A model generated the notes under the pieces. That model made no database searches, was not told where the DNA came from, and worked only from the letters and a program-made list of their open reading frames with translations. A stretch of DNA of 64,000 bases from Ascidia mentula (lineage: Eukaryota > Chordata > Ascidiacea > Phlebobranchia > Ascidiidae). Below are positions 1-64,000 of the stretch, in pieces. The translations under genes and the position numbers were made by a program. The DNA lies in assembly GCA_947561715.1 (NCBI GenBank), contig OX387205.1, positions 3,787,001 through 3,851,000 of the forward strand, in the 5' to 3' direction. The stretch's first letter is position 1. Each line of letters opens with the position of its first letter.

Positions 1-142
1 TGTTTGTGGGAATCAATAGAATAACCTTTGAAAGTACATGTGATAATGTTGGCTTGGACAAGGGGTGATTTTATTAGAATTTACTGTTAATGCATTGTGC
101 AGAATAAAGTGTCCTGTAAATGAACGATATCTGTGTTTTCAG

Positions 143-3100
143 TTTGCCATTCGATGCGTTCGCATTGAACGAAGCAATCTGCCGAAGCGAGACTTACGAA
201 TACGCGATCTCGCTCGGGTCCCAATCACGCCACAAGGTGGCGCTTCTACCACCGTTGCAAATATTCAAGTTTATTTACGCGTGTCGGTTAATGGAGTGTG
301 GAATGGTTGCCGAGGTATGTTGCTAATTACTTGTTAATGTGAGTTGTTGTATTTAGTGATAACAACACCCGTGTTGCACTAGTTACTGTAAATTTTACGA
401 AAACATGACTGTCTTTGTTCAAAATTAAACAAAAGATTCATTTATCATACCTTACACATGTTTATTTAACAAGAGTGCATGAAACAAAACCTTAAAGGGA
501 ATAGGTTTATTGCATTGTTGCATGGTTGTGAGACCCGCTGTTTCTGGCTTTCCACAGTATACTTTTGTGCCATAATATATATAGGACATGTGGCTTGGGT
601 TAATTCAAACCAACTGTAACATCCTTGTGGGTTCGCGTCCTTTAACTTTAACACACTGTTTAATTTCAGGCATTCCATTATTGTGAGCTGATAGCCAAGC
701 TTATCTGTCGCTCGCCCAAGTCTTACTCTATAACGTTGGTCACCCAGTTGTCTCACATAGTCGACTTGTTGCAAAACCACGACCCCAGATTACAAGCGGG
801 AAATCTACTCGCTGCTGACCTCCAGTGGATCGATATGCTGCACAAAATCAGTGACCAAATGATTGTAAGTGTGGGTTTGTCCCAAATTTTTGAGGCGATT
901 TTAGGCTACATTAGCAGATTAGATTAAATATTTGCTTGAAACGTGCCTGACGTAATTTTCCTTGGCAACAATAGTATTAGCGTTGAACTGGTGTCAATTC
1001 ACGTAGGCTGGTGGCATGGTGTCTGTTACGTCATACACGCCAAGCGAATCCACTTCTAGCGACGAACGGATTTCCTCCACCCGAACTTCGCCGTTGGACC
1101 AGGTATTACGACCATATTGGGTTGTTGGTTTGGTTTCATTTAAACTTAACCATCCTAGTTGTAGCCAACCACTACTTTTTGCTGGTACTTTTAATTTGGT
1201 GCCAACAGCACTAAAACACCAGTAAAAATGTTTTAAGTTGGAGTCACCAAGATCGGAAGAAGTCCAAGATGGTTGGGCAGCTGGTGGGATGGTTGATTCA
1301 ACAACCAACATGTATATGCAACCACAGCACCAACACCACCAACACCACCAAGCACCACAAGGTTGGTAGCCATATATATTCATGGTAATATTTTTATTAT
1401 TGTTTTCCTTTTGTTCTCAGAAACTTATGGTAACGTAGGTGGCCAACCAGCGTACGACAACAATTCACAGCAGGCTCAGACACCAACATTTTACCAAAAC
1501 CAGCCCCAAGACCAAATACAGGTTATTGGTTTTTCTTCGACTTACAATGTGATTACCATTGCCCTGCTACACTTGCCATAACCTCCAAGTATTACACATC
1601 TCTTTAATAACAAATAACAGTCGTTATGAATTTACGTTATAAGAAAAAGCCATTTTCTTTCTGTACTGCCAAAAGTTGTCGCAGTGTTTGATACAACTAG
1701 GGTTTTGTTATCGAATCGTAGTTTTTTCTGAAACCTTAAGAAACCATTGCCTGACTCATTATTAGCTGGTGTCTGGTTAATTAAATGGTGTCTGGTTAAT
1801 GGTAATGTTACTGGTTATATTCTAGATTTCACACGGAATATTGCAAGACACCAATCCTTTGCAACAACCACCAACCACAATACCGACATACGACACCAGC
1901 AATAACAACAACCAGCAATACCAACAGCAACAACAAACCAACCCCGTACCATTATATGACCCAAGCAGTCAACCATACCAACAACCAGCGCACCAGCAAA
2001 CTGGTTTTTATGACCAATCAAACCAACCAGTGCAATATCAACCAGAAGTGCAGGAGAACTCTCAATATTCCCAATCTCAGAACCAACATGAGACTGTCAC
2101 TGATTACTACGACCAATTTTCAGGAGTGGTAAGAAATCATGAATGATTGCTTTGATCATTAGTTCTGGTTTAAAAACAAGTTAGTTTAATTAAAAGTACT
2201 TTACATAATTTTTCCTTTGTTAATTTAAAAACTACATCGTGTTTTTTACTTCTTATGTTCGATTTTCCCTAATATCTGACCACAAAATACTAAATTATAT
2301 AAAATAACATACCCTTGTCATAAAAAACATATATAGCCGCTCTTGTATAGTTTTTTACGTATAGAGACCGATTGCAATTTGAGCAGACCGCTAACAATTT
2401 GATCCACAGCAGTCTTCAAAATGTCATTATTTTGGTGGATAAAAACTTTTATTTGTTGCAATATCACATGGTTGCTCCCCACTGCAGAGCAAATCCCAGT
2501 AATTATTGAGCATAGAAACAGGAAATTCAACAAGGTTTATTTCGATTTCGCAGCGAGCAGTGAACCGTATCCGGACGACGTCACAAGCTTCCCACGCCTC
2601 CCACCATTCCCGAGCCAGCTCGCAACGTCAGAGGTTAGACTCGAAAAGGTCAAGGTCGTCGGGTCAAAGGTCACGCACAGTGTCGGAAAATTCCCAACGA
2701 AGCAGATCTCGCAGCACGAGCGCCGAAAGCGAAAAGCGCGCGAAAACAAAGGAACCAGAAAAGGTAGAAAAAAACACTTCGGCACGTTGGTGTATTGATG
2801 GTTACGAATGGTGTTTTTATCGCAGGAAAGCAAGGGATGGTTTTTTGGTTTATGGGGAGGTAAAAAGAAAACCAACAGCCACAAAGTTCACCTTCCCGAT
2901 GATAAAAACAAGGAGGTGGGGATGGTTGCCAAAACCTGTGTTGATAACTACTTCCACTGTGCTATGAGTGTTGTATTTTTCTAATGTACAAGTGCTGGAT
3001 AACTGGGCATTGTATGTTCTAATCTAGCATTGGACTTGCACATTTTTCGGACAAGTTCATGTCCAAAGGTCCACGAAACATTTAATTCAAACTTTTTAAA

Positions 3101-6033
3101 TACAAAACAGTGTTCGGTGATACCGATATTGTCTAAATTTCACCATTGGTTGCTAATAAAAGGAGGAAATGCATCATGAAAAAATCAGATTGCTTGTCCA
3201 TTTTCCAAAAAAAACAGCATGCATGACCCTGACCCTCAATTATTAATATTGGACCAACTTATCAAGGAATAAAAACCCATTCGGGAATCACTGAACTGTT
3301 GATCTTGTCCAGATCGTTTGGGACAATGAGCAGAAGCGTTGGATTAACATGAACGAACCGGAAGAAGAACGCGCTCCTCTTGCTCCTCCACCAATGGACA
3401 ACAGTGCGACCCCCCAAGTGCAAACTGCACCTCAACCTTCCGGCTCAGGTAGTGCTCTTAGCTCCCAAAAATCTATTGTACCCGTTAAATTTACTACTAA
3501 ACATAATAGATAACACCCTGTCTGCAGCTTTGCAATATTATGGCTTTTTTTGCACATATAATAGATAAAATATTAAATTGTGGTTTGATATTTTATGGTG
3601 TTGTTAACTATGCGATAAAGCGCTCATATTGGCGCTGCCGTTGGGAAAAAGAGAAGTGTGATTTGGTTTATAAAGACACTGAACAATAAGTCATATAAGG
3701 ACTCGACTTTTGAATTCCCGGAATACATTGAAACGTACAAACGCAGGTCGTAACCGACCTAAGCTAATTCCTCCATTTTATGACATTTTCTCTTATACTT
3801 CGCCGTTTATATAGTTTTATCATTGATTTTCAGCACAAACAGACGGAGGACCCCCATCTGCTCTCACACCGAACAAATTTTCTTTGAAGAACATGAGTAA
3901 GTGGTACCAGATAATCTAAGCACTTTGAGCAAGCCCCATAACAAGTTTCCTTTAAGGTGGCCGCCCCATGTACAAAAACGCGTTCAGTTCAAGCACTACG
4001 TCACAAAATGGCGCCCTCGCACCTCCTGAGATATTTCCCACAATGCAACCGGCAGCATCAGCCATGTTTGTTCCGAAAGCTGGTATGAAATACTCCAAAA
4101 ACCATCCATAATGGCATTTGTTTTAAGATAAACAGCAGTGTTGTTTCGTGTTATTTTGGTAAAATAGTTGTTTAGAAATAGCACCTTTACGTCATCGACT
4201 AAAATTGAATACTTTGCATCCTGGGGCATAATCAATATACAAGTTAATTGGTCTACAGTACCAACTTCAGCCCCACAGGATGAACCAGTTACACACCCTC
4301 AGCACCAACAACCAGATCCAGTACCAGGGCAGGTACAGTCATTATATACTTTGCAAAACTGCTTGTTTAAATTAAAATTCTCCCATTGTTTACGTAAAGC
4401 CGCATTTATATTACAAAATAAAAGTAAAAACCCATGTAACACGAATGTCGATATGAAGCTAAACACCAAAAAAGCTTCACAAATTTATATAAAAGTTGTT
4501 TTGTTGCTAGGAAACGAACCAGTATGTCCAACACCAACAACAGCAGACCACTAATTCCCAACAACAACCATCCGCTAACATGCACCAACCGCAACACCAA
4601 CAACCACATCAACCAGAAATGAATCAACCACCCCTGATGACTCAGCAAAACCATCAACCACCCCCTATGAGTCAGCAAAATAATCAACCACCCCCTATGA
4701 GTCAGCCAAATCACCAACAACCCATGGCCCACCAGCAACATCAGCAACCAGTGATGACTCAGCAACCTCCTGCGTTTCAACATCCACCAGCAACAAATTT
4801 CTCCCAAGTAAGTATTGTAACTTGGTCGTAACTGTGGTTATTTTATTGAGGTCTTGAATTAAATATAATTTGTTTAGTAGTTGCACTTGGTACTCGGAAA
4901 GTTGTTGTTATTTAACTAAATGTAATTACCATCATTTCCAATTATTATTCATTCAATTGAGATTATGCACAAGTGGATGCTTACACACATCATACTGCAC
5001 GAATTGTGAAACAAAATTTATAAATTGAAAATGTTTTTAAGACAGAAAAGTATGTTTTTTTGTAATGTATTACAACAACATTAACAAAGGTGTCACAAAT
5101 GCAACAGAGACATGTTTCTATTCTTAGTCTAACGACGACTCAACTGGCTTAACTAGTGCCAGTGGTGGTGGGGCGTTTGTGCCCGTGGTGCCACGGAGCA
5201 GTCAGGTAACTTGCGCGTTTGATGGTCTTGTGGCACATGTCACTAGTATGGCAATTGTCACGTTATGCTTGTCGTAATTGCCACATGTCACTTGAAATTG
5301 TTCCCACTATACTACTGCTTGTGCTTGTAACTAACTTTCTGCTTACTACGTTGCTTGTGTGAGAAGCTTGCTGTGTTGACGCTCAGCATGCCATTCAAGG
5401 TTGTTGTAACAACATAAATTTGTGAAACGTTTGGGATTTAATTGCCTAACTAGTCCTTAATCTGGCGTTGAATGCAGCACCTAACGGAAATGCTTGAATG
5501 TTGTGAATGTAATTTTCCAAAATTTGCGTTAATCTTCGGTGAGTTAGTAAAAAAGATGGAATTTAACATTGCTATTAAATTTATTGTGTGGTTTGAAATG
5601 GTAGTCCTCTGACATCATAATGGTGGCCCGAAATTTGTGAACATTTCGGTAAGAAAATGTAAGTTTGTGTATGTGTTCAACCAGCATCAGAATGTTTAAT
5701 TAAACTGCATCAAAAATTAATGTAATTTGTGTGTTTCCCCGTCGATAGTTTTTCGCCTGTTCATTCTCATACACCAGTGGTGCAGAAAAAGTTGTAACGT
5801 CAGCCTTTACTAAATTTAAAATTTTTTTTTCGCAGAATCAAACACCAACCCAAGAACCATCGCAACCTGTTGCACAACCGCAAACCGCACCACCAGCCAT
5901 GTTTTTTAATCCTGCCAACTTTACGCAGGGTAACGTCTTCAGCCAGCCCCCGGCCCCCGCTTCATCGAGGGGCGGTGGGTTAAGTGCAAGTAGGGGCAGG
6001 GGTAGGGGTCGTTCTTACCCCGCGGCCAGATAG
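143..6033 (+). CDS. SEC16: SEC16 COPII scaffold protein, C-terminal part (15 exons, 5' end outside window)
   Basis: SEC16 organises COPII coat assembly at ER exit sites. Exons read as 143-314, 670-864, 1007-1102, 1238-1361, 1421-1521, 1826-2128, 2554-2763, 2826-2915, 3313-3448, 3834-3896, 3957-4082, 4259-4332, 4511-4807, 5128-5205, 5836-6033; all phases agree and the stop is TAG at 6031-6033. The first two exons encode the end of the conserved central alpha-helical region (LPPLQIFKFIYACRL, then AFHYCELIAKL), which resembles vertebrate SEC16A. Exons 2826-2915 and 3313-3448 encode the conserved SEC16A block GWFFGLWGGKKK, LPDDKNKE, IVWDNEQKRWINMNEPEEE. An SR-rich segment precedes that block and Q/P/N-rich low-complexity segments flank it. 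The tail ends in an RGRGRG stretch. The acceptor at 2554 was chosen because it alone gives phase 0 in the SR-rich frame. Family assignment is firm; the small Q-rich exon borders are less so. Confidence 0.9.
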
Positions 6034-7435
6034 TCGATTGAAAATAACATCGACGTTTGGGCATTTTTCGTGGTTAATTTATGTGGCTCGAGTATTGCCA
6101 GCCCCATGGCACATGCCACGGCAGTTGGTGGCATGTGTAAAGATGCCATACGACGTTACAAGTACATATACAGTCTCAATAGACCGCTGTATCGATAAAA
6201 AACGCCTTTTTATAGGGATACAGAACAATGTAAATACGCACTTTATTTATTTATCTTGCGTTGCCAAAATTCGTCCGGAATTGTGAGTTGCACTCATTGG
6301 CTTCCGTACATGGAAGCTTTGTTGCATGGACTTTATAGGTAAAGCAATAGAGAGTGGATTGTTACGTCATAAACACATGTGACGTGACAGATGTTTTTCG
6401 AAATCTTTTTTTGTTTGCGTTGGAATGTGTTTGTTAATTTAATGCTGTTTTGTTTTCTTTGGTTGTATGGGACACTACAAGCTTTCGCTAACATTATACT
6501 TTCTTAAACCAGATCTCATAATAAGCTAAACTTTCAAATCGTACCCTATGATTTTATGTACGATTGAAACACTTTTCCCAAACCTACTATTGTGACGCTG
6601 AATCACTGGACTGCCCACAAATTTGTTGAAGTATTACTTGAAGTATGGTGAACCCCAGTACGCTCTATTGCTGCTTAACGTCCAATGTTTTCGTGTGTAA
6701 TTTTGCCTTTAATCCCTGTACGGAAAGCCGTATGCTGTCTTGTGTACAAAGCAATCGTCGTAGGCAATTCATTGGTGGGTAGAGAGTAGCAAGTCATCTA
6801 AATGTGCAATTTCCTTTCCCGTGTGACCGGTGTTACAGAAGAATATTTAAATTCCGCTCAATACGAGTCGACGCTTTTTAGAAGGGGTGTGTCGAGGGCG
6901 TGGTCCTGAGTGTTTACCCGCTAGGGAGAGCTACAGGATGACCTCCCGTGCGGTGTTTCATTGTGTCTTGTTTCGTGGGGCGTACTTCGTGATGGCGTGT
7001 GCGTCGTGTTTTTTGTTGAGCGGAAATAAAAGTGAATCGCGGTTTAAAAAGTCTCGTTTATACTCAAGAGTGGGTGTCTGCAAAATACGGGGTCCATCAC
7101 ACACACTGTTTACTTTCTTGTCGCGAAAATTCTATGCATAACTACGCACTTTGGTCAAGTTTCTTGTGCTTAAACCTATGTTTACGATTGAACGTACAGA
7201 GGTTCAATCAACTGATTTACGCATAGTCTTTCAAGCTGGTTATGTGTAAAAACATTTGTTCTATGTTTTTCATAGCCCATATGAGCGCACTTCGTGGGCT
7301 GTGTCACTACTTACGTATACCGGTATGGTCTTGTTTTGTACAATCCTCCATTTGAACATTACGAGTAAATCTTTCTTAATTTACCTCGATGACTTCATTT
7401 CTAAATTTGTTTGGTTGCATGAAAGGAATTTGATG
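6034..7435. other. Intergenic: SEC16 3' flank
   Basis: This stretch follows the SEC16 stop codon. It should hold the SEC16 3' UTR, but I see no convincing polyadenylation signal to place its end. Reading both strands gives no exon with recognisable protein similarity. The only structured item is the dispersed repeat at 6801-6991. Confidence 0.5.
6801..6991 (+). repeat. Dispersed ~190-bp repeat, copy 1
   Basis: The segment matches 16876-17064 in the same orientation at roughly 90% identity by eye, from AATGTGCAA to GGGGCGTACTTCGTG. The core around GAGTCGACGCTTTTTAGAAG is nearly identical. The copies lie about 10 kb apart and bracket the duplicated channel-gene region and the retroelement fossils. 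Copy 2 lies next to a Ty3/gypsy integrase remnant, so a retroelement origin is possible. I see no terminal inverted repeats or target duplication that would classify it. Confidence 0.75.
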
Positions 7436-8546
7436 CAACAACGCAAAGGCCGTACAAAAGGTTTACGATATTGATTCGAAAGTTGAACGCCCCGAATGAC
7501 AGCACTTTACAACAGACATAAAGTGACGGGGCTTTTCAATGTGATACACACGCACTTGCACCGATAAACAGAGTCATCCCATGTAATGCCTGAATATCGA
7601 ACAAACACACAAAATATTATGCCTTGCTCATCAATCTAACTCACAGGAGAGTCCGACAACGCAAACATTCACTTATACTTGATAAACGGAAACGTATTTT
7701 ATATATATCATAATAATACCAAACATTATGTTTTGGAAACTGGTTAAATGCAGAGCAACGACCTAACACAGATATTTTGAACTAGCTTTACGCGAATGTT
7801 TCCTCTGAGGAGCACTTCTTTTGAACTATAATTGCACAAAACGGCTACAGGCCACAAGACTGATATTACCTTTTTTTAGTCAGATACGCCGCCTTGGTTG
7901 CTTTTGTCAAAATAACTATACAGCTACATGGCAATTTGTGACCAATTGAACATACAAACACACAAAGGGCTTGTGATTGTTATTGTATGTTTATTGTGCA
8001 CTTCTGTCACCTCCAGTAAAACTTGTATTCAGTTACACTGAAATGCGTTGCCTCAGCCTATTTATGTGGTCGCAGCGTGTAATACATGCGTTTTGATAAA
8101 CAGGGCAAATTATTAAATGGCAAATATTACCAATTTTACGACATGACAACGGGGCTGGAGATTTGTATTATTGTATTAGAAACTTTTAACACCAATTTGA
8201 CTTAAGTATCAATGGTTGTTGATATCGGAACCTCTATGTCTGTTGTTCAATTCGTTTTCCATTCTTACTGCGTAACAAATAATGTCAGTTGGTAAACATT
8301 TACTTTTATTTACAACACTTTGACTGTGGAGCTGCCAGGAAATTAAATGTATCGCAACAACACAAAGGTACTGATAGAAAAGGTTTACGGTGTTGTATCG
8401 AAAGTACAGGTGTGTGCTGATTACGTTAAAAGAGATAGTTTTGCAACAAACTTTTCGTTAACTGCAGAGTTGTGAAACCAGCAGGTAATCCTGTGTTCCG
8501 TAATTTGGTATCTGTATTTTTACGAAGCCTAACATCGCTTGAAATC
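7436..8546 (+). repeat. Diverged upstream half of a tandem segmental duplication
   Basis: Blocks here match, in the same order, blocks upstream of the intact channel gene at about 10060-11012. Examples are GGTTTACGATATTGATTCGAAAG with the similar 10092 block, TACATGGCAATTTGTGACCAAT (7924) with TACGTGGCAAATTTGTGGCCAAT (10312), and CACCTCCAGTAAAACTTGTATTCAGT (about 8010) with 10430. The blocks are co-linear with the gene fragment that follows at 8547. The whole promoter and 5' gene region was therefore probably duplicated in tandem long ago. Identity is low and patchy, so the ends are approximate. Confidence 0.55.
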
Positions 8547-8871
8547 ATGTCTTTAGATGGAAGTATTCTTCAGGCTGATCTTCTTACTATACACAAAGTA
8601 AAACCATGGTGGGAGTCCGTGCACACGTATATGACAGTGATTATGGTTTCGTCAAGTTTCTATTTAGTTTACAAACCGACAACAACGCATTGAGATGTTT
8701 TCCCGTTAATAGTAGCGATGCCGAATCGTTTACAACTTCCAAGATGAGTTTTATAAACCAGCAGTGTGCCATGGAGGCAGATTATGCACTTATCAACTTT
8801 TGGTGGATATCATTGCTGGCCACTGGTATATTGTATGCGCTAACCAACTTTTGGGAATACATTCGAACCGT
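8547..8871 (+). pseudogene. Truncated, frameshifted copy of the LRRC8/pannexin-like gene
   Basis: The segment aligns to the first 108 or so codons of the intact gene at 11013, starting at the same ATG (MSLDGSILQADLLT, then KVKPWWES). It covers the KPWW motif, TM1, the first extracellular loop and TM2. Relative to the intact gene, one base is missing around 8672-8682, just after TM1, so the upstream frame ends at the stop 8691-8693 and the remaining similarity continues in another frame. Similarity stops abruptly at about 8871, just after TM2, and unrelated AT-rich sequence follows. It is best read as a 5' fragment left by tandem duplication. A short 49-residue product from the first frame cannot be excluded. 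Confidence 0.85.
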
Positions 8872-9368
8872 TTTATTTATATTTATACAATTGCCCTCAC
8901 ATTAGTAGCATTAAGTTAAATGTGAAACAGAACCATTCATGAAAGCGACACGTGTAATTATCTCATTGGTCGTCGCCGTAAAGCGTGAAAATGGTAAAAG
9001 TAATTTCTTGTAACCTTTACCATTGCGATCATGTTGCATGGTAATATTGGATACGTTACAGTTTGGCCGTAAGACTAATAAGAGAATAAAAAAGGGGATG
9101 CATTGAAAACTCATCAAGGTGACCTGCGCATAAGCGATGGTTCGTTGTGCTCTTAGACACTAATATGTACCATTGAAAACAAAAAGGTTTCTGAGGTTGC
9201 AACAAAATTCGAAAATAAAACGACCGCACCAAGAAAAGACTCCATATCCTTGAACACGTTATTAAACAAAATGTCAAGGTTTGCTTGTGCTTCCTTTTGT
9301 TTTTTTGTAGGTTCTTCGATGGTAACATATGCTTTTGCAACACTTCTATTGCTTTCCCTCTATGCAAA

Positions 9369-9585
9369 CGTTTTATGGCATTGATTCCAAAGTTTTGCGT
9401 TGTTATAGTCAACAAAAGCGGTCATGTGAACGTTTTACGGTGTTGATCCGAAAGTTTTGCGTTGTTAGTCAACAAGAGCGGTCATGCATACGTTTTACGG
9501 CATTGATCCCGAAGTTTTGCGTTGTTATAGTCAACAAAAGCGGTCATGTGAACGTTTTACGGTGTTGTTCCGAAAGTTGAACATG
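9369..9585 (+). repeat. Minisatellite, about 3.5 units of 60-62 bp
   Basis: Units start at 9369, 9431, 9491 and 9553 (partial), each beginning CGTTTTAYGG. Units 1 and 3 share a variant (GGCATTGAT) that units 2 and 4 lack (GGTGTTG), which suggests growth by copying a two-unit block. Related single units occur at about 7445, 8370 and 10092 beside the duplicated gene region, so the array probably grew from sequence already present in the duplicated segment. I see no coding role. Confidence 0.85.
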
Positions 9586-10700
9586 TATTCCCGAAAGTTC
9601 AAAGAGCAATCTGCGTGTGCAATATTTTGCAACCTCCATACCCTAACGCAAACGCTTGCAGCAATGCCTTAGCAGCCAAGGCAGTAAGGCTATGCATTAC
9701 AGCCAAGCGTACAACTGAAGCTCGCTAGCGTTTTCTATTGTCAAGCACTTAAAAACAAGATGAACACATCATTGTTTCTTGCTCGTGCATCTCCCATCCT
9801 AACACAAGCGCTTGCAGAAACCATGTTAGCTGGCATAGAAGCAAAATGTGTTTACTGTAACGAGCGCAATGGCAAAACTTAATTTATATTTTGTAACTAA
9901 TTATAATTGATGTTATGATTCGATGTATGTACTGTGCACAACTTTTGGTTCTGCAACAACTATTCTCATTAAAGTACTTTTGCGGCGCATGCTCTGAACA
10001 CAAAAAGACTCCGTTTCCAACTCCCGTGATTTTTACCGCCATCATGCGTAAATGTAGATGGACCAGGAAGTGCGTACTCCGAAAAAATCACAAACGATTT
10101 AAGATGTTTATTCGAAAGTAGAGCGCCTCAAATTAAAGAGCACTTTAAACTGATAGCACCAGTTATTCTGATAAACAGACTTGTACCCCAGTATGCATCC
10201 AAAAAATTAATGCCTTGTACTTTAAGGTGATAGCAGGAATTTTCACACAAAAATTTTGCTGAAAATGAAGACTATGAACTTTTTCGCATGCGTTGTTCAA
10301 AGGTGACTAGTTACGTGGCAAATTTGTGGCCAATAGGATCTGCAAACATACGTACACATCACATATGGTTGCAATGGTATAGCCCTTAATTATTTCACGT
10401 GAGGATAGTGGCGTAACACTTCTGCTGCCTCCACCTGCGTTCAGTACCAATATAATGTGCTTGCCTTGGCCGATATTTATATGCGGTTGTTTGCTTAATA
10501 CCAAGCTTTCAATGAATAGACCAGATAGATACACGCATTTCTGGATATATTTACGCTCAAGTAAAAAAAACACTACTGTTAATTTTACCAGATAATGTTT
10601 TTTTTAGAAAAACAACGACAATTTTGCTTTACAGAGGCAGTTAACATGAATGCATGTGATGTTAACACGAATTATTTTCGTACAGCGTGACAAGCAGGTT

Positions 10701-10736
10701 CATGTTTCGGTCGTTATGCAACAGACCTTTATCAGG
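10701..10736 (-). other. Hammerhead-like hairpin motif (locus 1)
   Basis: On the minus strand the segment reads CTGATAA-A, then a GGTC/GACC stem with an 11-nt loop, then GAAAC. It belongs to a set of five loci in this window that share CTGATGA, one unpaired base, a short stem-loop, and GAAA (others at 23651, 25711, 28331 and 41080/41240). The loop TGTTGCATAA is shared with the copy at 28331 although the stem bases differ in a compensating way. It lies about 280 bp upstream of the channel gene start. Confidence 0.5.
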
Positions 10737-11012
10737 ACAATAAACAAAACGCTAACAGTTGGTTAATATTTGCTAGTTTTACTGCAACGACATAATGATG
10801 CCAATAACAGTTGATACGGTGTTGAGTCAAAAAAAAGCTTTGGTGAATGTGTTGAAAGGATTTGATGTGAAATTGTTGCATTATAAAAAACGCTTCAACA
10901 GACTAAGCTGGCACTTGGAATCAAGGCAGTACAAGTTAATGTCAACTTTTTAAAACTGTGACAATAGTAGTCTCAATTGAATTGAAAAGGATTTTCGACT
11001 TAAGCTGAAATT

Positions 11013-12929
11013 ATGTCTCTGGACAGCAATATTCTTCAGACTGACCTGCTCACCATGCATAGAGTGAAACCATGGTGGGAATCATTACGTACGTACCTAC
11101 TAGTAATAATGGTTTCATCTAGTTTCTACTTAGTTTACGATTCAAGCCACAACACATTGAGATGTTTTCCTCTTAATAGTAGCGATACTGAATCGTTTAC
11201 GACTCCCAAAATGAGTTTTGTAAACCAGCAGTGTGTTGTAGAGGCAGAATATGTTCTTATCAACTTTTGGTGGATATCTGTGCTAGCAACTGTTATGTTG
11301 TATGCACTTGCCAACTTTTGGGAACACATTCCAACCGTAGCAAATGAAATTTCGTCATTTCGAAAGGTATTTGACTTGGTTTCGGAATTCGGTGGGTCAG
11401 CAGATTCTCTTATCAGATTAGTAACCACTGCTGGGTCGCCTGAATCGTCCAAATTTGAACACAGGCAACTGACTGTATGTCGGCAGATTGCGAAGGCATT
11501 CTATAAAATCAAACAAACAGAAGCCAAGTCTGAAAGTGTACAAACAGGAAACAGGTCTGAAAGTGTACAAACAGAAAGCGGGTCTGAAAGTCAACCGGCA
11601 ACAGATACTTTTGAAACACGTGTTTATGCTGCACAAAAAGATGTTGAAGATTTTGTAAATTACTTCGTTGAACATTTTCCCCCACACGAGGATTTCGCCA
11701 TAAATGATTCTTTTACCTTCCTGGACAAATACGAAGAAGACATGACACCAAAGTTAGATAATATGCTAAGGCAAGTCTGTTTGTTCCAATCCGAAGAGCA
11801 CACAGAACTATTAAAATATAGACACGATTCGCCTCATTTGGTGTTACGTTCAATCAACAAATCAGAATTATTGATAGAAGAATCTGAAATAATCCTTCAA
11901 GACATCGATGTTAGTTTAAATAAACGAGTAGACACATATTGTTACTTGCTGGCTCTCCGACAAGTGGAAAGTGTCCGCAAATTAAAAGAAAGATTTTCCG
12001 ATTTACTAGGTACCAGTGTCCGTGATATATTGATAAGTATTAAGGGTGATTCTCAGACAATGAAAACACTGGAATTACGTGATAGCCGAAGGACAAATTT
12101 CGAAAAATTAAGACAACTTTACAACAATAATCCCGGCGGTGGATCCATTAATAACCAGTTAGGTGGTAGCTTTGATCAACCCATTGACGAGTTATTAAAA
12201 AAAATCCAAAAGTTAAATGAAGATTCAAATAAAAAAACGTCGTCGAAACGGGACGGCAACAAACATTGGAAGATAAGAAGTTGTGTAAGCTGCATACAGA
12301 CTGTTAGAAATGTTTATTTTATCAGAAATGCGGTGTCTGTAGCATTTTCCATAACTGTGATTGTAGTTTACGTGCTAGCTATGCAAGCTAACTCGCCGTA
12401 TGAAGGTTTTGTGTGCAAAAAGACCTACCAATGTGTCTACAACTCGTACAATGCACCACAAGTCGTCGCGTACACCCAGAGTATTGTCTTGTTTGTTAAG
12501 TCGCTTATTTTTGTTGCCCTCTTCTTTAAATTCCCCTTCAGAAACAACAAAGATGAAGATTTTCTTCTGTCTTTAAGCAAACACAGCGGACAAACAAAAA
12601 ACGTTGAACACTTCAAAAAGCTTCGACAGGGAATTAAACAAAACCAAGAAAAAATTGCCTATCAATTGCGAAAAAACCTAATTCCAGCCTTATACTCTGA
12701 CAATCTTGGATTTTTTCTTTTTTATCTTGAACTTACTGGTGACAACATTAAAGAATTTTTAGAAAGTTCCTTTGTACAAGCAAACCATGACAAAAGAGTA
12801 GCTAGAAAGATTACCATGCTGAACTCCTTTAAATTGCAAATTAAAATGCATAACAGCCAAACAGACAACAACAAAGTTGGCCACGAAAATGAAAGTTCAA
12901 ATCATAATGATGAAGAATCTTTGGTGTAA
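11013..12929 (+). CDS. LRRC8/pannexin-like four-TM channel protein without LRRs (638 aa, single exon)
   Basis: The open frame runs unbroken from ATG 11013 to TAA 12929. The N-terminus resembles the pannexin-like membrane domain of LRRC8 volume-regulated anion channels: VKPWW at residues 18-22 directly before TM1 (about 26-42), loop 1 with Cys51 and Cys74, and TM2 (about 80-100) ending in ANFW. A long cytoplasmic loop of about 330 residues follows; it is charged and contains a repeated SESVQT motif near residue 175. TM3 lies at about 437-457, loop 2 has Cys at about 467 and 473, and TM4 is at about 488-508. The tail continues with LYSDNLGFFLFYLE, similar to the LRRC8 segment after TM4. It ends at residue 638 with no leucine-rich repeats, whereas LRRC8 proteins are about 800 aa with many LRRs. 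Two cysteines per loop is the pannexin/innexin pattern. Channel function is inference. It is intronless among intron-rich neighbours. Confidence 0.68.
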   Translation: MSLDSNILQTDLLTMHRVKPWWESLRTYLLVIMVSSSFYLVYDSSHNTLRCFPLNSSDTESFTTPKMSFVNQQCVVEAEYVLINFWWISVLATVMLYALANFWEHIPTVANEISSFRKVFDLVSEFGGSADSLIRLVTTAGSPESSKFEHRQLTVCRQIAKAFYKIKQTEAKSESVQTGNRSESVQTESGSESQPATDTFETRVYAAQKDVEDFVNYFVEHFPPHEDFAINDSFTFLDKYEEDMTPKLDNMLRQVCLFQSEEHTELLKYRHDSPHLVLRSINKSELLIEESEIILQDIDVSLNKRVDTYCYLLALRQVESVRKLKERFSDLLGTSVRDILISIKGDSQTMKTLELRDSRRTNFEKLRQLYNNNPGGGSINNQLGGSFDQPIDELLKKIQKLNEDSNKKTSSKRDGNKHWKIRSCVSCIQTVRNVYFIRNAVSVAFSITVIVVYVLAMQANSPYEGFVCKKTYQCVYNSYNAPQVVAYTQSIVLFVKSLIFVALFFKFPFRNNKDEDFLLSLSKHSGQTKNVEHFKKLRQGIKQNQEKIAYQLRKNLIPALYSDNLGFFLFYLELTGDNIKEFLESSFVQANHDKRVARKITMLNSFKLQIKMHNSQTDNNKVGHENESSNHNDEESLV

Positions 12930-13499
12930 GCACAGAACTTCAGTTGATAATGTGTGAAAAACTTGTTAATTGTGTTTCGTTGATATTGTTATTATCTACC
13001 GCCATGTTGTTTAATTCGTCGAGTCCTCCGACTCCTGTACATTTTCTGCACTTGTTCGTTAATGTTTTTGATTTCGCTTAGATTCCGCTGTGTTCAAATT
13101 TAACTTGCAAGTACTTAAAATCGTAAAATCACATAACTCGAAAACAATACAATGCAATCAACATCAAACAGTTACTATCACTTACTATCACAAAATTTTA
13201 ATTAGGTGCGAATTTACTGTTGTATTCTTGAGTCACAAACAGTTCAAGAGTATGAATAAACGGTGCGCAGGTTTTTATGGGCAAACGCAAACACGCAAAT
13301 AACGCCAGGAACGCAATTAACACAAACTGAAATGCGCAGTAATTCTGCAGGCGCAAACCACATTGCAAGACGCCTTGCTTACACAGCGAACATAAAACGT
13401 CCTTTTGTTGGGTTTCTGTAGGACAGAAAACAATGCAATTACGCAACACCTCCCTGTCAGTATTTGGTAATGGTACAACGCAAAGGGGACACTAATAAC
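12930..13499. other. Intergenic, no gene seen
   Basis: This is AT-rich sequence downstream of the channel gene. It should contain that gene's 3' UTR. I see no exon, RNA gene or repeat I can name before the retroelement fossils begin near 13500. Confidence 0.45.
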
Positions 13500-14009
13500 C
13501 GTAGAATTTGGCTTCGGACGCCGCTTCGAGCGTCGGGGTAAACTTTCCCCGTGCGACAACTCCTGTTGCGCCGCAGGTGTACGAATATCGTCAGAACTAA
13601 TAATAGTCTCAGTTTCGCGCGTATTTGGGTTAAAGTTTGTCAATATGTCTTCTTCATATCGGCTCTCGTTGAATAACTTGAATCCAAACACTTGGATTCA
13701 GTGCGGGGACCCATAGTGGGTCTTTTTCACGCCGTGGTCCGTAATATGGTGCTTGGCGGCGGTATTGCGTTAGGTAAATCGTTAACACTTTATGAAAGTT
13801 TACATCAAACGCTCCACCGCCCCATAGGTCGCGGGATGATACGATGCGCCTGTAAAGTGAACAATGCCTTGTAACCGCAGCTTTTTAATTTGTAGCTGTG
13901 GTGTGCTGCTCAATTGCCGCTGTCTATACTCGTACGTACACTTTCCCACTTGTTTATTCAATTGGTGTGGTCAAGGTTGTTAGCGTAAGGTTTTCTAGAC
14001 ATAAATACA

Positions 14010-14144
14010 AGCGATAAAACATACAAAATTCAAATTTAACAAAATAAGCCACACTTACCGACAGTAAGGTGTGATTAAGCAACATAAAACGTGCGCTTTC
14101 AAACGTGCGCTATTTATTTGGCGTATCAAGCCTACAAGCGACAG
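14010..14144. repeat. LTR-like direct repeat, left copy
   Basis: This matches 16236-16390 in direct orientation, from AGCGATAAA to CCTACAAGCG, with few differences. The pair brackets the BEL/Pao pol remnant. The visible match is shorter than a typical full LTR, so only part of each LTR may survive. Confidence 0.75.
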
Positions 14145-16235
14145 TTATTTCGTTGCGTTCAAGACGCGAAACTTTGGCGATTACACTCCGGCCCCTTTAA
14201 GGACGAGAGAATGGAGTGCTTAACACAACAAATTGATAATAATACGCAAGAAAACACCTCATTTTGTTACAGCTTCCACTATTAAGCAGATTTTGGTAAT
14301 GGGTCTTTCTATAAAGCCATTTTTAGTTTCAATTTTAACAGACCGCACCAGCCCATCGTGGCTGGACGGAAAAGTGGCAATAATGCGTCCAAGAAGCCAG
14401 GTGCCTCTGGGCATATTTTCGTCAACAACACAAACAATATCATTAGCAATAAAATTGCGATGAGGTTTGACCCATTTCTGGCGTTTGTCCATCAGTGGCA
14501 AATATTCCTTCAGCCACCCCTTCCAAAATAGGTCCGCTAGATATTGAACTTGGGGCCATCTGCGCCTTGAATAAATGTCTCGTTTGGTAAAGGAGCCGAC
14601 AGGAAACGGCTGGTCCGACTTTAGATGTAGGAGGTGGTTTGGAATCAAGGGCTCCAAATCATCAGGATCGCTGGACACCGTTGTCAGAGGTCGCCCATTA
14701 ACAATTGCCTCCGCTTCACACATCAGAGTTGTTAAGCCATTATCGTCAAGGACTTGCTCCTTGGTGATGGCCGATAGCACCTTTCGTACAGTACGCATGG
14801 ATCGTTCCCATATTCCACCGTGATGGGACGCACCTGGGGGATTGAAGTGCCATTTGATCTGGTTTGAAGACAAAAAATTCACAAATGTAGTTTGGTCCAG
14901 CTCTTGGAGCGCCTGCCACAGCTCTCGTTTGGCACCGACGAAATTGGTTCCATTGTCGGAACGAAGCTCGGCCACTTGTCCTCGTCGAGCAATGAACCTG
15001 CGCAAGGCTAAAATAAAAGAACTTGTGTCCAAGCTATTTGCTACTTCTATATGAATAGCTCTGGTTGTAAGACAAGTAAATAATGCTCCGTATCTTTTAA
15101 CATGCGATCGAGCGCGCTTTACATTGAAAGGACCAAAGTAGTCAACTCCCACACACGTAAACGGCGGCTTATCGTGGGTTAACCTGTCCTCGGGTAAGGA
15201 CGCCATCTGTTGTACGCCACGCCTTCCCGTTCTTCTTTTACAGTCCACACAACGGTTCAACACAGAACGTACCAGAGTATTAGCTCTGACCATCCAAAAT
15301 TGTTCTCTTATCAGAGCCAAAACGTATTCCCTTTCACTGTGGCCAGAAATTTCGTGAAAATGTCTTGCAATTAGCTGAGAAGCGCGGCCACGTCCGGGCA
15401 AGATTACTTTGTGGTGAACTTTAAGCGCTTTACAAAGGTTAGTTCTCCCACCAACACAAATTAGTTCATCAATTAAACAAGGATTCAAGTTATAAATCGA
15501 ACTGGATTCGTGAATAGGTTTCCGCACTTTTAGGAGCTTTTACTCCTTACCGTATGTTCTTGTTGAACCATAAAGAGTGTTCGATTTTTCGCCTGCTTCA
15601 GTTCATCTACGGTTAGAGTGCCTAAAGTTGTTCTCTGATCAGGATTGCGTAACGCGTCTGGAAACCTAAGAACCCAACCAACAATACGAATCATCGATTG
15701 CCAGGATGAGGACCTCTCCAACACCCTGTGCAAAACACTGTTGAAATTTGTAACAACAGCACATGTTGTTGCTGCAAGTTTAACTTCTGGATCATTATCT
15801 GGAATGACGTTCAAGAAATTAGGCTGTCGAGGAAAACCAGTATCACGGCACCAAAGAAAGTCTGGCCCCTTCAGCCATTGTTTACACTTCAAAAAACTCG
15901 TAACTGTTAGTCCCCTTGACGCGTGGTCAGCAGGGTTGTCTAGAGTCGGCACATACTTCCACTGGCATGACTTGGACATATTCAAAATTTGAACAATGCG
16001 ATTTGCAACAAAAGTATGAAAGCATTTGCTGGTATTACAAATATATCGCAACACTGTTACACTGTCGGTCCACAAGATTACAGAATCAATGTCAAGTTGC
16101 AATTCCTTTACCAAAATATCAGTTTGTTTTGCTGCTACGTTTGCAGCACACAGCTCCAACCTTAGGACAGTCATTGGTCTGCGAATTTGGTATGCGAATT
16201 TGAAAACCTAAGGTATCAGCATCTACTCTCCAGTT

Positions 16236-16390
16236 AGCGATAAACATACAAAATTCAAATTTAACAAAATAAGCCACACTTACCGACAGTAAGGCCTGAT
16301 TAAGCAACATAAAACGTGCGCTTTCAAACGTGCGCTATTTATTTGGCGTACGCTATTTATTTGGCGTGTAATCAAGCCTACAAGCGGCAG
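16236..16390. repeat. LTR-like direct repeat, right copy
   Basis: This is the partner of 14010-14144. It is slightly longer because of a short internal tandem duplication of the block CGCTATTTATTTGGCGT. Outside the shared block the two copies diverge at once on both sides. Confidence 0.75.
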
Positions 16391-16875
16391 CAATACATTC
16401 TGAACTCACCCGATGTAAACGAAGGTGCGTTGCCGGTCACTACTGATTGTGGATGTCTGAAAGGCGAGAAATCTTGATCCAGAAGATCCATTGTTGCTTT
16501 AGCGGTGATTGCTTGAGTGCGGTGAATGCAAGGATACTTCCAGGCATCAATAAGTCCAACCAGTTATAACCCATAAAATTTATGGCATGGCCGGCACAAA
16601 TACAACTCCATGGCTTCTCGGGTAGTATCCATGGATGTACGGGAGCTTTCGGCATTACGTTTCTGTGCTCGTCAAATGTGCCACACTTTCGACACATCCA
16701 CAATGTCTCGATCAGTGTTTGGCCAGTACACCAGTGTCCTGGCCAGTTGTTTCGTGCGCTGCGTGCCGAAATGGCCCAAATGCAGTAGCTACAAAACTTT
16801 GTAACGTAGTTTTGTTGGAATAACGATTCTGGAGCCATACATCAGCATGCAATGTGACGTAGTGAGGAAAATCTG

Positions 16876-17064
16876 AATGTGCAAACTCCTTCCCGTGTGA
16901 CCGGTGTTAAGAAGAATATTTTATTTCCGCTCAATACGAGTCGACGCTTTTTAGAAGGGGTGTGTCGAGGGCGTGGTTCGGAGTGTTTACCTGCCAGGGG
17001 GAGCTACAGGACGACCTCCCGTGCGGTGGTTCATTGTGTCTTGTTTCGTGGGGCGTACTTCGTG
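16876..17064 (+). repeat. Dispersed ~190-bp repeat, copy 2
   Basis: This is the second copy of the repeat at 6801-6991, in the same orientation. It starts about 40 bp beyond the gypsy integrase remnant, so it may be a flanking or untranslated part of that element family. I see no feature that settles this. Confidence 0.75.
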
Positions 17065-18115
17065 TCAACGTGACGTTGGTGCTGTGTATTTGAAAAGAGC
17101 AAATTATTGTGAATTCGCAGTTTAAAAGCCTGTAATACATTTAAAATGTGATTCAGCTGCTTCATTGACAGCAACTGGGCTGATCACAAGCACATAAAAT
17201 AAACGAATTACCTTGACTGTTGATTAGTTCGAAATTAACCAGATTTATTTCCCTTGCTTTTGCATTTATTTTCGAAGTAAATACTACCCTTCTCAGTCAG
17301 CTGATGGTAATGTATGAGCGAGTTTCGCGTTTCGCTTTGGCCAGCACGGCCGGGTGGCCACCCTCCGTCACATGCAACCTGTCGCAACCTGTCGCAACCC
17401 ATCACCCCCCAGTGCGACTGGCTGCGACCCTACTCCGTGAGGAAATCACTTTTACATGGGCGCCAGACTCGATAACCTTTATGGTTTTGTATATTGTTCT
17501 CTGCGTATTTGACTCATTTCCACGCGGATTTGCTTTTGTTTCATGGACTGAAAACTTGTATATTTCACTACAAAAAATAGGAATGAACACCTCATTGATA
17601 TTTCGCAAGTGTGAAACAGCGCAATGCTACAAATTCAACATGGAAATCTAATGCGCAACGACAGCAGCAAAATTTCAAGTCAATATCGGCCAAAAACGCA
17701 TGCAATAAATATCAAAATACACACATATATATTCCGTTGTATGTATAAAGAAAATCACTGTTGCTAGAGTGACAGGCTGTGTTTACTGCTTTGCGTCTAA
17801 TTCGGTTCTTTTTCATTCCTAATGCAATGTTTTTTTGGAAATTTTGGACTTATCAACTTTGGAAAAAAAACACCCAAGGTAGTTAAAATGAATCGACCAA
17901 TGTTTCGTGTCTACTAAACGCTAGAAAACAAGATTGACTTCAATGAGAGGTACAAGGCAGAAATTGCTGATGGACACAAATAAACAACACCATCAGAACC
18001 GACCGCACTTAAACAAACCGAACTACACAAATATTTTGTACAAAATTACTAATTTTAGCAGAAACCTTTGCCTTTTCAGTGAAAAGGCACGACTATGCTT
18101 TCACTAACAGACATA
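17065..18115. other. Intergenic: 3' flank of the lectin-type adhesion GPCR
   Basis: This stretch lies downstream of the minus-strand GPCR stop at 18116 and should include its 3' UTR. A run of CTGTCGCAAC units lies near 17380-17400. The segment GATAACCTTTATGGTTTT (about 17472) recurs almost exactly at about 29300 inside a GPCR intron, so a short mobile repeat may be present. No exon was recognised. A 143-codon open frame at 17220 has no coding features. Confidence 0.45.
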
Positions 18116-21100
18116 TTAGTTAGTGATCACAATTCCACTGTCATGACTTTCGCTGCTCTGCGGTCTCCCATTGGCTGAAACCTTGGCAGATTCAAATTCA
18201 AGGTGACCAATCATGTCGTCAACCGCGTACGGGAGTCCATTAGGCGCCAGAACTTCTAACGAGGTTGAGTGAGCTTTTGTTGACCAAGCTTCGGGCACCA
18301 AACGTAGGTTGGGTGTTCTGCGTCTGGGCTTTCTTGCTTTGGGACCGCGGCGTCTTGTTGGCTTGGAGCAGTTACCAGCTGTTGCTGGTCGTTTTGAAGA
18401 AATCACTTTTGCCTTCGGTTTTCCGGATTTCTGTGGCTTCTCGCTGTTAAGGCGCAGTTTCCTGGGGTTCTTGTTGCAAATTGTGCACAATCTAGAAGGG
18501 ATAATATCAAAAGTTGTAGTTTTCGTTTCGATTAATAGAATTGAACAGTATACATTGGCGAGGATGACCGCCATTTGGTATGTTGAATTTTTTTGATTTA
18601 GTTTCGCAGTGTGTTGGGTCCATTCCTATAGTTTCGCTTGTATCGTGCACATTGTAATGTTTATAGACTGAACATTCTTACCTTGATTGACACATCAAAT
18701 CGTTACGACCACATTTGTGGTTAACCAACTGACGGCGACCAGAGTGAGCACATTTCTTTTCAGTATTCTTCTTATTTTCGACTTTATCTTCATCCAAAGT
18801 CACTTGTTGCCGTTTGACCTCTTCAGCACCTTTCGGTGCTTCTCCTAAGGACATTTCATTCATATTTTTCTCAATGGAGTCAGAAGGATTCGGATCTCCG
18901 TCTCCGGATTCGGATTCCAATAAATCTCCTCCAGCCCCATTTGATCCACATGATCCGGAGCTGAGGTGATGCAAGCATCCGCATCCTCCTTTTCCAACCT
19001 TCTGCGTCACAGCATCACAAAACACGTCGTCCGCGCTTTCGTGGCAAACCGATTCTGATTGGTCGGCGCTCTCCCAATCGGCGCCTTTGCTGCTGTCATG
19101 TGTCATGACAACCGTCACTTCCGGACATACACGACCTGATTTCGGTCTAAGTGACGTCAGAGATACAGCTAGTGGCGCTATTCGCTTTGAAATCGAATGA
19201 CCGCTGCTCGGACGCGACGGAAGCGTCGACCCAATAAAATCCATCACTCCCTGCGACGAAACAAACGGTTTTTACTTTAACTGTTACGTCAGTATACGTT
19301 ACTTGCAATGGATAATCTTTTTGCACAAAATCACTTTTAGACCCATTGCAAGTACGTATGCTGGTACTAATGTGTGGAAAATATTTGTATGGCCAAAAAT
19401 TGATTTTTACTGTTTAGTTGTGGTGTAAGATATTCTGTTTTTGTTCATCTTCAGGTTAGTTAGTTTGTTCCGCAAAACAAAGTACCGCCGTTTACATCAT
19501 GCGATTCGTTTGCTAACAAGAGGATTAAAAAAGTGACTTATACAGACAGATTATGCACTACAATAAGTAATTTACTGATTTGTTGCTAATTTAATGGCGT
19601 AGTAGCCAAGCAAATTGTACACGTATTAAAACCACTCATATACGAACATTAAATTCCCCTCCTTGTGGATTTTCAAAGTTAGGTGAAGTGTTGCCAGAAC
19701 TGTCGGGTGTAGTGGGGGAAAGTCTAGTGAGGAGACTGGTGGAGAAACGACGAAACCAATTGGTTTGGTCCATTGTCGGCAACTTCGGCAAGTCGACGTT
19801 GTTCTGAGACAATAAACATAGATGTGGGTTTTACAGGTATCATTTTTGCAATGCAATTTTTAAAAACACGAGCAATAAATAAAACTTTTTAAAATAATTA
19901 TCGGAATCTCCAAATAGTCCAGCAAAGACTTTGTATCTGATTTATTCTACAAGTTAAATAACAAAAACCCTAAGTCATTTGTTGATTTTTTTTGTATATT
20001 TCAACACGTTGTTTTTTATTGATACTGCCGCTGCCTGATTGTAGGCGAAATAAATATATCAGAAAGAACGTAACAAGTGGCTTAGGTTATTGTTGTTTAA
20101 ACTTGTTGCACAAGTAATAAAGGTGGATGTTGGTTTTAACCGCACGAAGGACAAGTATAACAACAAAACTGCCGTATTGTAATTAAAGAAGGGTGATTTT
20201 TGTAGACTGTATTTTTGCATGCATTTTAGCAGTCAAGTGTTGTGAAAAATTCTCACCAGGAAATTCCGTTCTCGAAGTCTTTTTTTGTCTTCCCAAGCGC
20301 TCCTCACCTCTGGATTGAAAACAACGTAGAAGAGAAACAAATAGAATCCCTGTAGCAAAATCACAAAACTGAATGTAGGTTGATTTTACAGATCTTCAGA
20401 AGTTATGTCGCAAAATGCGTTTAAGGTATTGGGTTTATTTCTACCTCGTCTCTCGCAAACCAAAATAATACTAGACCAATAAATCGTTTTATCTCAGAGA
20501 AAGCCTATAGCTGAATAGCACGTGTGAAAAGTCAGTGAATAAATGTGCACGTTTAATTGTGCAAGAAAAGATTAATTAAAATCGTTTTAAGCTGAATAAA
20601 AAAAACACTCTTTTGCGCTAAGCAGTAGTAAACGTACAACTTTTGGACAAATCTTTTGGCCTAAACAACAAAAAAACAGGTCAAAATTGTAAGTGATTCA
20701 AGTCAAACAACGCATGCCTTTGCATGAAACTTTACTGTGTTGTCTGATTATAATGGTAGTGATCCCTTACGTGTATGTAAAGGTTGCCTAACAAGTTGTG
20801 CGCTTGTGCACTAGTGTACCTCGGCCACAATATAAGCCGTGAAACTACTGAGCTCCTGCAGCTCAGTTTGTAGAGCGTTAGGCCTGGTTAGCCCAGGGTC
20901 GTGAGTTCAAACCTCACCGGGACCTTGATTTTTTAGATCTTGCTCCGACTTTTCGGGAAAAAGGGGATGATCCAACTAGGCTCCATTGGCTGCAAACCTA
21001 GATCAAGTCAATATTATTACCTGGAATGAGTTGCAGAATATGAAGGCGTAAGCAAACACTACGTTGCTCTGGCTTAAGAATCCGAAGATCCACGTGACAC

Positions 21101-24100
21101 CAAGAAGGGGGGTAAGAACCGCTACGCCGCGGGTCGCAACTTTAAAATCGCGAAGCCACATTTCGTGAAAGTGCGGTTTCTCATTCGTCACAAACTTTCG
21201 CCCAAGCTTTCTATGTTTGGTGGCAACGGCTACACTGAGCACTCGACCAAGAATGACGAAGTTTACCTAAAATGTATTAGAATACGGGTTTTGTTTGTAT
21301 TCTTCTTGGTAATTGGTTGTTTTCTTGATTTTATTAAATTGGTTACTTAGTTTAATTAAATACAAATACATTATGCCTCATTAATGTTTACTTTCTAATA
21401 AGATCATGTATATACTTCATACGATATGCGTTTTTAGCTGATGTTTTCCTAAATATTGCTATCGGTTTGCTTGTTTTTTAAATTGTGTTTTTTACATTAA
21501 AACGCCGGTTATAAGCGTTGGTTACTTTGCCAGTACAGAAACGCAAGAAAACCAAATCAAATTTATAAATTTAGAAAGTAGAGTAGGAAAATCTGACTAT
21601 GGTGTTTCTGCAACTAACCAGCAAAATAATCAGCGCAGGTCCAGCAAAAGACCAGACAACACCATTTTCCACAGCCAACCAGCACCTAAATACAATGAAT
21701 TAGGCTTTATGGTTGGGTCGGTTTGACACCAACAACTAACTCTACCTGGTATCATTGTACGGTCTCTCTGTTGCAGTGCAAATCACAAATGAAAGGAAAA
21801 CAATCAGAAAAGGCATCAACCATCCGATGACGTAATATTTCCTCTCAAATACGGGTGTTTCCCGTGTTAGAACGATCAGTATTTTCCTAAAAGATTTTCA
21901 AAGATTTCAATTTTCGTTTAGGGAAAAAGTATCATTCCATACAAATTCACTGCGGGTTTGTTGGCAAAACAAGACACAGTAAAAGGTAAAAAATGAGTAC
22001 CTAATCACCCGCTAACTTATTTACAACCATTTCTTATCTGTCCTGAGCATAGCTTGAAACGTTTGGTCTTAGTGCCGTATTTATAGCATCGTTTCCAAAC
22101 CAGTGACTAGCCATTAGCGGTCCGCCAAGTTTTGTCACCAAACAGATACGTAAGTTACAAAGTTCACAGTTTGTATGTGACCGCGTCTTTTTGATTCTAA
22201 TTGTTAATGCTATAACCCAGTGGTGGGCATAGGTGCTATTGTGAGATTTATAAATATATAGAAACAATTCTCATAGTTGTCAAGGAAATTTGCCGCAATA
22301 TCTCAAAGTGGAAATATTGGGTTTAAAACCACTGACTTAAACCATATTGTTACGATTTAATTGGCAATATACAAAATCTTTGCAGTTTGAGTTTACTTGT
22401 ACAAGATAAATCCCTCCACCAACATCCAGCCAAACGAAACAAGCAACCCGAAATGAAGCAAAAGAGCCATCGTCGTGCACATTGCGTCATCGCCGGTGAC
22501 GTCATCTTCCAATGTTTTTTTACGTATTTGGCTGACGAGTAGCGTCGAGTATGTGATCAAGAGGCCGACAACCAAATGCAAATGGACTTTGATGCGATCA
22601 GATTTGAGGAAACTGTTAAACGCATTTAACTGAGGTTTTAAATGGTTGATAAGAATGACATTCGTTTAGTAGGTTTTACGTTCAAATATTTTATAATTGA
22701 TTCACTTGATGCAATGTGGCCTAGAGGCTGATCACTTTCATTGAAATACTCAATTATTCGGTAAATCTTGCTTTTCTTTTACTTATTAAAAAGCTGATAG
22801 ACATATATGTCTTTACAAAATATCTGTTTGATCTTAGCCTACTGAAACACAGTTTCACATATCGACATTAATGTAATGATATTTCTAAGGAATTGACCAA
22901 CCTTCTCAGGATAAAGTAGGTCAGTGCAGTCGTTATTAACGACAGAATACTGAAAGATTCCCCAATAACTGTAAGTATGAATATCGAGGCCTCGTGGTCA
23001 ACCGACAACTACAAGAAAATATTGTTAGATTTCGTTGGGAAAATAATCTTAATTCCGTTACATCATCCGAGGGAGTGTAGACGAGTAGAAGAACGGCAAA
23101 GTCAGTGGTGTGATTACATGCACACTGGTACACTCCCTCCTCTTGTGACTGACTTTCGTAGCAACCGCTGTCAGACCATATTGCTTCCTGCTCGTTGTAA
23201 ACAATATAGGAGCAGGTCTCAGATCGATTGATGGTGAGAACGTCGGAAAATTCGAACTAAAAACAAATGACTTCGCAGTTAAAAACAAATGTTTTTGTTT
23301 TGGGGAAAATAATACAAAGAACAGAAATGCTTTGTCTTTGAGTTAAAGCATTCAGGAATAAAAAGAAATAGAATAATTTGTTTAAGAAAAACGATTTGTT
23401 TTACTCCCAAACTGGAAGATATTGCAGTATCTTTTATTATCGCAGTATAGTTGTCAAACTTATTGGCTGGTTGGTATTTGGTTGTATTAAAACACAATGC
23501 ACAATTACAATGTGATTAGTAAATCAAATCTGGATCAAAAAAACCAAAGGCCCCTGGCAGGCTGTCGATCGCACACCGTATCAATAATAATGTATTAAAA
23601 TCCAAACACAGCGATCTTCAGACAGCTCAGATCGATTTATTTAGAGAAAAATATATTTCGCCTAAAACGGCATCATCAGTTTCTCCATTTACCAAAACTG
23701 CCAAAAAGGAAAAACAGAAAGGAAAAAGTCAAGAATCTAACGCAAAAAGGTTACGCAAGCTAAAAATTAATAAAAACTATAAAAATATTCAGGTTTCAAG
23801 CATAATGCACAATTACATTTCATGAACGCTCAAATCGAGAAACAATCTCGACAGTTTTAAAACTTGATTGTTTCTGTTATAAATTACTTTTGGGAGATAA
23901 AATTGGACTGGAGTTGGAATGCTTTTGCCATTTATCCGCAAGGTGGCGGTAACGATCGGTGTGGCAATTCTCCACGAAGCTTCTTCATCGAGTTTAACCA
24001 ACTTGACGTGTGTTCGTCCATTGCTTGTAGTCACCTACAAGTAAACAAATCTTTCTAAGCCTATCTATAATTCATTGCACTAATGTATGGTTTAAAACTA

Positions 24101-27100
24101 AAGGGCTTCGTGAACCGCGAACCGCGAACCGGTTGTTCCAGTGATCAACAACCATATGTGTAGGCCTATGTTTCACTTCGAGCACTGTATTCCCACGGTT
24201 ACTATGGAATGCTGCTAATGAGAGAACCGGATGCTAAAATATTTCAATCACCCAACAGTCTAACAAGATTTATATATAAAATAGGAGAAGAACCTTATTA
24301 TTATTATCCGCATAAATTATCCAATTTTTTACCGGCATATAGCGTAACATATAAATCATATTAATACGAAATGTGAAGAATTTATACAAATTGCCTGTTG
24401 CAAATTTTGCCTTAAGCTGCACCAAATCTTCCATACAAAATCCTTTTTCCGAAAACATTTAGCTTTGCATTCCGATGTGCTAAGTAACGAATACACAAAT
24501 TTACTTACAAATGACGGGGCCATTTTTACAGCTGCTTCCTGGTGATGTTTGGCAGTCGAAGAATGAACGGCGAAAACAAACGCTGACGTTTCATTTCCTT
24601 CAGTACAGAGTAAACATGGATATTCGGCATAAGAAGTTCTGTTAGATTTTTCAAATCTAGAGCGACTACATTATGGTTTTATTGCGCATGTCTAGGAATT
24701 CATAGGACCATTAACCAGTGTTTTATTTGTGGTAATACATAGGCGCTTCTTGCAGCGTCCGATCTTCTTGCAATTACGGAAACTGGACTGATCTGGTGGT
24801 GTTTGAAAACTTAAAAACGTTTCTATTTACCAACCTGTGAGTACATCAAGGGTGGGTGCGAGGGTAATTTGAGTCCCCTTCTCCACATTTTCCGGCTGAA
24901 AAGTCGCAGCTTCCACGATGTCATTATAATCTGCTTGTGGTTGCGCCAGGACGATTCGGACCTCTGAAAAACGTGGATATGTAAATCAAGCAGTGGTGAA
25001 AGTAAGCCAGAACGGTTGGGAAACGGAACGCCGTTTTGGTGAATAATCATTGCCGGTACGGCGTTCTGGCCAGAATCTAACATCATTTTGGTAACTTAAT
25101 TTATTTTGAAAACAGATTGGTTTATTTTGCCGTGTAGATGTTATCGTTATGGTAAGGTTTTTATATTTTTACCATCACACTTAGATGAAACATTTATCAA
25201 ATGTTTTGTCGTTTTGTTCGCATAGGGATACAGAAACTGAAACAAGAACCAAGGTATAAACTACCTAGAAAGTAGTGCTAAACTGCACGGTATTTGTGGA
25301 GATATACCTGACAATCGGTACATGCGTAGCAGAATGCGTCAAGAACATGTATATATCAAATAACATGTATATCCAAAGACGGTGGTTGACTGTGGCTTGT
25401 TGAAACCGATACAATTTGTAACATTTACTTTAACAGTAGAGATATTTGCCTTGAAAACTAAAAATTTTGATTTTAGTCTTACCACTGGTGTTGGTTTTAT
25501 AATTCAACTGTTTGACGGCCGAGTAAACTTCTTCTTTGCCTTGCTCTTCCATAAATTTATCGGCAAGTTGTTCGGCCAGAGTGTTTACCGCTCTTATTGA
25601 TTGGTACTGGAAAAAAATACTTTCTTTTCAAAAAAAGTTTATGTTAACATCTACTAGTGAGTATAAAGAGACTGGCCCATGTTGTTATTAACACTGTCAT
25701 GTTAAAATAGGACGTTTCGACAAAAACTTATGTCATCATCAGTTTGACTAACGCGATTGGTGTAGCTCCATCATTATAAGGAGCTGACCTGACCGACGTC
25801 ACAGATAAGGCTCGCGCGGGTGGTGACGTCATTTTGCTATCGGCCACACACCACATCTACTAGTGTTTTGGACAGTTGCGGGATTCAAAATTTTTTGTAA
25901 GAAGGGATTCTATGGAAACCAATTAAAACATTTAAAGCAATGTCGCCATTTCCAACAACCGGTTTGCAAGTTATCCTGGGTTCATTAAAAAGTTATTTTA
26001 GGACGAAATATAATTTTGATAACATACCTGACCATTAATATTCACGCTATTAACAGCTGTCGCGTCGGCATCCTCTGACTGCAATGCATCAACTATTGGC
26101 AGCGTGTTTTCGAGTAAAGTTTCTAGTTCTGTGAAGGTGGCGGTGGATAGTGCCGCAGCGGTTCCGTTTGTTTCTTCCCCAGCTCCAACTATCTTATCCA
26201 AAACATCAAGTGCGGCTTCGACACCTTGCGGGCCTAGAGAAGTCATACTCCCGCCGAACACGATATCGAACTCCTCAATTTTGCGCTCAATTTGCTAGTG
26301 AACATTTCACAGAAATTGCGTTTAAAATATATTTCTACTATTTACTTACGCTTGTTTCCAAAGCATGCGAACCTAATCATACGTTACGCAAAGCAAGCAC
26401 TGAACAAATTTATTTTAAAGCAATACAATATACAACGGACTTTTTATGGTTATGGCACGTCAGTGTTTAGCAATATATCACAAACAAGACTGTATTTTCA
26501 TGTTGTTCTTACCGCCATTGGGGACTTTGCATCTTCAGTAGCTAGTTCAGTGGCAGCGTTCGGTGGATATTCACAAATGTATGGAAGAGATCGTGCACAA
26601 GGACTTGTGTACCAGTAATCTGTCAAGCAAACACTTTATTGCAATGTACATACAACCAAAAAGAAAGATAAGATACAGATACAAATTGTAAGTCGTAGTA
26701 ACGAGCAACTATGTAGGTTGAATACATTACCCTGTTCCCCAGTTGCGTTGAAATACACGCATGGCCCAAAGAATGTGAAATTCCTGTCGATATTAAATCG
26801 ATGAAAATCCGTAAAACTTTGATCAGATTCTTCTCCGTCTGGGTCTTCGTATACCAGCTCGTAATCCGAGTCATCAACAAAATCGAATTTACTCCAACTG
26901 TAAGGAACAGTATTTTAACTGTATTTAATTGTTCAGTGGTTAAAGTATTCAAAATCCTCGATGCAAACCATTTTGAAACTGCGCAAATAGACCAGATAGG
27001 ACCAATTGTATAAAATTATTCCAGAGAAGTAATATGTAATTTTTCTACAAAGGACAGATTATATAGGAAGCCGTATCAGTCTTCTCAAACTGAACTGTCC

Positions 27101-30100
27101 TTTAGTGGCATTGGCAGTAAAACTTTGATTGATTAATTTGGTTTTAATTACCAGCTTTTGTGAGTTTTCTACGTTAATCAGGTGTTAATAAAGAAGATGG
27201 AGCATAACTCACGGTATTGCCTCATAAACAATAGCCCATATATGAACAACGAACATTCATTAGGCTATATTGCATAGAGAATGACTGCACAAAACAGCGG
27301 AATTATATGGGTTGTATTATTTGTACTAAAGATACTCTACGGAGTAATAAATTGCACCTGAACATGTGAAGATAGAAATAGAGTTGTGTTTCTCGCGGCG
27401 TCGTCGCGTTAAGATTTAAGCTGTCGCGTGTCGCTTTGATGTCGCAATAATCCAGTGTGAAATTCACCACTCCGTTAACTGCGTCGCCTTTCGACATGAT
27501 GTAATACCCGTTGGTGACTTTTACAAACATGTCCAGAAAAGGGATTTCGATTTTCAGATGCTCGTCCAAGGTTTCCATGTTGCTCTTCATCTCTTTAGCG
27601 AGCTCGGAGAGGATCACGATCTCCCTGCAGTTCCGGACCCTCGAGGGACTGTAAAGGTGGGAATAATCTGATGGAGCATCTTCGTCATCTTCACTCTTGC
27701 TCTTTAACTTTTCGTGGAGCTCGCGCGCCTCCTCGAAGTCCGACTTGTCCCGTATAGTTTCGAGTAGCGAGTACTCGCACACAAATATACGTTTCTCTTC
27801 GCAGTGCTGGATTTTATAGAGAGGGGCTTCCTTTGTGGGATCCTCTACGTTTTCTGTAAATTCCGGTTCTTGTGGAAGGTCCTCTTCATCTTCATCACGA
27901 TTATTTGCTTGGGAACCAAACGATTGCCCTGGGGATCCCGGTGTTGATTGTTGCGGTTCGTACAATACCTATAGTTACCAAGAGATTTTATTGACTGAGA
28001 ATTTCCGGCAGCTTATGTACAGCCATTATGCCGAGGAACTTACACAGCCGTACAAAGAAAACTTTACGAGTTGAATTCGAGAAAACTACACAAATGGCCT
28101 TAAATAAGAATTACAAATTGGAAAACCGGTAAAGAAATATTATGCTACTTTTGCTGTCACGGATACAACAATTTAAACAGGACTGCACTTCTGGAATAAA
28201 TTAACCACTTTATTCTTCCGACGTTGTTTGGTTGTTGTCCAAAGTAAATAAATTGTTACTGACGCTGTCAGGCATGTTTTATTGCTGAATACTGCTCTTC
28301 TGGTAAATTTTATTGTATTTACGTTTCTCGACGTTTTGGCTATTATGCAACAGCCTTCATCAGGAGGTATGAAATGCGAATCAAGCAAAGTTAATATCCA
28401 AAGTACATCTTCCCGTTGACTTACCTCCAAACATGCGCGATCCGACAAGAGGGAAGAATCGAATACAATGGAAGGTTGTAGGTTTGTGTAGTTCAGTGTT
28501 CGGCCGAGGCGATCAACAAATTCCATCGTCAAATCTTCTGAACTTCGACCATCAATCCAATATCCCCGATATGCGGGGCGGTTGGACGTTACAGCACTGG
28601 AAGTCACAAAACGTGAGATTTTATTGAATGTAGTTGATTTTTAGGAATATCAGACGGGGTCACGGGAACACCAAACCATTACTGCACTCTCATCTGTTTG
28701 TTCTTCCGCAAAAAATACAACAAATTTGTTTCAAAAAAAATTCTTTTTAGTATTATATGTTTCCAGGTGGTCAAAATCTACTTTCAGATTTTGTTATTGG
28801 CTACATTACCTAGATAGTTTATTTAATATAGTCTTGACAAAGTGGGTGATGCCAAATGATTAAAATACACTCTAGGAAAAGTTAAAAAGTCATTGCTTTG
28901 TGTCGAAGGGGCAAAAGCTTCGGGAATTCGAAGCAAAAAAATTTATGACGCACCCTGGAACGTGTTGCAGGACATCATGTGTCACAGTTTCCACAAATCT
29001 GCTAGTTGCCTCGTCATCAATACGGACAATGTGTCCCCCGCTGTCCGAACAGTAGGAGCTGGCGTCCTGCCACGTCATCGGTGACGTCACTATTTGGTAA
29101 CAGACGTCGTGTCGGTGGAAACCGGTGAGGCATCGATCGAAGTAGGAGGCGAGAGCTACACAGAGTAATAGTTGTAAGTGAAATCTCTGACGGTTTCAAC
29201 TAAACCTTGTCAACTAAACAGAGTAAACTAAAAATAACTTCTGTTTTTTGCCATGTTAAGAAAAAAAATTAAATGAGAATGTTTTAGACGCCTGAACTAG
29301 ATAACCTTCATGGTTTTATCGGTCTCCATGTTATTTCTTTTGTGGATTGTTCATCTGCGTAGATATTTTTGAGCAAACCACACATGATTTGATTTGATTT
29401 GACGTATTCCTTTGTGGACATTGCGATTTATCCTCATACCAACGTTTCGTATAACAACGCATACAAAATCTTGCAAAATAATGATACCTATTTGCAAAAG
29501 TACATCGCAATACGGCAACATCTGCAAAGATCTGAAGAGTCAGCATACTTAATGCAGGAACGTGGGCGCCAGTCCAGTAATGAGAAGATTCTTGAGAGTG
29601 TTTCCTATTTGCCGCCAACCATTCGTCCACCGGAACAGAGTTATTCCTCATTCTCATCGATTTTCCTTTGCTCAATCGACAATTCGCATCCGCAATCCTC
29701 CAAGGTTCTGCATCAAATATAGGCCGTATTTAGTTCGCATTTTTATACACAACCACATGTCAAACAGGAATATAAATGGGCTGTTTGCTTATATTGCACG
29801 AATTACTGTTGGAAAGGTGGGCGTTGTGCCAATTACATTTTTTGTACGTTTGATTTCGAAAACTCATATAGTACGACAGAAAGTCGGGCATAGAAATCGT
29901 ATGAGTTAACATAATAATTTATTGATGCGACTTTTTTTAAACAAGTTGCTGGTCAAAATTTATGTCAGTACAATAAATATTCTCTTTACAAATCTCATGA
30001 AGGTAAAGAAACGTTCATGTCCATTCCAGGCGACTAAAGCGAAATATGTCGCAATACTGTGATATTAATTATACCTGGTTTTGACTCGAGCCGGTCGCAA

Positions 30101-30267
30101 AACTTTCCATTTTTGATCCAATGTTTCTCAGAAGGGCAATCTATATCGTTTACTTCACTTTGAACTCCCGCCACCAAAAGCCCCAGAACCTGCACAAGTT
30201 GGAGACTCTTTACAATTTGATTCCCTTTGCCGCCGCATATTGCGTGGGAGCAAGAGTACGAAGGCAT
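18116..30267 (-). CDS. Adhesion GPCR with C-type-lectin-like domains, GAIN/GPS and long tail (22 exons, ~1510 aa)
   Basis: Exons 5' to 3': 30075-30267, 29549-29707, 28954-29155, 28425-28596, 27358-27968, 26731-26897, 26513-26619, 26028-26294, 25483-25606, 24835-24963, 24509-24597, 23888-24034, 23062-23256, 22902-23008, 22397-22612, 21746-21886, 21619-21685, 21021-21266, 20257-20349, 19648-19803, 18682-19250, 18116-18491; every phase agrees. A signal-like start (LQLVQVLGLLVAG) leads into a CTLD N-half (WRIADANC...YWTGA), a CTLD (CYQIV...TWQDASSYC...YWIDGR...CEEKRIFVCEYS, about 120-309, with an acidic insert), and a CTLD-like third (...YWYTSPCARSLPYICEY, about 390-525). GAIN covers about 538-850, with GPS cysteines 804, 821, 834, 836. 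TM1 is HEASIFILTVIGESFSIL, TM5 CWL...WSFAGP, TM6 TWIFGF, and TM7 GFYLFLFYVVFNP. The tail of about 365 residues is S/E-rich. Ligand unknown. The true start could lie further upstream. Confidence 0.85.
20851..21000 (+). repeat. tRNA-derived SINE, copy 1
   Basis: The head is tRNA-like, with an A-box-like GCAGCTCAGTTTGTAGAGC and a B-box-like GTGAGTTCAAACCTCACC followed by CGGGA. It continues into a non-tRNA body (TTTTTTAGATCTTGCTCCGA...GGGATGATCCAACTAGGC). The same B-box and body recur at about 59240. The cloverleaf is imperfect and no intact tRNA ends are seen, so I call a SINE and not a tRNA gene. It lies in an intron of the lectin-type GPCR, antisense to the gene. Confidence 0.7.
23651..23680 (-). 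other. Hammerhead-like hairpin motif (locus 2)
   Basis: The minus strand reads CTGATGA-T, then GCC, a six-base loop, GGC, then GAAAT. It has the same layout as the loci at 10701, 25711, 28331 and 41080/41240, but with its own stem and loop bases. It lies in the GPCR intron between 23257 and 23887. Confidence 0.5.
25660..25852 (+). mobile_element. 193-bp short element with 13-bp target duplication (single-arm form)
   Basis: ACATCTACTAGTG occurs at 25647-25659 and again at 25853-25865, exactly bracketing this segment. The element starts AGTATAAAGAGACTGGCCCAT and includes the hammerhead-like hairpin (25711-25743, minus strand: CTGATGA-T, stem GACA/TGTC, GAAAC). Its sequence matches one arm of the palindromic element in the ASPM intron at 41027-41330. 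A long, irregular duplication fits a target-primed retrotransposon or SINE-like insertion better than a cut-and-paste transposon. It lies in an intron of the lectin-type GPCR. Confidence 0.8.
28331..28363 (-). other. Hammerhead-like hairpin motif (locus 3)
   Basis: The minus strand reads CTGATGA-A, then the stem GGCT/AGCC around a GTTGCATAAT loop, then AAAACGTC. The loop matches locus 1 (10701) while the stem differs by compensating changes (GGTC/GACC there). It lies in the GPCR intron between 27969 and 28424. Confidence 0.5.
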
Positions 30268-31601
30268 GCCCGATGAACAAAGCAAATTCCAAAATTGAAA
30301 AAGATCGCATTGGCACTTGTGGCGCTCGTCATAGAAAATCTAAAGGTTATTCCAGCGTCACCCTGCCCACACTTAAACGCTTCCGATTTTTTTACACTGT
30401 GTGTTCGTTGTCGTGTTTGGGCAAAAATAGAAACAATGAATGGATGAGTAAATGGCAGGTATTCTTCACTTGCGTTTTATTAAAACAAACGTAATCATTC
30501 TTACCAGCAAATACCTCCGTCTTGTCATTATTCTCTATCTTGCTCCCATATTTTGACAAACAATAACAACTCTTGTTTTGCAGAAATCAACATAAACACT
30601 TTTCTATCATTTTTACCCATGCACACTCAAATAAAATCGACACAATAAGAAAACTAAAATTCAATTTTTTTTAAAATTTAGTGCGCATTACCAACATCTG
30701 GTAAAAAAGCACTTCCCAATCTTATCCAGTGACGTAATTTAATTGACACTTTCGTACTGTATATTGTCTCTACAAACTGGCATGACTTCATATATACCAT
30801 AAAATCACGGTTCATTTAAAAGCATCAAGTATGTCAATAAAATCTTACACACGAAAGGTTTTTACGACTTCTTCATAGTAATTACCTTCCTCGCATATCT
30901 ACATTTAACAAGTCGCTAACTCAGGTTGGGAAAACTTTGGTGTTAGGTGACAAGTTAGACCCTCCCCACCCCTCGCTGTTTCACGTGTGGTAGCTTAACT
31001 CTTCGCCTGGTCCTTCACAATGCTTGGAAACTGTTTGGTTCACAACGGGGCGTCATTTAACATAGCGACCTGCCGTCAACTCGGGGGGCGCAAATAGAAT
31101 CACAAAAGGTACCGAATTAATAATTTATGGTTTCGTTAAGTTGTTTTGTTGGTTACAGGAAACAATCTAATTCGTAACCTATCGTTATTGACTTTTTGCA
31201 TGAATATCAAACGTCAATGAGGTCAAGATAATTACAATATTCCGCTTCTAAATTTACTCAGAGAAAGCTGCATGTTTACTTATAATTTTTGCCTGTTTTT
31301 CCAAAGTCCGTTTTTGTGACGAATTTTAACAACAACAGGCTTTTTCATTCGCGTAAGTCTTGCTTTGCATTTTGTGAAACATGTAAGTCTCAATTGTAAG
31401 TCAATTAGTTAGTTTGTCTATTACATTACTCACTATAACGCTCATTTCTGTATTCAAACCTTATACTAACTAATTTGACGTCGCTCTACATACAATATCA
31501 CGAAGCTTAGATTCTGTATGAAACTAATTTTAACGAGAACTCCTGAGATTGTATCGTGTGGAACCGTCGCTAACACCCAGTTAGACATTGGAATCGTCAA
31601 C
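30268..31601. other. Divergent intergenic region between GPCR and secreted-peptide genes
   Basis: The lectin-type GPCR starts leftward at 30267 and the small secreted-peptide gene starts rightward at 31602, so this interval should hold both promoters. A GC-richer island occurs at about 30950-31095 (CCCTCCCCACCCCTCGC and GGGGGGCGCA). No TATA element can be assigned with confidence and no exon was recognised. Confidence 0.45.
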
Positions 31602-31935
31602 ATGAAGAAGGTAAGTAGAACCACACAAACAGTAGGAAACAACCCGCTCGTTACAAATTCAGATAATTAGCGCGAGTGCTTTCCTGGTGTTCATCCCTCC
31701 TATTTGCCCAGCTTGTCACTTAAACTTTCTCGAGCACTGTGGCGCTAATCGTCCCGCGGCGGAAACAATGCCCAGGCGCTGGAGCTACGTTGATTGTGCA
31801 AGTTGGACCGACAAACCCAAGCTAGTCCTCAAGGATACATTCGACTCGAGGAGATGTCAGAGTGCTCAGGGTCCTGACACCGAGCTGGCGAGAGCGTTAG
31901 AACGGGTTTTTGAGGCGCCCGCCTTGAAGTTGTAA
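31602..31935 (+). CDS. Small secreted cysteine-containing peptide (2 exons, 93 aa)
   Basis: Exon 1 is ATG AAG AAG at 31602-31610, followed by a GTAAGT donor. Exon 2 is 31663-31935 after ATTCAG and ends in TAA. Joined, the protein begins MKKIISASAFLVFIPPICPAC, a convincing signal peptide, and continues with a hydrophilic region of about 70 residues. That region has four spaced cysteines counting from PAC (PACH, EHCG, VDCAS, RRCQS) and two dibasic sites (PRRW, SRRC). The reading frame across the intron is what produces the signal peptide, which supports the model. I do not recognise the family; a peptide hormone precursor or defence peptide are possibilities. It stands between a GPCR and ASPM with its own promoter space. 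Confidence 0.6.
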
Positions 31936-33318
31936 ATGTTGACAGGCCGTTCCGATGTTGCTACATGATCATGGGTGATTATAGCATGCAACCCTTGAAG
32001 GTACACGACCAGAAAAAAACCCGAGCTCAAAAAAACAAATGTCTGTTTCTCCTTTAGAGGTAATTTTCAGTGAAACAAACAAAATCTTTAAATTATAAAT
32101 TTTTGTTCTTTTATGATTGCATCTATATTTTCTGGTCCGTTATTTCATTGTGGAAATACTGTATTTTGATTTCTCTCTTGAAGAAACGAGCATATATGCT
32201 CAAATTTAACAGAAAAACAACACAACAACAAATTAATACATGGTGAATTTACAAACTTTACGAAATTCAAAACTCATATAAAACATTGAGTAACTTTTAC
32301 CGACCACAAACTTTGTTGTGGCGATGTACGATTCGTATTGCAACCATCAACCATGGCAACTAAAGACTTGCGTCATTTGGTCTTTTGTTGTTCTGCTACC
32401 AGATAAGTGAGAGCTTTATTTTTAGGCGGTTTCCATAAATACCGCATTTAAGAATGGGTACTATCCAATAGCGGGCACGCTTCGGAGCCAATACTTGACC
32501 CTCAAGAAGCACTGCCCAATGTAAGTCCTTGACGTCAATTGGAAATTTTTGTTTCTTGTTTGTTGAGGCAGTTACTTAACATTGTTAGGCTACGATTGCA
32601 AAAAAACGGGCAAAAAAGCTTTCATATTGCCAACAATTCGCTTTGGAACAATTTTGAGTTGATTATTTGTTGAAGTATATGACTTTGATTGATTTCAATT
32701 AAATTTCAATTAATTTTTTTTTTGTACAAAGTAAAGAAGATTGCAATTTAGTTAAATTATATTCAGAATTTGCGCATCCCCTATATTAAAGACTTCGCAA
32801 TTTATGTTTCCATGTGATTGATCATGCATAGAATTCATCCCGGCCTGTGATTGGCCGAAACCTGCAGCGCTTAGCTTAAATGTTGAAAACAAACTCTTCA
32901 CTGCCACTGCCATAAGTGTTTTTTGTTTTTGTTCGATATAAAAGCGCGTGCGTTTCAAACGAAGTGCTGATATTCATTGGAGTGATGAAATGCTGGTTGT
33001 GATTTATGGGAATTTATAATTGCCGAAATACATATCGAAAAAAGTTACAGGTAAAAAGGAGTAAACGAAAAATTGGAGAATATTCGTATAGACCTACTCT
33101 GCCTACTCATGTGGTGTCCATGTTTCTGTCTGTACTTTTATTGCTGCTAATTAATTCAATTTCTTCAATTCACCGTGTCCGTCTCTGGTCTATTTTTATA
33201 ATGCTTATAGACTACTAGTCTCTTACAAAAGCAGTGCACCAGCAAGCATTATAATTAATGGTGACTGTCATTGTTAATCTTACTGCTACCATCAGGTGGA
33301 CGTTACTGTCAAGCAATC
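31936..33318. other. Intergenic region before ASPM, with a possible untranslated exon
   Basis: The 32426-32520 stretch is bounded by TTATTTTTAG and GTAAGT and looks like a 95-nt exon. It contains only a very short ATG-initiated frame. It could splice to the acceptor CATCAG at 33291-33295 as a 5' untranslated exon of ASPM. No other exon was recognised, and the remainder is AT-rich. Confidence 0.35.
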
Positions 33319-36300
33319 ATGTTGCCTGCATTTGTCCAAAATGAGAATCAAGCTCCAGGCAATGAAGAAAATTCTCAAAATGTCACTCCTGTCCGTACGA
33401 GAAAGCTCTGGGTCGATCATGAACCCTATACCCCACCACAGGTAATATTACCTTTTGTCAAATATATAAAATAAAAGTACTGTTTTTGTTTGCAAGACTG
33501 AAATGTATTTTATTTGTGTTTTCATGGGTGACGCCCAGATTGGAAAGTTTGTTTTTTGCGCTGAGGATTTTTTTCAGCGATTTTTAATTGCGCGGACGAT
33601 CGCAACATTAATGTATTCGCTAATTAATATTGCACGGATTATCCGTAAATTTTCGCAAAATTGCGCTGAGGATTTGCCCTCTTCGCACCACACTTTTTAT
33701 AATCTGGGGTGAGGCAGTCTAGCGAATGTTTTTTTTGTATATGCAAAGATCCATAATATTCATTGAAAGGTGCTTTTTGTTATTTATTTTTATTTATGTT
33801 ATTTTATTAGTTAATTTATCTATGAAATTTTTGTGAAGGGTATAATATCCTCCATGTACAACATTTTCCCCTATCATGTTGTTCGTTCCCAAAATTTTTC
33901 TCAGATAAACTGAAAAGCACAATATATACATTGTTGATTCTATGTCACCTTACAGAAATTTAATTCTTTGCAAATTCATTGCTTTTTATAGGATATAGCT
34001 GTTGAAGAGCAAGTCACATTGAAACTCACACATTTTGGAAAGAAACCAATTGTTGATTTTGGTTCATGCAAAATAAACAAAACTGTTGTGAGGGAATTGG
34101 TCATAGACAATTGTAACAATTATGAGGTTGATGTCATTGTCGAAAGATTTCCATACAAGAAACATTTCAACATATCAAAGGTGAATATATAGGATTTTTT
34201 TTATGTTTTGCATAGTTACTTTAAATAAACTATTAATAAAATATATGGAAAAAACAAAAATAACGTGGGTATAATAAAATCAGTGAAGTTTTAACTGCTT
34301 GTCATCAAGCTCAAATGCAGATAGTTTGCAAGTCATTTTTTTGATGTTTTAGAAGCGATTTTCTATTGATGGCAACAGCAGTGATGCACTGACCATATCA
34401 TGGACACCCAAAGATGCTGGAAACTATAGAGAAATGGGACTGGTTAATTACGAAGGTTTCAGACTGCAATTTCTTCTGTTAGGAATTGTAAAAGAAAAGG
34501 TATTTATTTCCTTCATGTATTTTTAACACTTATCTTTTTGAGTTGGAAAGAATTTGCACAATATGTATTTTAGCTCATTAAGCGCAGACGAAGACCATTA
34601 AGACCTTTGAACCAGGATCAAAACTTACAGAACTCTGTGCCATCAACACAATCACCTGCAAAAGGCAAAGTTTTAAATGAAGCAGTGTATCAGAGGTTTG
34701 TCGAAAAATTTAATTAACAAAATCAAACATAAATATTAAATAACTGTGTTTTTAGGTCAACTGCGATGCCTTTGCGAGAAATACAAACAGGTGTGATTGG
34801 AATAAGAAAGTGCCTGTTTTTAGTTGTTTCACTAAATGCTGTTTATTTGTGCAATACTTAGGTTTCCTGGTAGCAAAAGAAACTTCGACAACTGTTTTTA
34901 CAGAGCCAGCACACAGTTCACCAGCAGAAGTGCAGGTTTTTAAGAGCGGCAAATGGTTAAATATTATGAATTGTAATATAATGTTTTTTTGATAGTTAAC
35001 CCCGGCTGATGTAACAGTAAATAAAGACGACAGTGGTGAATTGCTGGAAACCCCACCCACCATAAAAAAGATTCCTTCAAGTTCAAAGCCAGATTTTGGT
35101 AAGATGTTGCAATTGAAAAGTAATGGTGCACGAAGATGTCATTTATTACAAAGTACTTCTACTCAAACCATAAAAAAACAACAATCAAAAAGCATGTTAT
35201 AAGCTTGAATCTCAGGCAAGTAAATGGCTGTATGTGATGTTGAATTTTGTCTTGTTTGTTAACAGAATACTTCCAGTTCAAAGACCACTTGCAACAATCT
35301 CTGGGACGTCCCACATTTGTTGTGTCACAGACGCCACCCTCGGAGCTACCAGCCTTCTGTGCAGACCAGGGCTTGAAACCTGTTTCCCATGACTCCACTC
35401 CGACTGGCAGACCCACAATTATGGTGACTGATGCATTAAATTCAGATGATCAAAACTCTGCAGTTGTTGATCAGGATAGTTTGGATGAACATGATAGGCT
35501 TATTCAATCTTTCCATGAGAGGGTTTGTCGACAGGGCAGCACAGGTATGAGTGTTTGGGAATATAATGGGTTTATTAAAATACTCATTTGATGGTTTGAT
35601 TTGGTATCCCCTGACTTTAGTAAAAAAGCGAATACTGAAATATAGTGTTCACTGCTATGAGCAAGAATGTAAAATTGTATCGATCGTATTCATCAGTGTT
35701 TAACTGATTTTTTAAATGAAGGTGATGGGCCAGACATCTTGGTCCACAATTCAACACAGATTCTACATGCTGACCACACAGTTGCTTTAGACTCCCAATT
35801 AAACAGCAGTCTTCACAGCAACACCAGTACAGGTTTCGACGACTTTGATGATTTTTGTGTAAATAAACTTCCAGTTACAAACCCCTTTATAACATTGTTT
35901 ACAGCCACATACGTGATTGGAGAAAATCAGGAGGATTGTCATAAAACTGGATCGAAAAGGAAGTCCTTGTCCTCCTCAGCACCAAAGAAGGTAATTTACA
36001 TCTGTGACTCTCGACCTTTTTGACCTAGCTCACCAGTTTAGTTTCTAAACAACTTTGAGGCCCAGTGATTTTGAACAATCAAAGTAAGAATACAATGTAA
36101 AGAACATGTGTATAAAAAGAAAATTTAATAAGTCAAAACTATGCACTTTTCAATGCCGGAAAAGAAATCCATTTAATGTGAAAAGAATTTATGTTGGTGG
36201 ACTGGTAAAAAAAAATTAACTCTGATGTAGATGCCCTGATGCAATTATTGTATCAGTAATAATAATTTTATTGAATGTGAATCATTTTATATATATATAC

Positions 36301-39300
36301 AGTTTTTCAACATATATTTGTGTATAAATATTTTTTCCAGGCGATGAAGAGCCCTAAAATGGATGTGACTAGAAAGAAGGGCAGAGCAACTCCAGATAAG
36401 AGCCAAAGAAGGAGCAAAGGTATGGAATATTGAAGACTATTTATTGTTTATTGCAAAGCTTTGTTAAAATAATAAGTAAGTTTTTAATAGATTTTGGCTT
36501 TGTGTCGTTAGAAAAAGTCTGTTAGCTTGACTGCAACTAATACCGTGCATATTTCAACCGTATTTATTGTTTTGAGTGTTGGTACACATTACAATTGTTT
36601 TACCAAGGTTTGGGCACCCCAAAAGGCAAAACTATTCAGAAACTTCGTGCAAGCAAAGCTGGTCGGGCAGCGTTTCCGTCACCTAAAAAATTATCCAGCA
36701 GAAGATCCATGCCAGTACCTTACATGAAGGAAACATTATCTCCGGGCAAAAATAAGAGACGCAGTAAAGTCATGAAGCAACCCACACTTGCCGGCATAAA
36801 GCGTGCAGCTGTGGTGGATGCCAAGAAACCAACAAAGAAAAAAATTGTAAAAGGTGAAGATGCTTGTTGGTGCTTAGATGGTGCATGTCTAATGCTTTGT
36901 TTTAACAAAACCTAATGATAAAAATGTTAAATAAACGTGCTGACTGAGAAAGAAAAAATCACACCAAAGCTATCTTTCATGAAGATAAACCCCCATTAGC
37001 CAATATACGTCTTTTTATCCAGGAGTTCCAATGGCACATTTAGTGTTAAAATCAGACTCGAAAGTTGTGCAGCGAAGACACCCGCTAACTTATGCATCAA
37101 GAAACCAGTTCTACGATGCCAAGTGGAGGGTAAAGCAGGAACGAGCTCTTGCCTGTTGGGCAAACTACGTTTTAACACCTGATGAATTCAAACCTAGCCA
37201 AATGAATGGGGATGCATCAGGTACAACCGATTCAAATCCAATCAATATATTTTTCATCATGTGTTACAAGTGTCATACATGTTTATAAAGCTATTGATGT
37301 GAAAATACTTGCTTCGGCTGCCAAAGTTCAGCCAGCCATGAGTAAAGAGATGGCATCATTGCGAGCATATCGGATCGGATGCAGACTGAACAGTCTTCGT
37401 CGGGCTGCTTGTAACTTGTTTCTCTCCACAAATATCACCAATATTATCCAGAAGGTTGAACAAGAGGTTGACACTGGCCGACTGAAAGTTAGAAGTGACC
37501 GACCATTGTGGAAGGATCTTGGTAAGTTGTATGAGTATTTTATCTAAAACAGGACATTATTTACTTTTAGTGGTCATTTTATGCAAAAGCATACCTAGTA
37601 AACATGGTAACATGTAAATAATTATCAAATTGTTCAGGCTGTCGTCGGCAACTACTTGGCTTTCTAATGAACTTTCACTCAATCTGGCTGCGACTCGGAC
37701 TTGAAGCAGTTTTTGGTGAGACCGTCCCAGTCCCTGGAGGGGATTCTCCTTCGTCAGCTGTGGCCCGATTCATAAAACACAGGTTGCTTCATGATGATGA
37801 CATCGCCCAAACTTATGCCCATCCAACTGTTCCACACTCCTACAGATCTGGGTGAGTTTTGAATTTTGCTTCTTGTTTGCTGTTGATTTTACTGAGTAAT
37901 AAATTGCAAATGTAGATGTGCTGAAACAACTTTTCAAAAAACAGAAAAAAAAATAAAACAAAAAAAAATTGGTTCAAATGTTTGGAACAAATAACATTGT
38001 TGTATGTCATATCAGAATACAAAGAGCAGTCTGAATTGTCCTATATTTAAATCTATATTTATGTTCAGATTTGAAGATGAATTAGGAAAGCACACCCTAA
38101 AGAAGATACTTGTTCTTGTGTATTTTCTTGATCAAGCGAAAGGTTCCAGACTAATAGATCATGACCCCTGTCTCTTCGAAAAGTTAGTCCTAGTGCTATT
38201 AACATAATAAAACCTTATGTCACAAATTGAAACCTAATATTTTTTGAAAGCTTTCACTTACGGCAAAAAACAAATATATATAATTGTTTGTAAAAATTCA
38301 CACTCGACTGTTTAAATTTTTTTTGCAGCAGTAAAAGATTTTAGACTAAAAAGTAAAACATCTCAAAACATATACAGGGGTGCAAAGATAACAAGTTGCC
38401 GAGAGCTGTTGATAAATATATCTCGCGAGTTTTTGAGTGGCGAGGGTGATATCGTTAAACATCTCTCGTACCTTGGTTACCATGTTTCCCACCAACAATC
38501 TTACTTGGATGAGTTTGAATATGGAATTCACAACATAGCTGTTGATTTGAGGTAAGTTAAATACTGCATGTTGTTCTGCAGATCACAAAGTGTGAGTCTT
38601 GCTGGCTATTTAGCTGACAAGAAGTCACACTATAGCTGCACTGATGAGTCATATTAAGCTACAGTGGCCCTGTCTGCAGCTCACTATAAAAATATTATTG
38701 GCTCTATTGCTTATATTTGTATTTTTTGTTCCTGTTTTTGTAAGTAACCATTTTTTAGTATTTACCCAAAGTATTTTCGTTATTGCTCAGTGTTCATTAT
38801 TTAAATTTCATTCATTAAAACATATTTTTTCTATATGTGTTGATTTTTGAAGTATAGACTTCTACATTGTTCCTCAGCTAAAAACGAATTGATTTTTAGG
38901 GACGGTATCCGCCTCACAAGAATGACAGAAATCCTTTTCCACGATTGGAGTTTGTCCTCGAAGTTGAGATTTCCTCCAGGGAGTCTCCTGCAAAAGCGTC
39001 ACAACACTGGGGTAAGTAAAAGGAAAGGCTGCATTGTAAATTGCGGATATTTAATAATTGTTGCCCTAAATCCTGGAGTAATATTTACATCAAAAAGACC
39101 CAAATTATGGTTAGTTTAACGTTTTGGTGGAAATTCATGTAATCATCAATATAAACATAACATAATGCTATTGAAAAATTTATTTAGAAGTATAAATTGT
39201 ATCTTTGGTTTTTATTTTTTGACATCAATAGGTTGCAATCAAAGCACTGGGAAATTACGGTATTTGCACGAAAGATGATGAGGGCAAACCTATAGAGACT

Positions 39301-42300
39301 GAACATATTGTGAATGGAAATTGTGATAAGACGCTCAGTCTGATTTGGAACATTGCTGCTCATTTTCAGGTAAAGAAACAAAGTTAAAAACCTGTGTTTT
39401 AGCCTGAGTTGTGGGGCCAAAGTAGCTAAAAATATTGTGGTAATGTATGCAGTGTTACAACTACTTTCAACCAAACTAAAGCTATCAGCTAAAAAAAAAC
39501 AAAATACAATTATAGTAAAAACTATTGTTGAGGCAATGCAACTAAATACCCCCAAAACTGTGAATTTTGTTATAATTGTTTAAGATGTGTGTAGAGTTTA
39601 TGGTGATAGTTAATAAACTAAAAATGCTATGATAAAGTCAATTGTTTATTCAGGTCTTATTTGTTCATTTTAATACATGTGCATTTGCCTTATACTCCAC
39701 CTTTTTGTACATAGCTTGTCAATGCGGTCAATTGCCAGCAAGTTGAAGATGAAATATCCTTTCTCCAGCGAACCTTGAAGTTAAAACAGACACAGTTTGG
39801 ACAGGAAGTCACAAACCTGGTAAGATACAGTCAATTGTGTATTATTCATGTTGTATATCTTGAAAATGGATGTTGATTATTCACAGGAGCTTGATGCAGT
39901 TTTACTTGGCGCGAATACAGATGTTGAGAAAACCTCTGCTATCCTGCTCAAATGGTGCAAGTATGTAAAATTTTATATTGGTTGTATTACAGTTAATATG
40001 CAAGTAACCAATCTACTGTCTTCTAAACAATTCATGCAAGTTAAGACAAAAAAAACATTTTTTTATGTTAAACATAACATTTGTTATTGCACTATTACAT
40101 TTCTTAAATTTCTGCTTTTTTAATGTTTGTCCACAAGATCCTTAAATTGAATGGGTTTTATGATGTAATGCACTATGTGTTTAGGTATGTATGCGCGCAC
40201 CATGGTGTTGACGTTCACAACTTTGTGAACTCCTTTGCCGATGGACAAGTCATGGCTACCCTCATATCTCACTACCAACCACAACTTATTGCACCAACTA
40301 ACATCAGATGTGAGACGACACTGAACATGGGCGATGTGGGACCCGATGAGGTAGTGTCGTTATTCTCTTACAATACAAATAGAACTCTTAAAATATGTAT
40401 AGGAATCTCCCAACAGTCTAATGGGTAAAAAAGAGATTTTTTTAACAAGTTATATAAGGGAAAACCTAAGTCAATACAACCTATTAGAATATGTGATACT
40501 GACGATGCTGAATCGTAGGCGAAATAATATCAAAAACAAGAGAAAGACAAATGACTTAAGTCTTCTGTTATATAATCTCTTACAATACAAAACAAAAGCT
40601 GGTATCAAAACAGAAAATGAGTATTGTGTCTTTTATTTCCAGGATATCTCTTCACAGTCATCAAGAGAAAACTATTTGAAGTTACAAAAAAATGAGAAGG
40701 TATTTGATTCTAAACTTCCGAAAATTACATCTGTAATAATTGCATCAGCCCTGTTATATTTTTAAATACAGGCCAACTTTTTGATGGTTAAAAAGGCTGT
40801 GTATGAGCTTGGGGGGATACCCTCATTGATATGCATCGATGATTTTTGTGGTACGATCCCAGACAGCAAAGTAGTGCGCCTCCTGGTGGCTTGCCTTTGT
40901 ACAAGACTGATTGATGTCCGCGTTGAAGAAAGGTTTGAAAAAGAGCATTGGTATCATAGTGATAAAAAGTTTCTGTATAAAACATAATAAAAATAGGAAC
41001 ACAACTCACAGGTTTTCTCATAATTTGAGAATAAAGAGACTGGCCCATATTGCTATTAACACTGTCATGTTTAAAAGAAGACGTTTCAGCAAAAACTTAT
41101 GCCATCATCAGTTTGAACGACGCGATTGGAGTTGACCAGACCGATGTCACAGTCGTCAACACCCGCGCGAGCCTTATCAGTGATGTCGGTCTGGTCAGCT
41201 CATTATAATGATGGAGCTACACCAATCCCTTCCTTCAAACTGATGATGACATAAGTTTTTGCCGAAACGTCTTCTTGTAAACATAACAGTGCTAATAGCA
41301 ATATGGGCCAGTCTCTTTATACTGAGAATAATAAAAATACTTCTCTCAATTTAAGCTCCAAAAGTCACAAAAGCTATGATTTTAGCCTTGATGAAAGGCA
41401 ACATGAATTGTGCTTACTTTTGGCCTTATAAAATGAAGAATACTGGTGCTGTTCCAGAATCAACAAACCTTATTTTCTCTGCAGAGCTGCTCGGATAATT
41501 CAGATCTCCTGGGCAAATTATATAGCACGGAAGAAAGAGAAGCTTGAAAGGGAAAGAATTAAAGAACTGGAGGAGAAAGCAGCCACATGCATTACTTCCT
41601 TCTTTAAGGCGTGGATTTGCAGAAAGAGGTAACCTTGGCAACCAAGTATGTTACTTGGCATACACTTGTAAATAATTAACTTCCAATTATTTTTGCCACA
41701 TTCATCCAATTTTTTAAAAATGCTAAAAACCACAAATGTCAACACATACACAAAAAATAATATAAATTATTTATAAATGTAAAATGCAACATGGTTTGGA
41801 AATGACATTTATTATATTGTTACAGTGTTTTCTATCATTGTACAGGTTTCTGAAAGAAAAGCATGCTTGCCAAGTAATTCAGAGCTGCTACCGTGGTTAC
41901 CAAGCAACCAAGCTGGCCAGAGCAGAATTTATTGCACAACGAAGGGCAGCTATTCGAATTCAAACCAATGTGCGAATGGTTTTAGCAAAACTGCTAGTGA
42001 AAAGACTGATGGACGAACAAGCTTTATTACAACTTCAGACCAATGCAGTTATAGTGCTACAGGTATTGTTTGTGTGTTGGGACATATGGCATTAAGTCAC
42101 CAAATACCTAAGTTAATTGTGGGTATTTAAGTGTAGGTGGTAACACTGTTTTATAAAAAAAGATTTATTTTCTTGTAACTCGAGTGCATTTTACTAGATT
42201 CTCAATTGGCAATCTGACATTTGTTCACAGAGAATGTGGAGACACTATCGGGACCAAAAATTGCAACACAAGTCTGCATTGGTCATTCAAACATGGTTTC

Positions 42301-45300
42301 GATACATAACGGCAAGACAAAAGTACTTGAACTTACGCAAAGCAGTTACGATTATTCAACAGCACTGGCGAGCAACTGCGAAGGCAAAGCACCAAATGGA
42401 AAAATATGCTTGTCTAAGAAGTGCCAGCATTATCCTTCAAGCACATGTGCGTCAACATTTGGCTAGGAATAAATATCTGGCCATGCGGCGATCTGTTCTT
42501 ATCATACAAGCACACAGAAGGGGGTGCATTGAACGTAGGAAGTTTCTACAGATACGAGCATCAGTGTGTGCAATTCAGTGCCACTGGAGGGCGTACTACA
42601 GTGCCCAACAGTACAGAAGCTACTTTCAAATGCTCCGACAATCTGTGATCAAAATACAGTGTCTTGTGAGAGGATGGCTTGCAAGAAAGCATTACAAACA
42701 AGCCAAGCAGGAATTTGAAATGAAAACAAATGCTGCCATTCGTATTCAGTCTGCTTTTAAGGCTATAAAAGTTCGTCAACAGTACTTGTTGAAGAGAAAT
42801 GCAACCATGAAAATTCAATCGTGGTACAAGGGCATCTGTCAAAGAAAGTTTTTTGTTGAAATGAAATTGGTGACATTGAATATGCAAAGAAAATTCCGAG
42901 CCAATATCTTGTGCAAACAAGAGCGGGAAGATTTTCTTCATTTCAAAGAAAATGTCATAAAGATGCAAGCCCTGAGAAGAGCTACATTGTGTCGCAGAGA
43001 GTTTTGCCACAGAAGAAAAGCTGCCATTATTATTCAGTCATGTTACAAAGGCAGTCGTGAGAAAAGAAGATACGCTGCTCTAAAACATGCCACTGCCACA
43101 ATTCAAAAAAGGCATCGAGCCAATATGCTATGCAAAGAACAAAGACATCACTACCAGCTGCTTCGGCATACAATTATTAGAATGCAAGCTATCAGACGGG
43201 GGACCAACTGCCGTAGTAATTTTCTGAAAACAAAGCAATCAGCCATTAAAATCCAATCATGGTTTAAAGGTCTTCAGCAGCGATGCAGGTATTCTGCATT
43301 AAAAGCTTGTGCCAGAACATTGCAAACAATTTACAGGACAAATGTTTTGGCCAAGCAACAGCGAAATGCATACACATGCCTTCGGAGGTCAGTAATAAGG
43401 ATGCAAGCCATGAGAAGAGGAACATTATGCAGAAGAAGATTTCGAGAGATGCAGAAAGCAGTTGTTAAAATTCAGTCCTGGTATCGAAGTTGCCTCCAAC
43501 AGAAACGATTTCAAGCAATAAAATCTGCAACCTATGTCCTTCAATCCAGGTGGAAAGCTTTTATTGTTGGCCGGCAACAACGAAACGAGTACATCCATGT
43601 GAGATGCACGGTGGTGAGATTGCAAGCTATGAGAAGAAAGACTCTGTGTCGTAGAAAGTACCTCATTGCACGGAGTGCTGCCGTCACAATACAAGCACAT
43701 GTACGTGGGCTCATTGCAAAGCGTGATTATACTCTGAAGCAAAAATCTGCTGTAAAATTACAAGCTTTGTTTCGACAAATATTATATCAGAATAGGTATC
43801 TAAAACTGAGATTGGCAACCATTTGTCTGCAACAACACTGGAGGGCAGTGTTGCTTGGTCGAGAAACGAGAGAAATGTTTGTGTTAAAAAAGACATCAGC
43901 CATCAAACTACAAGATCACTGGCGAGGATTTCAACAAAGGCAAAGATATTTGCAACTAAGAAAAGCTGCTCTTACCATTCAGACCCACTTCAAAGCAACC
44001 ATCGCAGCAAAGGACCAAAGGAATGTGTATCTAAGCATGAAAGCATCATGCATTAAGATACAATCTTTATATAGGGGTCATGTTGCGATGAAACATTTTC
44101 TTAGCCTCCAGGAACTGAAAGCTGAGGAAACCCGTAAAATTAATGCTGCCACCTTAATTCAATCCATTTGGAGATGTCATATTACTAGGAGCATTTTCCT
44201 AAAACAGAAGCATGCTGCTATAAAAATTAAAAGTTGCTTCAAAGCTTTCAGGCAAAGAAAATCCTACAAACAACTATGCACTGCTGTTATTATGGTGCAA
44301 CAAAAATGGAAAGCTGTCTTGATCAGTCGCAAAGTATGGCAAAGATATCAGACTGTTAAAGCAAATATCATCAAATTACAGTCAATATGGAGGGGCACCA
44401 TGCAACGTCGAAAGTTTTTGCAATGTAAAGCAGCTGCCACTATCATACAGGCCCATGTTAAAGGATGGCGGGAAAGAAATCTGTACAACATAACACGCTA
44501 TTCTATTGTAAAGATACAGGCGTTGTACAGGGGATACATGGTTAGGAAGGCGATTGCCAAACAAAATCAAGCTGCCAGATGTATTCAAGCATTGTGGAGT
44601 GCCTGTGTGTTGCGTCGAGAAGCACAAAAAGATTTTAAAGATTTACAACATGCTGCACTGATTTGTCAATCCCATTACAGAGGTGTAGTTGAACGAAGGA
44701 AATATGTGATAATGCGGACAGCAGCTCAATGCATTCAAAGGCAATGGAGGGCTAAACTTCTTGGGCGCCAAATACAAACATACTACTGCCATCTCAAGAA
44801 AAGCTGTATTGTAATACAGGCCTGGTGGCGGGGATGTGTGGCCCGAGATTATTACAACAAGCTGAAACAAACCTGTTTGGTAAAACAAGCACAAAACAAA
44901 GCAGCCGTTGTTATTCAGGCAGCATGGAGAGGTGCAGAGCAGCAAAGGAAGTACACACTTGCAAAAAATTCTTCAATAAAAATTCAGGCATGGTACCGAG
45001 GTATAAAGCAGTGCCAGAAGTTTGTGGCACTTTGTGTTTCGATAACTCGTATCCAAACTCAATGGAGAGCAACACTGTTGTCCAGAAAAGTTCGAAAACA
45101 GTTTTTGGAATACAAATTATCTGCAGTCTGCATACAGGCGATGTGGAGAGGGACACGGCAAAGAAGGAAGTTTCAAAACCTCCGGAAGTCAGTGATAATG
45201 CTGCAGGCTTTTATTAGAGGCTCAATTTTGCGGAAAAAGTTTGTCAAGGAGCGGGATTCTGTGGTGAAAGTTCAAGCACTGGCAAGAGGAAAGCAGGCGA

Positions 45301-48300
45301 GAAAAAAGTTTTTGGAAATTCGAAACGCCGTTATCACTCTGCAAAAATACTGGAGAGCCACACTGTTGGCAAAAACTTCAAGGCTTGCTTTTCTGAAAAA
45401 GAAAAAATCTGCTGTTGTTATTCAAGCTGCATACCACGGGTGGGTGTCAAGAAAAAAATATCAAGCAATTTTGGAAGAAGTCAGAATGGAAAAAGCAGCT
45501 GTTTTAATACAGTCTTTTTGGAAGAGTTACCAGGCAAGACAAAGATTCCTACTTGCTAGAAATTCAGCCGTAAAAATTCAAAGTTGGTTCAGGGGTTGCA
45601 TTCAACAACACAGGTACCTTCACTTGTATAATTCCACAGTTCTTCTGCAGCGAAAGTGGCGTGCGGTGTTACAAGGATGCGTGTACAGAAAGAAATTTTT
45701 AGAACAAAAATCTGCTGCCGTTGCAATACAGTCCCTATATAAGGCCACAGTTCAACGTCGAAAATTCTTGAAACATAAATCTGCTGCTGTTACTGTCCAA
45801 TCCTATTACAGAGCTTGGAGTGCCCGAAGGTCTTACACCGCATCTCGCAGATCAGCGATACAGATACAAGCTTGGTTTAGAGGTGTTTGGGTCCGAAACG
45901 AATACAAGCAAAAACTCCAAGCAATCTCATGTATACAACAACACTGGAGAGCATATGAGATTGGCCAAAATGCTTTGAAGGAGTACAGAAAGATGAAAAG
46001 TGCTGCTGTGTGCATACAGGCATGGTGGAAGGGGACAGTTCAGCATCAAGAGTACATCAAACTAAAAAGCACTGTCACCTTTGTTCAAACACATTGGCGC
46101 GCCAAAGTATTAGGAAGAGACACATGCAAACGCTTCAGATGTATAAGAGAAAGCTGCTTAAAGATACAAGCATGTTACCGTGGTTATGCTGCTCGCCTAA
46201 CTTACCAGAAACTTCTAGAACTCCATCATTTGCAACAGAGACAAAACCAAGCAGCACTGCTGATACAGAAAATTTGGAGGGGTTATTTACAGCGAATGGA
46301 GTTCCATGCACAAAGAAATGCTGCCATAGTTATTCAGTCCCATTACAAAGCTCTAAAACAACGGAAAAAATTTGTGACAGTAATTAAGTCGGTGATGGTG
46401 ATACAGTCTAAATGGAAGGCAACGTTGCTTGGTAATAAAAGCAGGCAACAGTTTCTTGACTACAAGGCCACTGTTGTGACAATGCAGTCATTTAGAAGAA
46501 TGGCAATTGCAAGGAAAAAGTTCTTGACTATGCAGAAATCTGCTACACTTGTTCAAGCATGTTTTAGAGGCTATATGGCCAGAAGCCAAACTGCCAAACA
46601 GTTGTCATCAGTTGTCAAAATACAAGCTTTGGTGAGGGCACACCAAGCTAGACACAAATTTAAAATAATCAAACAAGCTGCTATACTAATTCAAATATGC
46701 TGGCGTTCAGAGAAATTTGCCAAAGAAACCCGCAACTCATTTTTGCAACTCAAGGCCTCTGCTATCGTTGTTCAATCAGCCTACAGGGGCTATGCTGCAA
46801 GAAAACAGTTTAAACACTTGAAAGAAAGATATTTGGCAGAAAAGGCTGCAGTTGTTTTACAGTCTTGGTACCGCGGGTGTCGCCAGCGACAAGCTTATGC
46901 TTTACTTTTGGAGAAGAAAGCTGCGAAAAGAAAACTTCAACTTCTGATGATAAGTTTGGCTGCCAGAGACCACATGAATGCTATTATCATTCAAAGGTAA
47001 TAAATATCATCCAATGACATTTGTATCCTAAGAAACAACAATTGAACAAACAGTCATGATTGGCTTTTGCAAACAGATTTTTTCAATTCCATCATGATAA
47101 TTCTGCATGAAGCACAAATTTTTAGTTTTTAATTTTATTTAATAAATTGAGAGTTGACATTTAGATCTTTAAGTTTTTATTTTATTGTGGTTGCTAATTA
47201 TTGTATTTGCACAAAACCAAATTGACATAGTTAATAGTCACCACAAGTAATTAACAGATTATCAAGACTTGCAACATGTCAATAACATTACACTGCCAGT
47301 TGAGATTACTTAGTTTTTGATTTTGTTGCAAACAGGGCATACAGAAGATCAGTTGCCCGTGCACATTACAAAGCAAAAATACAACAAGTTGTCAAAGTTC
47401 AACAGTGGTGGAAAGCAATTATGGCAAAAAGACTTTTCCAGAAAATGAGGAAATCTGCTACAATTATCCAGAGGCATTTCAGAAGGTATGATTGTACAGC
47501 ATATAAGTGGTATTTATAATTTTCTACACTAGAAAATTAATTTACATCACATTTTTACATTCAGACACCTCTTGCATCGCCAGTTTGCTGCTGTCGTCAT
47601 TCAGAAGAACTGGCGTATGCATGCAGCTTGCAAGTTTGTCAATAAAAAGAAAGCTGCCATACTGTGTATTCAAGCTACTTGGAGAGGGTATGTACCTGTC
47701 ATTAAACTGAGAGTTGTTTTTGCATTGATCTTAGCATGTTTTGACCTTAAATTAGTCTTCCTAAATTCTGCACCTTAAACATATCCTTTTTTACACTAAA
47801 CTGAAACATAGTTAGAGATACTAAAGCTCATGAAGTGGTTGTATTAATCATCGCATAGCAAGAAAATCCCTATATGATTTCAATGTAAATGTTTTCTTCA
47901 CGAAATCGACCTTATACCAGCAATACATCTTTTTTTGTGTGACACAATCGGAAGCTTTGCAGTCAATTACAAAATATTAAACAACACATTAATTTGTTTA
48001 GACACAAGGTTGTTTGTATGATTTCAGTATCACAGGTGTGTTTTTGCGAAAGTTTTGCTTGCCACGAACATGTTGTGATTTATTAATTATTAGTTTGTTC
48101 TGATTTCCAATCCTTATTCTCAAATTTCTAAATTCATATCTCACAGGTACAGAATTCGTCACTCTCAATTACAATTTCCTGCCATAACATATCGGAGGCA
48201 AAGAATAGAAGAGGCATCCAAGCGCGCCTCTTTACATCCAGAAAACACCCTGCACAACAGAATGGCTCGTGCACTGCATGCTCTTTTCAGCAAGAAATAT

Positions 48301-50545
48301 TTAAACCAAATTCGAATTGCCCTTGAAGAACTGGGTAAGATTTTTGTGTAAAAACCTAGGAAAAAAGCTTAGTTTTTGTTTATAAAACTTGCGATTTGTT
48401 TTACAGAACACACTTCCAAAATCTTGGGTGTGTGCTGCGAGCATATCGCTAAAGCTGGTGGAACTCAAATTCTTTTCCGCCTTTTCTCCGTTTGCAGTCG
48501 AGACTTTGCAGCTGGTAGCATAATATGTCCATCAATGAAGATCTTGTCAAACCTGCTTTCTGTGAGTAAATCTAGTCTCTGAGATGTGGCATATATTGTG
48601 GCATTGAACTTTTTTTGTCTGTAAAAATAACCTTTGTATTGAAAGATTTGCCACCTTCGTATGCCACTTGCTTTAATGCAAATTTTTGCACTAATAATTC
48701 TGATTGCTATAGTTGTTTTGTTAGAAGTTAAAAAAAAATTATTTAAATGGAACTGGTTGTTTTTGCAAAGCTGTGACATACCTTTAATGTATATTAAAAA
48801 AAAGTTAAATATAGTTGAAGACTAATTTCTAACGCTAGTTCTTTCTTTGAGTGGCATGAAGAGGTCGGTCATTTCCCTACATAAATCTAAATAAAACTAT
48901 ACCTTTTCTCAACCCAAGGTACAAGCAATTCATAAAAGCTTGAATTTCAGACTGCATTTTTAAACCTTGGATTGTTCCAATTGAATTAGGCAGTTTAAAC
49001 ATGCATGTAACAATACTCTCATGTAGCACCCACCCTCCGCTGCAAGTGTGAAGGAAATAATGGGTCAACATATCGACGAGCTGGTGAATGTATTTGCAAA
49101 GTTCCAGGATCGAGGTGGAAGAGACAAAAGTAATCGACCTGTGTTTGTTGCTGCCTGCAAACTTCTGCTTTTGTATTTGAGTGATTCGGACAAGGCCAAG
49201 GTAAAGAACTTCCTAACAGAAAGGAAAAAAAATTATAAAGCCTGTGACTATGTTTCCAAAAAGTGTTTGTCTGTGGAACCCTGCAAGGTGTTTAGTTGAC
49301 TATAAACCCCCCTAAATGTCCAGATGAATGTTTTTTGTTGTCCATATTGTCATGTTGTGTCATTTTCCTGTTTTAATTTGTTCTCATGTGCCTGTTGCTT
49401 AAATGCCTAATGGAGATATTCAGCAGGTTTTGCCTAAAACTAAATTATTTTTATTAATCCCCCATGGGACTCACTGGCCTACATGAATCAGCCTGTGTTC
49501 ACTGTTTGTCGAATATCCAAAAATACTGGTAAAAAGTACCACATTATCTGCAAAATGGCCATTTTTGGATTCCCAAAAACTAACATCAGATTTTCATAAA
49601 CTTGGCAATTGGGCTTCAATTAAACTTTTATCTGAATGGGAGGCACTATGGCGTGTAGAATTTTTTTTAACAAAAACCATATTATTTACAAATATTAAAT
49701 TTTACAGGATTTTGTCCTTAACCATCAAGTGAGCATACAAAGACTCAAAAGCATCCAAAAAGAAACAGAGAGGAGATACAATAAGGAGGTTACTTGCAAG
49801 CAGCCAAGATTAAGTACAAGTTTACCATGAATTTTATGTTTTTAACAGAATCAACGCACCGGAGTCCAGAGACGAATGAGTGAAATTCACAAAATTTGTT
49901 ACTTGAATGATTCATCCATGGTGGCTGAACAAAGTTTTGTAAAGTGAGTTTTTTAGTGTTGCAATTCCCTTCTTTGTGTCCCAAACAAGTTCTGCATTCA
50001 TGATTGTTAGTGTTGATTGTACATGAACTACACAAATGTGTTTTTTTGAGGGATTGATTTTATGCTAACTTTGTTTTTATACATTTGTTTTATATACAAA
50101 CAGCATGGAAATGTTTATTTTTGTAGGCTAAGAGCAAAACATCTCTTGTTCGTTCTAAAATTATTATTTTTTGAACAGAGAGCGCAGTTTTGTGTGTGGC
50201 ATGCTGGGAACCATGGCTTCAACATCTACGCCAAGCAGAAAAACAGCGCCAAAGTTACCAGAACAGGCCACAAAGCCAAAAACAACCCGTCAATCAAAGG
50301 CCCCCACAATTAAGGTTGCACCTTCTGTGCCAGCAAAAGCTAGATGCAATGCTAAGCCTTCTACTAAAGCACCAAAATCCTTGCAGCCATTAAAGCCTAC
50401 AGAAAATATTCGAGGGCCCACATCTAAAAAATCAAGTCAACCATTGAAAAGCAATGCTTGCATATCACCTAAAGATACTGCCGAAGAAGCCTTGCTCAAA
50501 ATCACAGAGATTTGTGGATTATTGGACACAGTGTCTCGCCAGTAA
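33319..50545 (+). CDS. ASPM: ASPM spindle-pole protein (34 exons, 3300 aa)
   Basis: Exons: 33319-33441, 33992-34180, 34353-34499, 34574-34695, 34756-34790, 34862-34935, 34996-35098, 35266-35544, 35722-35990, 36341-36419, 36608-36853, 37023-37220, 37291-37521, 37638-37851, 38069-38182, 38345-38551, 38900-39011, 39232-39369, 39715-39819, 39887-39960, 40185-40350, 40643-40699, 40772-40932, 41485-41628, 41846-42062, 42231-46996, 47336-47485, 47565-47687, 48147-48334, 48407-48561, 49027-49200, 49708-49788, 49849-49943, 50179-50545. All phases agree. ASPM focuses microtubule minus ends at spindle poles and binds calmodulin. Domains: ASH at about 42-153, a basic disordered region, two CH domains at about 810-1148 ([38 protein letters not shown]), IQ repeats at about 1149-2948, a helical armadillo-like region, and a K/P/S-rich tail. 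Human ASPM is 3477 aa. The start ATG at 33319 is the first in frame with the ASH exon. Confidence 0.95.
41027..41330. mobile_element. Foldback (palindromic) short element in an ASPM intron
   Basis: The left half (from ATAAAGAGACTGGCCCATAT) and the inverted right half (ending ATATGGGCCAGTCTCTTTAT) form long arms of about 140 bp with some mismatches. Each arm carries a copy of the hammerhead-like hairpin (41080-41111 on the minus strand, 41240-41271 on the plus strand). The short direct repeat GAGAATA stands at both ends. One arm matches the single-arm element at 25660-25852, so this copy looks like two units joined head to head. It lies in the intron 40933-41484. Confidence 0.8.
42231..46996 (+). 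other. ASPM: Giant IQ-repeat exon of ASPM (4766 bp)
   Basis: This single exon encodes residues about 1268-2857 of ASPM without interruption. It consists of dozens of IQ-type calmodulin-binding motifs of the form (A/S)xxxIQxxxRGxxxR, spaced by about 22-28 residues. Typical examples are [15 protein letters not shown] and [16 protein letters not shown]. Vertebrate ASPM also has one very large IQ exon of about the same size, so the structure is conserved. Neighbouring repeats often share words ([30 protein letters not shown]), showing growth by multi-repeat blocks. Confidence 0.93.
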
Positions 50546-51365
50546 CATTTTTCATTTCAACTACTACCTTGTCAGCTTTTCAAACAACTTTTCATCATCT
50601 CAATTTAGCTTTACTCTTAGTTAAAATTATTGTACTTGCTTTCTGTTATATTGTAATTAACACTTTTTTCTGTCATGTTGCTTTAAACGTTGTTAATTCA
50701 GCTGAATTTGTGGTGATGCAAATTATGCTAACATTTCAAAGCTTTATTGTAGTGTGTGGCAATACATGATAAAATGTTTGTGGATTGTCGCTGGTTGCGA
50801 ATATTTGTCAATTTCTCCAAGGTTGCATAGGAGTCTCATGTGATGGTTTTGGGTGGCTACTGGTTTCTTACTGGAGATCCTTGTAGCTCGATGCAATGCC
50901 CAAACTGGACAACTTAAAACAATCCATATAATGTATTGGCAGACTGTTAAGATCAGCTGAAGTTGTATCCCCTCAGTTCAACATTCTCAATTATTGGGGT
51001 GTGTAAACAAATAGATCTTTCTTTGTTTTAACCCAAGAAAAAGTTAGTAGGTGATTTCAAAGAGCTGATGTCAAAAATAGTTAATTGACTCCCAACACAA
51101 CCAACATGGTAAACTTGACAACAACATTCTTATTTATCTTCCTACAAGGACCCAACCAGTACGTTTCATCATGGTTTTGTTGAAAATATAAAATGGTGAT
51201 AAAAGCAATAACTCTGTCCCAATGCCTATTTGCAGCATCAGTTGGCTACCATTCGTCAATGGACAAATTTTCCATCATTGCTACCTCATATACCAACAAA
51301 GAAAAGATTCAGTCTGGCACATACCTATTAAACTGTGTTTTGTACATCAAGACGCAGATATTGTG
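50546..51365. other. Convergent 3' ends of ASPM and ZCCHC4
   Basis: ASPM ends at 50545 on the plus strand and ZCCHC4 ends at 51366 on the minus strand, so this 820-bp interval holds both 3' UTRs. No exon or structured repeat was seen. Confidence 0.5.
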
Positions 51366-53795
51366 TCATAAAGTCTTTATTAATACCCGACTGCGTTTAA
51401 ACTTTCTGTGATGAGAGGGATTGTGTTTGTATATTATTCGACGTTTACTCGGAGTTCTCAAACATGAATTACCCTCTGTCTTGGGGTTACATGCTACAAG
51501 GTTTGTGTCTTCATCAGAAGGAGGTACTGGCTTTTTTACTAGAGGGCATTCCCTTCGTTTGTGTGTGATCTGTCCACAGATGTGACATCCCACTTGCTCA
51601 AAATTTGGGGAACAAGTATGATCTGGAAGTTCACATCGCTCACAAATTGAACAGTGCTTCCGACCTACAAATTTAACACAAATAAAAATATTTAACAGGT
51701 AGGAAGTAGCATTAAATAAATAAATGTTTTTTCTGCAGAAAATCAGTTCATAACACAGAGTAGGATCATTTCCTACCAACTTAAACATACCTTATCAGGG
51801 TTGTGAATCAAAAAAAGAAAAAAAACATTTTTTTTGCATAGTTGTATTGGCACATGTCACAAACTTACCCGGTTTAACACATTTTCTGCAACTCCCACAG
51901 TGAATGTAAGTCCTGCCATCCTGTAAAACACCCAACATTTTGTATATTTATAAGTTGGCAAATATATATTACAACAACAAAACAAAAATTTCACAGAATC
52001 CAAAATAATGACGTACTTTCGATGGACATGTACCACATTTTAAGCAGTGTGTATTCATTTGTGAAACATATCTTTTGCACTTGTCACAGAATCTGGCAAA
52101 CAACATAACTCTAGAATAGTTTGCAATGAGAAAAAAAATTGTAATACAAAAAATGGTGAAATATGTATTGCACACTTATTAATAACACTATAAGATTAAA
52201 TACAAAAATATGTATACAATTATTTATGAGTAAAGCCATAATACAAATCACACCTGTATCCTTCATCCAAGGGTAGTTTTAGTAATCTATTCTCAACGTT
52301 GGTAAAAATTCGAACAGGAGACGACTTTCTTCCATTTGGGGAATTCTTAAACTTTTTGTGGTTTTCGTAATCCACACAATAGTCCATCATGGTCATGTGA
52401 GGCAAGCTTGCAACAATGCGGCTTTCCATAAAGTACGGAAACAACCAAAATATTTTTGGACTTGTGTTCATGACTGGGGAAAGCTTGGAAATTTGGTGTT
52501 GCAACCAACCAAGGCCTGCAAATGAATGGATTTTTTGTTTATCGACTACAAGAAGAAAAAAGGTTAACAGACACATACATTCTGCAATACAGTCAACAAG
52601 TCCTCCGAAGGGAGGGTCCAATACTACCGATAACTGGTTGCCCATTTTTGAGGCATCTTTTATAAACTCATGCAAAACATTTTGACTGGATTGATTAAAA
52701 AAATAGTGATTAAACATATTGAACTGCAAAAATTTGTCCTGTTTCCAGAAAGAAGCCTAGACAAGAGTTTTACAGTTGTTAATCTTCCATTAGTGTTTCT
52801 ATGGCATTTTTCGACAATTAGCGTACATATCTTGGATCAATGTCCAGCAATATACTTTTAATAGTTTTTTCAGAAGCATCAGGAGATGATAGTTGAATTG
52901 ATTCATGTATTCTTGGCATTCCAATACAAAGAACATGTGTGGTTTTAATGGTTTCCATACAACTTTGTAGGAATTTAGTGCTCCGTTTGCTTAAAAAATA
53001 TTGCTGCAAAAATAATTAAGAGTGAGAGTAAAATTTCTGAAAATTTGTTGAGTCCAAAACATTCTTACTGCGTGAACTTTGTCATTCTGGTTGGCGATGA
53101 TGAAAAGTGTTGATGGTTGTAGCAAGTCTGTGTCACTAATATTTCTTATTAGTTTGTGATTTTCATGTTGTTTCAACTGACTTTTGTCCAGAAGAAACTA
53201 AAGTTGCACATTGTGAATGCATAAATCAACTAATAACAGCTTTGGAAGTACCTGTTGACATTGGTAACAGTAGTGTCTGTTTTCCGGCTGGATTGTGTGA
53301 ATGTCTTCATGGAGTACCAAGGAGTGTTTCTAGTTAAAGGAAATTTTTAATAAAATGATTTGTTTTCTATTACATGACAGTCAAACAATTTTGAGTGCAC
53401 AGCCAGTTACTAATGTTAAAATGTGTGCGGAGTATAAAACGTTTTTTCATATAAGATAGATGAATTTATGCAAGTGCACAGAGATGTTTAACATCATACC
53501 TTAGGACTTATTTTTAAATCGTCACATTCCAAAAGTAACTGGGAACAATGTTTGTGATCCCTGTTTGCTGAACATGCATAGTATGAAGAAGCTTGCTTGC
53601 CTTTTATATATCTTTCAAATAGTAACATTGGGCCTGCAAATGAAACAATTACAACATAATATGATATTAAAAGTAATAACAGAAGGCTAACTAACCATGT
53701 TCACATTTTGGAGCTTTGTCAAACCAGCCCTGAAAAAATCTCACTTCAATCCCCATTCCGCCATTATTGCCCCGGTCCAAATTCCGCTTGAGCAT
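51366..53795 (-). CDS. ZCCHC4: ZCCHC4 rRNA N6-adenosine methyltransferase (10 exons, 494 aa)
   Basis: Exons 5' to 3': 53696-53795, 53500-53633, 53252-53329, 53069-53197, 52827-53003, 52579-52756, 52254-52515, 52017-52092, 51869-51920, 51366-51664; all phases agree. ZCCHC4 is the enzyme that makes the m6A mark in 28S rRNA in vertebrates. The protein has an N-terminal GRF-type zinc finger (CEHGPMLLFERY...YYACSANRDHKHC), a Rossmann-type methyltransferase domain with the catalytic DPPF at about residue 253, followed by GGLVD, and a cysteine/histidine-rich region (CDKCKRYVS...HCLKC...DGRTYIHCGSCRKCVKP). A CCHC knuckle (CHICGQITHKRREC) and a basic tail follow. The length is close to the human 513 aa. 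ATG 53795 is the first in-frame start after an upstream stop; an extra 5' exon is possible. The gene is convergent with ASPM. Confidence 0.93.
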
Positions 53796-53910
53796 TTTTA
53801 AGTTTAAAATCAGTTCTTCATCTGACGAACAGTCTGTCTGGTTGAACAAGGACGAAAGAAAAATGACTTAAACGCTTTCTTTCAAAAATCGATCGACCAC
53901 GAAGCAGAAG

Positions 53911-54435
53911 CAGGGCTGCCAGATGGTCAAAACACTTGACGGCCAATTTTTTTTTCTCTCACGGCCAAAATTCGGCCAAATCACTTTTTTGATTTTTTTT
54001 TCTCTTACGGCCAAAATTCGGCCAAATCACGTTAAAAGTTTGATGATTTCTACAGAAACGACTATATAGCCGGAAATAAATTCGTAAATTGTATGTTTAA
54101 AACACTGTTATCTACATGCTTATCAGTGGTTTCAAAACCGGTTATGTTGCTAAAGCATTACGGTTGCAGCATAATTTTTTACAAACTCAGTCAAGATTGG
54201 TTTATGACGTAACAATTTTTCGGAGACATATTTATGACAACACAATCGTCCACAAATCTATTGATAACCTGAAACCAGCAATGCCTTTTGTGGATTTATA
54301 TAGTACCAGGTGAAATTCGGCCAAATTCGGCCAAATATCTGCCTTACGGCCAAACGATTTTTTCGCGGCCAGGCCGATTTTCAAACGGCCAAATTTCTGG
54401 AATTTGGCCGTGAAGACGGCCAAATGGCAACCCTG
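53911..54435. mobile_element. hAT-type MITE, 525 bp, with 8-bp target duplication
   Basis: The element starts CAGGGCTGCCAGATGG and ends with the inverted form CCATTTGGCAACCCTG. The 8-bp direct repeat AGCAGAAG lies immediately outside both ends (53903-53910 and 54436-54443). CAGGG ends plus an 8-bp duplication are the hAT superfamily hallmark. The interior contains repeated CGGCCAAA and ATTCGGCC words in both orientations, so much of it can fold back. No transposase frame is seen. It lies about 115 bp upstream of the ZCCHC4 start. Confidence 0.9.
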
Positions 54436-54643
54436 AGCAGAAGTGGTGTCTTCTGGGGAACTGGGAAATACCCGGTTGGAAAATGCACACAATTTTTTTA
54501 ATTTTTTTATTTTTATTTTTTTATATTAAGGATTACATCACATAGTCGACATTCAAGTTTCAAAATACAAACAAATTCGTGCTTATTACCGATGCTTGCC
54601 TAGATATAAATATACGACATCAACTTTTCACTTGGGGTGTGCT

Positions 54644-55535
54644 TGTAGCAACACGCATGTTTCCCTACTTAATTCTTTACACATTTGGAACACATACGGA
54701 CCGAAGACTGCAGACGGTGTTAAGCTTTCCTGTCGGAGCTCCCACAGGCTTTCTGGCATCCTGCTGGACAACACATTTTTTCTGTCACTTTGTTATAAAA
54801 CGCCCATTTTCTAATCCTTCGACAGCCAAGCCCAGTCTAGGCTAGTCTGGTCTACGCTCTTCGTCGCTCGACCTCTCTCGGCCCTGTTGTTATTCTCGCC
54901 ATCGCGCTGTAAACGTTCGCACGTTCTTTTAATAGTTAATTCGCTGCAATTTAATCACGTGTTAAACGCGCTTGAAACAAATTAAACTTAATTAAGCCAC
55001 CTGGTAATTGCAATCGTGTGTTTCCATTAATAAAGAAGTCTGTTCACGGAGCTTTCAATTCAGTAGTCTATATCAGCAAGAACACGCAAACAGACTTTAG
55101 ATTCAGCAAAGCAGCGACTAGGGAATACTATTTGTACGCTGCACTGGATTAATGGAAACACACGATTGCAATTACCAGGTGGCTTAATTAAGTTTAATTT
55201 GTTTCAAGCGCGTTTAACACGTGATTGAATTGCAGCGAATTAACTATTAAAAGAACGTGCGAACGTTTACAGCGCGATGGCAAGAATAACAACAGGGCCG
55301 AGAGAGGTCGAGCGACGAAGAGCGTAGACCAGACTAGCCTAGACTGGGCTTGGCTGTCGAAGGATTAGAAAATGGGCGTTTTGTAACAAAGTGACAGAAA
55401 AAATGTGTTGTCCAGCAGGATGCCAGAAAGCCTGTGGGAGCTCCGACAGGAAAGCTTAACACCGTCTGCAGTCTTCGGTCCGTATGTGTTCCAAATGTGT
55501 AAAGAATTAAGTAGGGAAACATGCGTGTTGCTACA
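54644..55535. repeat. Large palindrome: 388-bp inverted arms, 116-bp spacer
   Basis: The left arm is 54644-55031 and the right arm is 55148-55535. Reading the right arm on the minus strand gives the left arm with only about two base differences that I could find (one in the TTATAAAA/TTACAAAA word, one in CAATTTAATC/CAATTCAATC). The spacer 55032-55147 is unique in the window. A run of A follows the right arm. I see no target duplication. It may be a recent foldback element or a locally duplicated inverted segment; an assembly artefact is possible. No convincing gene lies inside. Confidence 0.85.
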
Positions 55536-56526
55536 AAAAAAAAAATGGACCGGACAGCCCGTAAGTTGATCGAATTCGAATGTGTAGCCTATAGGCTACA
55601 CCGTGTAACAAACACACTGTATATTAATATGAAAAACGTAATATTAGCATTATTTATATTTGTGACTTATTTCCCACCTACAAAAGGACAACTCAAACGG
55701 GTCCAAAAGTAGTAACAAACCTTTTCACAACGACCGCTTTGACTCTGTAACCTCGGCTCTAAACTGTTGTAACTTGTTGGTCTGACATGCCTCGCGGGCG
55801 CCTTTGACCAGTGTCACTATATAATAAAATTGCATTTGCTTGTGTGTTGGTGGGGGACGTAAAGATGAATCCACCCACTCTGTGGTGATTCCACACGATT
55901 CCATTTCTTGTGGTTTCATTTGGACTGCTGCCGTACGTTTTATCCATCTCAAAAAAAAGATTGTTTTTACCTGATTGGTGTCGGATACACAAAGTTTATA
56001 GAAGAAGACGCTAAAAACGCAAAAATGTTAACTCATCTTACTCATGTGAGCAGGTTGTTTCTTACGTAGCTAGGCTGTTGTAGGCTCAACTGCAATCGCT
56101 CCTCTTCAATGTCTATAGAACTTCTTTTGACGATATTTTGAACTAAGTTTCTATTGATATTGTACATCACTACAAATCCCTTTTTTTGAAGGATAACATG
56201 CTTCTCAACAATTACATGTTTTATTATCTGCATATTTCAAACTTCACAGATATTAATACAACAGGAGTTTGTATTGCATGATTCTATGGCATATAGAGAT
56301 ATCACATCGACACGTTCCTATGACTTTTGCCTTCAATGTTGTTTGATTTTTACCATCCGGCGAAACTTCTTCTGGATTATGGACGAGAAATTAACCATGT
56401 ACACACAACACCATAAAAACGCAAGAAAGACGTGAGAAACAATAACATCTAAGTAACTTTTGTCATCTAAGTAATCTGTTCTTTTAAACTTACAATGCCT
56501 GACAACAATGAGGTACTATGTTTGTT
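55536..56526. other. 3' flank of the CUB-type GPCR, with a possible orphan exon
   Basis: This region lies downstream of the minus-strand stop at 56527. At 55746-55945 the minus strand carries an open stretch of about 60 codons after a T-rich acceptor-like sequence ending in GAG, in two overlapping frames. It could be an alternative last exon of the GPCR or chance. The remainder shows no recognisable exon. Confidence 0.35.
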
Positions 56527-59500
56527 CTACATAGCTGACTGGCTTGCTTCAGAACGTTGCTTTCCTTTAGTGCGAGTTTGTCCAGTTTCATCCGAACCGC
56601 TCTTGGAGTTGGTGGCAGTTGAAGAAGTTCTTATGCGTCTTCCGCATCCAAGCTTTTCCAATATAGGATGTAGCCACAAACTTCGCACATTTGGGTGGCG
56701 AATACAGTTCGACAGAAAGATAAAAAATCCCTAAACAAGGATAATGCGCGTTAATGTGTCAAATTTTATCCATTATTGCCATTGAGTTAGAGATAAATGT
56801 GGTTTAAGAGGGTTTTAAGGCGAATAAATTTATGCATACGTAGATCGATCAATAATGTGCTGGTTACGAAATGACGTATCGGAAATTGCATGGACTTTAT
56901 CAAAGAGGTACTTGAGGAACCGACAAGAATTATGTGCGAATAATTTTATACTTATAAGTAAAAAATATTTCGGAAATTAGTTGGCTTTTTCCGACAAATA
57001 TTTATGCATTACCTGTAGGGAATTTACAACTGTAAAGAGCCATGCCATGATCGATTGGTATGTTACGTCATCAGCAACCAACATTAGAAACCCAAATATC
57101 CATGTTAGACCCATCATCAAGATCAATGTTATTGCAAGCATGAAATCCTGGGAGTTCGTACGCTTTTGTGCGGACGACCGAATCTGTTAAAGTAACGGTT
57201 GTCAGCAAAACAACTCGGCATAAATTGAAATTGCATTTCATATGTTAAACCCACTTCACATGTTGTGCGAATTTTCACATGCAAACAGATTGTATTTTAA
57301 ATCTTATTGAAATGTATGTCGTTTTACACATGGCTGAGAAGTGTTCTGTGTAGCTAACCTTCTGCTTTTTGCACGTAAGACTGCTAAACACAATTGCAAA
57401 CAAGACAAGATTGAAAGCAAGCAGTAGACCGACGGGCAAAAGGAATCCATAATGCAGAGAGCTCAGATGCACCCAACACATGTGTCTTGCTTGATACGAT
57501 GATATAAACAGATTGTCATCTGCAGACAAGAATTCTGTCACAATAAAGTACCGCACAAACGAAAGTTTCGCACATTTTTACCATTGAAAAACAGAAAGGC
57601 AACACACATATAAATAAAAGATAGCACCATCTCTTTTACTCACTGTAATGTTTGTTGTCGTTTTTGGGCAAAAAAATAAACCAATAAATAAATGAATACA
57701 ATATAGACTCTCATTAGTCCACAAAAAATGTAATCGACGTATGTTTTGATTGTTATTACCTGGCCTGTATCTGGGAATATCGTATTTAAGTATCGTGACA
57801 CAGGCGTTTACCAGCACTATAATCAGAGGTACCAGGTACGATACCAGCACAGACGTGATGCGAACTTTGTCCGATGATGTGCTCATCACCTGCAAACACG
57901 TAAACGTAAAGTCTGAAGGTTAAATCGGAAAACCTCAGATTATCTACCTTCACCAGAGCATTGTAAAGGTCGTAGGCGTTAGCGCTCATCCAAAACCATG
58001 TGGCTAGTAAGAAATACTGTAGGAATGCCGTAGAAATGTAACATTCTATCCTATTTTCAATGTTTCCAGCGCTGGTTAAGAAGATAACGTTTACCACAAG
58101 AAGGCATACGCAGATGTTTAGAAGAAAGAGAGTTGGTTTCTTTGCTCTCAGTTCTCTGCAAACATGGGGTCAAAATTTCTGGTTCGGTTTCAAACCTGGA
58201 AGACATTAGCTTTGCTCACTTGATGCTGATGTAGATGACGAACGTTAGCACAAGGCCAGCGATAGACAGACCGCATCCTATGTATGTAGCGATGTGAAGT
58301 GCGTGCGCTGACGGAAGCACAACCGATTTCTTCAAAGCAAATATCGTTAAAATAGTTTCTACGTATATTGACAGATAGTACTTACAACGATCATCGCGAA
58401 GTGTCCTAGTTGGTGGCAGTGGAACCTTGGATCCCCGTCTGGGCCGCTCACCAACACACAGGTGTTTGGAACCCAGCGGAATTGATCTTTATCCAAGCTC
58501 ACACATTGTGTTCTGGTGACTGTTTCCTATGAAAAAGATGTTATTTTCAACCTTTTCCTCAGTCTACACTGACTTCAAACCTTTAAGCGATTTGTTTCAT
58601 GGCGAACTCCGCCCTGTCGTTTGGTTCGGTTGTTGAAAGTAATGTTCACTATCTCCTCGGTGTTCGAAATGGTGAAATCCTTAATGCGAGCCGTTATTAC
58701 CTGAAAAATATGTTGGTTTACACATCACATATTGCCTCATTTTATATTGGTTCCCTTTTTCGTACGTTGTAATAACTTTGGTTGACCGTAATGACGTATT
58801 TCTGAATGCCAAAATGTTATTTGTGCAATTAGTTCTTTGTTTCAGAGTAAATTACGTACATTTAATTTCCGCATAAACTTTGAACAAAATTGAATTTAAA
58901 ACAAAGTCGTACTTCGCTAATTTCGTCATCCACAGTCGGAAAAAGTGCGTTGGTTGTGTGAAGTACGAAGGATACGCGCACCGGCTCCTCTTTCACATTC
59001 CGCTTCGGGCGATCTTGCCGCAAACCAATAGACGTTGCTGCCATTTCCAACAACTCTGCTGGTATCACGAAATTGATGGGAGGCTCGTAAGGGACTCCCG
59101 ATGTTAAAAGGGGGGAGAAAGAAACGTCAGAGTAATGACCAGCGGTGGGCTTCTGCTCCTCGATCTACAGTAACAGTGTGTGTTAAAACGTGACACGAAG
59201 CATTTTATCCTCAACTGCTGAGTGCTAGTCCACTCTAAGGATCGTGAGTTCAAACCTCACCGGGAGCTAATTTTTCAGATCTCGCTTCGATTGTCCCTAG
59301 GAATGGGTGATCCAGCAAAGCCTTGCCTACGATGCCAGTGAATCTCAATGCTTTTTACCCTATTATAGTTTGCTCTCAAAAACTTATTTTACCTGTATCG
59401 TGATATCCTTTGTCTTTAGGTTAAGTGATGTTCTATTTCCGGGAAGCTGTACACGGTCTGTGAAATCTTGCAAAACCTTGACCAGAGTTGTTTTTTGCTC

Positions 59501-62500
59501 CTTTAGTTTCCTTTGACCAATAATGATTTACTCGTTTATAGTAGTTATTTGCTTTTGGTTACAAAGTCAAATTTTTGCTTCATCAAATAACAACACAAAT
59601 TATCAGGAAATAAATGAATTGTATATTTAATAAAACTTAATATGTTGCGCCGATTGCCAAAAAGAAATAAACCCGACTCAATTTTGATGTTTGAAATAAG
59701 CTTAAGGGCTGTATTTAAACCACGTGGTAACAAATATAGTTTCAACATACTTTGTAGCCTTTTCTTTGTTTGCCAGAGACGCCGAGACTTGGTTGGTCAC
59801 CAACAGGATATCAAGAAGATTCTGTTTGGTAATCTACATGCACATATTTCATTTTGTGAAAAGCTTTTATCAATCTGCATCATTTACACAACATACCTTT
59901 ACTTTTGAACTGACTGAACTCAGTTGGAGAAGTGTATTTGCAACTGTTGCCGTTTCCTCTGCGCTTAGGTTCGTAGTTGTGGATGAAGTGACAAGTCTTA
60001 AGTTGGTTAAGGACGATGTGATTGCTTCTGTAGTCGTTGGTTGCTGCAAGATAGGATTTCTTTAGAACTTGCTCTGCGAAAATCTTCTGCACTTTTCTCG
60101 TGCAAAAATACACAGACACCTTACAAATGAAACTATACACTGTAATGTTTCCTAAGCTGTATAACGCTTTACTGCGCATTTGTTTACTTAATCCAACAAA
60201 CCTTCAAAATATTGGCGACCACAGTTGATATATTTGTTGCACAAGTCAAACTGTGGAGATTTGCGAATGAAGTAATTTGATGATTCAACAGATTTCTTGA
60301 GCAGACTGCAGAGGCGATTGCTCTCCCTGCGATTCCGGTTATACACAAAATAAATCATGACAAGTTTATACATGTGGTTTCGTAAATCTTTTTTACCGTC
60401 TCGACACTTTTGAGCAGACAAAATTGATTCTCCGATGCTCGCACGTTCAAAGTTGTAATAACTGTATGTTGCGGTGTCGTATAACACGGTTTCTTTGCAG
60501 AAAGCTATAACAAATTCTTGCGTTACAACAATACTTGTGTACAAAAAGGGGTATACGTACGATTGCAAATTGATCCGTCCCCTTCGTACCCCACTGCGCA
60601 TGCGCAGGTGTATGCACTGTTGTCTTGTAGTGGCGTGCAAGTTGCCAAAGTTTTGTGGCACGTAGAGTTTATGCAGATATTTGGATTTCCTGGTTTAAAA
60701 AAAAACAAACTTTTTGTCAGATCTGTTTTTGACGAAATGAGGTGAGACTTGCAACTAATACGGTTCTTGCAACAAGTAAAGTTATCGGATGTATAGTTTG
60801 GAAAATGCTACAAGCCGCAGAGCCGATTTGGAATTATCTACAACACCCTGTTTGGGCTGAAAAGTTGAGTTACAGTTATACCTGTACTACCAACCTTCTC
60901 TATAGCGGAGCAAAAACCCTCCGCTGCTTTTGGAATGACGGCCAGTAACGAACGAAACCGTGACTTCTGGTTTGGAAAATACTTTAAACTCTTTTTGATT
61001 TCCCTGTAAACGCGAAAGTTGCAGACCGTCTGAACGCCTGATCTAAAAGGTGATAAAAAATTGTAAATTTATTTTGCCAAGCGCTTATTTTAACGTTTCT
61101 GATGGCTAACCTGGATGGTGAAGTGTTTTGTTATTAAACATTTGCCAAAGCCAATGCCACGAGATTTCGAAATGCTTTTCCGAAATTAATAATTTTTTTT
61201 TATTTCTGCCAAGTTGACCCCATCGCTTTAATCAGATAACATTTTAATAGAATAAATATTTGGGAACCGTTTGGTTGTGTGTTCAGCAAGAGGTGACAAT
61301 TTGGTTTTATTAATTTGCTGCAAATACAACGATGTTTTAATAAAACTTTGAGTACCTCGAGCCAAGACTGGGAATCGGTAATCTGGACGTCCACTTTCAT
61401 ATGCACCTCCTTTCCAGGTGTTGTTGTGTTGATGTTCCAAAAACAGTTCAGGTTATCGAGGTGCACGTAGGGGTATCCCCTTGAAGATATTTCTTGCCAG
61501 TAGGGCGAGGCAGTAAGGTTTTTCCCACAACTTTTCCGATCAACTGCCAGTCCATACGATAGGTTACAGTTTAATTACTTTGAATCCCTTATTCACGAAT
61601 GCATGCCAACGTTACCCGATTGTCTGGTGATGTTGACGGAGAATCTACTTTTTTGGGTGTTAGTTTCAAAGTACACTCGCATTGTGTACGTCAACGGCAA
61701 AGTTGCCGAAAGAAATTGGCTTGTGTTGTAAAATCGGTTTGTCTTTGTGTATATCTGTATATATTGGTGTTATGGTTTGCCAGCATAGCAACATCGATAA
61801 GCTGTTATTTGCTGGTTTCACCGTTTATTAGAGAATTTTTTTTCGTTTAATATAAAGGTTTCGACCAAGATTTTAAGCAGAAGCCAAACATGACACAACA
61901 ACCCCTGTAAAATAATTCTAAGTCATTCGTTTGACGTTTTTCCTAAATATACACGTGTGCTTGCAGGCATTATCGGTATCGCTTATTCAAATAGAATAGA
62001 AAACAACAGCAAAAAGTGCAGTTTGTTTCTTTTAGCTTCTTTCATCACTACTCACCTCAAGCTTATCCATTGGAGACAAAGTTAAACTCAGCATCGTAAG
62101 GGCCAGAAAGCTGTTATTTGCAGTCAACGTCCAACCGCACTTAAGTCCGCGAGGCGCAAAATCCGGAAATCCAGGGGAGCTGATGATTCTTCCGGTTGTG
62201 ATTATTTCTGTATTGCCGCACTTGGGAACTAAAAAGAAGTGTATTATTTTGCTGGATAACTTGGACATTTTCTTTGTTCAGTTGATGTAACTTTTTATAA
62301 TTCCATAGATTTTGTGCGAAAGTATTTAAAAACTTAATTTAATTTATTTAATTAATAGTCGTTTAATAATTATTATTGGAAACATAAAATAATCAACGAT
62401 CGCTTGCCTTCTTCTATGTCAATGCGAAAAGGCAACTGGGCGTTTCTGCGTTGTAAGAAGGATCTGACTCTAACTTCCGGAGAATTTATGACGATGTTGA

Positions 62501-64000
62501 CATCTTGTCCTTTCCCAAGTGGCACCTGTATGTCACTTCCGTCTTCTTGAAACTGTAAAATTTCTTTGACTTTGAGATGATTTTTTGTATATGTTTGACA
62601 CAGCCCTTTGACATCGCGTTAGTATGTAAAACCTATTGAATAGTAAATGCGCAAACAACGCATGTATCCAAAAAACACACTTATATCCCCGAAGTGGAAT
62701 ATAAACTGATAGTATTTAATAACAATCGTTCTTGTTTTCTCACCTCAATTGTATTGGTTGTGTTCTGGTCAACATACAAATCATGCACTTTAATGTACAT
62801 ACTACTGTTTCGAATGCCAGGTGATGAGATGGTGTACGAGCAGGAACGTAAAGCGGGGTAGTAAAGTAGGCTGTTCGACATATCATTGAAGTACCGTTTC
62901 GCCTCAGTGATGTTTAAACTTCTGTCACATGCTTCAAAAACACACGGTCAAGTATAAGCTGGCCATAAAAATATCGTGTTAAACAGGATTGTTCTACATA
63001 TATGAGACGTATTTCTTTTCCTGCAGTCGGTATAAGACTGTTGTAATGAATTGATGTGTGAAGATATGCAATTTGTTGGTAAACAAATTAACAAACAATA
63101 AATGTGATCGACTTTTAAATTTGTCTTACCACATTCAAGCTAAAGGCAATAGTTTGTAAAACTTAGTCATCAATTAATACCGACTTGTTGATTATTATAA
63201 TCTTAACCAGAGGTCGGCAACTCTACCACTGATGTGGCTACAAGTTCATGCAAGAAGAACAATGCGAAAAAAACAAAACAGTTTTGGGTGAACTTTGGTT
63301 GTCCTGTGGATCAAAGAATTAAATAAAATATTTGCCGACCTCTGTCCTGAATAAAATTGAAACACGGCCTTGCTCTACGCTTACGTCTTAAACTATAAGA
63401 AGCATTGAAGACGATCCTTTCCATGATTGTGTTGTCGAGTTCAAGGAATACTTGGATCGGTTTGGAATCGTGAAATATTGCTGTTTGTCCTGCATGTACG
63501 TCCATCGACTTACTGTTGCCTGCTGTTAAAACCTGTACACAAAGCATTCAGATCAGTGTTTGTCAAACATTCCAAACCTTTTTTGTCTTTACCTCTGACC
63601 CCTGAGGGACGAATGCTTTAATTTTGTATTCCTAACCACTTTGTAATGACGTTTTTTTAGTATTTTTGTTTTGGAATTGTGTCTTAATTACAGGTTTTTA
63701 AGCCGCATGTTCGGCGAAATTTAACAACTAAAAGATAAGTTCAAAAGAAAGTCGCATGATCGGTTGCAACGGTTATTTATAAGCAGTTAAAATGATTGTT
63801 TCACTAACATGCACATAACGTTCACAGGGAAGCAAACCTTTAATGCTGACGTAATTGAAGATGAATTGGAAATTTTCAGGGTCAGAGTTAGAGGATAGCG
63901 CGCATGTCTAATGAAGTTCCAACCGCAAATAGTTCGAGATTGATTTGAAATGAGGATTTCCTTCGACGAAAATTCGCCGCTGAGATCCTCGATGTCTCGT
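56527..64000 (-). CDS. Adhesion GPCR with four CUB domains, EGF, GAIN and degenerate GPS (22 exons visible, 5' partial)
   Basis: Exons 5' to 3': 63838-beyond 64000, 63385-63532, 62744-62931, 62408-62552, 62056-62228, 61616-61754, 61356-61543, 60895-61042, 60561-60689, 60202-60504, 59897-60027, 59751-59833, 59393-59510, 58913-59164, 58581-58700, 58386-58526, 58220-58329, 57948-58155, 57760-57889, 57359-57519, 57013-57183, 56527-56730; phases agree. Four CUB units are seen (e.g. CGNTEIITTGRIISSPGFPDF; CGKNLTASPYW...GGFLLRYRE). Next come one EGF-like domain (CINSTCHKTLATC...CACAVGYEGDGSIC), a cysteine-containing segment of unknown type (60202-60504), GAIN, and a GPS (C...W...C...FHCHQLGHFA). TM1 is YIGCGLSIAGLVLTF, TM6 GLTWIFGF, and TM7 FFIFLSNCIRHPNVRS. 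The tail of about 50 residues is short. The CUB plus GAIN layout recalls ADGRG6 but the EGF does not, so orthology is open. The acceptor at 60027 is weak. Confidence 0.83.
59220..59335 (+). repeat. tRNA-derived SINE, copy 2 (truncated head)
   Basis: The B-box block CGTGAGTTCAAACCTCACC and the following body (CAGATCTCGCTTCGATT...GGGTGATCCAGCAAAGCC) match the SINE at 20851-21000. The A-box half is degraded. It lies in an intron of the CUB-type GPCR, antisense to the gene. The two copies differ enough to be old insertions. Confidence 0.65.

Follow-up and report, generated by a model that had tools for sequence, protein, structure and literature searches.

Candidate minimal hammerhead ribozymes in end repeats of three Penelope-like retrotransposon families of Ascidia mentula

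A stretch of 64,000 nucleotides on chromosome 9 (C73) of the ascidian Ascidia mentula (genome of 195.8 Mb, 79 contigs), hereafter the window, contains a recurrent hairpin combining CTGATGA with GAAA, the core words of the hammerhead ribozyme, which raises the question of whether it is such a ribozyme and what kind of element carries it. CTGATGA occurs 15 times in the window versus 7.4 expected (a count equalled in 1 of 100 shuffles), and CTGATGA-N6..24-GAAA occurs four times (23679-, 25742-, 41111-, 41240+) versus 0.73 expected (4 was reached in none of 100 shuffles). The motif copies are far commoner than chance because they lie in repeats. The initial annotation counted five loci sharing CTGATGA; these are instead six copies, not independent of each other, of three repeat families (Table 1): A (25742-, 41111-, 41240+), B (23679-) and C (28363-, 10735-). 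The copies of family A represent one dispersed repeat, while 28363 and 10735 share the loop TGTTGCATAA, each having many relatives, and 10735 does not read CTGATGA. The second word, described as GAAA or close to it, is exact at 23679, 25742, 41111 and 41240; at 28363 it is replaced, with CTGATGA and the stem present.

Table 1. Repeat pieces and hammerhead motifs in the window.
Feature	Position	Strand	Evidence
Family A end repeat (pLTR piece of Penelope-like element), 5'-truncated	25646..25854	-	Matched by 43 fetched loci; at least 51 genome matches (scoring limited to 40 of 598 candidates)
Family A hammerhead motif CTGATGA-T-GACA..TGTC-GAAA-CGTC, predicted cut after last C	25711..25742	-	Cross-family model E 4.1e-14
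Inverted pair of family A end-repeat copies	40970..41337	.	Repeat comparison, matches to fetched loci
Family A hammerhead motif, GGCA..TGCT (one G-U)	41080..41111	-	Cross-family model E 2.4e-15
Family A hammerhead motif, GACA..TGCC (one broken pair)	41240..41271	+	Cross-family model E 2.9e-13
Family C end repeat, degraded	28244..28388	-	Matches to fetched loci
Family C hammerhead motif, 7-bp stem II, AAAA replacing GAAA	28330..28363	-	Cross-family model E 8.9e-17
Family C relative, decayed (CTGATAA; ATG replacing GTC)	10701..10735	-	Relatives found; cross-family model E 0.26
Family B end repeat, young	23505..23803	-	Identity to L075 99.7% (298 bp), to L072 100% (224 bp)
Family B hammerhead motif CTGATGA-T-GCC..GGC-GAAA-TATA	23652..23679	-	Fold z -2.58; cross-family model E 0.62 only
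Family D decayed copy	38634..38681	+	Retains stem I AGCTGCA/TGCAGCT and GTC but neither stem II nor GAAA

Families A, B and C can all be assigned an origin from Penelope-like retrotransposons (PLEs). Among 28 entries from fetched relatives, 24 (A 8/12, B 7/7, C 9/9) have the motif behind the stop of a GIY-YIG frame and in the orientation of that frame. The entries include overlapping loci and represent by coordinates at most 22 places; in none of the 28 was the motif found on the opposite strand within 1.5 kb. In family A the motif is 176-1088 bases behind the stop. Four entries lack it there: L024, L030 and two that represent a single place, L031 and L039; L030 stops short of the neighbouring copy. 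Locus L040 of this family encodes, upstream of the motif and on its strand, RVT_1 (E 6.1e-13) in one frame and GIY-YIG (E 5e-4) in another, the motif being 271 bases behind a frame end. In family C both domains are matched in one frame of L053 (RVT_1 E 1.6e-6, GIY-YIG E 0.004), which ends 143 bases before the motif, this distance being 140-143 bases in all nine entries. Family B frames end 457-466 bases before the motif in all seven entries. A 367-residue frame piece of this family matches GIY-YIG (E 4e-4); RVT_1 was not matched in this partial frame, fetched without the reverse transcriptase core, so that only the endonuclease is represented. All GIY-YIG matches, at 17.8-21.1 bits, are just under the Pfam cut-off of 22.6; the aligned columns common to the three endonuclease regions are Y, C-C, Y-G, R, H and E. 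Comparison at the protein level with solved structures yielded weak matches to group II intron and retron reverse transcriptases, plus noise, and a plasmid search was empty and uninformative.

Several hallmarks of PLEs were also seen: tandem units in family B, about 3.49 kb apart (e.g., C52:9253291, 9256784 and 9260277), the order frame-motif-frame in family C, where the next frame of L055 starts behind the motif, and inverted pairs of end repeats. Family B, with 98-100% identity in all 41 matches listed (40 of 496 candidates scored), is the youngest of the families in the window. The proteins of the three families share 24-39% identity over local stretches of 31-183 residues. Since the motif occupies the same place behind the stop at such divergence, it is a fixed part of three old PLE lineages, and the suggestion of a transposon-end structure resembling a hammerhead only by accident is not borne out. 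No coding region was found near the six window copies in the matched stretches; these fragments are therefore relics or solo ends.

The stems listed in the initial annotation are present in the window, and its observation is confirmed in part. Genome-wide, family A has two paired versions, GACA/TGTC and GGCA/TGCC, while in the window a pair is broken at 41240 and the stem at 41111 ends in G-U. A family A pattern with the varying positions left free gave 113 genome matches and, when reversed, none; among the 100 of these 113 that were listed, 87 stems judged by eye are fully Watson-Crick, 6 contain G-U and 7 are broken. The two versions may go back to one ancestral change passed to two subfamilies. 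The stem of family C, given earlier as 4 bp, folds as 7 bp around GCAU in L053. The extra base after the core had been regarded as a warning sign; insertion of a base there is reportedly a known kind of variation, said to have been described by de la Pena and Flores in 2001.

Covariation was evaluated in 35 distinct copies from 76 fetched loci and the window, chosen by a pattern holding the core words, which therefore left out more decayed copies. In this set, selected by these very words, CUGANGA, GAA and A15.1-U16.1 are invariant or nearly so, and eleven invariant alignment columns include the catalytic core letters; the core word is not kept in 10735 (CTGATAA), and the core is altered in 28363. 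Standard pairs occupy 87.3% of cells in the hammerhead pairing versus 70.9% after shuffling, 38 cells are changed on both sides versus 11.2, and the covariation score is 0.421 versus 0.153, each value being reached in none of 500 shuffles. Pairing falls to 31-53% in controls with slid partners. Two other measures remain at shuffle level: pairs changed on both sides (5 versus 4.0; 81/500) and further pair types (9 versus 8.2; 183/500). Stem II is paired in 98.6% of cells, and the stem III pairs are kept in 97.1%.

Copies within a family are related, so that cells overcount events, and arms were therefore swapped between six representative sequences, namely the short form of A, chosen for its better stem I, B, D and three C-like lines that are relatives. 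For stem I, 16 own pairs compare with a mean of 8.2 (2 of 720 arrangements as good), and for stem II, 17 with 13.0 (4/720); the signal of stem III is weak (12 versus 11.2; 120/720). Overall, the core words are retained, and covariation of stems I and II is seen by several of the measures but not by all.

Eighteen copies of A and C from outside the window were used to build a cross-family model (R1), which recovers 28363, 41111, 25742 and 41240 with E values of 9e-17 to 3e-13 but 10735 only at E 0.26. Family B is not found across families by this model: the E value of its copy is at the level of two apparent chance matches (E 0.59 and 0.81). The Rfam hammerhead models proposed earlier as a check gave no match to short stretches of A, B or C, and Rfam scans of the whole window returned one tRNA and no hammerhead. 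The sensitivity of these models can be judged from a fourth family, D (cagctgcaCTGATGAGACC..GGTCGAAACAGTG...CTGTCTGCAGCT), found in L018, L039 and L048, which has no extra base after the core. It matches Rfam RF03152 with three stems at 34.4 bits (E 1.3e-4), short of the gathering score of 56.3; the Rfam models are therefore insensitive here and the missing matches uninformative. The best fold of the L018 copy is the three-stem hammerhead (z -1.40), and that of the L048 copy is another. The window also contains a decayed copy of this family, absent from the initial annotation, with no Rfam hammerhead match and a fold z of 0.29.

Candidate NUH cleavage sites are present as GUC in families A and C and as AUA in family B. 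Of the stems flanking the site, stem I gives a mixed picture: it pairs in B (GGAGAAA/TTTTTCT, seven pairs, two of them G-U) and in C and the short form of A (three pairs). The long form of A, which is the common one, pairs poorly here, with 0-2 contiguous pairs; the copy at 25742 pairs one of the first three positions, and 23 of the 35 distinct copies have no pair at columns 10-50. Folding favours the motif in family B and in family C (z -3.27), less so in family A (z -1.82), where the best free fold of a copy is a rival hairpin hiding CTGATGA. Stem III consists of two pairs, A15.1-C15.2 and G16.2-U16.1 adjoining without a loop (GAAAC|GUC or GAAAU|AUA), and therefore can form only between two copies, not within one molecule. 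The palindromes involved, ACGU in A and C and AUAU in B, are self-complementary, and the second pair of B is changed on both sides relative to A and C. In free dimer folding the minimum-energy dimers use other pairings.

The covariation, the presence of stems I and II around an NUH site and the constant position downstream of the endonuclease stop across the three diverged families uphold the original suggestion of a hammerhead-like motif tied to Penelope-like retroelements. Families A, B and C very probably carry minimal type I hammerhead ribozymes in their pseudo-LTRs, with a mode of action, comprising dimerisation, cleavage and a role in transposition, that we infer from the observed sequence, position, pairing and covariation. 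Tandem element copies would be transcribed as one RNA, in which each ribozyme would pair stems I and II in itself and borrow the two-pair stem III (ACGU or AUAU) from a second copy. The predicted cut after GUC or AUA would release unit-length RNAs with the 5' end upstream of the reverse transcriptase/endonuclease frame, and this processing of tandem PLE transcripts could be helped by the element's own protein, as is reported for the anole element. The compensated stem III of B, one event in one lineage, is suggestive of intermolecular pairing. A more specific reading can be offered only tentatively: the compensatory double change from ACGU to AUAU in the loop-less stem, coupled to the change of the triplet from GUC to AUA and to a stronger stem I, may be direct evolutionary evidence for stem III pairing between copies, and the near-identical copies of this family may reflect recent activity.

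The main competing reading, which is unlikely although deserving of attention, takes the motif for a hairpin that is structural or binds protein in the PLE end repeat, with a hammerhead-like core that no longer cleaves or never did and that may serve the element's protein or the start of reverse transcription. It would account for the weak stem I in the long form of A, and it agrees with the one PLE studied with purified protein, that of the anole: that work (PMC11167929) reports no cleavage of the ribozyme without protein, normal insertion by ribozyme mutants in vitro, and no RNA-seq reads beginning or ending at the ribozyme site. However, the catalytic core letters among the eleven invariant columns are more than such a hairpin needs, and stem I covaries.

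Two further readings are far less probable. Chance resemblance in ordinary repeats is very improbable: the origin of the window copies from three repeats does inflate the counts through copy number, but the same core recurs at the same position, with stems exchanged, in three families with such dissimilar proteins. Even slighter is the probability of a C/D box small nucleolar RNA with TGATGA resembling box C, to which sub-threshold Rfam snoRNA matches over the motif stretches might point. All these matches are far below their gathering scores. Box C of C/D snoRNAs starts with a purine, whereas the motif reads CTGATGA, and a snoRNA model explains neither GAAA nor the fixed place in retrotransposons.

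A genome with three diverged families, one of them very young, arranged in tandem arrays and carrying another stem III palindrome, offers a natural test of the dimer model for the hammerhead reading, and one family is worth a bench test. Within a limited literature collection, no work joining Ascidia mentula with a retrotransposon and nothing relevant joining hammerhead, Penelope and tunicate was found.

Minimal hammerhead ribozymes of Penelope-like elements were reportedly described by Cervera and de la Pena in 2014 and by Lunse, Weinberg and Breaker in 2017. The candidates of A. mentula resemble them in having a type I core that lacks a proper helix III, in their location in PLE pseudo-LTRs and in being probably dimeric; they differ in belonging to three families of another host and, in B, in GAAA-UAUA instead of GAAA-CGUC. 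PLE hammerheads have been described as lacking helix III and possibly acting as dimers (PMC7761336, PMC6155905), and one review considers their role a mystery (PMC7761336). The Didemnum vexillum genome paper gives 9 type I hammerhead loci. The ribozyme of the green anole PLE Poseidon is likewise a hammerhead with a stem I and a stem II, placed where the pLTR of a GIY-YIG element meets the ORF, but is cut 26 bp inside the frame (PMC11167929), while the predicted cuts here precede the first ATG of the following frame, by 53 bases in C and by 166 in one locus of B. Inverted end repeats like those of family A are known from Penelope elements of bdelloid rotifers, which have inverted pLTRs (PMC3846280); the word hammerhead is absent from the main text of that paper. 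Family D is similar to the RAGATH-1 hammerhead (RF03152) and to metazoan retrozymes (PMC7229834) in its three stems, with a sub-threshold match, whereas A, B and C have no looped stem III and do not match. Both the ribozyme and the element that carries it are thus of known kinds, the new features being the host, the families and the compensated stem III of family B.

The solo end repeat of family B, a Penelope-like retrotransposon family, at window positions 23505–23803 is very young, and its 99.7–100% identity to other copies suggests recent activity of this family. Two end repeats of family A, likewise Penelope-like, lie inverted at 40970–41337 with approximately 86 bases between them; this head-to-head layout recurs at C70:13708721/13708861, on another contig, and at two places nearby. 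Copies of family D, a separate hammerhead repeat, frequently occur as inverted pairs.

Family D copies (three-stem hammerhead repeat near RF03152, the Rfam RAGATH-1 model) in the window and fetched genome loci
Location	Strand
L018:2580-2655	-
L039:5491	-
L039:5930	+
L048:2522	-
window 38634-38681	+

A tRNA-like sequence (Rfam, 34.5 bits) at 20852–20925 (+) is perhaps a tRNA-derived repeat, since the stretch spanning it, 20795–20992, matches three fetched loci. Candidate integrase and RNase H open frames of another retrotransposon, recognized by eye, occupy 14259–16207 (-). The open frame at 42198–47000 (+) comprises 1600 residues of IQ-like repeats, an appearance that we take to be ASPM-like.
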